Both the position numbers and the translations under genes were made by a program. Shown here one piece after another: positions 1-64,000 of a DNA stretch of 64,000 nt. The stretch lies in contig NZ_CP133267.1 of NCBI RefSeq assembly GCF_030915465.1, positions 1,054,001 through 1,118,000 on the forward strand, written 5' to 3'. Source of the stretch: Neobacillus sp. PS3-34. Its GTDB lineage: Bacteria > Bacillota > Bacilli > Bacillales > Cytobacillaceae. The notes beneath the pieces are model-generated. The model was not told the origin of the DNA. It worked only from the letters and a program-made list of their open reading frames with translations, and searched no databases. Positions within the stretch are counted from its first letter, which is position 1. The number at the start of each line of letters is the position of its first letter.

Positions 1-192
1 CTTAAAAACCTCTTTAAATTTCTCTAGTTCCGATAATTCAAAAGTGAACTTTTGCAATTTGGGATGTTCAAACGGAAAATCCCTCCTAGTAATAATGGCA
101 ACATAATCATAGGCGTTACTATGTAATAAATGATTAAGCAAATGTCCCCCTATTAATCCTGTAGCACCCAGGATCAGCGCTCTCCTGCCCAT
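1..192 (-). CDS. NAD(P)-binding oxidoreductase, N-terminal part (runs off window)
   Basis: Only the first 64 codons are present; the gene continues past the left edge. The protein starts MGRRALILGATGLIGGHLLN, a beta-alpha-beta Rossmann start with the glycine motif GATGLIG typical of NmrA/atypical SDR NAD(P)-binding proteins. An ATG at 192-190 is preceded by a strong AAAGGGAGGGG ribosome binding site, which fixes the start. Substrate cannot be inferred from this fragment. The fold assignment is solid, the specific function is unknown. Confidence 0.75.
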   Translation of the reverse strand, partial: MGRRALILGATGLIGGHLLNHLLHSNAYDYVAIITRRDFPFEHPKLQKFTFELSELEKFKEVFK

Positions 193-210
193 ACAGTCCC
201 CTCCCTTTGT

Positions 211-256
211 AAGGTGACAGGCACCATCCAAAAATTTGGAAGGTGCCTGTCACCTT
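211..256. repeat. dispersed palindrome with GGTGACAGGCACC arms
   Basis: A long inverted repeat: 15-bp arms AAGGTGACAGGCACC (211-225) and its complement (242-256), with an inner TCCAAA/TTTGGA pair. It lies between two minus-strand genes and abuts the stop codon of the small gene at 256-375. It has no T-run, so it is not a classic terminator. A closely related palindrome occurs at 33800-33839, so this is a dispersed element. Confidence 0.8.
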
Positions 257-375
257 TAGTTAGTTTTAGGTGTTTCTTGTGATATCTCTTTTAATGATTT
301 TATTTTACCATGGGGATTTTGATCTTGCTTTCTGACGGTCCATTCCCGTTCTTTTTCACTTTTTGACTTACTCAT
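256..375 (-). CDS. small hydrophilic protein, DUF6254-like (39 aa)
   Basis: A 39-residue ORF starting MSKSKSEKEREWTVRKQDQN, rich in Lys/Glu/Gln, with ATG at 375 and a strong upstream AAAGGAGG about 6 nt away. The composition and the EREWTVRKQ-QNPHGK core match my recollection of the short DUF6254 family found in Bacillus genomes; the family name is from memory and not verified. No known function. The ribosome binding site and lack of a competing frame make it a convincing gene despite its size. Confidence 0.7.
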   Translation of the reverse strand: MSKSKSEKEREWTVRKQDQNPHGKIKSLKEISQETPKTN

Positions 376-503
376 AGGACGCCTCCTTTCATCACTATAG
401 CTTTTTCCATCTTGACGGAGTTTATTATAAGAAAAAAATTGTAACTCTTTGCGGCTATTGTACGACTAACATATTAAATGGACCGCCATAAAGGAGGGCT
501 ACC

Positions 504-1163
504 ATGTTCAAATGGAATAGAGTATTAGCAGCAATTGTAATCATGACAATAATACTTTCGGGATGCGGCACTGCAGAAAAGACCATAGTACATATAAATG
601 GCAGTAAGAAACAGGCTCCTGCAGGACAGGCTGAAAAGAAAAAAGCTGATAATAATCATGATGCTAATAAAAGACAGCCGGAAACGGCAATAAGATTATT
701 AGAGCAAAATATCCAATATAAAATGAATGGCCAAGAAATGGAGATTACTGCTTTTTTAAAGCATTCAGACAACGAAGGATACTCCATATATGTATTGCCT
801 GAATATGAATTGACCGCCGAAGAGCCTAATAGGGACATTTTGTTTCTAAAAAAGGATGATTCCATTTTTATGAGGATCGAAGCCATGCCAGCTGATGCCG
901 ATAAGCAGGTAATTAAGGACACAATGTTAGGAGAATTGTCTGCAGTTAGTACGGATGTTAAAGAACTGCAGCTTCCGAATGACGAATTGTTTACAAACGG
1001 TATCGGACTAGAGGCTTCCAAGAATGAAGACACGATAATTTCCTATTATATTAATACAAATGATCTAAAAGTAAAACTTACCATGCACACAAAAATTAAT
1101 GCGGACCATCGAGATGCTTTCCTGCAAATGGCCAAGACTATAATGAAAGAAAAACACGAATAA
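504..1163 (+). CDS. putative lipoprotein of unknown function
   Basis: 219 aa. The N-terminus is a lipoprotein signal: basic MFKWNR, a hydrophobic stretch, then the lipobox LSGC with the lipidated Cys at about residue 21. A Lys/Gln/Asp-rich linker (residues about 35-60) follows, then a globular domain with mixed beta character and no motif I recognise. It is therefore expected on the outer face of the membrane. AAAGGAGGG sits 6 nt before the ATG. It is monocistronic and followed at once by a strong terminator. Function unknown. Confidence 0.75.
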   Translation: MFKWNRVLAAIVIMTIILSGCGTAEKTIVHINGSKKQAPAGQAEKKKADNNHDANKRQPETAIRLLEQNIQYKMNGQEMEITAFLKHSDNEGYSIYVLPEYELTAEEPNRDILFLKKDDSIFMRIEAMPADADKQVIKDTMLGELSAVSTDVKELQLPNDELFTNGIGLEASKNEDTIISYYINTNDLKVKLTMHTKINADHRDAFLQMAKTIMKEKHE

Positions 1164-1165
1164 AT

Positions 1166-1196
1166 AAACCCGGCACCTGCCGGGTCTTTATTTTGC
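1166..1196 (+). terminator. rho-independent terminator after the lipoprotein gene
   Basis: The stem ACCCGGCA/TGCCGGGT is followed by CTTTATTTT just after the stop codon of the lipoprotein gene. It also lies just beyond the 3' end of the convergent ykvI. Confidence 0.85.
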
Positions 1197-1203
1197 ATAC
1201 TGA

Positions 1204-2245
1204 TTATTCCCCCCTTGTTAAGGGCTTCAACCAAAGAAGCACAATAAAGGCCAGACTTACATAACCGAATATTGGATATAGCAGCGAAAGCAAGGTCCCA
1301 TAATTAATCATGCTGATAAAATAAGTTATAGCAAAAATGGCAATTACCGAAATTATCGTCGGAATGTGAAGATTCTTTTTCAATTGCCTCTCCAGTCCAA
1401 ACACATTGCCGACTACCGATGTAAAGATTTCCCCATATATAACCAAAACAAAAATCCAGTACAGCTTGGAGGCAGTACCCTTCATGATGATTGCCATCGG
1501 AATTTCATAAGATGTAAAACCTGGGAGCATGATGAGGGTAAAGTGGCTGGATATAAGGATTATAGTTAACGCACCGCCGCCAATGATTCCCCCCATTTAA
1601 TTGCCCATTCATCCTTCACTTCAGCAGCAACAGGCACGAGAACCGCCTGTGCCAACCCAAGATTAAACGCTGTGTATGAAAATGGAGCAATGACTGATTT
1701 CCAGCCATCATCAGCATGAGGTATATATAGGAGCTTAGAGATAAATTCGGAATTACCTACCGAAAAGATCATCAGCATTAAACTAAAGGAGACCATTATT
1801 GGCACCACAAATGAATTCACCGCAAAAAGTCCTTTGGTTCCTATGATCATGACAATAATAGATAGAAGGATAGTTAAAAAAATGCCCCACTCTTTCGCCA
1901 AGCCCAATTGTTCCTCAAAAACGGCTCCTGCACCAGAAAGCATAACGGCTGTTACGCCAAGAAGCATAATAAGCATGAGCGCATTAATTCCCCTTCCAGC
2001 CCACTTGCCAAATAAATATTCATTAAATTCCTGATAGGATTTGGCCTCTATTCTGGCTGACATTCTCATCAACTTTGATCCCATAAAAACAAGAAGATAT
2101 CCGCTCATTAAGATACTGATAAATCCAATAAATCCAAATCGCGAAAAGAATTCTACTATCTCTTTACCGGTTGCAAAGCCTGCGCCTACCACTGTACCGA
2201 CATAGACAGCCGCAATTTGAAAGGCGGCCCCCAATTTTTTTTCAC
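1204..2245 (-). CDS. ykvI: YkvI-family membrane transporter-like protein (frame broken)
   Basis: A multi-span membrane protein of about 345 aa with an N-terminal AAVYVGTVVGAGFATGKEI motif characteristic of YkvI. The frame breaks at about 1591-1596: the upstream frame reads ...EWAIKWGE and ends, while the other frame resumes WGGIIGGGALT. One extra G in a run of six restores the family sequence. A second A-run shift near 2237-2244 probably hides the GTG start at 2245, which has a GGAGG site; the uninterrupted frame otherwise begins at a TTG (2234). In B. subtilis ykvI lies beside clpE, as here. Transport substrate unknown. Confidence 0.75.
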
Positions 2246-2345
2246 ATCGATCACTCCTCCTTTATCAATATATGAGGAAGAGGACAAACAAAGACGAGCT
2301 TTTTTAGGAGCCTGTAAATGGAATAAAATACCTTAAACAAATTAC

Positions 2346-2374
2346 TTGAAAGTCAAAATAGGTCAGAGTATACT
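2346..2374 (+). promoter_or_regulatory. sigma-A promoter of clpE
   Basis: TTGAAA at 2346-2351 and TATACT at 2369-2374 are separated by exactly 17 bp. It is followed by an 80-nt leader to the clpE start and is overlapped by the first CtsR box. Confidence 0.85.
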
Positions 2375-2403
2375 ATGATTCATAAAGGTCAAATATAGTC
2401 AAA
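2351..2403 (+). promoter_or_regulatory. two CtsR operators in front of clpE
   Basis: The CtsR heptanucleotide tandem (GGTCAAA-NAN-GGTCAAA type) occurs twice: AGTCAAA-ATA-GGTCAGA at 2351-2367 inside the promoter spacer, and GGTCAAA-TAT-AGTCAAA at 2387-2403 just past the start of transcription. CtsR is the class III heat-shock repressor and multiple boxes upstream of clpE are established in B. subtilis. This implies tight repression until heat or protein stress. Confidence 0.9.
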
Positions 2404-2452
2404 GACAAACGACCTAATATTTAATTGTAAAATTCCAAGGAGGTTTTTATTT

Positions 2453-4608
2453 ATGCTATGTCAAATGTGTAGAGAAAACCAAGCCAGCTTACATGTTAAC
2501 TTAATTATAAATGGAAAGAAAAATGAACTGCAGCTTTGCCATACTTGTTTTACAAAAGAAAAGAATTCTCTCGGTGCAAACTTTGGCCCATCAATGAGCC
2601 AGTTCCCACATTTCCCGATGGAAAACTTTTTCAATTCAATTAACCCATCCCAGTTAAATAGCAAAAAAAATACTGCAGGACATGGTAAGGATCCTAACAG
2701 TTTTCTTGATCAATTTCGCCGCAACTTAAATCAGTTGGCGAAGGCAGGTCTCATTGACCCTGTTATTGGCCGTGATGAAGAAGTACTTCGTGTAATCGAA
2801 GTTTTAAATAGAAGAAATAAAAATAACCCTGTATTAATTGGTGAACCAGGTGTAGGTAAAACAGCAATTGCTGAGGGTCTTGCTGAAAAAATTACAACAG
2901 GCGATGTTCCGGAAAAACTTAAGAATAAAGAAGTATATCTTTTGGATGTAGCTTCTTTAGTAGCAAATACAGGAATCCGTGGACAATTTGAAGATCGTAT
3001 GAAACAATTGATTTCCGAATTGCAACAGAGGAAAAATATCATTCTTTTCATTGACGAAATTCATCTGCTTGTAGGGGCTGGTTCTGCAGAAGGCTCCATG
3101 GATGCAGGCAATATTTTAAAACCTGCACTTGCCAGGGGTGAGCTGCAGGTACTTGGAGCCACCACTCTGAAGGAATATCGCCAGATTGAAAAGGATGCAG
3201 CACTTGAACGCCGCTTTCAGCCGATTCATGTTCTCGAGCCTTCTCCAGCCGAGGCAATTGAAATATTAAAGGGCATTAAGCAAAAATATGAACAATACCA
3301 TGAAGTGAGTTATTCTGAGGAAGCTATAAAGGCTTGTGTGACACTATCCCATCGGTATATTCAGGACAGATTCCTTCCAGACAAGGCAATTGACCTTCTG
3401 GATGAAGCAGGAGCTAAGCTGAACTTGACATCCGAATACAAGGACAGCAAGCAACTTGAAGATCGACTCAAAGAAATAGCAACCGAAAAAGAAGTAGCAC
3501 TTCAGGCTGAAAACTATGAAGCAGCTGCAGCCCTTAGAGATGAAGAAGCCAAATTAGAAAAAGCATTAAACACTTCTTCAGCCAATGAGCGTCCTGTAGT
3601 TGAAGTTGAAATGATTCAGTCAATTATTGAACAAAAGACAGGAATTCCTGTCGGCAAGCTTCAAGCGGATGAGCAATTAAAAATGAAGAACTTAGAAGAT
3701 AACATGAAGAATAAGGTGATTGGCCAGGAAGAAGCGGTTAGAAAAGTCGCAAAAGCAATTAAGCGAAGCCGGCCGGACTGAAGCCTAAACAACGCCCAAT
3801 TGGTTCCTTCCTCTTTGTCGGACCTACAGGCGTAGGTAAAACAGAACTAACAAAAACGCTTGCTGAGGAGCTTTTCGGAACCAAGGATGCCATGATTCGC
3901 CTCGATATGAGCGAATATATGGAAAAACACAGTGTTTCCAAATTAATTGGGTCACCTCCTGGCTATGTAGGACATGAAGAAGCAGGACAGCTGACAGAGA
4001 AAGTGCGGCGCAATCCGTACAGCATTATCCTTCTTGATGAAATAGAAAAGGCACATCCGGATGTACAGCATATGTTCCTGCAAATCCTCGAAGACGGACG
4101 CCTGACTGACAGCCAGGGTCGGACAGTAAGCTTTAAAGACACTGTCATTATCATGACAAGCAATGCTGGTGCAGTCCATAAAACGATTCATGTAGGCTTT
4201 GGCAATAATGAGGCTCTTGAGGAGGCAAGTATCCTTGATTCACTTGGCAGCTTCTTTAAGCCTGAATTTTTGAATCGGTTCGACAATATCATCGAATTTA
4301 AATCGCTTGAAAAAGAGCATCTTCTTGAAATTGTTGAGCTGATGCTAACCGAATTGAACGGATCGCTTAAAGAGCAAGGCCTTGAGCTAGAGGTAACCCA
4401 GGAAACAAAAGAAAAATTGGCTGAACTTGGTTACCACCCTGCATTTGGTGCACGCCCTCTGCGCCGTGCCCTTCAAGAGCAGCTGGAAGACAAAATAGCT
4501 GACTTTATTCTTGATCAGCCAGAAACAAAGCATTTGAAAGCTGAGATTGTATCGGGTGAAATTATTGTTGCAGAAAAAACCCACGAATCTATCCAATTAA
4601 AAAAATAA
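2453..4608 (+). CDS. clpE: ATP-dependent Clp protease ATPase subunit ClpE (frame broken)
   Basis: A Hsp100 AAA+ unfoldase that feeds substrates to ClpP. The N-terminus has the ClpE zinc finger (Cys3, Cys6, Cys29, Cys32). AAA domain 1 has Walker A GEPGVGKT near residue 130 and Walker B ILFIDEIH; a coiled UVR-like segment [14 protein letters not shown] follows; AAA domain 2 has GPTGVGKT and ends with a ClpB-D2-type C-domain. The frame stops at 3781 with ...RSRPD; adding one G near 3773 gives [12 protein letters not shown] and rejoins the rest, for about 718 aa, normal for ClpE. AAGGAGG precedes the ATG. CtsR boxes upstream agree with the call. The break is most likely a sequence error. Confidence 0.95.
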
Positions 4609-4640
4609 CTTACCAGAATTGATTTTATTGAAGATAAATA

Positions 4641-4680
4641 AAAAAGCGAAGCCATTTTTCCGGCTTCGCTTTCTTTTGTT
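4641..4680. terminator. bidirectional terminator between clpE and the M3 peptidase
   Basis: The stem AAAGCGAAGCC/GGCTTCGCTTT has a T-run on the right (TTCTTTTGTTTT) and an A-run on the left, so it can serve clpE and the convergent peptidase gene. Confidence 0.85.
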
Positions 4681-6378
4681 TTAAAGTTTTGTATCATCGA
4701 CAGAGTTCAACCAGCTATCGATTTCGCCAACTACCGATTCTACACAGCCATCTTCAAACGGAGAAATGAGGTTTGCTGCTTCAGCGAGTTTGGTAAAAGA
4801 CATGCTTCCGCCAAGCTTGCAAAGCTTAACATAATCCGCCCAGGCTTCTTCCTGATTTTCTCTTGAACGTTTCCAGAATTGGAAAGCGCAAATTTGAGCC
4901 AGTGTATAGTCAATATAGTAAAAAGGTGAGTTATAAATATGGCCCTGTCGCTGCCAGAATCCACCGCTCTCCAAATAAGGATTTCCATCATAGTCTTTAT
5001 GAGGCATATACTTTTTCTCAATCTCTCTCCATTGCTGTTTTCTTTCTTCAGGAGTTGCCTCAGGATTTTCATATACCCAATGCTGGAATTCATCTACAGA
5101 AACTCCATATGGCAAGAAGAGCAATCCGCTGCTCAAATGGGAGAATTGATATTTTTCTGTATCCTCTTCAAAGAACAATTCCATCCACGGCCACGTAAAG
5201 AATTCCATGCTCATGGAATGGATTTCACACGCTTCATATGTTGGCCAGTTGTATTCAGGAATTTCAAAATGACGGCTTGAATATACCTGAAAAGCATGTC
5301 CTGCTTCATGTGTCAAAACATCGATGTCTCCTGATGTTCCGTTAAAGTTTGAAAAGATATATGGAGATTTATAGTTTTCAATATACGTGCAATAACCTCC
5401 GCCAGCTTTCCCCTTCTTGGCTACAAGATCCATTAAATTATTTTCTTGCATATAACGGAAAAATTCCCCTGTCTCTTCTGAAAGGTCAGTATACATTTTC
5501 TGGCCGTTATCAATAATCCATTCGGGACTGCCTTTTGGTACTGCATTCCCTGATAGGAATTCAAAGCTTTCATCATAATATTTTAATTGCTCGACACCAA
5601 TTCTTTGCTGCTGACGTTCCTTTAATTTTGAAGCGATTGGAACAATAAAATCCTTAACCTGCTGGCGGAACTTTGCGACCATTTCGGCATTATAATCCGT
5701 GCGCATCATACGGTAATAGCCTAGCTCAACAAAGTTTTTATAGCCTAGTTTTTGAGCGATCTCTGTCCGGACTTTTACGAGATCGTCGTAAATGCGGTCA
5801 AACTGCTCTGAATGCTCTGCGAAGAATCCAAATTTAGCTTCACTCGCACTCTTTCTTGTTTCCCGGTCGGTCGATTGTGTAAACGGCTCTAGCTGTGCCA
5901 GAGTGCGCTCTTCACCTTCAAATACTATTTTCGCTGATGCAGCCAGCTTTGTATATTCAGTTGACAGCTTGTTTTCTTTTTGGAGCAATGGAACAATCTC
6001 AGGCTTAAACGTTTTTAATTGCCCTTCCGCAAGAGCAAAAAGCTGTTTTCCCCATTTTTCCTCAAGTTCCGCTCTGAATTTGGAATCAACAAGTGCCTGA
6101 TAATATTTTGTTACGATACCCTCTACTTCAGGCTGAATTTCATCCATATAATCCTGTTCAGCTTTGTAAAACTCATCATTCGTATCAATCGTATGACGTA
6201 TATGGCAAAGATTGAACATCGTGCCAATGTCGTTTCGAATTTTATTGATTTCATTCATGGCCAAACTTTGTTCTTCAACAGAAGCCGCCTCTGAAAATTT
6301 TTCAAGTGCTGATTGAAAGTTTGCTGAAACCTCCTCTAAATTAGGACGTTTATATGTATACTCTTCGAATCTCATCAT
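4681..6378 (-). CDS. M3-family oligoendopeptidase
   Basis: A zinc metallopeptidase of 565 aa predicted to cut short peptides in the cytoplasm. The catalytic HExxH is in VLTHEAGHAFQVY (about residue 354), followed by a downstream Glu in YEACEIHSMSMEFFTWPW, the M3 signature arrangement. The size is that of the single-domain M3 oligoendopeptidase group. ATGATG lies 5 nt after AAGGGGG, so either Met is possible. It is monocistronic, between the clpE terminator and the repeat-bearing gap. Which peptides it handles is not shown by the sequence. Confidence 0.9.
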   Translation of the reverse strand: MMRFEEYTYKRPNLEEVSANFQSALEKFSEAASVEEQSLAMNEINKIRNDIGTMFNLCHIRHTIDTNDEFYKAEQDYMDEIQPEVEGIVTKYYQALVDSKFRAELEEKWGKQLFALAEGQLKTFKPEIVPLLQKENKLSTEYTKLAASAKIVFEGEERTLAQLEPFTQSTDRETRKSASEAKFGFFAEHSEQFDRIYDDLVKVRTEIAQKLGYKNFVELGYYRMMRTDYNAEMVAKFRQQVKDFIVPIASKLKERQQQRIGVEQLKYYDESFEFLSGNAVPKGSPEWIIDNGQKMYTDLSEETGEFFRYMQENNLMDLVAKKGKAGGGYCTYIENYKSPYIFSNFNGTSGDIDVLTHEAGHAFQVYSSRHFEIPEYNWPTYEACEIHSMSMEFFTWPWMELFFEEDTEKYQFSHLSSGLLFLPYGVSVDEFQHWVYENPEATPEERKQQWREIEKKYMPHKDYDGNPYLESGGFWQRQGHIYNSPFYYIDYTLAQICAFQFWKRSRENQEEAWADYVKLCKLGGSMSFTKLAEAANLISPFEDGCVESVVGEIDSWLNSVDDTKL

Positions 6379-6572
6379 TGTACCCCCTTGATTTTTAAAA
6401 CTGCAAAATATTAATTCGACAGGCGAAAGACATTTTCCTTTTTTCTTCGATTAAAAAAATCCGTTTCTTTTTGCAAAAGGCTCAGTTACGCTTAGTGTTG
6501 ATTTTTATGAGTAAATGTGGGGAATCCGCTCCCTTACAATATTCAACAGCAGCGTTTAACAGAGCCTTTCAA

Positions 6573-6878
6573 GAACAAAAGGCGCAAGCGCCCTGGTTAG
6601 CCCCGACAGGCATAAGACGAATCACGCAGTCATCCTCGGAAAAGCTATCGCTTTTCCTTCGTGCGATGCGGATGCTGCCGATGTTTTCCTTGTCCTGATT
6701 TCTGGAGTGATTTGGCTTATGACCCCGAGCTGCTCCAAGCATCACCTAAAGGTCATGCTTGGAGCAAGATATTCAATGGAGCTATTCAAAGGTGAAAACT
6801 GGCTGGGTGCAAAAGCTAGATTAATACAACTTGTAGAAGTTATTCACATCATTTAATTTTATAATTTCCGAGACGAAA
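6573..6878 (+). repeat. 306-bp dispersed repeat, copy A
   Basis: A 306-bp block that reappears at 58981-59286 without a single gap at roughly 90% identity. It contains three predicted stems: GGCG-caag-CGCC (6581-6592), GGAAAAGC-tatc-GCTTTTCC (6638-6657) and GCTCCAAGCAT/ATGCTTGGAGC (6732-6765). No conserved ORF spans it. It fills the gap between the M3 peptidase and mhqR; the rest of that gap (6379-6572) shows nothing recognisable. Confidence 0.9.
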
Positions 6879-6903
6879 AAAAATACGGCATTCGCCGTAT
6901 TTA
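6874..6903 (-). terminator. terminator of mhqR
   Basis: On the minus strand ATACGGC-gaat-GCCGTAT is followed by TTTTTTT, overlapping the stop codon of the mhqR-like gene. Confidence 0.85.
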
Positions 6904-7350
6904 AAATTTACCTGCAGGGATTCCAAGTTTTTTTAATAATTCAATCGCTTCCGCTTTTTCATGTTCATCTAAACTGGACATCAGCTTATGGATCTGTATT
7001 TCATGGTCTGGAAATATTCTTTGAATAAACTGTTTTCCCTCTTCAGAAATTTGTGCGTAAGTGACCCTCCGGTCTTTAGGGCAGGCAATCCTGTTCAGCA
7101 TTCCTTTTTGTTCTAGCTTATCGACAACATATGTAATGCTGCCACTTGCCAATAGAATTTTGCTTCCTATCTGCTGCATTGGCTGGTCGCCTTTATGGTA
7201 CAGCAGCTCTAAAACGGCAAATTCTGTAGGGTTAACGCCATTTTCCTGAATGTACTTATTAACATGTTCATTAATGGCTTTATAGGCTCTTGATAGGACT
7301 ATATACAACTTTAATGATTGTGAAACTGCTTCTTTTTCCATTTTAATCAA
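6901..7350 (-). CDS. mhqR: MarR-family regulator, MhqR/YkvE-like
   Basis: 149 aa, winged-helix MarR fold. The segment NPTEFAVLELLYHKGDQPMQ is the start of the wHTH and LASGSITYVVDKLEQKG the recognition helix, then the beta wing with PKDRRVTYAQ. This wording closely matches B. subtilis MhqR (YkvE), the repressor of quinone- and diamide-responsive genes. As in B. subtilis it is divergent from kinD. Known MhqR senses electrophiles; inducer specificity here is inferred. Its promoter carries a candidate operator, suggesting autoregulation. Confidence 0.8.
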   Translation of the reverse strand: MIKMEKEAVSQSLKLYIVLSRAYKAINEHVNKYIQENGVNPTEFAVLELLYHKGDQPMQQIGSKILLASGSITYVVDKLEQKGMLNRIACPKDRRVTYAQISEEGKQFIQRIFPDHEIQIHKLMSSLDEHEKAEAIELLKKLGIPAGKF

Positions 7351-7367
7351 TCCCTTTAGTTTCTGAA

Positions 7368-7415
7368 ATATCTCGGATTCAAAATTATTATATGAAATTG
7401 TATACCTACTGTCAA
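7368..7415 (-). promoter_or_regulatory. sigma-A promoter of mhqR with overlapping candidate operator
   Basis: On the minus strand TTGACA (7415-7410) and TATAAT (7392-7387) are exactly 17 bp apart: a perfect consensus promoter. Just downstream lies ATATCTCGGATTCAAAATTAT (minus-strand sense reversed), whose TATCTCGgATTC half resembles the MhqR palindrome as I remember it; the second half is degenerate. The promoter is strong evidence, the operator assignment moderate. Confidence 0.65.
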
Positions 7416-7516
7416 TTTACCCTTTGCCAGAATGAATTTTCCACGATTACTAAAATAAGTTATACCTTAAATGATATAATGAATGAAAATCATTTCTACT
7501 AAGAGGAACCGATATA

Positions 7517-9013
7517 ATGGAAGCATTTAAGAAAAACCTTTTTCTTTATATTGCCATAGTTCTTGTGCCTGTAATAACTGGAGGAATTTACTTTTATCAC
7601 TTCCTGGTAAAAGAAGACTTTAATAATCGAAAGGCGCATGCAGAGTGGGTCGCTTCGATTCATCAAAAAAGTTGGAATAAATTTATTGGACAGACAGTGA
7701 CTAGTCTTAAGATTGTTTCGCTATCCGCCGAAATGAATATCAAAAATCCTGAAAAATTAGAGCCTCTACTCAGGCAGGTCCAGCAAAAGGATCCGCGCTA
7801 TGGAGGACTATATTTATTGGATAAACGCGGAATTGAACTGATAGGTTCCAATCCTTTAATCGAAGAAAATCATTTTTCAAAATTAGCTTATATTCAAGAG
7901 ACTATTAAAGCGAAAGATACCATTATTTCCGACAAAGGAGAGATCCTTACCAATCACCAGCGGATAATTGGCCTTGCAGTGCCTGTAATGGATTCTGACA
8001 GTAAGTTAACAGGCATACTGGTTGCCCATCTAAGAATTGATTATTTTAAAAATTTGATGAAAATCATTACCCCGAATGAAAACCTGCTTATCGTAAATGG
8101 CCACCTTTCGCCAATATTAAAAATAAATTTAAAAGGGACAAGCGACTTAAATAAAAATAATTCAGTGTCAACGCCTATAAATCAATTACCATGGAGCATT
8201 AAAGTTCAGCTACCCAAACGCAATGAGAAGGAAATAGGGAAAAAACTAAGCTTAGATTTGTTTTACCTACTAATTATCAGTCATATTTTTTATTTGTTAA
8301 TCCAGTACATGCTGCTTAAGAGGAAGGCTAAAAGAGAAAGACTGCAATATGAAGCACAAAAACTTGAGCTCGTCGGCACCTTCGCAGCAAGTACAGCACA
8401 TGAGATCCGTAATCCATTAACAGGTATTAAAGGGCTAATTCAGCTTTTAAGTGAGAAGTACAAAGAACCTGAGGATAAATATTATTTTGAAGTGATTGAA
8501 ACCGAGCTTCAAAGAATTAATGAAATCGCCAGCGAATTTTTGATCCTTGGAAAGCCTACTGCTGAAAAGACTGAGAAAGTAAATATTGCTGATATCATCA
8601 AGGAATTGAAACCTCTGATTATCTCAGAAGGTAACATCTACAATGTCCAATGCTACTGGGAAATCACAACAAATGCTGTTCAAGTGAGAGGAATTAAAGA
8701 CCATATAAAGCAAGCAATATTAAACCTTGCCAAAAATGCGTTTGAATCAATGAATGGTGGTGGTAATTTAACCATCCGCCTTTACATTGATGAAAATAAA
8801 TGCAAAATAGAAATTATTGATACAGGAATAGGGATATCCAAAAAAGAGTTAGAAAAGATCTTCCATCCATTTTACACTTCAAAGAATACGGGTACTGGTT
8901 TGGGTCTCGTGATTTGTAAGCGCATCATACAGTCAATGGGTGGGTCAATTGATATAAAGAGCCAAACCTCCATCGGAACAACCGTTAATATCAGCCTTCC
9001 CCTCTCTAAATAA
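7517..9013 (+). CDS. kinD: KinD-like sporulation sensor histidine kinase
   Basis: 498 aa. An N-terminal membrane helix (about residues 8-29) is followed by an extracytoplasmic Cache-type sensor region, a second helix near 246-265, then HisKA with the phosphorylated His in STAHEIRNPLTG (about residue 295) and HATPase_c with N box NLAKNAFES, DTGIGIS and GTGLGL. The transmembrane-Cache-transmembrane-kinase order and the wording around the His match KinD of B. subtilis, which phosphorylates Spo0F, and the neighbour mhqR is the same as there. The ligand of the sensor domain is unknown. AGAGGAACC precedes the ATG. Confidence 0.85.
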   Translation: MEAFKKNLFLYIAIVLVPVITGGIYFYHFLVKEDFNNRKAHAEWVASIHQKSWNKFIGQTVTSLKIVSLSAEMNIKNPEKLEPLLRQVQQKDPRYGGLYLLDKRGIELIGSNPLIEENHFSKLAYIQETIKAKDTIISDKGEILTNHQRIIGLAVPVMDSDSKLTGILVAHLRIDYFKNLMKIITPNENLLIVNGHLSPILKINLKGTSDLNKNNSVSTPINQLPWSIKVQLPKRNEKEIGKKLSLDLFYLLIISHIFYLLIQYMLLKRKAKRERLQYEAQKLELVGTFAASTAHEIRNPLTGIKGLIQLLSEKYKEPEDKYYFEVIETELQRINEIASEFLILGKPTAEKTEKVNIADIIKELKPLIISEGNIYNVQCYWEITTNAVQVRGIKDHIKQAILNLAKNAFESMNGGGNLTIRLYIDENKCKIEIIDTGIGISKKELEKIFHPFYTSKNTGTGLGLVICKRIIQSMGGSIDIKSQTSIGTTVNISLPLSK

Positions 9014-9018
9014 TCGTT

Positions 9019-9064
9019 TTAAAAAGCTTGTACCCAGACGTCAAACTGGATACAAGCTTTTTTT
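9019..9064. terminator. bidirectional terminator between kinD and the phosphotransferase gene
   Basis: A long stem AAAAAGCTTGTAcCCAG / CTGGaTACAAGCTTTTTT lies between two convergent genes, with T-runs in both directions. Confidence 0.9.
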
Positions 9065-10058
9065 ACGATAATTCAACTATCGGCTTATTTAGGAGAATTC
9101 TTGTCCTGATTTCCTCAATCATTTTTTGCAGCCTTTCGTTTCTTTTTTCAGGCGGGATTTTCTTTAACAAAACGGAATAAATTGTTACATCCCTAAGCCT
9201 AAAAAAGAGCGGAATATGTTCCATTAAATTTTTCGGCACGTCATTGTGCTGCTGATACCCCTCTAGGAAATGTTTAAGAAAAGCTGATGAAAATTGCTCT
9301 TTCTCTGCCACTTCCGAATCTGGCCATCCATATAAAAGAGAATAATAAAGAGGAATCGCAATATCCGATGCAAACCAATGGTAAGCGCAGTCATCAAAAT
9401 CAAAAACATGAACGATTTCTCCATCGAAAAAGAAATTCCCTGTATGGAGATCTGTATGTAGCAATCCAAAATTATCCTGATTACATGGAAGGGAGTGAAG
9501 TTCAGCCAACAGCTGTTTGGTATTTTGAATCACAGTCTCATTGGAATCATATTTTTCAATTTCCAAAAGTTCTTCTTCGTGCCATGAAGGGCGGCGTACC
9601 ACTTTATTCCCTGGCTGGTATTCCTTTGTTAAAGCATGCATCTTCCCAATCGCTTTTCCCCATGCACGAAAAAGGTGCTCATTGAATTCCTCCGAACGCA
9701 CCTTCACGGCATGCCCAGGGACCTTAGAGTATAAACATGCATAAAACTCAGAACCATCCTCAGCTGCTAATGATTCAACGAGAAGGCTTCGAGAGGATTT
9801 ATAGGCTATTGGACATTCTACCCCATGTTTATTAAGATAGTTCATCCAATCAAGCTCAGATATAATATCCTCTTCTTTCCGGTGTGAGCTGTGCGTTACC
9901 CTAAGGATCAATGGTTCTCCCCCACGATATACTTCATATACGTAATTTTCGAAATCTCCAAGTTTTTTAAAATCTGAAGATAACGTGAATTTCCCTATAA
10001 AATCACTTAATATTTCTGGTTTAAATAATACTTCTACTGTAGTTTCCAATTTTTTCAC
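9063..10058 (-). CDS. aminoglycoside phosphotransferase-fold kinase (APH family)
   Basis: 331 aa with the APH/choline-kinase fold: the Brenner-type catalytic loop LLHTDLHTGNFFF (catalytic Asp) and the metal-binding DFDDCAYHWF segment. It starts with GTG at 10058, preceded by AAAGGATAAAG. The fold covers small-molecule kinases such as homoserine kinase II and fructosamine-type kinases, and this one is not specific enough to name a substrate. It stands alone. Antibiotic modification is possible but not supported by anything beyond the fold. Confidence 0.75.
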   Translation of the reverse strand: MKKLETTVEVLFKPEILSDFIGKFTLSSDFKKLGDFENYVYEVYRGGEPLILRVTHSSHRKEEDIISELDWMNYLNKHGVECPIAYKSSRSLLVESLAAEDGSEFYACLYSKVPGHAVKVRSEEFNEHLFRAWGKAIGKMHALTKEYQPGNKVVRRPSWHEEELLEIEKYDSNETVIQNTKQLLAELHSLPCNQDNFGLLHTDLHTGNFFFDGEIVHVFDFDDCAYHWFASDIAIPLYYSLLYGWPDSEVAEKEQFSSAFLKHFLEGYQQHNDVPKNLMEHIPLFFRLRDVTIYSVLLKKIPPEKRNERLQKMIEEIRTRILLNKPIVELS

Positions 10059-10149
10059 CTTTATCCTTTTAAATAAGATCGTTGTGGTATTGTCTATTAC
10101 CTTTTAAAATTATAATTTAAATATTATGAATTAAGCAAAATATATTGAA

Positions 10150-10177
10150 CAAAAAAAGAATGACATATGCCATCCTC
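10150..10177 (-). terminator. likely terminator of the hemerythrin gene
   Basis: On the minus strand a short stem around GATGGCATATGTCATTC is followed by TTTTTTT directly after the stop codon. The stem is imperfect. Confidence 0.55.
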
Positions 10178-10704
10178 TACTTGATTTCCTGTATTCTTCT
10201 GAAAAGCTCGGCCTTTTCTTCTTCCGAAAGCATCCTTTCAGCCATCGGGAATAAAACATTTTCTTCTTTTGAGAAATGTTCAGTCAAGATAAAATAAGCA
10301 TTCTTTATGAAACCAGCCAGCTCCTTTATTTTTTGCTCTGATATTTCATCCTTTGCCGATGTTTGTTCAATAAAAGTCCCAATTAATTTTTTTGCCTGGT
10401 CATGCTCATACTCCATTACAGCAATAGGGCCAGAGGTGGTTCCAATATATGTTCCCATCATCGGAAATAATACTCCCTCTTCACGTTCAGAATGAGGACC
10501 AAGCTCTGCCATAAACTCGGAAACCTTTTCTTTTAATCTATTGAAAGGATTCTCAGCTTGATATTCAGTTTCAATCTGCTTAACTAGAGAAAATATGCCC
10601 TCCAATTTATCAAGTAAGGAAGGATGTTCATTTTTCAATTGGTTTAACCCTACAGACAGTTTGCCTGAAACCAATCCACCAAATCCACTCATACAGCCGC
10701 TCAT
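10177..10704 (-). CDS. hemerythrin HHE domain protein
   Basis: 175 aa with a four-helix hemerythrin fold: KNEHPSLL, GPHSEREEGVLFP, EYEHDQAKKL and LTEHFSKEENVLFP supply the His and Glu di-iron ligands. The head MSGCMSG carries two Cys residues. Such proteins sense or buffer oxygen and nitric oxide or help repair iron-sulphur clusters; it lacks the N-terminal domain of full RIC/ScdA proteins. An FNR/Crp-like palindrome lies about 62 bp upstream, in keeping with control by oxygen limitation or NO. The precise role is inferred. Confidence 0.85.
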   Translation of the reverse strand: MSGCMSGFGGLVSGKLSVGLNQLKNEHPSLLDKLEGIFSLVKQIETEYQAENPFNRLKEKVSEFMAELGPHSEREEGVLFPMMGTYIGTTSGPIAVMEYEHDQAKKLIGTFIEQTSAKDEISEQKIKELAGFIKNAYFILTEHFSKEENVLFPMAERMLSEEEKAELFRRIQEIK

Positions 10705-10765
10705 TTAAAATGCTCCTCTCAAATCAATTTATACCAACAGTATAGCTAACACCATTATAAAAAGT

Positions 10766-10781
10766 TGTGACCCTAGTCACT
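10766..10781 (-). promoter_or_regulatory. FNR/Crp-like operator upstream of the hemerythrin gene
   Basis: TGTGA-CCCTAG-TCACT matches the half-sites of the FNR/Crp consensus TGTGA-N6-TCACA with one mismatch. It sits in the 232-bp gap between the hemerythrin gene and the divergent gene at 10937, so it could act on either. Confidence 0.5.
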
Positions 10782-10936
10782 TTATTTCCTTTCAAGCTTG
10801 AAAGCAGCTTTTTGGACATGAATTATTCACAATTAATGGAAACGCTTTTATTTTTCATAAAATTTTAACATTTTAATCACAATATTATGGAAAATCCACA
10901 TATAATATAGTTAAAAGCTATTAGGGAGGGCTATAA

Positions 10937-11288
10937 ATGTACAATCCTCATTATCGGGATTTTTATCAGAAACCATTAATTCCAATCGGCTTGAAAGACA
11001 AGCTGGCGCTTATGGAAGCTGAATTTGCTCCTCCGGCTGCAGCACGTTCCACTCACTGGCTCATCGCCTTCAGAAGGCCAGCCTGCATCTCCTGGCGAAG
11101 AGTATTTCCATTGGAAGGTCAGCATTTATCCTTCTGATTCAGATGGATCCTTCTCCTGGAATCAACCCTACTATTCTTCACCGCATCTTGATTGCTTCAA
11201 TAAAGCGATAGATGTGGCAAAATCATTTGAAAATTACAGCCGGAATGATGAGATAACCTCTTCAGGTATACAAGAGAAAATAAGCTAA
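10937..11288 (+). CDS. hypothetical protein (frame broken)
   Basis: The start is firm: GGGAGGG then ATG, giving MYNPHYRDFYQKPLIPIG. The first frame stops at 11137, but an overlapping frame continues as SEGQPASPGEEYFHWKVSIY and ends at 11288. Removing one base between about 11060 and 11085 would give one protein of about 116 aa. I do not recognise the family; the sequence is rich in Pro, Tyr and Ser and has no signal peptide. The FNR-like box upstream might also serve it. The break is probably a sequence error. Confidence 0.55.
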
Positions 11289-11420
11289 TCCCCTTTCTTT
11301 ATTCCCCCTGCTTCACCCTTTCTTTTTACAACTCCTTGTGAAAAACCTTACATATAGTGTTAATATCGACATTTCTCTCCAAAATCTACGATTATAAAAA
11401 TATACATATATAAATAAATA

Positions 11421-11473
11421 AGACTGTTCCAAAAAAGCCGAATCAATCCGGCTATTTGGACCAGTCTCTTTTA
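11421..11473. terminator. bidirectional terminator, convergent genes
   Basis: The stem GACTG.TCCAAA..AGCCG pairs with CGGCT.TTTGGA.CAGTC around a short loop (AATCAAT), followed by CTCTTTTATTT. It separates the hypothetical gene from fixX. Confidence 0.8.
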
Positions 11474-11505
11474 TTTGGAAAATATCTTATTTATTACTTT
11501 TCCTG

Positions 11506-11790
11506 TTACGCCATCCGGAAGACAATACCATGGCCGCCTTTTGGATATTCCCATTTTATATTCTGATAAGGACAGCCAATCCTGCAGCTGCCGCATTCAT
11601 GGCAGCCTTCATATCCGACCTGCATGCGCTTCCCTTCCCACTTGTATACTTCTGCCGGACAAAAGACCGTACAAATCTTGTCAGGGCACTGTGTCATGCA
11701 CACATCATGATCCAACACAGTCAGATGGGACTTCGTGTCACACTTAAACCTAAGCAAATACTGTTTTTCCTCGATGTTTTTTGTCGACAT
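11506..11790 (-). CDS. fixX: FixX ferredoxin-like protein
   Basis: 94 aa ferredoxin with two cysteine clusters: CMTQCPDKICTVFCP and CHECGSCRIGCP. Only the second has the full CxxCxxC spacing; this pattern is typical of FixX, which passes electrons to or from the FixC flavoprotein and quinone. It is the last gene of fixABCX, starting at 11790 directly after the fixC stop codon (11791). The bidirectional terminator follows. Confidence 0.9.
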   Translation of the reverse strand: MSTKNIEEKQYLLRFKCDTKSHLTVLDHDVCMTQCPDKICTVFCPAEVYKWEGKRMQVGYEGCHECGSCRIGCPYQNIKWEYPKGGHGIVFRMA

Positions 11791-13082
11791 TTATTTCACC
11801 GCCTTCCATGCACGATACATATCTTGGATCACACGGATAGTGCCTCTTTCTGCAGTGATGCTCTTCATGATTTCTTTTTGCTTATCGCGTTTAGGGGTGC
11901 CATCAACCGTAAAGAATTTACTCATGGCCTTATTCATTATCGGTACATATTCTTTAAAGTACTGAGGGTATTTTTCAAACGTATGTGCCGCATCTTTGTA
12001 TTTCTCGAGATCTTTTATTATAAAGCTGTTGTATAGTGCTTCTCGGTAACTGTTAAGGCCCGATTCACTAAAATCATTGCTGTTCTTGGCTCTAATAACA
12101 GCTTCTGCAGCCATTTTCCCTGATGACATGGCCATATTTGAGCCTTCACGGTGTATGGCATTGACTAGTTGGGCAGCATCTCCTATCACCAATACTCCAT
12201 TGCCTGCCACCTTAGGGACAGAACGGAAGCCTCCCTCAGGTATGAGGTGGGCAAGATATTCGGCTGATTCTCCGCCCTGAAGCATCGACTTCAGCATAGG
12301 ATGATTTTTTAAATAATCCAGAAGGTCATAAGGCTTCAATTTCGCCTTTATCATGCTGGACAGGGTGGTTCCTACACCAATGTTGAGGCTGTCTTTATTT
12401 GTATAAAGAAATGCTGTTCCCAAATTCCCCTTTGTAGAGTCACCGAAAATTTCTATTGTCGTGCCCTGGTTATCTTCTAGGTTAAAGCGGTCATTAATCT
12501 TCTCTTTCGGCATATTGATTACTTCCATTACCGTAAGGGCGACTTCATCCGGCCTGAATTCCTTATGGAAACCAAGCTGCTTGGATAGCAGGGAGTTGAC
12601 ACCATCAGCAAGAACCACTACATCCGCATATACCTCACCATCAGGACGGTCTGTACGCACTCCGATAACCTTACCGTTTTCGACGATACATTCCATTACT
12701 ACTGTTTCGTTGATTAATAATGCACCAGCTTCTACTGCCTTTTGTGCAAACCATTGATCAAACTGAGCCCGTAAAACAGTAAAATTGTTATAAGGCTCCA
12801 TTCCCCATTCCAAGCCCTTATATCCGAAGGAAACTACAGACTCTTTATCCATCATCCAAAAGCGCTGCTCGATTACTGGCCTTTCAAGAGGTGCTTCTTT
12901 CCAAAATTCAGGAATCAGCTCCTCTAACTGTTTTCGGTATAAAACACCTCCCATCACGTTTTTGCTTCCAGGGTATTCTCCTCTTTCAATCAGCAAAACC
13001 TTAAGCCCGCTCTTGCTGATACAAGAGCGCAAGCTGATCCGGCCGCTGCCCCGACTACGATCACATCAAATTTTTCAGGCAT
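11791..13082 (-). CDS. fixC: FixC, electron-transfer flavoprotein:quinone oxidoreductase (frame broken near start)
   Basis: An ETF-QO/FixC flavoprotein of about 430 aa that links the FixAB flavoprotein to the quinone pool. From the ATG at 13082 the frame reads MPEKFDVIVVGAAAGSACAL, then shifts at about 13010-13030 into ISKSGLKVLLIERGEYPGSK and on to a normal C-terminus with GDAAQLVNAIHREG. The FAD glycine motif reads GAAAGS rather than the usual GxGPAGS, so one residue may also be missing there. The start overlaps the etfA stop by 8 nt, showing translational coupling. I read the anomalies as sequence errors in a GC-rich stretch. Confidence 0.85.
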
Positions 13083-14105
13083 AGCTGAATTCACCGCCTT
13101 TTTCATTACTGACTAGTTTAAATTGCTCAATAAGTTTAGGGATAATTTCCATGGCGTCCCCGACAATTCCATAAGTGGCTACGTCAAAAATGGGCGCATT
13201 TGGATCTTTATTAATAGCAATGATGAATTCTGAGTTTTTCATTCCGACGATATGCTGAATGGCTCCTGACAAAGCAACAGCGAAATAAATTTTTGGAGTA
13301 ACCGTCTCGCCCGTCTGGCCAATTTGAAGATGATGGGGAAGCCACCCAGCCTCAACTACATCCCTTGTTCCTCCTACGCTTGCACCGATCGTTTCAGCGA
13401 GCTCATATAAAATCTGAAAATTTTGGATGTCTCCCATGCCTTTACCACCGCAAATAATCACATGGGCATCCGCAAGGCTCGCTTTTTTTGTTACGTCCTT
13501 CACAATTTGAAGTACTTTTGTTCGCATATCCTCTTCAGAAAGCGATATCGTTTCTTCAATAATTTTTCCTTTTCTTCCTTCATCCGGCTCAAGAGCTTTC
13601 ATTACCTTCGGCCTGACGGTCGCCATTTGCGGCGGTGTTTTTTACAAAGAATGGTCGCCATAATATTTCCCCCAAATGCAGGGCGGCTGGCTTCCAGCAA
13701 TCGATTATCTGCGTCAACATCCAACATGGTTGTATCTGCTGTCAGTCCCGTATTTAAGTCAGTCGCAACTGCACTGGCCAAATCCTTTCCATTCGGTGTC
13801 GCTCCATATAGAAAAATTTCTGGCTTGTACTTCTCAGCAAGAAGTATTACGCATTTCATATAGGATTCTGTCCGATAATCTTTCAATACGGAATGATCTA
13901 TGACATATACTTCATCAGCACCGCTTGCAATCACTTGATTACATAAAGGTTTAACACCTTCCCCCAGCAACACACCTGCCAGCGGAACATTTAATTTTTC
14001 AGCGAGCTTACGGCCAGCCCCCAGCAGTTCAAGGGAAACACCCTCGATCACTCCTTCATTCTGCTCTATGAATACCCAGACTCCCTGGTATTCCTCCAGT
14101 TTCAT
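13075..14105 (-). CDS. fixB: FixB / electron transfer flavoprotein alpha subunit (frame broken)
   Basis: ETF alpha subunit of about 343 aa. It starts at ATG 14105 (MKLEEYQGVWVFIEQ) with GAGGAGG just upstream, not at the TTG further out. The frame breaks at about 13628-13636; adding one C gives ILCKKHRPQMATVRPKV. The C-terminal FAD domain has the ETF-alpha signature GGTRDVVEAGW..HLQIGQTG and AINKDPNAPIFDVATYGIVGD. It pairs with FixA and, with FixCX, performs flavin-based electron bifurcation in characterised systems. Confidence 0.92.
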
Positions 14106-14141
14106 TGGAACTCCTCCTCGCAACAGCTTTTCTTTTGTTTA

Positions 14142-14965
14142 TTAGTTTGAAGATTGTAGAGTGAACAGCTCTTTTTTCTCCATTAATAGCTCTATCAACT
14201 GATTAACCTGCTGGTCTGCAGAACCTTCAAGCCTTTTACCGCCTTCGGGTTTGGGTGGAGAAAACATTTTCCCTACAATGGTCGGTGAACCCTTCAAGCC
14301 TAACTGTGCCCGATCTACATTTTCCAGGTCACTCACTGCCCAAATTGCAGGTTCATACCGAGCCGCTTTTATCATGTTTGTAAGCGGTGAATAGTCGATT
14401 TCATTTATTTCTTTTTCAACGGTCAGCAAACATGGCAGTTCAGCCTGTATCAATTCATATCCGTTGGTTAATTTCCTTTTTATTAGTACGGTTCTTTCAC
14501 TCCTGTTAATTTCTGTTATTTCTATTACATTCGTTATTGGCGGAATATCCATCCTTCTAGCAATCCCAGGACCTACCTGTCCAGTATCACCATCAATGGC
14601 ATGCTTGCCGCATATCACCATATCAACCGGGATTTCCTTGTTGATTCTCTCAAGTGCTTTTGAAAGAGCATAACTGGTTGCAAGTGTGTCAGCACCTGCA
14701 AAAGCTCGGTCAGAAATTAAATATCCCCTGTCAGCTCCGATTTCAATACTTTTCTTTATTACTGCGGTCGCCTGGGCGTGCCCATTGATAGAACGGAAAT
14801 AGTGCCGCCTGTCAGTTCTTTAATTTTAACTGCCGCCTGGACTGCATGGCCGTCATATGGATTTAATATGGCAGGTGCGCTGCGGCGGTCGAGTGTGTTT
14901 GTCTTGGGATTAATTTTAATAATTTTTGTATCAGGAACTTGTTTGACACATACCACAATATGCAT
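14142..14965 (-). CDS. fixA: FixA / electron transfer flavoprotein beta subunit (frame broken)
   Basis: ETF beta subunit, about 274 aa, first gene of the operon. It starts at ATG 14965 (MHIVVCVKQVPDTKIIKINP) with GAGGAGGG 10 nt upstream. The frame ends at ...SMGTPRRPQ; one extra C at about 14775 gives SMGTPQATAVIKK and rejoins ADRGYLISDRAFAGADTLAT, the AMP/FAD-binding ETF-beta signature, then CGKHAIDGDTGQVGPGIA. The presence of all four fix genes in order argues for a bifurcating complex and not a simple beta-oxidation ETF. Confidence 0.92.
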
Positions 14966-15378
14966 GAAGAAATTTCCCTCCTCTATAGAGTGTAAAAATG
15001 GAAGCAGTTGCCTCCCTTTATATTTGAAAATGCTTGTTATTACGATATATGAATCGCAATATAAGCATAGTACAAAACAATAAAGAATTTTATGGTAGGT
15101 TTTACGGGTACAGTGATGTTTGTAAAAAATACGAATAGAATATGGAATAGACTGAAAGTGCTTGGTTATCAATTTTTATTCTGAAGTTTTCTATGAAGCT
15201 TGGACAATGGAAGACATATTAAGACAGAAACTAACCTACAATACTACTATAAAAAATATACAGATATAGACAATGATAAATATCACAGTTGTGGATTGGG
15301 ATATCCTAAAAAATTGGCTGTTTTCTACAAGATTGTTGTTTTGCAAATAGGTTTTTAAAAGCAAATCGTTGAAAAAGA
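14966..15378. other. 413-bp gap upstream of fixA, no gene seen
   Basis: AT-rich sequence that should hold the fixABCX promoter on the minus strand. I find no convincing sigma-A hexamer pair, no FNR-like box, no tRNA and no ORF with a ribosome binding site. Confidence 0.5.
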
Positions 15379-15568
15379 AGTTGATTGGAGCGGAAGGTGC
15401 AGCTCCTCGAAAATGCTCTCGCATTTCCTTCGTGCGATGTTGATTCTAGGAAGATGATTCAACGTCCTGCGGGAGCAGCGGGACAGGTGAGACCCCACAG
15501 GCGCTATGCGCCGAGGAGGCTCACCGCCCGCCCCGCGGAAAGCGAGCATCCTGTAGTGGAGATCAACT
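15379..15568. repeat. 190-bp structured Bacillaceae-type repeat
   Basis: Bounded by AGTTGAT (15379-15385) and ATCAACT (15562-15568), which pair. Inside are GGCGC-tat-GCGCC (15501-15513 region) and phrases such as GACAGGTGAGACCCC and GAGGAGGCTCACCG that I recall from a high-copy GC-rich intergenic repeat of many Bacillaceae genomes. Positions 15404-15447 contain a hairpin plus TTTCCTTCGTGCGATG that is also found in the 306-bp repeat, so this copy is composite. Its GC content is far above its surroundings. ORFs through it are shadows. Confidence 0.8.
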
Positions 15569-15605
15569 ACTCCTTAAATAGCAACAAAGTATTCGAAAAC
15601 AGCCA

Positions 15606-15646
15606 AAAAATAAAAGGAAGATTCCGCAGCTGGAATCTTCCTTTTC
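15606..15646. terminator. terminator of the Spo0E-like gene
   Basis: A perfect stem AAAAGGAAGATTCC / GGAATCTTCCTTTT with a 6-nt loop lies just after the minus-strand stop codon at 15653. Confidence 0.85.
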
Positions 15647-15652
15647 ATATAT

Positions 15653-15900
15653 TCACTTATACCAATACTTCCTCGGCCTGGAAATCAACAATTGCTGAAA
15701 GGAAATTCCAAACTTCAGCTCCCCTTGCCAGGGGCAGGGGGCTTGTTGATATTCATTAATCAATACATCAAGTTCCTGACTATATTTAATCGTTAATTCA
15801 TTTGTAAAACCATTAATCAATGCACAGCTAATCATTTTTTCTCTTTGGGCATTTATTTCAATTAGGATATTTTCCAGCCGCGATTATTTTTCTGGTACAA
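15653..15900 (-). CDS. Spo0E-family aspartyl-phosphate phosphatase (frame broken)
   Basis: A short two-helix protein of about 81 aa whose core QREKMISCALINGFTNELT is followed by YSQELDVLINEYQ, the Spo0E signature (SQxLD). Family members dephosphorylate Spo0A~P and hold back sporulation. The best start is TTG at 15900, behind GGAGGAG; the frame then needs one extra A in the run at 15870-15873 to read WKNILIEINAQ. Without it only the ATG at 15835 is open. The C-terminal tail after EYQQ is longer than usual. Confidence 0.75.
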
Positions 15901-16148
15901 CTTATTTCTCCTCCTAAATTTCCCATATGCCTTTCTTCGTTTGAAAAAGTTGGCTACCTGATGCATTATGACAAGTATTTTCTCTAAAGTAAATGCTTTC
16001 GCAAAAGAAGACAAAACATTCTAATTATCTTGATTTTCGACAATATTTTTGTTGTTATTCAAGCATTTTACGACAAGAATCCCCGAGTTTTAATTGCCAT
16101 ATTTTGTATTATTTGATATTTTTTTAGAAGAGAAAGGAGGAAAATAAT

Positions 16149-16562
16149 TTGTATCCGATTAACCATATTTGCCTTTCTGTAGCTAATCTAGAAACTTCAA
16201 TAACATTTTATGAAAATATCTTCGGTGCACGCTTGCTTTTAAAAGGAAGGACCACCTGTTATTTTGATTTAAACGGCGTTTGGCTTGCTTTAAATGTCCA
16301 AAACGATATCCCGAGGGACGAAATCCGTCACTCCTATACTCACATTGCTTTTACCGTACCTAAGGAGGAAATGAAGACTTTGGAGGAAAAACTTAAAGCA
16401 TTAAAGGTGAACATTTTAAATGGACGGGAGAGACATGAACGGGATGCACATTCATTATATTTTGAAGATCCTGACGGCCATAAATTCGAATTCCATAGCG
16501 GAACTCTTCAGGAAAGACTTGATTATTACCGGGATGAAAAGCCGCATATGAAGTTCTACTAA
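16149..16562 (+). CDS. fosB: FosB metallothiol transferase (bacillithiol-dependent)
   Basis: 137 aa glyoxalase/VOC-fold enzyme. In FosB it adds bacillithiol to fosfomycin, opening the epoxide. The metal ligands are visible: His in INHICLSV, His in YTHIAFTV and Glu in KFEFHSG; the ending TLQERLDYYRDEK is FosB-specific. Length is normal. The start is TTG at 16149, 8 nt after AAAGGAGG; no ATG fits. It is monocistronic, and downstream is the 52-bp repeat array with no clear terminator. Confidence 0.93.
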   Translation: MYPINHICLSVANLETSITFYENIFGARLLLKGRTTCYFDLNGVWLALNVQNDIPRDEIRHSYTHIAFTVPKEEMKTLEEKLKALKVNILNGRERHERDAHSLYFEDPDGHKFEFHSGTLQERLDYYRDEKPHMKFY

Positions 16563-16651
16563 AAATAGGCTTTTATCATAAACTTTTTTATGCTCTTAAT
16601 TCGTACCCACTTTTAGAGGCAGTCAAGACAAGTATTATTGAATTTAATGGT

Positions 16652-17410
16652 ACTCGAGACCGAATCATGGGTGTATTCAGACAGGTTTAATCATATCAAG
16701 AGCATTCGAGACCGAATCATGGGTGTATTCAGACAGGGTTGATCATATCAAGAGCATTCGAGTCCGAATCACGGGTGTATTCAGACAGGTTTGATCCATT
16801 CAAAGGCATTCGAGTCAGAAACAGAGGTGTATACAGACAGGGTTGATCCATTCAAAGGCACTCGAGTCCGAATCATGGGTGTATTCAGACAGGGTTGATC
16901 ATATCAAGAGCATTCGAGACCGAATCATGGGTGTATTCAGACAGGTTTAATCATATCAAGAGCATTCGAGACCGAATCATGGGTGTATTCAGACAGGTTT
17001 AATCATATCAAGAGCATTCGAGACCGAATCATGGGTGTATTCAGACAGGTTTAATCATATCAAGAGCATTCGAGACCGAATCATGGGTGCATTCAGACAG
17101 GTTTAATCATATCAAGAGCATTCGAGTCCGAATCATGGGTGTATTCAGACAGGGTTGATCATATCAAGAGCATTCGAGTCCGAATCACGGGTGTATTCAG
17201 ACAGGTTTGATCCATTCAAAGGCATTCGAGTCAGAATCAGAGGTGTATACAGACAGGGTTGATCCATTCAAAGGCATTCGAGTCCGAATCATGGGTGTAT
17301 TCAGACAGGGTTGATCCATTCAAAGGTATTCGAGTCAGAACCTAGAGCGACTACTAGCAGGTTTGATGAAATGAAGGATAATCGAGTCTCTAATTAGAGG
17401 ATTAAGGTAC
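16652..17410. repeat. tandem array of 52-bp units (14 full units plus a decayed one)
   Basis: Units start at 16652, 16704, 16756 and every 52 bp to 17328, with a degenerate unit from 17380. Each begins ATTCGAGNCCGAATCATGGG, in which ATTCG/CGAAT can pair, and ends in ATCATATCAAGAGC or ATCCATTCAAAGGC. Three consecutive units (16912, 16964, 17016) are identical. The four-unit block 16704-16911 is repeated as 17120-17327. 52 is not a multiple of three, and there are no spacers, so it is neither coding nor CRISPR. It fills the convergent gap between fosB and mtnD. Confidence 0.95.
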
Positions 17411-17432
17411 AAACTCTTAATAATTTAATTTA

Positions 17433-17467
17433 TAAAAAAAGCCGGCTGATGTATGTTATCAGCCGGC
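17433..17467 (-). terminator. terminator of the mtnWXBD operon
   Basis: A perfect 10-bp stem GCCGGCTGAT / ATCAGCCGGC with 7-nt loop is followed on the minus strand by TTTTTTT. Confidence 0.9.
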
Positions 17468-17477
17468 AGTTTGCTAT

Positions 17478-17990
17478 TTATTGAGCAACTTCTTCTTTAT
17501 TATAAATCGGCACCCAGCCTTCGGTCGTAACGAAAATTCTAACAGCAACCACTTTGCGGTCATCTTGGAGGGTAAAATAGTGCCGCACATTTTCAGGGAC
17601 TGAAATTAAGTCTCCTGGCTCAAGGAATACTTCAAAAAATTCTCCATCTTTCCCCTGGATAACAAACACACCGTGGCCGCTTACGATAAAACGGACCTCG
17701 TCATCTGTATGGTGGTGTTCCTGCTGAAAGTTTTGTAAAAGCTGTTCAAGGTTGGGCGTGTTTTCAGACAGCGAAATAACATCCTGTGCCTCGTAGCCCC
17801 TTCTTGCTGATATATCTGATATTTCTCCAGCGAAGGCAGTAAGAATTGCTGCCTTTTCCTCGTCTGATAGTAAATACTTTTCCACTAATTCCGTTGGCAA
17901 TTTGGAAATGTCCCAGTTTTCATAAATAACTTCCTGGCTGTCCAGGAACCGGCTTACCTCTTCTTTACCATGAATTTCTTCTTCTCGCAT
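17478..17990 (-). CDS. mtnD: acireductone dioxygenase MtnD
   Basis: Cupin dioxygenase of methionine salvage, converting acireductone to 2-keto-4-methylthiobutyrate and formate with Fe(II). The metal motif is visible in HHHTDDEVRFIVSGHG and in the later NVRHYF. The open frame starts MREEEIHGKEE at 17990, but a better start (ATG at 18010, after GAGGAAGAG, reading MAFIKF) is one base out of frame, so a base is probably missing near 17991. It is the last gene of mtnWXBD, 37 nt after mtnB. Confidence 0.92.
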   Translation of the reverse strand: MREEEIHGKEEVSRFLDSQEVIYENWDISKLPTELVEKYLLSDEEKAAILTAFAGEISDISARRGYEAQDVISLSENTPNLEQLLQNFQQEHHHTDDEVRFIVSGHGVFVIQGKDGEFFEVFLEPGDLISVPENVRHYFTLQDDRKVVAVRIFVTTEGWVPIYNKEEVAQ

Positions 17991-18027
17991 TGAAATTTAA
18001 TAAATGCCATTTTTCTCTTCCTCTCTA

Positions 18028-18657
18028 TTAAACTACTTTAAATAATTGGTATGGTTTGTGTTCAAGGAGGCGTAACTGATACTTGAATAAAAACTCAGAG
18101 GCTTCCAGGATTTTTTTTGCTTCAAAGGCTGTCCTGCCCCAAACGGTTATTCCATGATTGCGGATAAGCACAGCTCCAGAATCACCAGAAACATGCTCCG
18201 AGAAAGCTTTTGCAAGTGTTGGGATATGTGCATAATTACTGACGATCGGCACCCGTAACACCGCATCTTCCTCCCACTTGTCAAATGCTTTAATGAGTTC
18301 CTGCCCCTGGAAGGACACCTCTCCCCTGTCACCGTAAACTTCAGAAATAACGTTATTGTCAATGGTATGCACATGCAGGCTGCAGCCGGCATTAGTCCTC
18401 CTGTAAATCTCCACGTGAAGCAGTGTTTCAGCTGAAGGCTTTAAATGTGTTTCCCCTACCGGCCTCCCGAATTCATCGACAAGCAGAAAATCTTCATCTG
18501 TCCGCTTGCGCTTGTCTTTTCCGCTTGCTGTTACTAAAAACTGTAATGGATTGTCACTTACCTTAATGGCAAGGTTCCCGCTTGTTCCCATAAACCAATC
18601 TCTTCCCGAGAGTTCATCCTTTACATCTGCCAATTCATTCCATCTCTCATTTAACAT
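18028..18657 (-). CDS. mtnB: methylthioribulose-1-phosphate dehydratase MtnB
   Basis: 209 aa class II aldolase-fold enzyme that dehydrates methylthioribulose-1-phosphate to the diketo compound. Zinc ligands are the paired His of [10 protein letters not shown] and the later His of [11 protein letters not shown]; the N-terminal [16 protein letters not shown] and TASGKDKRK are MtnB hallmarks. The ATG at 18657 overlaps the end of mtnX by 11 nt, with GAAGGAA upstream, so the two are coupled. Confidence 0.95.
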
Positions 18658-19321
18658 TTAATTCCTTCACCTCAATCCTGTTTTTTAGTGCTTCAATGCA
18701 ATCATAAAAAGTCTCAAATTGCTGATGCGGCAATTCCCATTCCTCACATTTTTCCTTTAAAAGATCCCTTGCTAGTACGAAGTCAGCCTGTTTTGCGGCT
18801 TCAAGGTCTGTTACTGAATCTCCTATTACAACTTTAAAGCGGTCCTGATGATTCAGCTTTCTAATGATGCTTGGTTTACAGCAGCCGCAGTCATTTTCAC
18901 AAAGCCAATCGCATTTGTGAGGCCAAATAATCTTGATGTTTTCACCTGAAAAATCAGATGCATTGCAATATACACCATCGAAAGGTCCATATGGTTTCAG
19001 TAAAGGGGTGACAAAAAAGTCGATCCCTCCGCTTACAATATAGAGCGGAATATTTTCAGAACGTGTAAATTCTATAAACTCACTAAAACCTGCCCTAATT
19101 CGTGCATTTTCAATGGCATAAGCAATGATTTTTTCCTTCGATTCGCTTGGGATCAGTGAGAACAAGCTGCCTACTCCTTCACGAATTGATATCTCCCGTG
19201 AAAGAATTTGGTCCTTGACCGCTTCCCATCCTTCTGGAGCGAATTCTTTCATGATAGAAATGATATTATCTTTTTCCGTTACTGTGCCATCAAAGTCACA
19301 ATAGATCACCGGCTTTGCCAT
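18647..19321 (-). CDS. mtnX: HK-MTPenyl-1-P phosphatase MtnX
   Basis: 224 aa HAD-superfamily phosphatase acting on 2-hydroxy-3-keto-5-methylthiopentenyl-1-phosphate. Motif I is [12 protein letters not shown], motif [12 protein letters not shown] and motif [19 protein letters not shown] Cys-rich insert [13 protein letters not shown] sits in the middle. The start is ATG 19321, right after GGAGGTGACC; its A is the last base of the mtnW stop (TAATG), so translation is coupled. The open frame extends upstream but without a better site. Confidence 0.95.
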
Positions 19322-20528
19322 TAAACGGTCACCTCCGCATTTCCCCATAGCTCTAATGCTTTTTTGAGTTCAGGAAATGCCTCGGCACCCTCTGATAATG
19401 ATTTACCAGCTAATTTAGAATCGATGGCCTGCCTGAATGCCAGACCCCCTCCACGTGCCCCATCGGGATGTCCATGGACGCCGCCACCAGCATTGATGAC
19501 AGAATCAACGCCAAAATCGCGAAGTAATAATGGGACGAGTCCCGGATGTATTCCAGCTGATGGAACCGGAAAAGCTGCTTTATAAACATCCTCTCTCGTT
19601 AATTCGACTGCAATGGATAGGGCATGGTTTCTATCCAAAGCCACTGAGCCATAAGGAGATGGGAACAAAGACAGATCGGCCCTGCATACCTCAGCAGTTT
19701 CCCGAGAAGCAGGGCATGTGAAAATCCATACTCTGGGGACGAAGCGAGCGCACCGCTCATTGCCGGATGTGCCATCAAAGGCAATGAAATTTCATCGTCT
19801 TCCCTTAATTCCTGAAGGACATCAAGTCCGTATGAAAACACATTAAATAATAAGAGGTCTGCGCCTATATCGGCTGCTTTTCTTGCCTTTTCTTTTAATG
19901 AGGACGTTCTTCCTGAAAGATTTACCGCGTACAATGTTCGATGGCCGGTTTCCTCGAATACGTAATCTAGCGCTTTTTTGCCCTCAACAATTCTTTTTTC
20001 AAATGGGGTAAGCTCATTCTCAAACAGGATTTCATCATCCTTGACCAGATCGATTCCTCCCAGTGCCTGCTGTTTTAACTGCTGGACTAGGAAATTTAGG
20101 TCCTTACCGAGTACTCCTTTGAAAATGCTCATTACAAGTGGACGTCCATATACCCCAGTCTTCTCTCGCAAACCCTCAATCCCATATCGAGGGCCAGGAA
20201 AGAAGCCTTTTAAAACCTGGTCAAACTGCAGGTCGATTAGCTTTACCTTTCCATCCAGTGACAGCTTGCCAAATACAGTCGTTAAAATCGCTGGCAAATC
20301 GCTCGAAAAATTTAAAGCGGGATAGGCAATCTTGATAATCGACTGGGCGTTTGTTCCGGACGATTGCTCGATCGAAACGACTCGTCCCTTATGCTTTTGC
20401 AATTGGCTCTTTTCCAGCTCTGGCAAGCTGGTCCATGATCCCACGGTAAGGCCAAGCGCAATTTCTTCCGCTTTTTTTTCTGGATTTTTCTCTGCGTGTA
20501 AAAGGTATGTTGCAATTAATTCACTCAT
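19321..20528 (-). CDS. mtnW: 2,3-diketo-5-methylthiopentyl-1-phosphate enolase MtnW (RuBisCO-like; frame broken)
   Basis: A RuBisCO-like protein, about 402 aa, that enolises the diketo intermediate of methionine salvage. The active-site lysine motif is [10 protein letters not shown]. The frame breaks at 19680-19682; one extra G in GGG gives [18 protein letters not shown], and the C-terminal half with [18 protein letters not shown] then follows normally. It is the first gene of mtnWXBD, and the SAM riboswitch lies directly upstream. AAAGGAAG precedes the ATG. Confidence 0.95.
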
Positions 20529-20562
20529 AGTTATTCTTCCTTTCCAGCTTGGAACATTAAAA

Positions 20563-20716
20563 AAACCCCTTCAGAAAGAAGAGGTTAGCATCACAAAACT
20601 AACATCTTCTCATCTATCAGCTTTACGCTGCAAGAATTAGCACCGTGCTTAACTTTTGGTTAAGTCGGTTGCCGGGCTTCGTAGGGCTAGTCCCTCCACC
20701 TGCTCTTGATAAGAAA
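20563..20716 (-). promoter_or_regulatory. SAM (S-box) riboswitch of mtnWXBD
   Basis: Read on the minus strand: CTTATCAAGAG, then GGTGGAGGGACTAGCCC, GAAGCCCGGCAACC and a GCACGGTGCTAATTC segment, which are the conserved S-box blocks. They are followed by a terminator stem around GTTAG..CTAAC and GAAGGGGTTTTTTT just before the mtnW ribosome binding site. It should terminate transcription when S-adenosylmethionine is plentiful. A TATAAT lies upstream near 20727-20732 with a weak -35. Confidence 0.96.
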
Positions 20717-20778
20717 ACGATTATATTATTCACATTTTTATATTGTTTAAATTAATTTGGATTATCGCAAGAAATAAG

Positions 20779-21967
20779 TTAATTGTCAATATGTTTTTTG
20801 AAAATTCCCAATGAACTTATTCTTCTAACAGCTTCAGCAAGTCTTTCTTCTGTAGTAAGAAGTCCAACACGGACATACCCCTCTCCGAAAGTACCAAATC
20901 CAATACCAGGCGCCACCATAATATGCGCTTTTTCGAGTAAAGTGCTGGCGAATTCCTGTGAGGACATACCTTCAGGAACTTTGAGCCAGGCAAAGAAAGA
21001 ACCTTGCGGGGCCGTAACATTCCAACCTAGTTCCTGAAGACCATTCACGAGGACATTACGCCGTTTCTCATATAGCTCATTTAATTCTCTTACACAGTCC
21101 TGCGCCCTGTTAAAGCTGTTGCGGCAGCTTCCTGGACTGCACCAAACAAGCTGACATATAGGTGATCCTGCATCAGCTCAATTGCTGATATGACACTTTC
21201 ATTGCCAACCGCAAAGCCGACGCGCCAGCCGGCCATGTTGTAGGTTTTGGATAAAGTATAAATTTCAATTCCGACTTCCTTTGACCCGTCAATCTGCAAA
21301 AAACTGAGAGGTCTTTCCCCATCAAACCCGATGCCTCCATAGGCAAAATCGTGAACAACACAAAGGTCATGTTCATTTGCAAGCTTTACTGTTTCCTCAA
21401 AAAATTCCTTTGTAGCCGTTGCACCAGTAGGATTGTTAGGATAATTAAGGAACATCATTTTTGCATTGGAAAGGACGTCCGGCTTCAATTCCCTATAATC
21501 AGGCAAAAAGCCATTTTCTTCACGCAGCGGCATGATTTCCATATGTGCCTGTGCAAGGGCACTCCGGACCAATAGTCTGGATACCCAGGATCCGGAACAA
21601 GAATGGTTTCTCCCGGATTCAGGAGGCACTGTGGTATTTCCACCAGTCCAGCCTTGCCACCAAACAGGATAGCAACCTCTTTTTCAGGATTAATACTTAC
21701 GCCATACTCTCTTTTGTAAAATTCTGCGGCTGCTTCCTTTAGATAACGATAGCCCTGGAAGGGGGAATATTTATGATTAATTGGATTTTCGGCCGCTTCC
21801 TTCAGCTTTTCCACAATATGTGCTGGTGTGGGCTGGTCAGGATTCCCTTGTCCCAAATTAATAACATCATAGCCATTTTCAATATATTCTCCCACTTTTT
21901 TTACAAGCGAAGCAAAAAACTGTTTCGGAAGGCTATTTAATAAATCAGATTGCGAGAATTGTTTCAC
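20779..21967 (-). CDS. mtnE: methionine-salvage aminotransferase MtnE (two frame breaks)
   Basis: PLP fold-type I aminotransferase, about 396 aa, making methionine from 2-keto-4-methylthiobutyrate. Visible are NLGQGNPDQPTP, NYPNNPTGA and the PLP lysine in TLSKTYNMAGWRVG. Frames break at about 21558-21562 (one G missing: YWSGVALAQAHMEI) and 21105-21107 (one G missing: LTGAQDCVRELNE). The start GTG at 21967 (MKQFSQSDLLN), 6 nt after AGGTGA, fits better than the GTG three codons upstream. It is separated from mtnW by the riboswitch region and divergent from mtnU. Confidence 0.93.
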
Positions 21968-22084
21968 ATTGGTCACCTGCTTCAGGATTTCATTTTTTTG
22001 TTGAAAATCTAGTCACAAATGATATAACTTAAATGACAGCTTGTAAAGTGAAATTTTAAAAAATTCAAAAGGGGCGGAATAGTA

Positions 22085-22867
22085 GTGAAACTAAAAATTG
22101 CCTGTCTTCAAATGGATATTGCATTCGGAAATCCTGATGCAAATTACGAGAAAGCACAGCAGCTTATAGAGAAATCCATGCTTCAAAAGCCCGATGTCCT
22201 TGTGCTTCCAGAGCTATGGACGACTGGATATGATTTAACACGGCTCGATGAAATTGCGGATGCCGGCTGCAGCCAAACCCTCAAATTTCTAAAAGATGCG
22301 GCTGTAAAGTACCAGGTTCACCTTGTCGGTGGTTCAGTCGCCGGAAGGACTGGCAATGACGTAAGAAATACATTACTCATCATCAATAAACAGGGAGATC
22401 TTGTCCATCAGTATAGTAAATTGCATTTATTTAAGCTAATGGATGAGCACCACCATCTGACTGCTGGAACAGAGAAGGGTTTATTCAAGCTTGAAAACCG
22501 CTCTTTTGCCGGTGTTATTTGTTATGATATCCGCTTTCCGGAATGGATTCGGGCACATACTTCCGAAGGAGCAGAAGCTCTTTTCGTTGTAGCTGAATGG
22601 CCAAAGCCTCGTCTGGCACATTGGCGTTCTCTCCTGATTGCAAGAGCCATCGAAAACCAATGCTATGTGATCGCCTGCAATCGATCCGGCAGCGACCCGA
22701 AAAGTGTGTTTGTTGGCCATTCAATGGTAATTGATCCATGGGGCGAAATACTGGCAGAGGCTGGAGAAAACGAAGAAATACTTGAGGCAGAGATTGATCT
22801 CGGCACAGTGAAGGATATTCGAAGGCTTATCCCGATTTTCGAAGATCGCAAGCCTGAATATTATTAA
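22085..22867 (+). CDS. mtnU: carbon-nitrogen hydrolase MtnU (omega-amidase-like)
   Basis: 260 aa nitrilase-superfamily amidase with the Glu-Lys-Cys triad: Glu in VLPELWTTGYD, Lys in HQYSKLHLFK and Cys in FAGVICYDIRFPEW. MtnU homologues hydrolyse alpha-ketoglutaramate, the by-product when glutamine serves as amino donor for MtnE. The start is GTG at 22085 after GGGGCGG. It is divergent from mtnE, as in B. subtilis. Confidence 0.92.
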   Translation: MKLKIACLQMDIAFGNPDANYEKAQQLIEKSMLQKPDVLVLPELWTTGYDLTRLDEIADAGCSQTLKFLKDAAVKYQVHLVGGSVAGRTGNDVRNTLLIINKQGDLVHQYSKLHLFKLMDEHHHLTAGTEKGLFKLENRSFAGVICYDIRFPEWIRAHTSEGAEALFVVAEWPKPRLAHWRSLLIARAIENQCYVIACNRSGSDPKSVFVGHSMVIDPWGEILAEAGENEEILEAEIDLGTVKDIRRLIPIFEDRKPEYY

Positions 22868-22882
22868 TTATTCAAAAAACTA

Positions 22883-22912
22883 TTGACACTCTGATTTATG
22901 CGTTGGTATTAT
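22883..22912 (+). promoter_or_regulatory. sigma-A promoter of the mtnK transcript
   Basis: TTGACA at 22883-22888 and TATTAT at 22907-22912 with 18 bp between. It lies about 70 bp upstream of the riboswitch aptamer. Confidence 0.8.
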
Positions 22913-22978
22913 TTTTAACAGTGCCGGACAAATTCAGAAGATACGAAATCTTCTTGGCACTCAATAAATCCATATTTA

Positions 22979-23192
22979 CTCTTATCATGAGCTGGCTGAG
23001 GGATCTGGCCCTTTGAAGCCCAGCAACCGACTGTAATGCCATTGTGAAATGGGGCGCATTCTGCGCCGGGACAATATCCCTTTAAGGCACGGTGCTAATT
23101 CCAACAGAAAGATTATTTTTCTGAGAGATAAGAGGTGAGAAGAATGTGTTTTCTTCCAGCCTCTTTCAGAATAAGAAAGAGGCTTTTTTGCT
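22979..23192 (+). promoter_or_regulatory. SAM (S-box) riboswitch of mtnK
   Basis: CTTATCATGAG at 22981, GAGGGATCTGGCCC, GAAGCCCAGCAACC and GCACGGTGCTAATTCC are the S-box blocks. A terminator GCCTCTTTC / GAAAGAGGC followed by TTTTTT (23159-23189) completes the switch. The P3 arm carries a longer GGCGCATTCTGCGCC hairpin than the other copy. Confidence 0.96.
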
Positions 23193-23234
23193 TTTAAAGG
23201 CAGGTTAGCCTCCCATATTTAGGAGGTAATTACA

Positions 23235-24419
23235 ATGAGTTTCGCTACTAAAACATCTTATGAGCCACTTACAGAAGAATCCGCAATTTTATTAGCAGCC
23301 AGCAAAGGCATTTTCCAGGAGGATGCTGTTTTAACCTGCAAGGAAATAGGAGACGGCAATCTAAATCTGGTTTTTAGAATTGAAGATTCCCATAACAGGA
23401 AAAGCATAATCATTAAGCAGGCCTTGCCTTATGCGAAAGTGGTTGGGGAAAGCTGGCCATTAACACTTCAAAGGGCAAAGATTGAGGCTGAAGCACTAAA
23501 AATTTTCGGCGAGATCTGCCCTGAATACGTACCAGAGGTTTATTACAGTGATGAAATTCTAGCAGTCACGATTATGGAAGATCTTTCTCATCTGTCCATC
23601 GCAAGAACAGGATTTATACAGGGAGAAACTTATCCTTTAATCTCAGAGCACCTTGGCGAATATTTGGCTAAGACTTTATTTTTCACCTCAGACTATGGAC
23701 TCGAAGCAGCTGAAAAGAAGAAATTGGTTAAGAAATTTATCAATCCCGAGCTTTGTAAAATAACAGAGGATTTAATTTTCACCGATCCTTTCTTCCCTTC
23801 TCCAAATAATTCATATGAAAATGAGTTAAGCGATGACGTTCAAGCCCTTTGGGATGATGAGGAGCTTAAATTCCATGCTTCCATTTTGAAAAAAAGCTTT
23901 CTTACTGAGGCAGAAGTATTGCTGCATGGGGATCTGCACACTGGAAGCGTATTCGCCAGTGAACAAGAAACAAAAGTAATCGACCCAGAGTTTGCATATT
24001 ATGGTCCAGCAGGCTTTGATATAGGCCAGGTATTCGCCAACCTGGGCTTCCAGGTCATTTCAAGCCAAGCAAGACGAAACGTCTTTATTGCCCATCTTAA
24101 AACCACTTGGAAGGTTTTTGTAAAGGAATACACGCATTTGTGGAGGACAGCTAATAAAGAAGTGCTTTCAAATACCCAGGAATTTTTAAATCATATACTG
24201 AAAAAATACTTTGAAGATGCAGTGGGATTCGCGGGATGTGAACTAATCCGGAGAACTGTTGGCCTTGCCCATGTTGCTGATTTGGACGGTATCCAGGATG
24301 AGGAGCTAAGGCTGAAGTCAAAACGAAAGACCCTTTCAGCAGGCCGAAAACTAATTAAACAGCGCAGCGAAGTTAAGGACATAGAAGGATTTATTCATTT
24401 GCTAACAGAAGAGTTATAG
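23235..24419 (+). CDS. mtnK: S-methyl-5-thioribose kinase MtnK
   Basis: 394 aa APH-fold kinase phosphorylating methylthioribose at C1, the entry to salvage. The catalytic loop reads VLLHGDLHTGSVF, followed by the metal-binding VIDPEFAYYGPAGFDIG typical of MtnK. AGGAGG precedes the ATG. The gene is monocistronic: a terminator follows within 10 bp. In B. subtilis mtnK is paired with mtnA, the next enzyme, which is absent here. Confidence 0.96.
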   Translation: MSFATKTSYEPLTEESAILLAASKGIFQEDAVLTCKEIGDGNLNLVFRIEDSHNRKSIIIKQALPYAKVVGESWPLTLQRAKIEAEALKIFGEICPEYVPEVYYSDEILAVTIMEDLSHLSIARTGFIQGETYPLISEHLGEYLAKTLFFTSDYGLEAAEKKKLVKKFINPELCKITEDLIFTDPFFPSPNNSYENELSDDVQALWDDEELKFHASILKKSFLTEAEVLLHGDLHTGSVFASEQETKVIDPEFAYYGPAGFDIGQVFANLGFQVISSQARRNVFIAHLKTTWKVFVKEYTHLWRTANKEVLSNTQEFLNHILKKYFEDAVGFAGCELIRRTVGLAHVADLDGIQDEELRLKSKRKTLSAGRKLIKQRSEVKDIEGFIHLLTEEL

Positions 24420-24427
24420 AATATCAA

Positions 24428-24457
24428 GAAAGCAGCCCACCGGCTGCTTTCGTTTTT
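24428..24457. terminator. terminator after mtnK
   Basis: The stem GAAAGCAGCC / GGCTGCTTTC with 4-nt loop is followed by GTTTTTC; its position also ends the convergent regulator gene. Confidence 0.9.
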
Positions 24458-25043
24458 CACCCTTCAATTTTTGCCCACATTTCTTCAGGGTTCAATTCAT
24501 AAATCCCGTTTTCCCGATACATGTAATGATTAATGATAAACTCCCTGCGGATGGTAGCATAATCTTCATGGAACTGCTTAATATATTCATTGAGCTCTTT
24601 TTCTTCATATTTTTTCCCTATTTTTAATCCTTGGACCATATGCTCAAACACGATTAATTTCTTTTTTCTCTGTGCGGGAATATTTTTCAGTTTTCCTTCT
24701 CTCGTAAAGAAATTTTCTAAGATTTTCTGTCTTTCCAGGCTTGATTCCACCATATCGTCAATCTCCTCCGCCCTCTTATCAAGCAGCTGTGAAAGTACCT
24801 TTGCCTGCTGTTTGATCATCGATTCGTTCAAATAGAAATAAATTGTATTTTTATCCCTTCGCTCATAGACAACGTTGACTTCACGCAGCTTTTTTAAGTG
24901 GTGAGTGATTGTTGGTGGGGTAAGTCCCAGTTTGCCTGCAATGGCCTGGCCATGAAGGGCCCTTTTGACAACAATGCGACAATTCTGACCCGTGTAGGAT
25001 CTCCCATTGTTTTATAGAACGATACAAGCCGGTTTAACTGCAT
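24457..25043 (-). CDS. ArsR-family regulator with DUF2087 tail (frame broken)
   Basis: About 195 aa. The N-terminal wHTH reads YKTMGDPTRVRIVALLSKGP, then one missing C at about 24957-24959 breaks the frame; restoring it gives GPLHGQAIAGKLGLTPPTI and the recognition helix THHLKKLREVNVV. The C-terminal half FHEDYATIRREFI resembles DUF2087. No metal-binding CxC motif of arsenic sensors is seen, so the signal is unknown. ATG 25043 lies 9 nt after AGAAGGAG. A palindrome lies in its promoter region. Confidence 0.8.
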
Positions 25044-25072
25044 GCACAAGCGCTCCTTCTGATTAGATTATC

Positions 25073-25084
25073 ATCTAATTAGAT
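25073..25084 (-). promoter_or_regulatory. palindrome ATCTAATTAGAT, candidate operator of the ArsR-type gene
   Basis: A perfect 12-bp palindrome 30 bp upstream of the regulator start, flanked by further TTAGAT/ATATC elements. Position and symmetry fit autorepression; binding is inferred. Confidence 0.5.
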
Positions 25085-25162
25085 ATATATCAAATTCACT
25101 CCAAATAGTCAATAGAAAAAACACTCCTCGAAGAAGTGTTTCATAATTTGTACTCACTACAC

Positions 25163-27065
25163 CTAAATTGAGTCTTGGTTAGCTTTTGTCTTTTGAAGAG
25201 GAAGGCAAATATGAAATTCCGCGCCATTTCCTAATTCACTCTCAATTTCAATTTTCCCCTGATGTTCTTCGACTATTTTAAAGCTAACCATTAAGCCCAG
25301 TCCTGTTCCACGTTCCTTCGTCGTATAAAAAGGTTCTCCCAGCTTTGGTATTTTCTCTTTTGGTATACCCATCCCCTCATCCTTAATCGAAATATGTATC
25401 ATATTCTCCTTCCTGCCCATCTTTATCGTAACCGTTCCACCATCAGGCATCACTTCAATTGCATTCTTGATGATATTAATAAAAACTTTCTTTAGCTGGT
25501 TCGGTTCGCAAACTATAGGAGGAATTCCTTTTTCAGGCACCATCAGGAATTGAACATTATGCAGAACCGCCTGGGCATTTAATAAATCGAGTGTTTCTTT
25601 CATGATCAGGACGACATCTTTTTCCTGGAACCTGACTGCCTGTGGTTTGGCCAGAATTAAGAACTCATTAATAATGCTGTCAATTCTTTGCAATTCCGAT
25701 GTGATCACTTGATAATACATTGAGTGTTCTTCCTTTATGCTTTCCTCTAAAAGCTGGATGAAGCCTTTCAATGCAGTCATTGGATTGCGGATTTCATGTG
25801 CTATTCCAGCCGCCAGTTCGCCCAGGACGTTCAGCGTATCCGACTTTCTAAGCTGTTCCTGCATTTGGATTCTCTCTGACACATCCTTAAAAACAGTTAA
25901 ATTCAAGCCTGCCACAATTGCATGCTGAGTTGAAAACTCAAAATGCCGCTTTTGCCCATCCCTGCAATCAAGTGTTATGGAAGAAGCATGCTTACCATTT
26001 CTAATTACTTGTCTTACGTGCTCTGATAATTCCTGCTTTTTAAATTCGCAATCAGTAATTAGTTTCTGTAAAAATTGGCCCACCAGCTGTTTTTTTTCCA
26101 CACTGAGCATATTTATTGCCGCACTATTTACATCTATTACCTTAAAATCCTTATTCCAAAGAATCAAGCCGTCCAATGCCTCTTCAAAAATAATCCTGAA
26201 TATTTGTTCACTATCCCGCAATTCCTGCTCCATCCTATGCCTTTCACTGATGTCGCGGAAAATCGTCATTTGGAAACCGTCAACAGAATGCATCTTGCAT
26301 GAAAATTCCAGCAGCTTCTCCCTGCCGTCTGCCATTCGAAAAAAGAGCTGTTCCTTGACTGCCCCTGTTGATCTAAATTCCTTCATGATTTTGAATAGAG
26401 GGGGATTTCTATGTCTATCCATACTTAAATCTTTGAAATTGCGTCCGATCAATTCGTGATAGGCACACTCGAAAATTCGGCATGCTGAAGCATTGGCATT
26501 AATAATGGTACCTTCCATATCCCAAAATATAATTCCATCCATTGCCTCTAAAAATAGTTCCTGGAATAGCTTTTCGTTTTCTTTGATTTTTTGTCCAAGA
26601 ATCGTTTTATGGGTAACCTCTCTTAATACAGAAAGATAAAGGTCCAGCTTTTCATTATAGCTGGTAACTGACTCGAGATATGATATCCCCTTAGCGTGTC
26701 TGATAGGGAGTATTCCCTTTGCGCGGCCATCCCTGTTCCAGTAATTCCTGCTGCCTGTTAAGCTTGTACAGGCTCTCTTCGGCAATAAATCCCTCTAACC
26801 GGTGACCAATCACATCCTGGATTTCTTTACCGACAATCGTACAAAAAGCCCTGTTGGCATCTATTATATATCCACCTTTATTAAAAAGGATCATGGCATC
26901 CGGGGCAAATTCAAAGATATTATCCTTTTCAGCCCGCGCAGCATATTCTTTTAAGGTTTCATTTTCTTTGGCTAAAGAATCAATCTTTTCTTTTAATGAT
27001 TCGATTTCATCATTTAAGGATTCTAATCTCACCTTAGGCATCCCGCCAATTCCCATAATCAGCAA
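25163..27065 (-). CDS. kinE: KinE-like PAS sensor histidine kinase (frame broken)
   Basis: A cytoplasmic kinase of about 633 aa. An N-terminal coiled coil (LNDEIESLKEKIDSLAKENE) precedes three PAS domains (IFEFAPDAMILFN, GIIFWDMEGTIINANA, GLILWNKDFKVIDVNS), then HisKA with IAHEIRNPMTALKG and HATPase_c with GTGLGL. No membrane helices are seen. The frame shifts at 26731-26733, where one G too many is present (LEQDGRAKGILPIRH if removed). Position near mtnK and ykrP matches kinE of B. subtilis, a phosphorelay kinase. The true start is uncertain (TTG 27065 or later ATGs) as no good ribosome site is seen. Confidence 0.8.
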
Positions 27066-27154
27066 TCACAATATCTCTATTATTCTATTAAATACCTCAA
27101 AAAACCTTTAAATCCTTTGATAGAGTTCAGAAAAATAGGTATTATTTATCTTTT

Positions 27155-27190
27155 TAAAAATGCTGCTTCTTGATAGAAGCAGCATTTTCA
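27155..27190 (-). terminator. terminator of the chemoreceptor gene
   Basis: A perfect TGCTGCTTCT / AGAAGCAGCA stem with a 4-nt loop is followed on the minus strand by ATTTTTAAAAA. Confidence 0.85.
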
Positions 27191-27199
27191 AAGTTTGAA

Positions 27200-28990
27200 T
27201 TATAGTTTGAACTTTGAAATCATTTCATTTAACTGTTCAGCAAGATCAGAAAGGGATTGGGCATGGTCTGAAATATTTTCCATTGAATGGTTTGTTTGAG
27301 TAATTGACGCACTTGTCTGCTCGATGCCAGCAGCAGATTGTTCAGAAACCGAAGCAATATTTTCAATGGAGGCATTCATAGCTGACGAGCTAGTTGAGAC
27401 ATGTTCAAGATTATTGGAAATATCCGTTATTTTTTCCGTCATCAAATCAACTGCTTTATGGATTTTCTTAAAGGTCAATCCGGTCACTTCAATTTGTTCA
27501 GTACCATGCTCGACTTCCTGATAGCCACTTTGCAAAGAAGATACAACTTCGTTTGATTCATATTTGATGCCTTCTACGATTTTCGTAATATCAGAAACAG
27601 AAAAGGATACCTGTTCTGCAAGCTTGCGGACCTCGGCAGCTACAACTGAAAATCCCCTGCCATGCTCACCCGCACGAGCTGCCTCAATGGCTGCATTTAA
27701 GGCCAGTAGGTTTGTCTGGCCGGCTATATCCTGGATTACCTGTACCAGCTTAGAGATTTGCTGGGTCTGGTGATCCAATCCTTTCACCTTTTCCACAGAA
27801 GTTTTCATAATTTGATTAATTTTAACCATTTGCTCTTGCGACTTTTCCATTAGCAGGTCGCCTTCTTGAGTCATGTTCAATACTTCATTCGACGATGACC
27901 TGATAAATTTTCCGTTTAGAACTGCTTCCTCTACCTTTGCAAGATACCTTTCCATCATTAGCACAAGATCCCCAGCTGATCCAGCCTGTTCCTCTGCACC
28001 AGAAGATAATTCCTGCATGGTTGAAGCAACTTGCTGGCTTGCTGCACGAACTTCTTCTGAAGCTCCGTTCAAATCCCTGCTTTTATTGGTTACATAGCTG
28101 GAGACTCCCTGAATTTCCTGAATCATCGCCTGAAGCTTTTCTCTCATTGAGTTTGTAGCCTTGCTCAATTCGGCAATTTCATCTTTTCCTTCATATTCAA
28201 CTGCCTCTGCAGTTAAATTACCAGACGAGATTTCGTTAGATACTTTTACTATTTGGCCAAGCTTACGGGATATAATGGTTCCAATAATCATAATCGCCGC
28301 TACTCCCAATACACCGGAAATACAAATTGAAATTACCAGGACGATTAATGTCAGGATAAGCTTTCCTTTAGCAGAACTAATCGCACTTTCCTGAGCATTT
28401 TTTAAGTCTGTTTTTAATTTATCCAGTTTAACAACCGTTTTTGCAATAAGGTTGTCCGCCTGAAGTTTTCCAAGCCGGTATTCACGCTCGTGCTGAAGAC
28501 GTACACCTGGCATAATATCTTTTGTAAAAATATCATTTATTTGTTGGTCATTCTTATCAATCTGCTGGAGAAGCTCCTTTGTCTCACCACTTGTAAGCGA
28601 GCCTTTAAATTCGTTTTTCAATGAATTAAACTTTGCTGTCAGCTTCTTAAAGTCATTTAAATGCCCTGGGTTAGAATCAATGATAAAGTTTCCAATTACA
28701 CTTCCCTTTTGCTGAAAGACAGCTGCTGATTCAGCAATTTTCACAGCCTTTTCACCTGAGTCACTGACACTTTGCAGGCTGGAGTTGACCATTGTTAACA
28801 GGACAAAAGTAACTGCCGTGGAGGCAGCAAAAAGTCCAATGGTCAGAAAGAGCGCTGCACCATATTTTTGGCCGATTTTTAAATTCTGCCAAAACTTAAA
28901 TTTCACTAGAGATTGTATGACTTTTTCCACTTTCTTTTCTCTCGTTTTCATTTTCTTCTGTTGTTTAGTTTTTCTTTGGAATAACTTCAC
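27200..28990 (-). CDS. methyl-accepting chemotaxis protein
   Basis: 596 aa. A basic N-terminal stretch ([20 protein letters not shown]) precedes TM1 near residues 45-68; a helical extracytoplasmic domain of about 140 residues (four-helix type) follows, then TM2 near 212-237, HAMP, and the long coiled-coil signalling domain with the conserved hairpin tip [20 protein letters not shown]. Ends in KFKL without a CheB/R pentapeptide. The sensed ligand is unknown. It is monocistronic with its own terminator. Confidence 0.92.
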
Positions 28991-29061
28991 AATCTCTCCC
29001 CCTTTTATCTTTCACTCTAGTTGCCAATAATGATAAAAAATTCCTACTTTTCTATTCATTC

Positions 29062-29090
29062 ATTATAATTGAAAAAGAAACGCTAGTGAA
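29062..29090 (-). promoter_or_regulatory. candidate sigma-A promoter of the chemoreceptor gene
   Basis: On the minus strand TTCACT (29090-29085) and TATAAT (29067-29062) are 17 bp apart. The -10 is perfect, the -35 matches 4 of 6. No sigma-D type promoter was seen. Confidence 0.45.
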
Positions 29091-29118
29091 TAAATTGTTA
29101 CAATAAGCGACAAAAAAA

Positions 29119-29143
29119 CAAAACGCCCACGTGGACGTTTTGC
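29119..29143 (-). terminator. terminator of the 2-oxoacid oxidoreductase operon
   Basis: A near-perfect palindrome CAAAACGTCCACGTGGGCGTTTTG is followed on the minus strand by TTTTTTTG. Confidence 0.8.
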
Positions 29144-29154
29144 ATTTTTCCTTA

Positions 29155-31449
29155 TTATAAATATGGATTGTCATTTTTGGCCTTGAGTCGCTTCCATCTT
29201 TTTTCAACTTCTTCTTCGAACTCGTTAAGTATAGATTTATTTTCTTCTTTTAAGAGATGCTTCGTTTTGCCCATATACTTCAGCCAGCCTGAAAGCGGGA
29301 TCCTGTTATTTTTCGTTTCCGGATCATAAGTTATTGTCGTGATACCCTGTTCTACCTCATAAAGAGGGAAGAAACAGGAATTAACAGCCGCTTCCATTAT
29401 TGTCTCTCCATAACGGTCTTCTGATTTCCAATTAAGCGGACATGTAATCAGGATTTTCCCATAGACCGTTCCTACATTTTGGGCATACCACTGTGCCTTG
29501 GCACCTTTTTTAACCAGATCCTGCGGAAATGCTTCAGAGCCTGTAAATACATAAGGAATATTGGTTGCCGCCATAATTTGTGCGGTATCTTTATGGTGGA
29601 AGGCTTTTCCGCGCTGTGTTTTTCCAACACTGGTTGTACTTGTCATATGTCCCATTGGTGTAGAATAGGACATTTGGGAACCTGTGTTCATATAACCCTC
29701 GTTATCGTATTCAAGCATGATCAGTTTATGGCCCCGAAGCGCCGTTCCGATTGCCGATCCCATGCCGATATCCATTCCCCCGTCACCTGTGATCATAACA
29801 AAGGTTGCATCTTCTGCCACTTCAATTTCCCCGCGTCTTTTCAGCTCCAAAAAGGCTTCGAGTGTACCAGACAGGGTGGCCGCTCCATTTTGGAACAGAT
29901 TATGAATCATCGTCTGCTTATGCGAGCTATGTGGATAAGAGGTTGTTGTTACATAAGCACAGCCAGTCTGGAACAGGACAACTATGTCACCTTCAATTCC
30001 TTTAAAAAACAGTTCTAATCCGGCAAAGATACCGCAGCCCGGACATGCCCCATGCCCTGAGGCGATTCTTTTAGGCTTGCTGGTCAGCGCTCTTAGTGGC
30101 GGAATTTTCACCTTTAATTTATCGGTTGCTTCATTCATTTCCACTTCAATCAAACCCGTTTTATATGCATCACCATGCTGTGGTTCAATAACTGGCTTAA
30201 GTATTTTCTCGGGATTCCCAGGAACATGGCCATAATAGTCAAATCGCTTTTCAGCATAGCCTTTTTCCATTGCATCGATGGCCAGTTCGAAAAATTTCTC
30301 TGCATCGCTTGCATAAAAATCTTTTCCACCAAGGCCGAATACTCTGCTTAGGACGATTGTTCCGTTTTCAAGGTCTTCCTGAAGTGCAGATTTCACTTCA
30401 TGAGTGAGGTTCGGTCCATTAGCTCCATAAGAATCGGCACGCTCGCCCACTAATAATGATTTTACATTTTTAAGCGCTTCGCGGATTTCTTTCGCAGGGA
30501 ATGGACGGATGATATTCGGGCTTATTACACCAGCTTTTACGCCTTTTGCGCGAAGCTGGTCTACCACATCCTTGGCCGATTCTGCAGCTGAGTTCAATAA
30601 GAATAAAGCTACTTCTGCATCCTCCATTTTATATAAATCGAGAACAGGAAATTCTCTGCCCGATAGTTTCTCATACTCTGCAGCCACTTCTTTAAAAACC
30701 TCACCGGCATTATAAATCGCTTCTGATTGCTGGTAGTGGTTATTTATGAGGTCATCACCATTCATATGTGCTCCGATGGTAACAGGTTTTTTTGGATCTC
30801 TGGCAAAATGATAGTCTGTTGGACATTCCCCTACAAAATGCTGCACCACTTTCCGATCTTTAAAATATTCTACTCTCCTTTTTTGATGGGAGGTAAAAAA
30901 TCCGTCATAAGCAACAATGACTGGCAGGCGAACCTTTGAGTGTTCAGCAATTTTCAATGCCATGATATTCATATCATAAACTGCCTGCGGGGTTCTTGCC
31001 GTTAAAATAACCCATCCTGTATTAAGGGCATAATACAAATCTGAATGATCTCCTCTTATATCCAGCGGTCCGCTGACCGCACGCGTTACCAAATTCATAA
31101 CCATTGGGAAGCGGGTTCCTGCCTGAACTGGCATCTGCTCTAGCATATATAAAAATCCATTTGCACTCGTAGCATTGAAAACTCTTGCCCCTGTTGCAGA
31201 GGCACCATAGCAAATCCCTGCCGAACCATGCTCACCATCCGCAGGAATCAGCTTGATATCATGCTCTCCGCGTGCCTTCATTAAATCCAGATACTGCGCA
31301 ACCTCTGTAGAAGGCGTAATTGGAAAGTATCCCATAATATGATAATTGATTTGAGCAGCTGCCATAGCAGCCATTTCATTCCCTGATTCAAAGGTGGATA
31401 CTTGTTCTGCTGCTCCCTTTGCTTTCAATTCCTCTTCTAATATAGCCAT
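29155..31449 (-). CDS. 2-oxoacid:ferredoxin oxidoreductase, fused alpha and beta subunits
   Basis: 764 aa. The N-terminal part (residues about 15-420) is the pyrimidine and core domain of the alpha subunit (FNATSANGFLYMLEQMPVQA, AVSGPLDIRGDHSD). The C-terminal part is the beta subunit with CPGCGIF and the thiamine diphosphate motif GDGGMDIG...EYDNEGYMNTG. The enzyme decarboxylates a 2-oxoacid with CoA and reduces ferredoxin; the pyruvate-type beta chain favours pyruvate, but specificity is inferred. ATG 31449 shares its A with the previous stop (TAATG). The open frame extends upstream but has no better start. Confidence 0.9.
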   Translation of the reverse strand: MAILEEELKAKGAAEQVSTFESGNEMAAMAAAQINYHIMGYFPITPSTEVAQYLDLMKARGEHDIKLIPADGEHGSAGICYGASATGARVFNATSANGFLYMLEQMPVQAGTRFPMVMNLVTRAVSGPLDIRGDHSDLYYALNTGWVILTARTPQAVYDMNIMALKIAEHSKVRLPVIVAYDGFFTSHQKRRVEYFKDRKVVQHFVGECPTDYHFARDPKKPVTIGAHMNGDDLINNHYQQSEAIYNAGEVFKEVAAEYEKLSGREFPVLDLYKMEDAEVALFLLNSAAESAKDVVDQLRAKGVKAGVISPNIIRPFPAKEIREALKNVKSLLVGERADSYGANGPNLTHEVKSALQEDLENGTIVLSRVFGLGGKDFYASDAEKFFELAIDAMEKGYAEKRFDYYGHVPGNPEKILKPVIEPQHGDAYKTGLIEVEMNEATDKLKVKIPPLRALTSKPKRIASGHGACPGCGIFAGLELFFKGIEGDIVVLFQTGCAYVTTTSYPHSSHKQTMIHNLFQNGAATLSGTLEAFLELKRRGEIEVAEDATFVMITGDGGMDIGMGSAIGTALRGHKLIMLEYDNEGYMNTGSQMSYSTPMGHMTSTTSVGKTQRGKAFHHKDTAQIMAATNIPYVFTGSEAFPQDLVKKGAKAQWYAQNVGTVYGKILITCPLNWKSEDRYGETIMEAAVNSCFFPLYEVEQGITTITYDPETKNNRIPLSGWLKYMGKTKHLLKEENKSILNEFEEEVEKRWKRLKAKNDNPYL

Positions 31450-32462
31450 TATGATATCCCCCCTGCTACATACGGAAACTTTTGCTTCACCCGGTTTTCT
31501 TCTGCATAACCAATCATTTCCCGCAGGTCGCTCAGTGCATCCGTTGGGCAGGCTTCCACACATTTCAGGCAGCCTTTGCAATACTGATAATCAATTCCCT
31601 TCAGAAACATTTGCTTCCTGCCGCGCTTGTCCTCGCCTTCTTCCCATACAAAACAGAAGTCCGGACAGACAGTATCACAGGCTGCACAATGTATACATGC
31701 ATCTCTTTCCCAATTCGGCAAAAATCCCTGCCTTGAGCCGCTTAGATCTTTAAGGATACTGTTGGCTTGAGTGGTCATGACTCCGCCAATTTCCTGTGTC
31801 ATATAACCCAGCTGTGGCAGTGGCCTCACAAAGCTTTTTCCTATTGCTCCTTCGGTTACTTCATATGTTTTAAAACGCACTTCATTATATCCTCTGTTGA
31901 ATGTCCTGATATTAGGTTCAACAAGGTGAGGATATTTCTTTTCAAAGGTTCTTCGGATGACATCTTTCATTGCCTCCGGGTCTAAAAATTCACAGATGCG
32001 GAACAACGCACCCAGCATTGCCGTATTTACTTTTGTTTTTTCTTCAACCGCAATGGTCAATGCATCTACTATTGCCAGTGTTCCATATGTTAGCTGCAAA
32101 TCTTTTTTGATATCATCAAAGTCCCTTGTAGAATTCACCATAACAATTCCGTCTGCGTTAAGCCCGCTCACAACATCTACTGTCTTGTATAGAGCTTCAT
32201 GAAAAACCCCGATGACTTGCGGTTGCTCTATTGGACTATGGTCGCGGATTTCTACACCAGGATCACAAAAACGGACGAAACTTTTTACCGGAGACCCCTT
32301 CTTTTCAGAACCATATGACGAAAAATTCGACCCGTTAAGGCCAAGTCCCAATACCCCGGCTTCAGCAAGCATTTTACCGGCCAGGTTGGCACCTAATCCC
32401 CCGATAGATTCCAGGCGTATTTCAAAAAATCCAAGTTCATTTTTATTAGGTAAGATTGACAT
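31449..32462 (-). CDS. 2-oxoacid:ferredoxin oxidoreductase, fused gamma and delta (ferredoxin) subunits
   Basis: 337 aa. The gamma domain (GGLGANLAGKMLAEAG through about residue 200) is followed by a two-cluster ferredoxin domain, CIHCAACDTVCPDFCF and CKGCLKCVEACP, each binding a [4Fe-4S] cluster. With the downstream gene all four POR subunits are present in two polypeptides. ATG 32462 has GGGAGGG 6 nt upstream. It is the first gene of the operon, and its promoter should lie in the 320-bp gap shared with the divergent ykrP-like gene. Confidence 0.9.
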   Translation of the reverse strand: MSILPNKNELGFFEIRLESIGGLGANLAGKMLAEAGVLGLGLNGSNFSSYGSEKKGSPVKSFVRFCDPGVEIRDHSPIEQPQVIGVFHEALYKTVDVVSGLNADGIVMVNSTRDFDDIKKDLQLTYGTLAIVDALTIAVEEKTKVNTAMLGALFRICEFLDPEAMKDVIRRTFEKKYPHLVEPNIRTFNRGYNEVRFKTYEVTEGAIGKSFVRPLPQLGYMTQEIGGVMTTQANSILKDLSGSRQGFLPNWERDACIHCAACDTVCPDFCFVWEEGEDKRGRKQMFLKGIDYQYCKGCLKCVEACPTDALSDLREMIGYAEENRVKQKFPYVAGGIS

Positions 32463-32782
32463 ATTCTCCCTCCCTGTTCTCGTTCAAACTCAATAGCAAC
32501 TATAAATTCTTCCCCTCTGATATTGTATTTCAGCGTATTGTATTCCGCTGTGACAAAAGTCATAAAACTCATGTTTTTTTGAAACACAATATTTTTTTCA
32601 AAAAAAACCCTTATAAAACCTAAGTCACAAACGGATATATTTATATATAACAGAACTACATTTGTTGTATAACAGTTGATATTTCATCTCTTCCATACTT
32701 TGGAATGTATTCCCTGTTTTTTGAGTATTAGCTTAGGGTATAAAAGAGTTGAGTAATTGGGGGAGAAATCTGGAGGTTTGTT
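32463..32782. other. 320-bp divergent intergenic region
   Basis: AT-rich spacer between the ferredoxin oxidoreductase operon (minus) and the ykrP-like gene (plus), so it should carry two promoters. I see AT-rich -10-like stretches but no hexamer pair or operator I trust, and no ORF with a ribosome site. Confidence 0.5.
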
Positions 32783-33799
32783 ATGAAACAGCGCGATTAC
32801 TACTTTGATAATGTAAAGTTCATTTTGATATTTTTCGTCGTATTTGGGCATCTTCTTTGGTCGTATATGGACGATAATCATATTATTTCTGCAATTTACA
32901 AGGGCATTTACACATTTCATATGCCAGCCTTTATTCTCGTCTCCGGCTATTTTTCGAAGGGATTCGATAAAAAGGGTTATATTTCAAAAATAGCAAAAAA
33001 GTTAATTATGCCTTATTTAGCATTTCAATTAATTTACTCGATTTTTTACTATGTACAGCATCATCAATCTACTTTCAAAATGAACCCGCTTGACCCGCAC
33101 TGGTCACTTTGGTTCCTGATTAGTCTTTTTTTCTGGAATGTACTTTTGATCATTTTCACGAAATTTAAAGCATCTGTCAGCATCCCTGCTGCGATTCTGA
33201 TCGGCATGCTTATTGGCTATATGGATTGGACATCAAGTTTTCTAAGCCTTTTAAGGACATTTGTTTTCTTCCCTTTATTCCTGGCAGGCTATTACATGAA
33301 AAAGGATCATATTTATTCTCTTTTCACTCTAAGAGCAAGAATCCTTGCTTTGCTAGCTGCTGTTACTGTTTTTGCAGGCTTCTACTTTTTCCCTGGAATA
33401 CATGATGACTGGCTCCTTGGTTCAAAGCCATATGATGCTTTGGGTAATGCCTCTGTATTCGCCATGTTTAAAAGGCTTGGATTTTACTTAATAAATTTTA
33501 TTATGGTTATGAGCTTCTTGGCATTCGTGCCAAGAAAAAGATACTTTTTTACCACCCTGGGCAAAAATACGTTGTATGTTTATCTGCTCCATGGCTTTTT
33601 CATTCGCCTGTTCAGGGAAAGCGAGTTAAAGAACTACTTCAGCCCTACAATTGGATTTCTGCTCCTTGGAGGACTTGCTCTATTGCTGACCCTATTTTTA
33701 TCAAGCAGGATGATTACGTCGCTTGCCCAGCCGATAATTGAATTCAAGCTCTCGAAAACGAAAAAATTCGTATACCGAATGGTCGATTCCTTTAGATAA
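32783..33799 (+). CDS. ykrP: YkrP-like membrane acyltransferase (acyltransferase 3 family)
   Basis: 338 aa with about ten membrane helices and an early conserved block YYFDNVKFILIFFVVFGH; the catalytic-type His of the family is in the VFGH and FHMPAF region. Acyltransferase-3 proteins move acyl groups onto extracytoplasmic sugars or polymers; the acceptor is unknown here. GGAGG precedes the ATG. Wording and neighbourhood match B. subtilis ykrP, the gene beside kinE. Confidence 0.85.
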   Translation: MKQRDYYFDNVKFILIFFVVFGHLLWSYMDDNHIISAIYKGIYTFHMPAFILVSGYFSKGFDKKGYISKIAKKLIMPYLAFQLIYSIFYYVQHHQSTFKMNPLDPHWSLWFLISLFFWNVLLIIFTKFKASVSIPAAILIGMLIGYMDWTSSFLSLLRTFVFFPLFLAGYYMKKDHIYSLFTLRARILALLAAVTVFAGFYFFPGIHDDWLLGSKPYDALGNASVFAMFKRLGFYLINFIMVMSFLAFVPRKRYFFTTLGKNTLYVYLLHGFFIRLFRESELKNYFSPTIGFLLLGGLALLLTLFLSSRMITSLAQPIIEFKLSKTKKFVYRMVDSFR

Positions 33800-33839
33800 G
33801 CAACAGGCACCTTCCAATTCATCGGAAGGTGCCTGTTGC
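33800..33839. repeat. dispersed palindrome, relative of 211-256, in terminator position
   Basis: A perfect 16-bp stem GCAACAGGCACCTTCC / GGAAGGTGCCTGTTGC with an 8-nt loop lies between the stops of ykrP and the convergent lutC. It shares ACAGGCACCTTCCAA with the element at 211-256 (opposite orientation). It may act as a terminator though it lacks a long T-run. Confidence 0.85.
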
Positions 33840-33841
33840 CA

Positions 33842-34564
33842 TTATAGGTCATTAATTAGAATATAAGCTGCTTTTACAGGGCCGTGGACACCGACAACGA
33901 GATTAAGTTCAATATCAGCTGAATTGCTCGGCCCGGTTATAAAATTGACACACGAAGCAACAGTCTTACCGTTTAAATGATTCTCGCGCATCCTTTCTGC
34001 CGCTTGTGTCATCCTTGGGACGAGGCTGCTTTTCGGTACGAGTGCGATGTATGTTTTCGGCAAAAAGCTGACCGACCTTCCTTTATCCTTATCGCTGAAT
34101 AAGACCACCGTGCCTGACTCGGCCAGTGTAATTTCGCTGATCGTGAGACCTACCTGGGCTTTTTCTGCTTTTGTGATATTTTCATCCCCTCTTGTATAAT
34201 CCCATTCATAGACCTTAATATCTTGTTCTGGAAATTCATTAGATAATAATGTACCTAAACCCCACCTCGCAAACCTCTCATCCTTCCAGGCAATAAGAGG
34301 ACCTCCTCCAAAACTAACAACTACTTCCTTTAATGTTTTAGAAAGCTTGCTTTTGTCTGTAATAAAAAGGCTCGTATGGATTTTTAAACACTGATTTTTC
34401 AGTACTTCAACCAATTCGTCTCCAGTTGCACCACTTAGCACCTCTTTTTGTGGCTGATGTTTCCAAACAGGCCTCTCTATATTACCTGATAGTCGGCTGC
34501 GGCAGAGCCGGCCGGCTATTTGTTCCAAAAAAGCATCCCGATTTTGAATGATTCCTGTCATCAT
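33842..34564 (-). CDS. lutC: LutC, lactate utilisation protein
   Basis: 240 aa LUD-domain protein ([17 protein letters not shown] and the C-terminal [19 protein letters not shown] segment). LutABC together oxidise L-lactate to pyruvate. It is the third gene, and its ATG overlaps the lutB stop by 4 nt (ATGA). The gene ends at the dispersed palindrome. Confidence 0.93.
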
Positions 34565-35985
34565 TTCCCGCCCCCTTTTTCGCGGTTTTTGAACCAGTCT
34601 CTAAATCTTTCTTTATTCGGAGCCGGGAAATCGCGTATATCCGTCCACGCCTTTAATGGGCGATCTTCCGAAATTTTATCGCCAACGGTAAAAGGATTCA
34701 TTGCAGTCGGCGCAAATTTAGAACCAAGCTTATAAAGGACAGGAGAAGCGGCACCCAGACCAAAAGCCTTCATGGCCAGTTTCTCGGAAATAGGTGTTTT
34801 CCCCTCTTTTTCAACAATAACCTCGCGATGTTTATGCAAAAGCTGATGCAGCGGTATTTTTACCGGGCAGACCTCTGTACATGCTCCGCAAAGTGTGGAA
34901 GCGTATGGAAGCTCTTTGTATTCTTCGTATCCTCCTAGCAGTGGTGAAAGTACAGCACCAATTGGACCGGAGTATATGGATCCGTAAGAGTGTCCCCCTA
35001 CATGGCGATAAACTGGGCAGACATTGATACAGGCCGCACAACGGATGCATTGCAAAACAGATTGGAACTCACCACCAAGAATATTCGATCTTCCATTGTC
35101 AACGATGACGAGATGGAATTCCTCTGCGCCATCAGCATCATGTTCTTCCCTTGGTCCTGTTAAAACAGTGATATAGCTGGTTAATTTCTGGCCAACTGCA
35201 CTTCTGGTCAATAAGCTGACAAGGACCTCCATTTCCTCGAAGGTAGGTACGATTCTTTCCATTCCCATAACTGTTATCTGCGTTTTAGGAAGTGCTGTTA
35301 CAAGGTCAGCATTCCCCTCATTAGTGACTAAACTGAAAGAGCCTGTTTCAGCCACAGCAAAATTACAGCCAGTAATCCCAATGTCTGCCTCAAGATACTT
35401 TTGCCGCAGCACTTTACGGGCATGCTTAGCCAATTCCTCCGGCTTGGATGTTTTCTGGTAGCCAAGCTTTTGAGTAAAAACATCGCGTATTTGCTCTTTA
35501 TTTTTATGTAGGGCAGGTACAACAATATGGGATGGAGCTTCATGATCATCAACCTGCAGTATATATTCCCCAAGATCCGTCTCAATGACCTCACAGCCTG
35601 CCTGTTCAAGACATGCATTCAGATTAATTTCTTCTGTAACCATCGATTTGGACTTCACTACTTTTTTTCCATCCTTCTTCTCGACCACACTTATAATATA
35701 TTGATTGGCGTCATCAGCAGTCTGAGCGAAGAATACATGCCCGCCTCGTTTGGCCACATTTTCACTTAATTGCTCCAAGTAATAATCTAAATGATTAAGT
35801 ACATGCTGTCGTATTTCTTCGCCGTGTGAACGCCACTCCTCCCAGTTTCCCAATTCGTCAACGGCATCTTGCCGGCGTGTTCCCATCCGTTCCTGGGCAC
35901 CAGCGACTGCACCTCTCATAAATGAATCGTGAATGCCTTTATCAATGCGCTCTTTAAAATTATCTGCGCCTATTTTCATTGCCAT
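34561..35985 (-). CDS. lutB: LutB, iron-sulphur lactate utilisation protein
   Basis: 474 aa with an N-terminal LUD domain and a C-terminal ferredoxin part, [19 protein letters not shown] and [18 protein letters not shown], for two [4Fe-4S] clusters. The start is the ATG at 35985 ([15 protein letters not shown]), 5 nt after GGAGGG, in preference to the upstream Met. Second gene of lutABC. Confidence 0.95.
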
Positions 35986-36032
35986 CTGTTTTCCCTCCAT
36001 TCCATAAATAAAATAAAATCACTATCCATTTA

Positions 36033-36749
36033 TTAACGGCTGTTCAGAACCTCTGCAATGTGCAAAACCTTAATCGCCTTGGCCTTTCTTTCAATCCGTC
36101 CGCCAATATTCATTAAACATCCTGTATCTGCCCCGATTAAAAACTCCGCTTCCGTTTCTTCAACATGGCAAACTTTTTCGTCTACCATTTGCTCAGAAAT
36201 TTGTGCCATTTTAACTGAGAAGGTTCCACCAAAGCCACAGCATTGTTCTTTCCCCGGCAGCTCAGTAAACTTTAGACCCTTAACATTTTTCAATAGAACC
36301 ATTGGAGCTTCTTTTACTCCCAACAATCTAGTCATGTGGCAGGATGGATGATACGTAACTGAACCATCAAAACTGGCACCGACGTCCTCGATTTTTAAAA
36401 CATCCACAATAAACTGTGTAAGCTCAAATGATTTTTCTGCCAGCCTTTTTGCTTTAGGCTCCCACAGCAGGTCTCCTTTAAAAATCTGCTGGTATTCATG
36501 GAACATAGCAATGCAGGATCCAGATGGCGATACGATATATTCTGCTTCGGCAAAGGTTTCAATCATTCGCTTCATCGCTTCTTTTGATTCCTTCACATAA
36601 CCGCTATTATAAGCAGGCTGCCCGCAGCATACCTGTGATTCCGGAAAATCAATTTCACAGCCTAACCTCTCAAGCAGTTCAACTGTTGCTTTTCCAACGC
36701 TACTTTGAAACATATCTACAAGACATGTAGCAAATAGTGTCACTTTCAT
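36033..36749 (-). CDS. lutA: LutA, CCG-domain lactate utilisation protein
   Basis: 238 aa with two cysteine-rich CCG domains: [12 protein letters not shown] and [13 protein letters not shown], the heterodisulfide-reductase-like iron-sulphur modules. The start is ATG 36749 ([14 protein letters not shown]) after GGTGGAG; the longer open frame is not needed. First gene of lutABC, 47 nt before lutB. No lutR-like regulator or lactate permease is adjacent. Confidence 0.95.
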
Positions 36750-36799
36750 ATTTCTCCACCTCTCCCACTCTCCAAATGACAATCCTATAATTTTTCTTA

Positions 36800-36814
36800 T
36801 AAGGTATTACCTTA
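36800..36814 (-). promoter_or_regulatory. palindromic candidate operator of lutABC
   Basis: TAAGGTA-T-TACCTTA, a perfect 7-bp inverted repeat with one central base, 51 bp upstream of lutA. Its placement fits a GntR-type repressor site, but the sequence does not match the LutR motif as I remember it. Confidence 0.5.
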
Positions 36815-36972
36815 ATGATACAGCTCTTAATGGAATTTTTAAAACAATTCAAAATTTTATTCAAAAATGGAAGTAGCTTGAAGAAATGGTAATCTACGCT
36901 GGTATACTATCCTTTTTGCTTAATCAAGGTTATAATAGAATATTGTTTCATCTTAAATAAGGAGTTCTATCA

Positions 36973-38721
36973 ATGAATATAATTTGTTCCACTTTAAATG
37001 CCAAATATATACATACTAATTTGGCTATCCGCTATTTGAAAGCCTATGCCGCTCCGGAATTTAATATAAAAATTAAAGAGTATACGATTAAGGATCCTGT
37101 CATGAATATAGTCTCAGACCTTATTCAGCAAAAACCCGATGTAATTGGTTTCAGCTGCTATATATGGAATATTGAAGAGACAATTAAAGTCATCAATATT
37201 ATTAAAAAAATCGATTCTTCTATCCAAATTGTTCTTGGAGGTCCTGAGGTTACTTATGACACTGCTGAATGGATGGAGAAGATTCCAGAGGTGGACTTTA
37301 TCGTTGTCGGAGAAGGGGAAGCAACCTTTAAACAGCTTCTCAATGAGTTGGACGGGGAAAAACAATTTAAGCGTGTTCCCGGAATCTCTTTTAGGCAAGA
37401 AGACCAGATTGTCATTACACCTCAGATGAATAAATTAGATTTAAAGGATATTCCTTCTCCATACAGGTTTGAAGAAGACATTCCGCATTTAAATAAACGG
37501 GTCACGTATATTGAGACTAGCCGCGGCTGCCCCTTTAGCTGCCAGTTCTGTCTTTCATCAATTGAAGTCGGTGTCCGATATTTTGACAGGGAAAAAATTA
37601 AGAATGATATACGGTATTTAATGGCGAATGGTGCAAAAACAATTAAATTTGTGGATCGCACCTTCAATATCAGCAGAAGCTATGCGATGGAAATGTTCCA
37701 GTTCCTGATCGACGAGCATTTGCCAGGCACCATCTTTCAATTTGAGATCACTGCCGATATCATGAGCGCCGAAGTAATTGAATTCCTGAATAAGCAGGCG
37801 CCTTACGGTCTTTTCCGCTTTGAAATTGGTGTACAGTCAACCAATGATTATACGAATGAGCTCGTGATGCGTAAACAAAACTTTAGCAAGCTGACCAGAA
37901 CAGTCACAATGGTTAAAGAAGGCGGAAAGATCGACCAGCATCTCGATTTAATAGCCGGCCTTCCTGAGGAAGATTATCAATCATTCAGAAAAACGTTTAA
38001 TGATGTGTTTGTAATGAGGCAGGAGGAATTGCAGCTTGGCTTTTTAAAAATGCTAAGGGGAACCGGATTGCGGTTACGCGCTTCAGATCACCAATACACC
38101 TATATGGACCATTCCCCTTATGAAATTTTAGGGAATAATGTTCTTTCTTTTGCTGATATCATAAAAATTAAGCAAGTGGAGGATGTGTTGGAAAAATATT
38201 GGAACGATCACCGGATGGATCATACGGTTGAATATTTAGTTACCAATGTTTTCTCTTCACCATTCGACTTTTTCCAGGAGTTTGGAACGTACTGGGACAG
38301 TCAGGGCTGGTCAAGGATCGGCCATCAGCTTGAAGATTTATTCCGCCGTCTGTCTTCCTTTTTAAAGGCTAAAGGTATTTTAGATTATGATATCGTGGAA
38401 AGCCTTATGAAATATGACTATCTGGCAAACCAGAAATACAAGCCAAGAAAACCGTGGTGGGAGCAAAGCTATACTAAGGAAGAAAGAACAAAGCTTTATC
38501 AGCTGATTATCCAAAATCCTCAAATAGCAGGGGATGATTTATCAGAATTCAGCCTGAACGAAAAAGAGCTATATAAACACACCATGCTTGAATCACTTTC
38601 TTTTAATCTAGCCCGGTACCTTGAAACAGGAATGGTTGAGAAAGCTCCTTCATGCCTTGTGGCTTATTTCGCTCCTGCACAGGAAGCTACTACTTTATTT
38701 TCGTTTCCCTATAAAGGGTAA
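36973..38721 (+). CDS. B12-binding radical SAM protein with DUF4080 tail
   Basis: 582 aa. An N-terminal cobalamin-binding Rossmann domain (residues about 1-130, IVLGGPEVTYD) is followed by the radical SAM core with the cluster motif CPFSCQFC (about residue 190) and SAM-binding strands, then a C-terminal DUF4080-type region. The canonical DxHxxG of B12 mutases is not evident. Substrate unknown; relatives are methylases or carbon-skeleton enzymes. GGAGTTC precedes the ATG. It is monocistronic with its own terminator. Confidence 0.88.
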   Translation: MNIICSTLNAKYIHTNLAIRYLKAYAAPEFNIKIKEYTIKDPVMNIVSDLIQQKPDVIGFSCYIWNIEETIKVINIIKKIDSSIQIVLGGPEVTYDTAEWMEKIPEVDFIVVGEGEATFKQLLNELDGEKQFKRVPGISFRQEDQIVITPQMNKLDLKDIPSPYRFEEDIPHLNKRVTYIETSRGCPFSCQFCLSSIEVGVRYFDREKIKNDIRYLMANGAKTIKFVDRTFNISRSYAMEMFQFLIDEHLPGTIFQFEITADIMSAEVIEFLNKQAPYGLFRFEIGVQSTNDYTNELVMRKQNFSKLTRTVTMVKEGGKIDQHLDLIAGLPEEDYQSFRKTFNDVFVMRQEELQLGFLKMLRGTGLRLRASDHQYTYMDHSPYEILGNNVLSFADIIKIKQVEDVLEKYWNDHRMDHTVEYLVTNVFSSPFDFFQEFGTYWDSQGWSRIGHQLEDLFRRLSSFLKAKGILDYDIVESLMKYDYLANQKYKPRKPWWEQSYTKEERTKLYQLIIQNPQIAGDDLSEFSLNEKELYKHTMLESLSFNLARYLETGMVEKAPSCLVAYFAPAQEATTLFSFPYKG

Positions 38722-38774
38722 AAAAAGCTGTCCCAAGAGGTCTTTAACTCGAGACCGATTGAGGCAGCTTTTCT
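38721..38774 (+). terminator. terminator after the radical SAM gene
   Basis: A long imperfect stem, AAAAAGCTG..GGTCT pairing with AGACC..CAGCTTTT, is followed by CTATTATTT. It also ends the convergent small genes. Confidence 0.75.
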
Positions 38775-38775
38775 A

Positions 38776-38913
38776 TTATTTCCTTTTTTCCTTTTTCTCC
38801 GATTTTTTATTTTTTAATGGAAACTCATACAATTTGATTCCATTCACATCCCCAAACTCAACGCTAAATTCTACATTAGCCGCATTCGCTTTGTCCTTGT
38901 CTTCTTTTGACAT
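38776..38913 (-). CDS. small protein with EFSVEF motif, candidate spore protein (45 aa)
   Basis: A 45-residue ORF, MSKEDKDKANAANVEFSVEF followed by a Lys-rich tail. Its ATG shares an A with the stop of the upstream small gene (TAATG), a clear sign of coupled translation. The EFSVEFG segment resembles the germination-protease site of small acid-soluble spore proteins (EIAxEFG), as seen in the ssp gene 0.8 kb away. I do not recognise a family; the spore role is inferred from motif and context. Confidence 0.6.
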   Translation of the reverse strand: MSKEDKDKANAANVEFSVEFGDVNGIKLYEFPLKNKKSEKKEKRK

Positions 38914-39074
38914 TATGACCTGCCCTTTTTTCCAAGTTTAGAGTTTCTGTTTGCTCCTTTTATTGCCTCTTCTCCATTTGCGAATTCGGCGGAGAACTCA
39001 GACTCCTGAATATTTTTATCAGGCGTTTTCGAATATTTTTCAACCGCATTTTTTTCAGCTTTTCGTTTTGCCAT
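38913..39074 (-). CDS. small basic protein with EFSAEF motif, candidate spore protein (53 aa)
   Basis: A 53-residue ORF beginning MAKRKAEKNAVEKYSKTPDK, with ESEFSAEFANG in the middle and a basic end. GGAGGG lies 6 nt before the ATG at 39074. It is translationally coupled to the next small gene. The EFSAEF segment is shared in form with that gene and resembles the cleavage site of spore SASPs. Gene reality is well supported, function inferred. Confidence 0.65.
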   Translation of the reverse strand: MAKRKAEKNAVEKYSKTPDKNIQESEFSAEFANGEEAIKGANRNSKLGKKGRS

Positions 39075-39214
39075 TATAAACCCTCCATTCATTTAACTCT
39101 GCTTTTATTTTGCGTGCTATCCCAATTCTTCATTCCTTTAAGTGCTTCCTGTTTTACAAATCCATTCCATTCATAAAAACGGAGAGATTTCAAAAAATAA
39201 ACAAAAGGAGCGAT

Positions 39215-39571
39215 ATGACAATGCAGAATAATAAAAATTCAAAAGATGAAAAAGTCAGTTTGGACGAAACTCTACCGCACCAGATTAATGCACCAAGCTT
39301 TAAAGGAACCGGGATTAAAATACAGCCTCCATTTGAAAATAGTTTTGGCGTTATTGTTGGGGATAGTAAGTACAGTTCTCCTCAGTCACCTCTTGAGAAC
39401 TGGAGTGCAGATACAGATCCAGCTGTAATGTCAGGGGATGAATGGATCCATCCGACAAATGATATTGGGTGGAATACAGCCGAAAACAGGGAACTGCTGG
39501 AACAGAAAAAACAACCCCAGGCATTTCCCTTCATGCACCCAACCAAAGATGTAAGCCATGGGAAGGATTAA
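39215..39571 (+). CDS. DUF3905-like protein
   Basis: 118 aa. The start is ATG 39215 (MTMQNNKNSKDEKVSLDETL), directly after AAAGGAG; the longer open frame upstream is spurious. Conserved-looking blocks are LPHQINAPSFKGTGI, DPAVMSGDEWIHPTNDIGWN and ENRELLE, which I recall from the DUF3905 family of sporeforming bacilli. Hydrophilic, no signal peptide. It neighbours spore genes, so a role in sporulation is plausible but unproven. Confidence 0.7.
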   Translation: MTMQNNKNSKDEKVSLDETLPHQINAPSFKGTGIKIQPPFENSFGVIVGDSKYSSPQSPLENWSADTDPAVMSGDEWIHPTNDIGWNTAENRELLEQKKQPQAFPFMHPTKDVSHGKD

Positions 39572-39686
39572 ATGATCCTTCTCCTTTTTCTTTTAATGAA
39601 TGTCATTTTCCATTTACACTCGAATAATGCCAGCTCCGATAAGTTTTTCCACTCATGAAATTTCAAAAGGAGTGTAACACTATTTA

Positions 39687-39705
39687 TACAGAGATATTCT
39701 CTGTA
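39687..39705 (+). promoter_or_regulatory. perfect inverted repeat in the leader of the ssp gene
   Basis: TACAGAGA-tat-TCTCTGTA, an 8-bp perfect inverted repeat 22 bp upstream of the ssp start codon and just before its GAAGGAG ribosome site. It may be a leader hairpin affecting message stability or a regulator site. I could not identify a convincing sigma-G promoter upstream. Confidence 0.45.
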
Positions 39706-39727
39706 ATGAATGAAGGAGATGATATAA

Positions 39728-39919
39728 ATGGCAAGAAGCAGCAATAAATTATTAGTGCCAGGAATTGAACAATACATGGATCAGGTAAAATATGAAATCG
39801 CCCAAGAATTTGGTGTTCAGTTGGGTTCAGATACAGTTTCAAGAGCTAATGGCTCCGTCGGAGGAGAAATTACAAAAAGACTTGTACAACAGGCTCAAGC
39901 CCAGCTATCCGGAAAGTAA
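39728..39919 (+). CDS. alpha/beta-type small acid-soluble spore protein
   Basis: 63 aa DNA-binding spore protein. The family blocks are both present: [20 protein letters not shown], containing the germination-protease site, and [17 protein letters not shown]. It coats DNA in the spore core and shields it from UV and heat. GAAGGAG precedes the ATG and a strong terminator follows. Expected sigma-G regulation is from family knowledge. Confidence 0.97.
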
Positions 39920-39936
39920 AAAATTGAATATAAATG

Positions 39937-39968
39937 GAAAAAAGTCCGGCATAATCGCCGGACTTTTC
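39937..39968. terminator. bidirectional terminator between ssp and rsgI
   Basis: AAAAGTCCGGC-ataatc-GCCGGACTTTT, a perfect 11-bp stem with T-runs on both sides. Confidence 0.92.
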
Positions 39969-39976
39969 TATTTCTA

Positions 39977-41168
39977 TTACCTGTGTTTATTTTCATTTTT
40001 TTCTTCGTGTTTATTTTCATGTATTTCTTTATGTTTATCAACGTGGTTATTCATTTTGTCATTATATTTCCTTGAATTATGGTCTTGAGCATTTTCTTGC
40101 CCGTTACCATTTCCATGCCCATTTTTATTGGCATTGCCATGGCTGTCGTCATCTTCTTTATGCTTATCTTCGTTTGAAGCTGAATGCCCTTGCTTTTTTG
40201 TTTGGCCAGGGTTTGAGGAAGATGTCTTTTTATATTCCTTTTTTTATTCCCTTTCCCCTGGGGTTTTACCTTTATTTCTGTCTTTTTGATTTCGCTGGGG
40301 ATAAAGGTTTAATAGTTAAAGGAATATTTCGTTTGGATATGCCTTCTTTTTCCTTGTTGCCTTTTTCATCGTCCTCTTTCAGATCATTTTTTAATTCTGG
40401 TTTTGAAGGAAGGATCGACTTTACTTTTGTTTTTACTTGTGGGTGTTCTTCTGTTTTTTGAACAGGATTTTTTTCATGAACCTCTTTGTTGAAATGGGCA
40501 GGATTTTTAATTTCTTTATATTTCCCTGTTGTTACTCCCATTTTATGGGCATTTTCTAAATCCTTTTCCGTGCCACTAACAACCGTTAATTGAAGATGCT
40601 CATTTGATACTGCTTCTTCTATTTTTTGCATTTTCGTATTTAGCTGCTTTTCTGCCTCTGGTTCAGCCTTTTCAGTTCTTACAGTTGAAATCACTACCGT
40701 ATGGTTAGATTTTAAATATCCTTGTTTCTTTATCTCTATGAGGATATTTTCGGTAATTTTCGAAACATCTTCTTTCTTCCAATCGTCAATTTTCGTTAAA
40801 ATCCTTTTACCATCTTTATTAAATGCATTTAACTCAACCACCTGCATTTCTTTATTGACAGCCATTTCTATACTTGGATTAACATCAATTGACATGTAAG
40901 CGTAGGCCTGATTGCTTTTATAAATAGGAAGAAATGATGCACAGACGAGCACAAGGGCTGCAGCTGCAGTTGCAAGCCGCTTACCTTTAAAAAATTTCCC
41001 TATCGAAAACGAACCCCCTGTTCGTTCCCTCGCCACAGCTGGAAAAAAATGAACTTCTTCTCCAAGAACATATGCTTTATTTTGTTTCCGGGCACGCAAA
41101 AACTCACCATCAGGGGTTAATAATGTCAGAAAAACATCATCCATTTCCATAATGATTCCTTTTTTCAT
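39977..41168 (-). CDS. rsgI: anti-sigma-I factor RsgI (two frame breaks in the tail)
   Basis: A membrane anti-sigma factor of about 397 aa. The N-terminal RsgI domain (MKKGIIMEMDDVFLTLLTPD) is followed by one membrane helix (LATAAAALVLVCASFLPIY) and the outer conserved region AYAYMSIDVNPSIEMAVN. The open frame ends at 40272, but adding one A at 40283-40287 and one at 40227-40231 extends it as a hydrophilic His/Lys/Asn-rich tail (KHKEDDDSHGNANKNGHGNG) to a stop at 39977, right at the terminator. Its start overlaps the sigI stop by 4 nt, as expected for a sigma/anti-sigma pair. Confidence 0.88.
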
Positions 41169-41919
41169 GTTTCCAGCACCCCCTTAATATAATCCTTCAT
41201 ATAAACATAATCATTTGAATAAATAAGTGCAATTGCAATAATATATTTTCGGTTACGTTCGAGCGTTTTTCTACTTACGTCTACCAGCTGCTCAAGCTGT
41301 TTGATCGGCAGTTTTTTCTTTGTAAGGAGGATTTCCTTCAATTCCTCGTTTTCCACCAGGAGCCTTGCAGCTAAAATAGCGTTCTTTCTGGCATCAGCAT
41401 GTTTTGGAGACTGCTCAATGATTTCATTAAAGGATAAATCATATTTTAGCAGCATCTGTTGGAATTGCATTATTTCGTCCCTGCGGTGTTCCTGTTCTGT
41501 TTTTTTATTATATTCATGTATTGATAATTCATTTTCGATCAGGGTACCTGGAGAATCTTCATCCTGCATCTCTCTATTTAAATCGATGCTAATACTCTGG
41601 TTTCTGGATTGCTTGCGGATATAATCGATTACCCGTCTTTTAATCAATACTTCCGAAAAACTGAGTAAAGAGCTCCCCGCTCAGGAGAATATTTATCAAT
41701 TCCTTCATTGAATGCAATAAGGCCGATACTAAATTCATCGTCTGTTTCGTGAATGTATCTCTTGCAAACAGCCGACACGGTTTTAGCAATAAAAGGTTTG
41801 TAAGAGTCTATAATTTCATTCCGCAAAGCAGTATCACCATGCTGAATTAATGCAACCGACTCTTCTAGTGTTCTTTTTTTCTTTTTGGTCATAAACAATA
41901 AACCCAGCAATAGCCTCAC
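41165..41919 (-). CDS. sigI: RNA polymerase sigma factor SigI (frame broken)
   Basis: A sigma-70 family factor, about 251 aa, linked in B. subtilis to heat and cell-wall stress. Region 2 reads YKPFIAKTVSAVCKRYIHET and DDEFSIGLIAFNEGIDKYSP; one missing T at 41666-41668 breaks the frame, and repair gives LLLSFSEVLIKRRVIDYIRK. The C-terminal HTH-like part is VDVSRKTLERNRKYI. The start is uncertain: GTG 41919 (reading RLLLGLLFMTKKKKR) aligns best with the remembered B. subtilis start; ATG 41892 is the alternative. Confidence 0.88.
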
Positions 41920-41986
41920 CTCTCTATTCCAACCAATTATAACATACGGTAGGAGCTTATCTTTTTGTGGGGGTAACTGCATTTAG

Positions 41987-42016
41987 AAAAGATAGCCCCA
42001 GTTAAGGCTATCTTTT
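41987..42016. terminator. terminator after the DUF5667 gene
   Basis: The stem AAAAGATAGCC / GGCTATCTTTT with 8-nt loop lies downstream of the minus-strand stop at 42042. Confidence 0.85.
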
Positions 42017-42041
42017 CCTGTTTATTGTTCATTCTGAATAA

Positions 42042-43373
42042 TTAGTCATTGTGCTTTTCTTTACCATTTTCATGTGTACGGTGTTCTTCAACTTTCTTTA
42101 TTGGCTTAAGCTCTTGTTTAACAGTTTGTTTTACTTGTTTGATTTGCTGTTTAGCTGTTGTTTTTACTTCTTTAACTTGCTGTTTTTCAGTTTGGCGAAT
42201 TTTTTTCACTTCTTGCTTTGCAGCAGACTTTACTTGCTTCGCTTGTTGCTTTGCAGTTGTTTTCACTTGCTTTGCTTCTTTTTTAGCTTGGTGCTTTACT
42301 TGTTTTGCAGCAGTTTTTGCTTGTTTAGCTTCTTTTTTTGCAGTGTGCTTCGCTGCAACAGCTGCTTTTTTAACTTCTTTTTTGGATTCAGTCTTAACAT
42401 CTGAAGTGTCTTCAGTTGTTGTCGCAGGTTCAGTTGTTGTTGTTGTCGCAGGTGCAGTTGTTGTCGTTCCTGTGGTAGCAGTTGTACCAGTTGTTGTAGT
42501 TGCTGCAGGTGTATCAGTTTTCACTGTAGTTTCTGTAGCAGGAGCTTCAGTTTTTACTTCTTCAGCTTCTTTTTCCAACTTTGCTAATTTCTCAGCTAAT
42601 CTAGCGTAGGTTTTTTCAATATTTCTTTTTAATGCTGCTTTTGCCACAGGGTTTTGAACTTTATCCATTGCTGCAGTCAACGCAACAATATTTTGTGTAA
42701 GAACTTTTTCTACATCCTTAAGGTTAGAATTGTCAGTTGTAGTTTCATCCGTAGCTTTTTCTTCTGTTTTTGCTTCTTCTGTTTTTGCTTCTTCAGAATC
42801 TTTATCTTCCGTTTTTACTGCTGTTTCGTCTTGTTTATTCTGGTCATCAGCTTTTACTTCTTCAGTTTCAGCTTTTTCTGTTTCTTTTGCGTCGTCTTGC
42901 TTTACTTCAGTTGTTTTATCAGACTCTTCTTTTTTAACTTCTTCTTCTTTAGTTGAATCTTTTTGGTCTTCCATGATTTTATCTGCATTTTTCATTTCTT
43001 CAACAGAATCTTTAATTGCTTTCACAGCAGCTTCCTGGTCTCCTGCAGCGAAAAGTGCTTGAGCTTCAGCAAGGCGTTCAGTTGCAAAATTGGCAAGCAG
43101 TTTTGCTTCCTTTGAATCATCAGAAGTCAATGCAAGCTGGATTTTCTCAAGGGCAATTTTTACGAAATAGAAGAAATCTCCTGGTACTAGTGCTGGTGTC
43201 TCTGTCTTTACAGTTTCTGTAGCTGGAGCAGTTGTTTCTGATTTAACAGCAGTTGTATTTTCATCAGCAAATGCTGCGTTTCCGGCAGTAAGAGTGATTC
43301 CTCCAGCTAGGACAACAGCTAAAGCTCCCTTTGCGATTTTATGTAAGTCTTTATGGTTTGTTTGTTTTTTCAT
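42042..43373 (-). CDS. secreted DUF5667-type protein with Lys/Ala-rich repeat tail
   Basis: 443 aa. A Sec signal peptide (cleavage near TAGNAAFADE) is followed by a conserved helical block LVPGDFFYFVKIALEKIQLA of DUF5667 type (about residues 60-130), an acidic Glu/Lys/Thr linker, a second helical block, a Thr/Ala/Pro stretch, and a tail of about 110 residues with repeats such as KKEAKQVKTAAKQVKHQ. The tail is strongly basic and would form a long helix able to bind polyanions such as teichoic acid or DNA. No catalytic motif. Function unknown; it is next to sigI/rsgI. Confidence 0.8.
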   Translation of the reverse strand: MKKQTNHKDLHKIAKGALAVVLAGGITLTAGNAAFADENTTAVKSETTAPATETVKTETPALVPGDFFYFVKIALEKIQLALTSDDSKEAKLLANFATERLAEAQALFAAGDQEAAVKAIKDSVEEMKNADKIMEDQKDSTKEEEVKKEESDKTTEVKQDDAKETEKAETEEVKADDQNKQDETAVKTEDKDSEEAKTEEAKTEEKATDETTTDNSNLKDVEKVLTQNIVALTAAMDKVQNPVAKAALKRNIEKTYARLAEKLAKLEKEAEEVKTEAPATETTVKTDTPAATTTTGTTATTGTTTTAPATTTTTEPATTTEDTSDVKTESKKEVKKAAVAAKHTAKKEAKQAKTAAKQVKHQAKKEAKQVKTTAKQQAKQVKSAAKQEVKKIRQTEKQQVKEVKTTAKQQIKQVKQTVKQELKPIKKVEEHRTHENGKEKHND

Positions 43374-43540
43374 TTTTTATTCCACCTTATGTTTTTTTTC
43401 GCGGCCGCTTTTTCACTAAATGATTACGGACGGCAAGGAGGGGTTTGTGGGGGTGTCGAAAATAAATAAATTTTTAATAAAGCAAAAAAGCCTTACCCAG
43501 CCCTTGCAGGATAAAGCTTTTGCTATTAAAAATATTTGTA

Positions 43541-44006
43541 TTATTTGCTTTCAGGATGTCTGGCTAAAAGCAAAAATCTGAGAAAAAAACCAATCAGGAG
43601 TCCAGGAATTAAAAAAATCATTGGCAAAAAAACAGGCCCTGCATCACACCTACTATTACAACCTTGCTGGAATACATTAGTCCGATTGTGACAAAGTCGC
43701 CGAACACAAAAGGCAAAAATGACAGTTTTTCTTCGCCGGCATCGCGCTTCGATAAGCATCCCACAGTGCAAACATATATACACATGGATAAAACATCAGC
43801 CACTGGAAATTCGTTACCTTAAAGGCGATGTCTATCTCTCCGATAAAGCTGTATAAAATGGCTTGATTAAAATTGCTGAAAACATTAATAATAAATTCCA
43901 ATACGACAAACAAGATTCCTTTTATATACTGTCCGGCCAACAGCTGGCTGAATCCTGGCAAGGCTATATTCCACATGACTGCTTCTAGTTTATTAAGCTT
44001 TTTCAT
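43541..44006 (-). CDS. small membrane protein (two frame breaks)
   Basis: The open frame starts MKKLNKLEAVMWNIALPGFS at 44006 and reads three hydrophobic segments before losing frame near 43738-43750. A second frame carries EEKLSFLPFVFGDFVTIGLM, and a third, after one missing G at 43637-43639, gives PVFLPMIFLIPGLLIGFFLR and ends at 43541. Joined, they form a protein of about 155 aa with four or five membrane helices and a PGFSQLLAGQYIKG motif typical of small TM2-like membrane proteins. Function unknown. Confidence 0.6.
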
Positions 44007-44103
44007 TCTCCAACCCGCTTTGTTTTGGCAATTTTATTTTCTAATTTTTAGGATATCCATAAAAAAGCCAAATTAAAGCGATTTTTTTATTTTACTAAAA
44101 CAA

Positions 44104-45644
44104 TCATTTCTTTAGAAGCTTTAAATAGGTGCGCGCGAATGTGTTCCAGTCACGTTTTTTTTGAAAATAACTTTTAAAAAGCTTCAGAAATAATGGATAC
44201 TTTCCCTTATACGGGTACCACTGGATTTCATTATTTTTTCTGCCGCTGTCTTCGATAATCGCTTTTTCATGGCAAAAAATACGCAGACCGGCATCACCAT
44301 GATATCTGCCAATCCCGCTTTGCTTTGCTCCCCCAAATGGAAGGCCATGATTGGCTACTGTGATGATGGCATCATTAATGACAACTGCTCCTGAAATAAG
44401 CTTCCCAGCAACTCTTCGTGCCTTCAACAGATCCAAGGACCATACACTGGCGTTCAGCCCATAAATGGAGTCATTCGCGAGTGATACCGCCTCTTCCTCT
44501 GTATCAAATGGAATTACCGGCAAAAGCGGTCCAAAGGCCTCTTCCTGAATGATTTTCATATCCTGCACGACATTTGTTACAACAGTCGGGGGCAGGAACA
44601 TGCCTTCCTTCCAATCCTGCGGCTGAATTCCTGTTTCGAGGACCGCACCTCGCGATAGGGCTTCCTCCAGCTGTTCCTTTACGATTTGAATTTGTGATGG
44701 AAATGTCATTGAACCAATATCACTATTCTCGTCTGCCCCTTGTGTCAGACCCTCTACTTCATTTTTTAGCAAAGCTAAAAATTCATTGTACACCTTGCGC
44801 TCCACATACAGCCTTTCTGCACTCATACACACCTGTCCGCTGTTTGTAAAAGCGGCCAGGCGGCTCCCTTTGCTGCTCTTTTTAGATTAGCGTCAGCAAA
44901 GACAATCATTGGATCTTTCCCGCCTAGCTCAAGTGTAGTAGGTATCAGCCTTTTTGCAGCGGACTCCTGAATGATTTTCCCTGTCCTTACTGACCCGGTA
45001 AAGAAAATATAATCGGGGCTTCCATCAGTAAATGCGGCGCCTACCTCTTTACCTCCGTGGGCCACCTGGACCACTCCTTCAGGGAAGCCCGCTTTGGCAA
45101 AAAGGTCTTCGATACATTTCCCTACCAATGGAGTGACTTCAGACGGCTTTAATATGACAGTGTTTCCTGAAGCCAGTGCACTGATCATTGGAACAATGGC
45201 AAGCTGAAGAGGATAGTTCCAAGGAGAGATAACAAGGACAACTCCCCTTGGCATATACTCAACAAAAGATTTTTTTCCAATCAGCAATAAAGGTGTAGAA
45301 GCTTTTTGCCTTTTTAAAATCTTTTCCGCATGGGAGCATATATGGCTGATTGCATCCAGCGTAGGCATAATATCGGCAACCAATGCCTCTGTCAGGACTT
45401 TTCCTGTATCATCGGCAATTGTCCTTGCGATTTCCTCCATATGATCTGCCATATATTCTTTTAGCACTTTCAAATAGTTAAGCCGACTGGAAACTGGGAG
45501 GTTACTCCATCTCTCGAAGGCATTTCTTCCTTGCTGGTAAAATTGATCGACAAGATGCAGTGGAGTTTCATCAATCTCGCCAAGATGCTTTCCTGTTGCA
45601 GGGGCAAACACCTGAATTTTTTCACTGACTGAATGCACGTTCAT
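44104..45644 (-). CDS. aldehyde dehydrogenase family protein (frame broken)
   Basis: An NAD(P)-dependent aldehyde dehydrogenase of about 513 aa. Visible are VISPWNYPLQL, the catalytic Glu in TTLELGGKDPMIV, and, once one missing G at 44856-44857 is restored, the catalytic Cys in AFTNSGQVCMSAERLYV. The C-terminal LPFGGAKQSGIGRYHGD is also standard, with a longer tail than usual (YPLFLKLFKSYFQKKRD) resembling membrane-associated fatty-aldehyde dehydrogenases. It follows the SDR gene by 10 bp; the pair is probably co-transcribed. Confidence 0.9.
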
Positions 45645-45654
45645 TCACCTGACT

Positions 45655-46758
45655 TTAGATAATTTTTATTTGGTAGGCAGGGTTATCTTTATTTTTTATA
45701 TAAAATGAAATCATCGGAGAAATTCCATCACGAAAATCAGGGCATTGAATTCCTGATCCCTTTAAATCCTCCTGGGCTTGAGTACAGTCAAAACGTCCCA
45801 TCCATGTAAAATAATCAAGAGCCTCTTTTTCTACTCCAAGATATTTACGAACTGGCTTTAACGACAGCACTAATTTGGCCGCTGACAATGGCAGGCTCCC
45901 TTTAGGTTGTTTTTTGATCAGCTCTGCCATCAGCATTCTATAAAGCTCGGAAACAGGATAGGGCTTAGGATCGGTTAAATGATACGTTTTACCCGCCCCC
46001 TGCTCGAGAAAGGCCAAATAAGTCGTCGCTTCAATAATATAATCAATTGGAACAAGATTGACAACAGCATCTCCTTTTCCCATCGTCGGAATAATAGGAA
46101 GAAATTTCAAACGGTCGAGAAAATTCATAATAAAGTAAGGGCCGTCAAATTTGATGGTTTCACCAGTTTTTGAATGTCCCTTTACGATCCCCGGACGGAT
46201 GATTGTAATGGGAACTTCCCTTTTCAATTCCTCTACAAGCACTTCCGCTTTAAATTTCGTCTCTTCGTAATGGTTTTTAAAAGCCTTTGGAAGAATTAAT
46301 TCGGTTTCATAAAGCTTTCCTTCGCGTTTCCCCGCTACATATGCTGTACTGAAATACGTATATCTTTTTACATTTGGCAGTTTTTTTACCCATTCATTAA
46401 TATTTTTTGTCCCTACTACATTTACCTTATAAGCGATATCCCTTGGCACGGCAAGGTCATAGATCGCAGCCAGGTGAAAGATATGTGTAATTTGCTTCGC
46501 TAGGTGATTTTGCTCTTCGTCAGGTATTCCGAGCCCTGGCACGGTAATATCCCCTTCAATAATTTGGATTTGGTCATCTTCCAGCTTAAATTCCGCAACA
46601 ATTTCCTTCGCTTCACTCAATGCCTTTTGTCGCATGTCGGGCAGGACAAGGACAAAAACTTTTCCTTTCCCTTCATTCCTCTTTAATACCTGGCGAATCA
46701 ACTGATTGCAGATGAAGCCCGGAAAGCCTGTAAAAAAATAGCCCTTTTCCAAAATCAT
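45655..46758 (-). CDS. SDR-family NAD-binding reductase (male-sterility/NAD_binding_4 type)
   Basis: About 367 aa, extended SDR. The Rossmann motif TGFPGFICNQLIRQ is at the N-terminus, with a catalytic Tyr-Lys region near STAYVAGKREG and HYEETKFKAEVLVEEL. The TGFPGF form and NAD_binding_4 look recall fatty acyl reductases and related carboxylic-acid reductase domains, though that is inference. ATG 46758 touches the AAGAGGA site, so TTG 46752 (MEKGYFFTGFPGF) may be the true start. With the adjacent ALDH it could handle long-chain aldehydes. Confidence 0.78.
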   Translation of the reverse strand: MILEKGYFFTGFPGFICNQLIRQVLKRNEGKGKVFVLVLPDMRQKALSEAKEIVAEFKLEDDQIQIIEGDITVPGLGIPDEEQNHLAKQITHIFHLAAIYDLAVPRDIAYKVNVVGTKNINEWVKKLPNVKRYTYFSTAYVAGKREGKLYETELILPKAFKNHYEETKFKAEVLVEELKREVPITIIRPGIVKGHSKTGETIKFDGPYFIMNFLDRLKFLPIIPTMGKGDAVVNLVPIDYIIEATTYLAFLEQGAGKTYHLTDPKPYPVSELYRMLMAELIKKQPKGSLPLSAAKLVLSLKPVRKYLGVEKEALDYFTWMGRFDCTQAQEDLKGSGIQCPDFRDGISPMISFYIKNKDNPAYQIKII

Positions 46759-46865
46759 TCCTCTTTTCAAAAACATGATTATGTTCATTTTAGCCAGATA
46801 GAAAAACATTCGTCAAATACTTTACAGAAAATTCTGTAATAATAATAGATTAAAACTGTAATTTC

Positions 46866-46900
46866 AAAAAAAATGTGCCAGCCTTAATTGGCTGACACTG
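46866..46900 (-). terminator. terminator overlapping the end of the EAL gene
   Basis: On the minus strand GTGTCAGCC-aattaa-GGCTGGCAC is followed by ATTTTTTTTG; the stop codon lies in the loop. Confidence 0.85.
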
Positions 46901-47888
46901 TTTTATAAACAGGATTAGGAGAAGGCTTACCGATAAAGAAGCCTTGGGCAAGCTGGACACCGAGACTGCGGCAGTATTCCAGCTCTTCCTTTCTTTCAAT
47001 TCCTTCGGCGAGAACCGTTATATCCAATTCATTAGCCAATTCCATCACTTCTCCCAAGAACTGCTGTTTTCGTGATTCCTGATCACAAAATTGAATGAAT
47101 TGCCGGTCAATCTTCACAAAATCCGGATCGAGCATTTTTAACACTTCCAGAGTTGAATACCCAGCCCCGACATCATCAAGGGCTACTTTCATTCCTTCTC
47201 TTTTATATGTTTGCAATACTTTTTTCAGGTGGCCCATATCTTCAATTTGTTCGGATTCAACCACTTCAAAGACAAGATCTGCGGGGTCAATTGCATATTT
47301 ATTTACAAGGTGAAAAGTATGCTGCAGGCAAAAATCAGGATTATAAATAGTTGAAGGCAAGAAATTGATAAAACTCTTAACCCCTTTAGGGATAAAAAGA
47401 TTTTTGGCCCTTATGGCTGCTTCACGTGCCCTCTGGTCAAGGAGTGAAAGCATGCCTGCTTTTGCTGCTGTTGAAAACAAAGCTCCCGGCGAAATATCGT
47501 TATCTTCTTTTGTTCTCAGCAATGATTCATAACCAAATAGTTGATCGTCCTTCTGCAAATCAATAATTGGCTGTAAAAAACTGATGAGCTCTCCTGATTG
47601 AATAATGGAAATTGTATTTTTATTCTGCAGCTGGATAATCAGGCTTTTAAGCGGAATGCCCGCAGAAGGAATTTTTCTTTTCAAACAAAGCGCGGAAAGA
47701 GACTGATCCTGTGCTTTAGTTAATAGCTGTATTCGTTCAAGCAACTCTTGATGGTTATCATAAGGGATGTACCACCATCCGTCCCCATGTGGTTCAAGCT
47801 TGTAAGCAGATAAGTTTTCTGTGGTATTAATATACAGATAACCTTTTTCGTGGAGCAGAAACGAAATCCCGCATTGATTACAATACAT
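46884..47888 (-). CDS. EAL-domain cyclic-di-GMP phosphodiesterase
   Basis: 334 aa. A short N-terminal module with MYCNQCG precedes an EAL domain from about residue 95: GYESLLR (the EAL Glu), FINFLPS, FEVVESEQ, ALDDVGAGYS, DFVKIDRQF, AEGIERKEE and AQGFF. All of the usual metal and catalytic residues appear to be present, so activity is likely even though the motif reads ESL, not EAL. The N-terminal Cys pair hints at a metal- or redox-sensing input. Monocistronic. Confidence 0.88.
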   Translation of the reverse strand: MYCNQCGISFLLHEKGYLYINTTENLSAYKLEPHGDGWWYIPYDNHQELLERIQLLTKAQDQSLSALCLKRKIPSAGIPLKSLIIQLQNKNTISIIQSGELISFLQPIIDLQKDDQLFGYESLLRTKEDNDISPGALFSTAAKAGMLSLLDQRAREAAIRAKNLFIPKGVKSFINFLPSTIYNPDFCLQHTFHLVNKYAIDPADLVFEVVESEQIEDMGHLKKVLQTYKREGMKVALDDVGAGYSTLEVLKMLDPDFVKIDRQFIQFCDQESRKQQFLGEVMELANELDITVLAEGIERKEELEYCRSLGVQLAQGFFIGKPSPNPVYKTVSAN

Positions 47889-47965
47889 ACAAAATTTCCC
47901 CCAAAAGGACTAATTTTCTATTGCTATCATAGCAAACTAATTTAATTATTAATACCAATAAGCAC

Positions 47966-48001
47966 CAAAAAACGGCGAAACAAAAGCTTCGCCGTTTTTC
48001 T
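47966..48001. terminator. terminator of prfC
   Basis: The stem AAAAACGGCGAA / TTCGCCGTTTTT with a loop of about 8 nt lies immediately after the prfC stop codon. Confidence 0.88.
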
Positions 48002-48004
48002 TCT

Positions 48005-49582
48005 TTATTCACTATCCATTGGATTGTATAGCTTTACATCCGGATTTTTCTCCTGGAACCATCTGAGTGCAAAATCATTTTCAAATAAAAATACATTTTG
48101 ATCAAAACGGTCTTTAACGAGAAGGCTTCGGGAGCTTGACAGGTTTTCATCAACCGTGTCTCCTTCAATCCATCTGGCGATTTTCGATCCCTGTCTTTCC
48201 ATTAAAACCTCTGCATTGTATTCAGCCTTCATCCGGTGCTCAAACACTTCAAACTGCAGCTGCCCTACAGCACCAAGCAGATAGTCATCCGTTTTAACGG
48301 TTTTAAAAAGTTGTATTGCACCTTCCTGAACAAGCTGCTGAATTCCTTTATGGAAGGACTTTTGCTTCATGACGTTCTTAGCCGAAACCCGAACGAATAA
48401 TTCAGGGGTAAACTGTGGCAGCCGTTCATATTGGAAATCATCTTTTCCCGAAGTGAGTGTATCGCCAATCTGATACGTACCCGGATCATATAAGCCGATA
48501 ATATCTCCACTAACAGCCTCATCAACGGTGTTCCGCTCTTCAGCCATAAATGATGTCGACTGAGAAAGCTTCAGCTGTTTTCCCAGACGCGGAATGTTAA
48601 CAGCCATTCCCCGTTCGAATTTTCCGGAACAGATACGAACAAATGCAATTCGGTCCCGATGTGCCGGATTCATGTTCGCTTGGATTTTAAACACAAATCC
48701 TGAAAACTGCTCTGAAAGAGGATCAATTTTTCCGATTGATGAGTTCCGAGCCATCGGGGCAGGCGCAAACTGAAGATAGGTTTCAAGGAAGGTTTGCACG
48801 CCAAAGTTAGTCAACGCACTTCCAAAGAAAACTGGAATCAGGTCACCTTCTGCCACTCGTTCAGCTGAGAAATCATTTCCTGCTTCGTTTAAAAGCATGA
48901 TTTCTTCCAATGTCTGATCATAAAGGCCTGTAACTTTTAATGGGTGATCACCTTCGATTTCGCCATCTTCATTTAATGAAATAAATCTTTCATCTTCAGT
49001 AACACGGAATTGTTCAATTCGTTTATAGTACCGATCATAAATACCAAGAAATTCTTTGCCCATCCCAATTGGCCAATTCATTGGATAAGATTCGATTCCA
49101 AGAACCTCTTCCAATTCAGCCAAAAGCTCTAGCGGCATTTTCCCCTGGCGATCAAGTTTATTAATAAACGTAAAAATAGGAATTCCACGCATGCGGCAAA
49201 CCTTGAATAGCTTCAAAGTTTGTTCCTCTATACCCTTTGCAGAATCAATGATCATGACGGCACTATCAACCGCCATAAGCGTACGGTAGGTATCTTCACT
49301 GAAATCCTGATGTCCAGGGGTATCGAGAATATTGACACGGAAGTCGTTATAGTCAAATTGCATTACGCTGGAGGTAACAGATATTCCGCGCTGTTTCTCA
49401 ATCTCCATCCAGTCACTCGTTGCAAATTTACCTGTTTTCTTTGCTTTTACAGTACCGGCATCACGAATGGCGCCACCGAATAATAGTAATTGTTCAGTTA
49501 AGGTCGTTTTACCGGCATCCGGGTGGGAAATGATCGCGAACGTCCGGCGCGAGGTTACTTCTTCTTTAAAATTCTTACTCAT
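48005..49582 (-). CDS. prfC: peptide chain release factor 3 (PrfC)
   Basis: 525 aa translational GTPase that recycles class I release factors. G1 is [14 protein letters not shown]2/G3 [10 protein letters not shown] and [15 protein letters not shown]4 FINKLDRQ; the C-terminal RF3 domain includes [17 protein letters not shown]. The length is typical. ATG at 49582 is preceded by AGAGAGGAAAAC. Monocistronic. Confidence 0.96.
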
Positions 49583-49866
49583 TTTGTTTTCCTCTCTTTT
49601 GACAACAAAAATTTTTGCCCATTATTTCAATCTTAGCGGTCTCAGCAAAACTTTGCAATCATTCATCATCAATCATTGCGTTATTTTTTCCTTCCAGTTT
49701 CTTAAATTCTTGTTTATCCCTCTTTCACAAGTGCTCTCTCATTATCCTACTCTCTTGCTTTTCCAGCGATTCCCTCCATGAATAATACCTATTACCTATT
49801 TATTACAGATAACATTTTCATATAATGGAGATAGAAATCTTGAAGAAATAGAAGGAGATGAACTAC

Positions 49867-51615
49867 TTGAATCAAAGCTCAAAGATAGTTTCAAAGTTTA
49901 TGCCACTCCTTGGAGTGTTAATTTTAATAGTCGCCACTACTTTATGGATTATACAAGAAACAACTAAAGAGACTGCTATCCCCTTCTCTTCCATGGTAAA
50001 AACAATTCAGCATCAAAAAGGAGAAACGGTAACCTTGACAGAAAACTCAGATGGCTCCCTGCACCTCGAGACAAAAGAAGGCAAATATGTTTCCAATGTC
50101 CCTCCTAACAGCCAAATGGTAGACAAGCTAGTCGAAAAATATAACATCGATTATTCTTTTAACAACAGCAGTAAATTCGGAAAATGGATTATGGGTGGTC
50201 TGGTCATTTCACTCGCAGGAGCTGCTCTTGCTCTTCAAAAATCAAAAGGCGGAATTGGCATTTCCAATCCAATGAAAAATAGTCTCTCCAAAGCAAGGCC
50301 TCTTCCAGCAATTACGCTTAATGATGTTGGTGGGCTTGGAGATGAAATGAAGGAAGAAATACTTCAGACACTATCGATTTTAAAAGCACCAGAACGTTCA
50401 GCAAAAATGGGGATAAAGCCTCCTAAAGGAATTTTGCTCTATGGACCTCCAGGTACAGGTAAGACGCTTCTTGCACAGGCAATTGCACGTGAATTAAATG
50501 CTTCCTTCTTCTCAACAAGCGGTTCCGCTTTTAATGAATTATTTGTTGGTGTTGGAGCAAGCCGCGTGCGTACCCTATTCCAGAGTGCGAGAAAACAGAC
50601 ACCGGCAGTTATTTTTATTGATGAAATAGATGCACTTGCAGGCAGACGGAAGCAGCACGGCGGTGAAGAATCAGAAAAAACACTGACAGAGCTTCTTGTT
50701 CAGCTTGACGGTGGACACCCAAATGACGGAATATTGTTCATTGCCGCAACGAACCGGAAAGATATGCTTGATGAAGCATTTCTTCGTCCTGGAAGAATTG
50801 ACTTCTCATTCCAGGTTCCACTTCCTGATACAAAAGGGAGACGGGAAATTATTGATATCCACACGAAGGGTAAAAGCCTTGCACGTGATGTGGCGTCATC
50901 CCTGGATGATTTAGCAGAAAGTACATCAGGATTTTCAGGTGCAGAACTTCAATCACTTTTTGAAACAGCCAGCAGAATAGCAGTTAGAAACGGCAAAGAA
51001 TTTATTGGAAAAAGCGACCTTGATTATGCATTAGACCGTACAATCCTAGGAAGTACATCCCGTACCCTTCAGGATGCCGACACAAAAAACCGTGTTGCCA
51101 TTCATGAAGCAGGCCATGCGATTGTTGCTGCTTTGACAAAACCAGGCTCTGTCCGAAAGGCTACTATTATCCCTCGTGGCGAGGCGCTTGGTTATGTAGC
51201 ACCAATTCCAAAGGAGCTTCATCTATCCACAACAAGCGACCTGCTAGACCGTGTGGCCATGGTACTCGCTGGCGGTGTTGCTGAACGGATGTTCCTCGGC
51301 GAACACAGCATCGGTGTTAGCGGTGATGTGAAACAAGCGAAGCATATTATCGAGCAGATGGTCGATACAGGCATGCTTCAGGATGGATTTACCTTGACTT
51401 TTAGTAAAGGTGATAGGGAGTCCAAGATGCAGGAATTATTCCAGAAAGCCTTGGAGAAGTCAGAGTATTTAATCCAGGCAAACGAGAGCCAGTACGTTAA
51501 ATTGGTCGAGGCTCTTTTAAAGAAAGAGACACTTGAAGGATCTGAGGTAGAAGAAATTATTCGCAAGGATGCGACATATGATATAGATGGTTTAGGTGAT
51601 TTGGTTTTAGCATAA
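49867..51615 (+). CDS. FtsH-like membrane AAA protease (paralogue)
   Basis: 582 aa. One N-terminal membrane helix (about residues 12-30) and a short outer domain, a second helix near 105-123, then AAA with Walker A GPPGTGKTLLAQA, Walker B VIFIDEID and SRH AFLRPGRIDF, followed by an M41 peptidase domain with the zinc motif AIHEAGHAIVAAL and a downstream Asp in SGDVKQAK. Shorter and more divergent than housekeeping FtsH, so probably a second paralogue. GAAGGAG abuts the first ATG; TTG 49867 has proper spacing and is preferred. Confidence 0.85.
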   Translation: MNQSSKIVSKFMPLLGVLILIVATTLWIIQETTKETAIPFSSMVKTIQHQKGETVTLTENSDGSLHLETKEGKYVSNVPPNSQMVDKLVEKYNIDYSFNNSSKFGKWIMGGLVISLAGAALALQKSKGGIGISNPMKNSLSKARPLPAITLNDVGGLGDEMKEEILQTLSILKAPERSAKMGIKPPKGILLYGPPGTGKTLLAQAIARELNASFFSTSGSAFNELFVGVGASRVRTLFQSARKQTPAVIFIDEIDALAGRRKQHGGEESEKTLTELLVQLDGGHPNDGILFIAATNRKDMLDEAFLRPGRIDFSFQVPLPDTKGRREIIDIHTKGKSLARDVASSLDDLAESTSGFSGAELQSLFETASRIAVRNGKEFIGKSDLDYALDRTILGSTSRTLQDADTKNRVAIHEAGHAIVAALTKPGSVRKATIIPRGEALGYVAPIPKELHLSTTSDLLDRVAMVLAGGVAERMFLGEHSIGVSGDVKQAKHIIEQMVDTGMLQDGFTLTFSKGDRESKMQELFQKALEKSEYLIQANESQYVKLVEALLKKETLEGSEVEEIIRKDATYDIDGLGDLVLA

Positions 51616-51618
51616 AAT

Positions 51619-51654
51619 AAAAATACAGGCGCAATTGATGCGCCTGTATTTTTC
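51619..51654 (+). terminator. terminator after the FtsH-like gene
   Basis: AAATACAGGCGC / GCGCCTGTATTTTT, a perfect stem with a T-run. Confidence 0.92.
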
Positions 51655-51742
51655 ATGTCCAGATTCAGACGAGGTGAATTTCTACATGAACAAGCAAAAA
51701 TAACGTACAATAATCTTTAACGATACCATTGGAGGTTAACAG

Positions 51743-52254
51743 ATGGAAGCAAAAACATGCAATGAATCAAGAGTAATAAGAACAAGCAGAATTTTCCCGA
51801 ATGACGTTAATAACCATAATACCCTTTTTGGAGGGAAGCTCATGAGCGACATGGATATGGTTGCATCCATTTCGGCTACAAGGCATTCCCGGACGGAATG
51901 TGTGACTGCGTCAACCGATTCCGTCGATTTCCTCATCCCGATCACACCAGAAAATTCAGTCTGCTTTGAATCCTTTGTTACATATACAGGTTCCAGCTCA
52001 ATGGAGGTTTTTGTTAAGATTATTGCCGAAAGCCTGCTGAATAGTGATAGAAAAATTGCTGCAACCGCCTTTTTCACCTTCGTCGCATTGGATGAAAACG
52101 GGAAACCAACTAAAGTACCCGGCGTAATTCCTGAAACCGAAGAAGAAAAAAGCTTCATGAAACCGGTAAGGAAAGAGCTGAGGTCCGCAAAGAACACCGG
52201 AAACATAGTAAAGAACTTGCGGGGTATTTTACAACAAAAAAACCGTGGGAATAA
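51743..52254 (+). CDS. acyl-CoA thioesterase, hot-dog fold (frame broken near the end)
   Basis: About 170 aa. HNTLFGGKLMSDMDMVASIS is the hot-dog acyl-CoA hydrolase signature seen in the YkhA/BACH group. The open frame runs on to 52372, through a terminator and into the antisense of malL, which is implausible. One added base at about 52180 gives RKEHRKHSKELAGYFTTKKP and a stop at 52252-52254 right before the terminator, matching family length. GGAGG precedes the ATG by about 10 nt. Confidence 0.85.
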
Positions 52255-52292
52255 AACAAAACAGCGGCCTCTCAAGTCGCCGCTGTTTTATT
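52255..52292. terminator. bidirectional terminator, thioesterase and malL
   Basis: The stem AAAACAGCGGC / GCCGCTGTTTT with a 10-nt loop has T-runs on both sides. Confidence 0.9.
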
Positions 52293-53973
52293 ATTTTTCA
52301 AATAAGAATACTTGTGCTTCGTATGGCTTAAGTTCAAAGTTATCAAATGTATCACTTGCATGCCATTCATAATTCCCTAGCAGTCGGTTATATGGTAACT
52401 GCTTCAATCCAGCCGGTACTTCAAACGAAGGGGTTCCACCGTAGAAATTACAAACCGTTAATAATGTTTGTCCATTGTATTCCCTTGTATAGGCGAAAAT
52501 TTCAGGATGGTTCTCATTTAAAAGCTGATACTTCCCATAAACAATAATCTCATGGTCCTTTCTCAGCTTAATAAGGTTTCGGTAGTAATGATAAACTGAA
52601 TCCTGATTTTCCAAAGCATTCTTAACATTAATTTCTTTATAATTGGGATTGACCTTTATCCAAGGAGTTCCCTCTGTAAAGCCTCCATGATCTGAATCAT
52701 CCCATTGCATTGGAGTTCGTGCATTATCGCGGCCTTTAACATAAATGCTTCGCATGATATTTTCAACCGGAACATTTTCAGCTATCTTTTCCTTATAAAA
52801 ATTCAGCGTCTCAATATCCCTGTAATCATCAATTGTTGCAAACGGAACATTCGTCATCCCAATTTCTTCACCCTGATAAACATACGGAGTCCCTTTCATC
52901 ATATGAATGATGGTTGCAAGCATTTTTGCAGATTGAACCCGATACTCCTGATCATTTCCAAATCTTGATACAACCCGGGGCTGGTCATGGTTACAGAAAT
53001 AGAGGCTGTTCCACCCAACCGTTTCAAGCGCTTCCTGCCATTTGGTCAGGTTTCTTTTTAAATCGACTAAATCCAACGGTTTAAGATTCCATTTTCCTCC
53101 AGGCCCACTATCCAAGTCTACATGCTCGAATTGAAAGAGCATATTGACTTCTTTTCGGTCACTGTCGGTATATAATCGTGCTGTCTCTGGATTTGATCCA
53201 GGCATTTCTCCTACAGACATGATGTCATATTTTGATAAAACCTCTTTGTTCATTTCCTGAAGGAACTCGTGAATACGAGGCCCGTTCATAAAATGGCTGC
53301 TGCCATCACCATATTTATTTCCAGGGCTGATCTCCCCATCCGGCAAGCCTTCTTCCTTGGAAATAAAATTTATGACGTCCATCCGGAAACCGTCAATACC
53401 TTTATCAAGCCACCATTTCATCATGTCATAAACTTCAGTTCTCAGTTTTGGATTTTCCCAATTCAAATCAGGCTGTTTCTGTGAAAAGATATGTAAAAAG
53501 TATTCATCGGTCGTTTCATCATATTTCCAAGCAGAACCACTGAAAAACGAACCCCAATTATTTGGTTCCTTGCCGTCTTTTCCGGGCCGCCAAATATAAT
53601 AATCCCTGTATGGGTTATCCTTTGATTTCCGTGATTCCATAAACCAGGCATGTTCATCTGAGCTGTGGTTTACAACCAGATCCATAATCATCTTCATACC
53701 GCGTTTATGTATTCCGTCAAGCAGCTCTTCCCAATCCGACATATTACCAAAATCACTCATAATATCCTGATAATCGCTTATATCATAACCATTATCATCG
53801 TTTGGGGACTTATAGACAGGTGAAAGCCATATAACGTCTATTCCTAATCCTTGTAAATAGTCCAGCCGCGAGATAATCCCTTTTAAATCGCCGATACCAT
53901 CTCCATTGCTATCCATAAAGCTCCGAGGATAAATTTGATAGACAACGCTTTCTTTCCACCATTGCTTGTTCAT
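52291..53973 (-). CDS. malL: GH13 alpha-glucosidase (oligo-1,6-glucosidase/MalL type)
   Basis: 560 aa cytoplasmic glucosidase cleaving short alpha-glucosides. Catalytic nucleophile Asp in GIDGFRMDVINF, acid/base Glu in SVGEMPG and the third Asp in CNHDQPR; the N-terminal WWKESVVYQIYPRSF and VVNHSSDEH are MalL/oligo-1,6-glucosidase hallmarks. Linkage preference is not decided by what I can see. It lies 1.6 kb from the sugar ABC genes, on the same strand but with two genes between. Confidence 0.92.
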   Translation of the reverse strand: MNKQWWKESVVYQIYPRSFMDSNGDGIGDLKGIISRLDYLQGLGIDVIWLSPVYKSPNDDNGYDISDYQDIMSDFGNMSDWEELLDGIHKRGMKMIMDLVVNHSSDEHAWFMESRKSKDNPYRDYYIWRPGKDGKEPNNWGSFFSGSAWKYDETTDEYFLHIFSQKQPDLNWENPKLRTEVYDMMKWWLDKGIDGFRMDVINFISKEEGLPDGEISPGNKYGDGSSHFMNGPRIHEFLQEMNKEVLSKYDIMSVGEMPGSNPETARLYTDSDRKEVNMLFQFEHVDLDSGPGGKWNLKPLDLVDLKRNLTKWQEALETVGWNSLYFCNHDQPRVVSRFGNDQEYRVQSAKMLATIIHMMKGTPYVYQGEEIGMTNVPFATIDDYRDIETLNFYKEKIAENVPVENIMRSIYVKGRDNARTPMQWDDSDHGGFTEGTPWIKVNPNYKEINVKNALENQDSVYHYYRNLIKLRKDHEIIVYGKYQLLNENHPEIFAYTREYNGQTLLTVCNFYGGTPSFEVPAGLKQLPYNRLLGNYEWHASDTFDNFELKPYEAQVFLFEK

Positions 53974-54215
53974 GCACTTTCCTCCTAGTTGAAGATTCTA
54001 TGTATAAACATACCTTCTTTTTAAAAAGAAGAAAAGCAATATCTTTAATATCCACCCTTGTATAAAGAAAGGAAGGTTTCTTAATCAAAAGAGAGGAATT
54101 CAAGGCATAAAAGTTTAAATAGAAAAAATAGTGGAATGTTATTTAAATAAGCTTTTTTACCGGGACACTGAGAAATAAAGTATTTAAAAGTATTTAAAAA
54201 AGGAGGAGTGATGAA

Positions 54216-54641
54216 ATGATTGGATTCAAAAAATCCACGTTGGAAAAAGAACAGCAAAAATATGAATTAAAAGCAAAAGAATATATGGATAATCCTAAAA
54301 AAACGGAGGGATTATTAAAAAAAGCACTTGCAAAAGCAAACAATAAAAAAGGAGCATTGGGTGATGCTTGGGACAAGCTTCAGCTCCTGATTCAGCTAAT
54401 TACGGCGTGGGCAAAAGGCGATTACCGCAGTGTTTCAACAAGTACGATATTAACGGTCATTGGGGCAGTTGTTTATTTCGTATCGCCAATTGACTTCGTT
54501 CCCGATTTCCTAGCCGGTCTTGGATTTTTTGATGATGCAGCTGTGATTGGTTTTACACTTAAGAAAATTTCAGGTGACCTCGATAAATTCAAAGAATGGA
54601 GAGAGTCAAGTGTTATCCATGCAAAAAACCCCCTTGACTAA
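54216..54641 (+). CDS. YkvA-like DUF1232 protein
   Basis: 141 aa. An N-terminal basic, charged helix region is followed by the DUF1232 core VYFVSPIDFVPDFLAGLGFF and DDAAVIGF, with membrane-interacting hydrophobic helices. Function unknown. AAGGAGGAG precedes the ATG by 7 nt. In B. subtilis a ykvA gene lies in the mtn-kinD interval, so this one has been relocated, or is a paralogue. Confidence 0.85.
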   Translation: MIGFKKSTLEKEQQKYELKAKEYMDNPKKTEGLLKKALAKANNKKGALGDAWDKLQLLIQLITAWAKGDYRSVSTSTILTVIGAVVYFVSPIDFVPDFLAGLGFFDDAAVIGFTLKKISGDLDKFKEWRESSVIHAKNPLD

Positions 54642-54663
54642 ATATTCAAGAGGGCTTTTTTTA
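54622..54663. terminator. terminator, ykvA-like and cell wall hydrolase genes
   Basis: Stem AAAAAACCC..TTG / CAA..GGGCTTTTTTT between the convergent stops. Confidence 0.75.
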
Positions 54664-55338
54664 TAGTGTAAAGCGGTGGTTACCGATGTCCTTTATTTCC
54701 GGCCTAGAATACAGCCAGCTGTGTTTGATTTTATGAGGGTTAAAAAAGAACAGAGCTTTAGTCACCTTGCCATCCTTTGCTATTGCCTCATCTACCGCTT
54801 TTTTTGCTTCCTCGCCTGCCGGCTTATTAATCATGCCATTTTCTACCGGTTCGAATTGATTTTTCTGGTAGATAACCTGTTCAACCGTATCAGGGAATTT
54901 ATCACTTTCAACCCGATTTAATACAACTGCCGCGACGGCAACTTTTCCTTCATAAGGCTCACCTTTTGCCTCGGCATGAACGAGCCTTGCTAAAAGTTCT
55001 TTTTCCTTCGGCGTGATTTGTAATATATCCTTCTGACTGGTCTTTTGTGGTTTAGCTTTCTTACTGGCCGTTTGCGGTTTATCCTTTGGAACGTCAGCAT
55101 CAGGAATGATGATTTTATCGCCCGTGTTTATTTTCTCATCACCATCGTCATTTAATTGCTTTAAGTCCTTTTGCGGAACACCATATTTTACGGCTAAACG
55201 ATCAACCGTTTCGCCTTCTTTAACTACATGAATTTTAGTTGATTCAAGTGTCTGGGCATGTTTGCGGGCTTCCTGACCAGGTACGGCAAGCTGGAATAAA
55301 AAAGCTGCAGCCACAAGAAAAAAGGCTATTCTTTTCAT
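54661..55338 (-). CDS. LysM and SleB-type cell wall hydrolase, YkvT-like
   Basis: 225 aa, exported. A signal peptide (cleaved near VPGQEA) is followed by a LysM domain (HVVKEGETVDRLAVKYGVP, residues about 37-85), a Lys/Gln/Pro linker, and a SleB/CwlJ hydrolase domain with LLARLVHAEAKGEPYEGKVA (catalytic-type Glu) and QFEPVENG. Relatives degrade spore cortex or cell wall. LysM binds peptidoglycan. Layout agrees with YkvT of B. subtilis. Confidence 0.88.
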   Translation of the reverse strand: MKRIAFFLVAAAFLFQLAVPGQEARKHAQTLESTKIHVVKEGETVDRLAVKYGVPQKDLKQLNDDGDEKINTGDKIIIPDADVPKDKPQTASKKAKPQKTSQKDILQITPKEKELLARLVHAEAKGEPYEGKVAVAAVVLNRVESDKFPDTVEQVIYQKNQFEPVENGMINKPAGEEAKKAVDEAIAKDGKVTKALFFFNPHKIKHSWLYSRPEIKDIGNHRFTL

Positions 55339-55608
55339 TCGTCTTCCTCCCTTATCCGGAAAGCTTAAGCGCCTTGCTCAGCTTTCGAAATTTTCAATGT
55401 GCATCTAATTCCATATTATTTCAATCGGAATATTAATGAATTTGTATCGCCTCTATTACCCTAACATGGATTCCACAAAGACTCCACACTCAAAAACTTA
55501 CCAAGGAAATAGAGGAAAACTAAACCAATTAATAGCCCCTTCCTTAAAAAGCGCATTTATAAAAGCCCGTTTTGCCCGGACTATAATGCAAGTTCCGCTA
55601 AAAATGGT

Positions 55609-56478
55609 TCAGCCTTTTGTACCAGAAGAGATATTTGATCCTTCGATAAAGTATCGCTGGAAGAAGAAGAAAATCAATACAATTGGCAACAATACCATTA
55701 CAGACATAGCCATTAAATAATGCCATTGAGTCTGTACAGTTCCTTTAAATGTCTGCAATCCAATTTGTAGTGTATAAAGCTTTTCATCATTTATATAGAG
55801 CAAAGGTCCAAGCAAGTCATTCCATGCTCCATTAAATGAAAAAATAGCGACTGTAATCAAGGCAGGTTTCGTCAATGGGACCATGATGTGCCACCAAATT
55901 TGTAAATGATTCGCCCCGTCCAATACAGCGGCTTCCATTAATTCATTGGGTATTGTCATCATGAACTGTCTAAGTAAAAAGATAAAAAATGCGCTGCCGA
56001 AAAATGCAGGGACAACCAACGGAAGATAAGTGTTTACCCAGCCGAGTTTTGAAAACAATATATATTGAGGGACCATCGTAACGAACCCCGGAATCAACAT
56101 GGTCGATAAAACAATGGTGAATAGTGCGTTTCTGCCCTTAAATCTTATTTTTGCAAAAGCATAGGCTACAATGGAATTAACAAAAACACTGCCGATTGTC
56201 CCGCAGGCTGCAATAAATAAAGTATTCAATGCCCAACGGGTAAAAGGAGCAGTTTTCCAGGCCTCCATGTAGTTAGAAAAATGGAAATGTTTCGGGAAAA
56301 AGGACGGTGGAAACTGTGCGATTTCCTCTGGTGACTTTAATGACGTCGAAATCATCCACCATAAGGGAGAAAGAATAATACAGCTTCCAGCGAGCAATAG
56401 AAATGTTATGAACAGGCTCTTTGCTCTCCCTTTTAATTTTCTGTTTTCATAAAATTTAGGTGAAACATATTGGGTCAT
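55609..56478 (-). CDS. carbohydrate ABC transporter permease (MalG/CUT1 type)
   Basis: 289 aa with six predicted helices and the EAA loop ELMEAAVLDGANHLQIWWHI. Third gene of the operon; its start overlaps the preceding permease stop by 4 nt. No ATPase gene is near, so it probably uses a shared MsmX-type ATPase. Substrate unknown. Confidence 0.93.
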   Translation of the reverse strand: MTQYVSPKFYENRKLKGRAKSLFITFLLLAGSCIILSPLWWMISTSLKSPEEIAQFPPSFFPKHFHFSNYMEAWKTAPFTRWALNTLFIAACGTIGSVFVNSIVAYAFAKIRFKGRNALFTIVLSTMLIPGFVTMVPQYILFSKLGWVNTYLPLVVPAFFGSAFFIFLLRQFMMTIPNELMEAAVLDGANHLQIWWHIMVPLTKPALITVAIFSFNGAWNDLLGPLLYINDEKLYTLQIGLQTFKGTVQTQWHYLMAMSVMVLLPIVLIFFFFQRYFIEGSNISSGTKG

Positions 56479-57458
56479 TTATTGTCTCCTCCCTCATAGT
56501 GAACCCAGCGCTTTCCAACCTTCATATTGAGGACTGTCAATACCATGACAACAATAAATAAAAGCCAGGCCATTGCTGAGGCATACCCCATATCAAACAA
56601 TTTAAACGCATTATTCCACATATGAAGATTATAAAAAAGTAGCGAATTTGACGGACCTCCGCTTCCGTTTTCTGTCATAACGTAGGCCTCCTGAAAGATC
56701 TGGAAGGAGCCAATCGTACTTGTTACAACATCGAAAAATATGACGGGAGAAATCATTGGCAGGGTAATATGGAAAAATTTTTGGAAAGCAGTTGCCCCTT
56801 CCATTTCTGCCGCCTCATACATCTGAGGAGAAACCCCCTGCAGGCTTGCCAGGTATAAAAGCATGCCTCCTCCGACACTCCACATTTTCATAAGCAAAAG
56901 CGCAGGTTTCGTCCACTGTGGATCAAAAAGCCAGGCAGGTCCCTCAATACCAAACCAGCCCAGAAAGGTATTTACCAAGCCGGTCGATGGGCTAAGCATT
57001 TGCATCCAAAGAAAATATACCGCCACACCCGATAAAATTGCAGGTAAATAATAAATTGTTCTAAACAGCTTCATCCCAAATACCTTTTGGTTTAAAAGCA
57101 CGGCAAGCAACACTGCACCAGCTGTTGTAAGCGGAACTGAAAATATTACATAATACAAGGTATTCCATAAAGAGGTCCAAAACAATTTGTCAATCTTAAA
57201 CATGCGGGTAAAATTATCGAAGCCAATAAAATTCATAGTAGAAGTAATATTATAGTCCGTGAAACTGGCAGCGAGAGAAAAAAGAAGCGGTCCTAGTGTA
57301 AGTCCAAGAAAGCCAATTATCCATGGGCTAATAAATAAATATCCCCAAATGTTTTCTCTAGTTTGCCTGGAGATCTTTTTCCGGACTTTCATAGTTTCAG
57401 CGCCAGTACTTTCAATAAACTTATCTTCTAATACATTTGTTGATGTTGAAGATTTCAT
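56475..57458 (-). CDS. carbohydrate ABC transporter permease (MalF/UgpA type)
   Basis: 327 aa with an extended N-terminus, six helices and the EAA loop MYEAAEMEGATAFQKFFHIT. Second gene, 77 nt after the binding-protein gene. With the MalG-type partner it forms the membrane channel. ATG 57458 follows GGAGAAAAGGGG. Confidence 0.93.
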   Translation of the reverse strand: MKSSTSTNVLEDKFIESTGAETMKVRKKISRQTRENIWGYLFISPWIIGFLGLTLGPLLFSLAASFTDYNITSTMNFIGFDNFTRMFKIDKLFWTSLWNTLYYVIFSVPLTTAGAVLLAVLLNQKVFGMKLFRTIYYLPAILSGVAVYFLWMQMLSPSTGLVNTFLGWFGIEGPAWLFDPQWTKPALLLMKMWSVGGGMLLYLASLQGVSPQMYEAAEMEGATAFQKFFHITLPMISPVIFFDVVTSTIGSFQIFQEAYVMTENGSGGPSNSLLFYNLHMWNNAFKLFDMGYASAMAWLLFIVVMVLTVLNMKVGKRWVHYEGGDNK

Positions 57459-57535
57459 ATCCCCTTTTCTCCTTTCCCGGCAAAGTAATTTTTAAATCAA
57501 GCAAAGAGAGAAGGCAGCCCTTCTCTCTTCAAAAA

Positions 57536-58829
57536 CTATTTTTTCATTTTTTCTACGTCGGTTTCAGCTTGTTTCAGAGCCTTTTTAGGTGAAATTTTTC
57601 CCAGCATGACATTATCAATATAAGGATTAATTTGGTTTTGGTAATCAGGATACTCGACAGGTGTTGGATACATATTTGTTACTTTTAAATTATCAACCGT
57701 CATTTTGTAAACCTCCTGTGCTTGTCCAGTCAGTTCTTTAGCCGCAGCTTCTGCACCCTTCTTGTTTGCGACATTGTCATAATTTTTCAATGCCCAATAC
57801 TTTTGTGCTTTTTCACCTGTCAGATATTTAATGAACGCCATAGCTTCTTTAGGATGCTTTGACCCTTTTGGAACCTCCGCAACGAAGCCGCCGCCGTCGC
57901 TCCAATGCTTGCTGCCTTCTTTATAAGCAGGAATCGGAACAGCACCAAACTCCATATTTTTTCCGTAATCACGGATTTGTGTATAGAATGTACCTACATC
58001 CATCCACATCGCGACCTTGCCTGCAATAAATGGATTTGCCTGCTGGCTGCCGAAGTCAGCCTGAAACGTCTGAACATTTTTTTCTCCTAGTCTCTTTTTC
58101 CAGCCCAACAGCCATTCGAGAGCTTTCGCTTTTTGCGGCGTGTTAATAGCGAGCTTTCCATTATCATCAATATAACCTCTTCCACCATCCGCACTTTCCA
58201 TCCAAGAATTGGCTCCTACACTTCCCCATAATGGGTAAAAACCAATTCTTTCATAACGGTCTCCATTTTTCTTATCCAGTTTCTTTGCGTATTCTTCTAG
58301 CTCCTGCCAGGTTTGAGGAGGCTTATTTGGATCTAACCCAACCTCTTTAAATGCTGCCTTATTGTAAAAAAGTAATCTTGTATCGGTGTTGAAAGGAACA
58401 GCATAAGGCTTTCCTTTGTAAAGAACGGTATCCCAAAGCTGAGAATAAAATTGATTTTCAAAAGACTTATCAACATATTTGCTTAAATCTTCTGCCTGAT
58501 TATTTTTTGCCCGTTGTGAAACAGTATTAATATCATTAATAATGACATCCGCTGGATTTCCCGCTGCCACAGATGCTAAATTCTTTGTCCAAATGTCACC
58601 CCAGGGGAGAAAGGTATGTTTTACAACAATTTTATCCTGTGAATTGTTAAAATCCTTAACAATCTTTTCAATAATAGGTGCGTGTTTCCGAACCCCAAAA
58701 GGACCAGAAATTAACCACTACTTTGCCATTCTCAGTTTTTGCGGCCGCCTTGTCTTCCTTAGATGAACAACCGGCAAGCATTCCTAGTAGAAGAAACAAT
58801 GAAATAAATAATAAAAATCCCTTTTTCAT
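57536..58829 (-). CDS. sugar-binding lipoprotein of CUT1 ABC transporter (frame broken)
   Basis: About 430 aa extracellular solute-binding protein. It starts at ATG 58829 (MKKGFLLFISLFLLLGMLAG) after AGGAGG, with lipobox LAGC near residue 21. The frame is lost near 58685-58687; one base too many is present, and without it the protein reads FWSFWGSEHAPIIEKIVKDF and continues into NPADVIINDINTVSQR. First gene of the sugar operon; its lipid anchor holds it on the outer membrane face. The C-terminus ISPKKALKQAETDVEKMKK is typical of the family. Confidence 0.92.
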
Positions 58830-58980
58830 GATAGCCTCCTGATTGGTATGTATGTAAAAAACTATAACTCTCTTTTAGTACCCAATGTTTTGACATTTAA
58901 ACAGCTTATATGACAAACTTTTTAAATTGGTTTCGTCATAATGCCCTTTTTATAAAAATAAGGTAAAATTTATTTAAACA

Positions 58981-59286
58981 GAACAAAAGGCGTAAGCGCC
59001 CTGGTTAGCCCCGGCTACCTTAATACGAATCACGCAGTCATCCTCGGAAAATCTATCGCTTTTCCTTCGTGCGATGCAGATTCTGCCGAAGCTTTCCTTG
59101 TCCTGATTTCTGAAGTGATTTGGCTTATGACCCCGAGCTGCCCCAAACATTACCTAAAGGTCATGCTTGGGGCAAGATATTCAAGGGAGTTATTCAAAGG
59201 TGAAAACTGGCTGGGTGCTGGAGCTAGATTAATACAACTTGTAGAAGTTTTTCACATCATTTAATTTTATAATTGCCTAGACGAAA
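58981..59286 (+). repeat. 306-bp dispersed repeat, copy B
   Basis: Gapless second copy of 6573-6878 in the same orientation, offset exactly 52408 bp throughout. The third stem is GCCCCAAACAT (59140-59150) with ATGCTTGGGGC (59163-59173): the T-A pair of copy A has become C-G here. It lies between the sugar operon and the yjcZ genes. No gene is seen inside. Confidence 0.9.
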
Positions 59287-59287
59287 A

Positions 59288-59320
59288 TAAAAACAGGGAA
59301 TAAGATTCCCTGTCTTTTAA
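59288..59320 (-). terminator. terminator of the yjcZ genes
   Basis: The stem AACAGGGAAT / ATTCCCTGT, with 3-nt loop, is followed on the minus strand by TTTTTATTTTCG. Confidence 0.75.
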
Positions 59321-59334
59321 AGCATTTTATTTTA

Positions 59335-59475
59335 TTAGAATCTAAAGCAAGCTGCACCAACAATGATTAAAAGAATGAATAGTACGACGATCAATGCAAA
59401 CCCGCCGTGACCATAACCTCCGTAACCATACCCGCAGCAGCCGCCATAACCATACCCACCATATCCGAATGGCAT
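59335..59475 (-). CDS. YjcZ-family sporulation mini-protein (46 aa)
   Basis: 46 aa: a Gly/Tyr-rich head ([20 protein letters not shown]) and a single membrane helix [16 protein letters not shown], the YjcZ/SscA pattern. AAGGAGG lies upstream of ATG 59475. Proteins of this kind are linked to spore coat assembly in B. subtilis; the exact role here is inferred. Confidence 0.88.
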
Positions 59476-59497
59476 AATTAATTACCTCCTTATTTTT

Positions 59498-59602
59498 TTA
59501 ATAGAACCCGTAGCCCCAAGAAGCACCAATAATAATTAAAAGAATAAACAGTACTACCAGAAGGGCAAATCCGCCGCCGTAGCCGCATGCACCACCAGAC
59601 AT
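59498..59602 (-). CDS. YjcZ-family sporulation mini-protein (34 aa)
   Basis: 34 aa, MSGGACGYGGGFALLVVLFI then LLIIIGASWGYGFY. The helix [16 protein letters not shown] is nearly the same as in the neighbouring 46-aa protein, so the pair arose by duplication. ATG 59602, or the ATG two codons earlier, follows AAGGAGG. It lies 22 bp upstream of the other gene in the same direction. Confidence 0.88.
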   Translation of the reverse strand: MSGGACGYGGGFALLVVLFILLIIIGASWGYGFY

Positions 59603-59754
59603 TTTCATTACCTCCTTATTTAAATTCTATATATCCTATTCAGCAGGGGTAAAATGTGCGATAGATGCCTACATAAAATAGTGAAAACGCCTAAGAATAA
59701 AAAAGACTCCGGATTTTGGGATGTTATTGTTTGTTAAAAGGGGAGGTAATGGAT

Positions 59755-60561
59755 ATGCGAACTGTCTCTAAAATCATACTTATTATTACTTCCTTTTTAA
59801 GGGCTATTTTTTTTAAAAAGAAACCAATTAAAACCACAAATCAGCCTATTTGGAAAATTGGTCATCGGGGAGCTGCGGGCTACTGCCCTGAAAATACATT
59901 TGTTTCCTTTGAACGCGCTTTTGAAATGGGCGCCGATTATATTGAACTCGACGTTCAATTGACAAAAGACGGAAGATTGGCGGTCATCCATGATACGACG
60001 GTCAACCGAACAACAAACGGAAAAGGAAGGGTCTCCGATTTCACGATGGATGAATTAAAAAAGCTTGATGCAGGCAGCTGGTTCCGTGAAGAATTTAAAG
60101 ATGAACAAATACCGGAACTTGGGGAAGTTTTGGATAGATTTGTTGGCAGGGTGGGACTTTTGATTGAATTAAAAAAACCTCTGCTTTATCCTTCTATTGA
60201 AGAGAAGACAGCTGAGGAATTGATTAAACGAAATATATCAAAAGGCAATGAAAATATAATTGTCCAGTCCTTTGACCGGAAATCAATGAAACGATTTCAT
60301 TCCATCCTCCCCTCGGTTCCTGTTGGGATTCTTGTTAAATACAATGGTCCAGGCCTTTCAAATATGGAATTGAGAAAAATAGCCGAATATGCCTCCTTCA
60401 TAAATCCAAAAATCACCATTGCCAATAAACGGGTCCTAAATAGAATCAGCCAGCATGGGTTAAAAGCAATTATATGGACGATCAGAAACCGTAGGGATGC
60501 TACCAGGATGAAAGAGCTTCAACCTGCTGGAATCGTCGCCGACTATCCGGATTTGCTGTGA
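59755..60561 (+). CDS. glycerophosphodiester phosphodiesterase
   Basis: 268 aa. A short hydrophobic segment (SKIILIITSFLRAIFF) is followed by a GDPD TIM barrel: GHRGAAGYCPENTFVSFERA (catalytic His), metal ligands in YIELDVQLTKDG and the second His in AVIHDTTVNRTTNG. It splits glycerophosphodiesters to glycerol-3-phosphate and an alcohol. Two ATGs (59749, 59755) follow GGGGAGG; the second has better spacing. The hydrophobic head suggests membrane attachment. Confidence 0.9.
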   Translation: MRTVSKIILIITSFLRAIFFKKKPIKTTNQPIWKIGHRGAAGYCPENTFVSFERAFEMGADYIELDVQLTKDGRLAVIHDTTVNRTTNGKGRVSDFTMDELKKLDAGSWFREEFKDEQIPELGEVLDRFVGRVGLLIELKKPLLYPSIEEKTAEELIKRNISKGNENIIVQSFDRKSMKRFHSILPSVPVGILVKYNGPGLSNMELRKIAEYASFINPKITIANKRVLNRISQHGLKAIIWTIRNRRDATRMKELQPAGIVADYPDLL

Positions 60562-60583
60562 AATAAATAAAAAAGAATGCTCT

Positions 60584-60617
60584 AGGGGCAGCTGACAAAA
60601 GATTGTCAACTTCCCCT
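60584..60617. terminator. hairpin between gdpD and cphA
   Basis: AGGGGCAGCTGACAA / TTGTCAACTTCCCCT, a long imperfect stem in the convergent gap, without a strong T-run. Confidence 0.5.
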
Positions 60618-60639
60618 TCCGGCATCCCCTCTTTTTACT

Positions 60640-63275
60640 TTAAATAATTTTTTTTCTTTCCCTGTGATTTGGCGAGTTTACCAAATTGAGAAACTCATTA
60701 ACTATCGGGAATTTTTCATAAAAGAAGATTAATAAATCGCCTTCCTTTGAAAGATTCCATGTTTCCAGGTAGGCATCCAATTCATCCATTACCATATATA
60801 TTTCCTTACTTGTACCGCTCAATTCCTTAATCGCTGCACCATACATCATATTGGCGGTTTCATAAGGGGCACGGCCTTTAGATCCTTATCTTCACGAATC
60901 ATAATGGAATCAGAGTTTCGAAGCGCAATTTTCGCCATCTCCCTGATTTCATGATCCTGCCGGTCTCCCGGACATGAAATAACGGTCATCTTTCTATTTG
61001 CATTAATATGCCCAACAGTATCAAAAAACGCATTTAAACCGGCTATATTATGGGCATAGTCTACAATGATTTCCCTTCCTTGTATCTTCATCCGGTTAAA
61101 TCGGCCTTTGGACTGGTCCGGAGTAGGCTGGAATGTAACTGCTTTTTCTTTTAATTCCTCGATACTAACACCTTGTGAATATGCTGCAGCAAGAGCCTGA
61201 AGAAGATTGGAAATATTATGCCTTGCATAGCCATTTATTGTAATTGGAATATCTTTAGCTGGCAGGAAGTTCTTTTCCTCGCCTGTCTCCACACATTTAA
61301 TCCATCCATCACTTGCTAAATACCAGACTGTTTGTCCTTTTTCAGCGGCTGTAATTAAGTGGCTGTTTGTCTCAAATAAGGAGGTGAAAATGATTTTCCC
61401 TCTTGTATGTTCAGCCATTTTGACCACTTCCTGATCATCTGCGTTCAGGATGCAGGTTCCTCCTTCTATAACCACTTCCGGGATAAGCCTTTTTAATTTA
61501 ACCAGCTGGTCGAATGTTTCAATGCCATCCAGTCCCATATGGTCTTCCGTCACATTGGTTACAATGCCTACATCACAATGTCTAAATGCAAGCCCTTCAC
61601 GAAGGATGCCGCCTCTTGCCGTTTCTAAAACTGCAACATCAACCTGTGGGTTGCTAAGGATTTTTCTTGCACTGATTGGACCACTGCAATCGCCTTCATC
61701 AATGACCTGGCCCCCAACGTAAACCCCATCTGAATTTGTCATCCCGACTGTAACGCCTTCTTTTTCAAGGAAATGTTTGACCATCCGTGTAGTGGTTGTT
61801 TTGCCATTTGTCCCTGTTATGGAGACAATTGGGATTGCAGCTTCTTTTCTATCTTCGAAAAGATAATCAACTATAGCCTTTCCTACATCTCTGGGGTTTC
61901 CCTTGCTAGGGTGATGGTGCATACGGATGCCTGGTGCAGCATTAACCTCTACAACCGCAACCCTGTGACGGTCGAGGGGCTTAGAAATATCTTCACAAAG
62001 CAAATCGACACCGGCAACATCAAGGCCAATTGCCTTAGCTGCTGTAATTGCCATCTCTTTAATACTAGGATGAACTTCATCAGTGACATCAATTGCCTGT
62101 CCTCCTGTAGACAGATTAGCGTTGCCGACAACCTGAACCACCTGGCCTTGTTCAAGAATAGCGTCTAAATTTAAGTTCATTTTTTCCAGATAGCAGGAAA
62201 CAATATTGTTTAATGGTATTTTTGTCATTGGTTTTTCATGGCCGTCACCGCGCAATGGATTTTTATTTTCTTCCTCAATCAACCTTTTGATCGAATCCTT
62301 GCCATTGCCGATTACAAATGGAGGCATGCGCAGGCTGGCTGCCACTAAAGCCTCATTTACTACGACGAGACGGAAATCATTTCCTTCATAATATCTTTCA
62401 ATAATAAAATCACTATATTGCTTGTCCAGGCAATGAATCACGTTGAAGAGTTCTTCCCTTGACTTGATATTTGTAATAACACCTTGCCCCTGGCGTCCAT
62501 TTAAAGGTTTAATAACAAGCGGATAACCTAAGCGCTCAGCTGCCTGAAATATCTCTTCGGTGGAAGCAGCCACTTCTCCTTTTGGCACTGGTACTCCTGC
62601 AGCAGACAGCAGATTTTTGGTTGCCTGCTTATCACAGGAGTTTTCTACTGCAAGATAAGATGTCTGACTCGTAATGGTCGCCTGGACGAATTTTTGCTTT
62701 GAGCCAGTCCCAAGTCGGAGCATACTTTGTTCGCCCACTCTTTCAACAGGGATTTCTTTATCAAAGGCTGCTTTAAAAATAGCCTCTGTACTAGGACCAA
62801 GTTTGTTTTCATAATAAAGCGATTCGATTTTATCTATATAAGGCTTTGCATCAATTTCTTCTTCGCCATTGAGAATCCTGTTTACAATTTCCATTGCAGC
62901 TTCAAAGGAATAGAAGCCAGATTTCGGCTCTTTATAGTCATATGTAACAAAGTAAATACCCTTTTTATCGCTTGTAAGCGTTTTTCCGCGTCTGACTGGG
63001 ATTCCGGCAAGGTATTGAAGTTCAAGTGCCATGTGTTCTAAAATATGGCCCATCCACGTTCCTTCATTTAATCTCTCAACAAAGCCACCCTCATAACCTA
63101 GTGAACAGGTGTGTGAATGAAGGCTTGGAATCGCTTTTAAAAGTCTGTCGGTAAAATAGGGAATCAAGTTAGAGGGCTGGAATTCCAATTCTTCAAGATC
63201 CAGTTCAATCCACATGGTTGGCTTATAGCTGAAGTAGTTTGGCCCTTTCAAATATCTAACCCGTTTGATTTTCAT
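60640..63275 (-). CDS. cphA: cyanophycin synthetase CphA (frame broken near the end)
   Basis: About 878 aa. It makes multi-L-arginyl-poly-L-aspartate. An N-terminal domain (to about residue 160), an ATP-grasp domain (FDADNR-type region, FIIERYYEGNDFRLVVV and VAGVDLLCED) and a Mur-ligase domain with P-loop SITGTNGKTTTTRM are in the normal order. The frame breaks at 60875-60876; one missing G gives DLKGRAPYETANMMYGAA and restores the conserved end LSKEGDLLIFFYEKF. ATG 63275 follows AAGAGGA; it is 2 nt after the cphB stop. Confidence 0.95.
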
Positions 63276-63277
63276 GT

Positions 63278-64000
63278 TCAATCCTCTTTTCTGATTAGTT
63301 TTCTGCTCTTTAAATCAAAATGGCAGCCGCTGGTTAGTGTATGAAGTTTAAAATTTGATACTGTTAATTCTTCGCTTCCCTCTTCGGTAGTCGTAACCTC
63401 CACATAACTGCTGTCTTTGCCATCAAGGATTAATACCTGATGCTCGCCAAGAACCTCAAATCGGTCACCATCTACCAGAATAGCTGTATTTTCATCAATG
63501 CCGATACCCATTAAATCCGGATTTCCTGCAATGGCACCGAGCAATCGATCAAAGCGGGCACGTTGGGAGAAATGCTGGTCAATTAGGAGAGTATGCATAA
63601 AGCCAAAGCCCTGGTCCATTTCTACCTGAAGGATTTCATCTTCATCTTTTGTCATCGCTGAAACGATCATATGCTTGCCCATAATTGAAGCACCTGCGCT
63701 TGTCCCGCTAAGCACCATGCCTTCGTGCCATTTTTGAAAAAATAATCTGTGAAGTTTTGTACCTGTTATCATTTTTGTTAGACGGCTTTGGTCACCGCCT
63801 GTTATAAAAAGAGCTGACAGGCTTTGAACATCTTCTAGGATGTTTTCATCCTCCGCTTTTTCTCTAGAATCAACATCTATCGTAATGGAATCCGCTGCCC
63901 CTAAGTTAGCAAATACTTCTTTATATTCATTGCCCACTTCCTCGGGTAATTGGGTTGCAGTTGTTAAAATACCTATCTTGCCGTTGTTTTGCTGAGCAAG
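63278..64000 (-). CDS. cphB: cyanophycinase CphB, partial (start beyond the window)
   Basis: At least 240 aa of a serine peptidase (S51 type) that cuts cyanophycin to beta-Asp-Arg dipeptides. The nucleophile Ser is in VLSGTSAGASIMG; FITGGDQSRL, HFSQRARFDRLL and GIGIDENTA are family signatures. The open frame is continuous to the right edge (reading GKIGILTTATQLPEEVGNEY), so the start lies outside. It is upstream of cphA in one operon with 2 nt between. Confidence 0.95.
   Translation of the reverse strand, partial: LAQQNNGKIGILTTATQLPEEVGNEYKEVFANLGAADSITIDVDSREKAEDENILEDVQSLSALFITGGDQSRLTKMITGTKLHRLFFQKWHEGMVLSGTSAGASIMGKHMIVSAMTKDEDEILQVEMDQGFGFMHTLLIDQHFSQRARFDRLLGAIAGNPDLMGIGIDENTAILVDGDRFEVLGEHQVLILDGKDSSYVEVTTTEEGSEELTVSNFKLHTLTSGCHFDLKSRKLIRKED

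Follow-up and report, generated by a model that had tools for sequence, protein, structure and literature searches.

A family of DNA-hairpin repeats located behind intrinsic terminators across one order of Bacillus-like bacteria

Two repeats in a 64,000-nucleotide stretch of Neobacillus sp. PS3-34 DNA (hereafter the window) belong to a large DNA-hairpin family found across one order of Bacillus-like bacteria. Copies A and B are probably two members of an order-wide set of small mobile elements, non-autonomous and uniformly oriented, each positioned just downstream of an intrinsic terminator. This reading builds on placement behind native terminators, absence at the orthologous sites of relatives, arrays, a conserved hairpin, coupled ends and eight module combinations; sites were compared between species, and no insertion event was caught.

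Family and architecture

A reading of the window from its letters alone (the sequence-only reading) had described a gapless, same-orientation pair of 306-bp repeats as a candidate structured RNA. The pair is real and its limits were drawn slightly short: over 315 bp, window positions 6572-6886 are 91.4% identical to 58980-59294. As that reading had said, the ORF lists contain no reading frame common to the copies, and we rejected a coding origin on this ground. The Neobacillus sp. PS3-34 genome carries ~75 or more copies of an element of ~180 bp or more, some of them 95-97% alike. Of 249 genomes from the order, 175 carry the family by a covariance model that we built, and these represent 75 of the 106 genera sampled; a phylum-wide draw of 299 genomes produced three matches, all within that order. 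No Rfam family reached threshold on the element in the window or at seven loci, and sub-threshold scans of copy A and of loci L180 and L254 gave weak matches far below it. A known Rfam structured RNA was rejected, as the curated family score was not reached at any scanned element locus. Searches of 72,556 plasmids and 50,697 phages, collections in which hosts of the family may be few, returned nothing for a 186-bp copy from the genome, and one 113-bp unit had no match on the plasmids; such absence is unusual for a mobile element. In the literature searched, which left most subscription journals uncovered, we recognised no earlier description of the element (one may exist) and did not find the word TCTAGCTCCAGCGCC.

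The strand that is informative is not the given window strand but its reverse. Read on it, the upstream gene's native intrinsic terminator and T-run are followed by a left block of ~56 nt (T1), a long hairpin and the element's own T-run (Table 1). T1 contains a motif that we take to be DnaA-box-like. What is conserved is the long core hairpin, which optional modules interrupt at its apex and in its 5' arm. Among 61 typed copies, apical M2 was present in 20 and M4 in 18, with neither in 29, and all eight combinations of three module slots were seen. M4 and apical M2 do not track T1 similarity (420 and 499 of 500 permutations, respectively, reach the observed value) or 3' arm similarity (481 and 457 of 500), which rejects clonal spread of these module types; basal M2 tracks T1 (0 of 500) and not the 3' arm (103 of 500). 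Either recombination or gene conversion may have swapped modules among copies, or modules may enter the same slots repeatedly.

Table 1. Features of the two copies and of an additional repeat, in window coordinates (outer ends of the element approximate)
Feature	Position	Strand
Copy A, left block (6875 side) to right end (6573 side)	6573..6875	-
Core hairpin 3' arm and right end (..GCGCCTTTTGTTC), copy A	6573..6629	-
Inserted apical module M2 with TCAT, containing stem 2 of the sequence-only reading, copy A	6630..6693	-
Core hairpin, remaining 5' arm and half of apex, copy A	6694..6729	-
Inserted module M4, containing stem 3 of the sequence-only reading, copy A	6730..6800	-
Core hairpin 5' arm, base, copy A	6801..6819	-
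Left block T1, copy A	6820..6875	-
DnaA-box-like TGTGAATAA (TTATTCACA on +) within T1, copy A	6840..6848	-
T-run of the upstream gene's terminator (A8 on +), insertion point of copy A	6876..6883	-
Native terminator hairpin TACGGC-ATTC-GCCGTA of the upstream gene, outside the element	6884..6899	-
Gene upstream of copy A, presumably MarR-like (judged from its protein), 149 aa	6901..7350	-
Copy B	58981..59283	-
Right end, copy B	58981..59037	-
Apical M2, copy B	59038..59101	-
M4, copy B	59138..59208	-
T1, copy B	59228..59283	-
Terminator before copy B: hairpin ACAGGGAAT..ATTCCCTGT (59293-59313) and interrupted T-run (59284-59292)	59284..59313	-
Small glycine-rich ORF upstream of the copy B terminator, 46 aa	59335..59475	-
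Other repeat family, ~190 bp, with M2-like stretch at 15404-15447	15379..15570	+

T1 was missing from 96 of the 128 copies surveyed. The left and right ends change together: the right end reads TTTTGTT in 27 of 32 copies with T1 and TTTC in none of them, and TTTC in 66 of the 96 copies lacking T1. Copies also occur in head-to-tail arrays, with four units at L190 and further arrays at L201, L208 and L209. At genome position 4678801 a diverged T1 stands behind a terminator with no core. We considered whether T1 might mark one end of a longer element and rejected this, seeing nothing autonomous among the matches listed.

Pairing in the core hairpin

Covariation drawn from two copies alone, as in the original structured-RNA proposal, is thin evidence. 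In stem 3, the third pair does change from T-A in copy A (GCTCCAAGCAT/ATGCTTGGAGC) to C-G in copy B (GCCCCAAACAT/ATGCTTGGGGC), and the single mismatch reported for copy B is present, an A.C. In stem 2, the A-T pair of copy A (GGAAAAGC/GCTTTTCC) is indeed T-A in the repeat at 15379 (GAAAATGC/GCATTTCC), but this stem also has an A.C mismatch at its second pair, which had gone unmentioned. The substitutions thus hold, but both stems sit in optional inserted modules and not in the conserved core. Copies A and B share just 44 bp, at 84% identity, with the repeat at 15379, which therefore represents another family with one common module.

A many-copy test of the kind that the sequence-only reading had proposed gave a strong signal. 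Compensatory change occurs at 23 of the 33 pairs across 63 cores drawn from many genera. In all, 208 cells are changed on both sides, whereas shuffles give 49 +/- 9; pairing holds in 96.4% of cells, compared to 33-47% with the partner slid. All four core hairpins folded had energies of -44.7 to -58.3 kcal/mol (z -3.2 to -6.9), and TTTT follows the core hairpin. Conserved folding of the element is supported; an RNA as its carrier is not established by these data, because wobble shows no strand bias. Leaving out two pairs with a G.U consensus (54/63 and 40/63), single deviations comprise 18 G.U and 19 A.C, so the covariation is accounted for equally well by a constraint on DNA, whether through a folded single strand or through correction templated by the hairpin. 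The two G.U-consensus pairs favour the sense strand a little, and that strand is the opposite of the one originally read. A folded single strand during mobility, which the sequence-only reading had offered in brackets, fits better than an RNA gene.

Some of these features would also suit a cis-acting RNA under selection, in which the long hairpin and TTTT act as a back-up terminator or 3'-end stabiliser and useful old copies are kept: the strong folding ahead of TTTT, the compensatory changes across genera and the G.U consensus at two pairs. The even split of wobble deviations argues against it, as do the optional modules that break the apex and 5' arm, and we consider this explanation unlikely, also in light of the placement described below.

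Placement behind terminators

A T-run precedes 62 of 64 left blocks, compared to 233 of 2000 random positions, and a hairpin with T-run precedes 51 of 64, compared to 43 of 2000; shifted control positions gave 0, 3 and 0 of 64. For T1 copies in other genomes, a T-run lies before 31 of 32 and a hairpin with T-run before 28 of 32. Among 94 copies lacking T1, however, 42 had no terminator in the preceding 80 nt and no other copy ahead of them by crude tests, which weighs against the mobile-element reading.

The terminator before the element is native and belongs to the host gene. At five of six loci compared with a congener, the congener has the terminator without the element, and at the copy A locus none of 21 relatives carries a full element at that place. 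Comparing orthologous loci, another check suggested earlier, thus turned up element-free sites; it revealed no clear target-site duplication in six between-species comparisons, which are too diverged to exclude one. The element is present at some orthologous sites and absent at others, as for mobile elements, although gain and loss of an older copy are indistinguishable at any single site compared between species. Orthologous terminators of close relatives that lack the element speak against a selected cis-acting RNA.

The upstream gene runs in the same direction as the element in 57 of 63 cases, which such an RNA would also predict for its sense strand. No downstream gene direction is enriched, contrary to that explanation: the downstream neighbour is convergent for 33 of 56 copies and at 52 of 96 ordinary terminators, as expected if insertion ignores the downstream side. 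With an origin at ~2.3-2.45 Mb and a terminus at ~4.5-4.6 Mb, both guessed from GC skew in 20 samples, 56 of 63 copies are on the leading strand. This differs little from the leading-strand share of coding bases (80.7%), so no replication layout is visible, and we rejected replication-strand targeting beyond gene direction. The same similarity weighs against a dispersed DnaA-binding or chromosome-organising site, as do the lack of T1 in most surveyed copies and the mutated motif of copy B (TTTTTCACA). Such a role would be extremely improbable, even though 26 of the 32 T1 blocks found in other genomes contain TGTGNATAA, including where the remaining block differs.

Mobility and known systems

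If the family is mobile, copies would have moved to their terminator sites through machinery that recognises a hairpin followed by a T-run, probably as folded single-stranded DNA. The element's right end, a long hairpin with TTTT, would be a further such site, and each inserted copy would present a new target, allowing arrays to form. A more specific and tentative possibility is that intrinsic terminators are recombination sites, the folded single-stranded hairpin and T-run serving as both target and right end, with integron-like head-to-tail addition by order-wide chromosomal machinery. Integron attC cassettes have a long, imperfectly paired hairpin, one arm of which carries unpaired bases, and form head-to-tail arrays in one orientation. 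The element shares all of these features but has no cargo gene and is dispersed behind many terminators. A second repeat family in the same genome has the left motif TAGGAAA.TATAAA in common with the element, at least five T in front at seven of eight loci read and a right-end hairpin with T-run at six of eight, which hints at machinery in common.

Y1 chemistry is compatible with hairpin ends, fixed polarity and no evident long target duplication. These traits of the element, together with one Y1 transposase in the genome, would suit a REP-like element moved on folded single-stranded DNA by a Y1 (RAYT or IS200-like) enzyme. This is very unlikely, however, as the Y1 gene is flanked by GGTGACAGGCACCTTCCAGTT-type palindromes and at this locus BLAST turned up only short chance matches to the element; a REP with its RAYT was rejected accordingly. 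REPs, as described in an excerpt of PMC3733652, are palindromic, high-copy, extragenic and non-autonomous, like the element, but measure 20-40 bp and are tagged GTAG or CGTC, whereas the element spans ~180 bp or more and this genome's RAYT sits among another palindrome.

Much like the element, group IIC introns target intrinsic terminators in a single orientation, and they also insert at attC hairpins (PMC4424553, in excerpt), so a terminator-targeting reverse transcriptase could copy and insert the element as a passenger. This is highly improbable: the genome has no RVT_1 despite copies that are 95-97% alike, the scanned loci match no group II intron family, and maturase and element are independent across 249 genomes (59 with both, 116 with the element only, 29 with the maturase only, 45 with neither; p 0.47). 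The element itself being a group II intron was rejected, given neither intron RNA domains at the loci scanned nor RVT_1 in the genome.

A MITE would share its terminal inverted repeats with an autonomous transposon. The core arms form inverted repeats, yet T1 lies outside them, and no autonomous partner was seen in the genome among two enzyme families (RVT_1 and Y1 transposase). Judged by excerpted descriptions, further close likenesses are in Streptococcus pneumoniae and the Bacillus cereus group. BOX, RUP and SPRITE are small interspersed structured repeats without a gene of their own, mostly behind genes, as is the element; BOX has exchangeable modules, comparable to the element's variable combinations, and SPRITE resembles a terminator (PMC3049150). 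Unlike these, which occur in one or two species, the element spans an order, starts at the host terminator's T-run and has a fixed orientation and arrays. The bcr1-bcr18 repeats are likewise intergenic, repeated and partly structured, with bcr1-3 MITE-like and about half of copies transcribed; the excerpted description (PMC3446304) includes neither the placement rule nor the core hairpin.

If the mobile-element reading is true, most sampled genera of the order (75/106) carry an unnamed element that lands at terminators and leaves genes intact; alongside that of group IIC introns, this would be a second type of mobility directed at terminators. The arrays, modules and two end types would make a search for the enzyme practical, and the covariance model gives annotators a family missing from Rfam. 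Many Bacillus-like genomes would have their 3' ends and intergenic regions shaped by the element.

Modular anatomy of the element

The sequence-only reading had paired two blocks of the window as a candidate structured RNA, and their gapless alignment was borne out over 315 bp at 91.4% identity. Both are copies of one element (copy A and copy B), whose informative sense is the strand opposite to the one given and whose basic copy is about 180 bp long. The parts of a basic copy, its three module slots and the coordinates of related features are listed in the table. Among 63 typed copies, 29 were basic with the left block T1 and two had a nested M2 module; eight of eight slot combinations were found in the 61 copies scored for presence (29, 10, 8, 4, 4, 2, 2 and 2 copies).

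Copy A and copy B both carry M4 and an apical M2. Stems 3 and 2 of the earlier reading are modules M4 and M2, respectively. The base changes cited in them are all present, and stem 2 of the 15379 repeat holds one additional mismatch; this supposed stem-2 partner has only 44 bp in common with the element and belongs to a different family of repeats. That family has an M2-like stretch; modules seem to move from one repeat family to another.

Parts of the element and positions of related features
Feature	Position	Strand	Description
Copy A	window 6573..6875	-	element copy
Copy B	window 58981..59283	-	element copy
Basic copy, part 1	ahead of left block	opposite	T-run of native terminator
Basic copy, part 2		opposite	left block T1 (~56 nt), GTCTAGGAAATTATAAAATT..TGTGGATAACTT..AAGTT..
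Basic copy, part 3		opposite	core hairpin, AGCTCCAGCGCCTAGCCCCTCGAGGTCATAAGCC...CGTCTTATGCTTGTCGGGGCTGACCAAGGCGCTTGCGC
Basic copy, part 4		opposite	right end, TTTTGTTC
Module slot 1	adjoins T1		M2, ~60 bp
Module slot 2	within 5' arm		M4, ~71 bp
Module slot 3	apex		M2
Inverted repeat	window 6480-6566		GGCTCAGTTACGC..GCGTTTAACAGAGCC, between copy A and peptidase gene
Other repeat family	window 15379-15570; L364; L365		~190 bp, M2-like stretch in common with the element
Copy in 23S-5S rRNA gene spacer	L193:693-805	opposite to rRNA	element copy
Y1 transposase (RAYT-like)	L352:1465-2025, near 2779717		only one found in own genome
Second palindromic family	L354-L361, own genome near 444742, 727057, 1315765, 1323261, 1357441, 3969595, 4283531, 4383103		AGCTAATAGGAAAGTATAAACTTT..AAAGTTTATACTTTCCTATCGCGCATAAG..
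SAM riboswitch (RF00162)	window 22979-23134	+	~2.3 kb from the next
SAM riboswitch (RF00162)	window 20607-20715	-	

In the host's own genome (4.90 Mb, one contig, with the window at 1054001-1118000), at least 100 pieces matched copy A (of 147 candidates from a first look, 40 were scored). When as many as three mismatches were allowed, a 17-base core pattern hit 79 places, compared with 3 for the reversed control; four of the 79 were judged by eye not to be the element, leaving about 75 copies as a lower bound.

The left and right ends of the element change together. Copies with T1 ended in TTTTGTT in 27 of 32 cases and never in TTTC (other, 5), whereas 66 of 96 copies without T1 ended in TTTC (TTTTGTT, 12; other, 18). 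This is as expected for ends recognised as a pair, and shared descent would give the same pattern. At one locus (L190), four units lie head to tail, each beginning directly after the GCGCTTTTC of the preceding unit, and adjacent units also occur at L201, L208 and L209. Five loci (L222, L240, L257, L267 and L275) hold copies whose 3' arm is exchanged for other sequence (..GTCGGACTTGCACAGGATGTGCTGACGTC and similar), apparently chimeric repeats.

Placement behind terminators

We called 64 left blocks in the own genome, of which one, at 2437856, is false. At least four T directly preceded 62 of the 64 (random positions, 233/2000), and by a crude criterion a hairpin with a T-run preceded 51 (random positions, 43/2000); the counts at positions displaced by -150, -300 and +330 were 0, 3 and 0 of 64. 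T1 copies from other genomes (n=32, partly non-independent) had a T-run before 31 and a hairpin with a T-run before 28. For the 94 copies without T1, a terminator lay within 80 nt in 33 and another copy, by a loose pattern, stood in front in 24; one or the other was present in 52 (random, 22/1000), and the same crude tests found neither for 42. The upstream gene was co-oriented with the element in 57 of 63 cases (opposite, 5; open, 1), and in these 57 the distance between the end of the ORF and T1 had a median of 51 nt. Convergent downstream neighbours were alike in frequency for element copies (33/56) and ordinary terminators (52/96). Leading-strand copies numbered 56 of 63, a share that follows gene orientation.

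Orthologous sites were compared between species, where gain and loss are indistinguishable at single sites. We fetched 25 loci of the MarR-like gene ahead of copy A and compared 22, including that of the own genome. The full element was absent from the 560 nt behind this gene in 21 of 21 relatives compared, many of which have a hairpin and T-run there. The congener G002 retains a T1-like remnant without the core, and a second relative (G001) has a shorter, diverged copy farther downstream. A comparison of the flanks of 74 element places against 0.4 Mb of G002 yielded six loci with a match on each side: five have a terminator at the same place with no element after it, and the sixth is copy A. 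The terminator stem at genome position 1002325 is itself almost identical. The inverted repeat beside copy A has a degenerate counterpart in G002.

Conserved folding

The covariation check across many copies that the earlier reading had called for gave a positive result. From 131 blast-defined cores we hand-picked 63, none from the own genome, excluding reversed, truncated and near-identical ones; 36 of the 63 came from loci fetched by an exact 5'-arm pattern, which suppresses variation there. RNAalifold predicted 33 pairs, 23 of them with compensatory change. Cells changed on both sides numbered 208, compared with 49 +/- 9 in shuffles, and 96.4% of cells were paired versus 33-47% with a slid partner, a comparison that favours the structure because these sequences also served to derive it. 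The fold is alike in four cores, with a five-nucleotide unpaired stretch on the 3' side. Outside two G.U-consensus pairs, deviations comprised 18 G.U, 19 A.C and 50 others and do not reveal a transcribed strand. The same covariation could arise from template-switch correction of a DNA palindrome.

Distribution, candidate machinery and interpretation

Searching by blastn with a 186-bp own copy (E up to 1e-8) found the element in 105 of 151 genomes and 18 of 25 genera of the family. Within the order, the covariance model built here, R1, matched 175 of 249 genomes, representing 75 of 106 genera (E up to 1e-5); in a phylum draw it matched 3 of 299 genomes, all three from the order. These R1 searches used stricter filters that lose weak matches, and the number of copies scored in each genome was capped. 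Named hosts among the matches listed (at least 80 loci) include Neobacillus, Peribacillus, Metabacillus, Litchfieldia, Siminovitchia, Sutcliffiella, Fredinandcohnia and Aquibacillus. Plasmid (72,556) and phage (50,697) records gave zero matches.

The Y1 transposase of the own genome is surrounded by three copies of another, GACAGGCACCTTCCAGTT-type palindrome. RVT_1 was not found in the own genome. Across 249 genomes, 59 had both a group II maturase and the element, 116 the element only, 29 the maturase only and 45 neither (p 0.47, a statistic that ignores phylogeny). The second palindromic family has the left motif TAGGAAA.TATAAA in common with T1. Of the 8 loci read, 7 show it starting after at least five T, and 6 show a hairpin with a T-run at its right end.

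The placement, orientation, orthologous absence, arrays, paired ends, modularity and conserved folding of the element are direct observations. We somewhat favour terminator-targeted mobility as its explanation: copies would have moved to their sites, the hairpin and T-run would be recognised as the target, and the substrate would be single-stranded DNA. A stronger, cassette-like form of this mobility seems rather unlikely. Rfam returned zero family matches to the element, and in our literature search we recognised no earlier paper as describing it. Its general kind, the short structured interspersed repeat, is already known; what sets this element apart is its rule of lying behind terminators, its arrays and its spread over the order.
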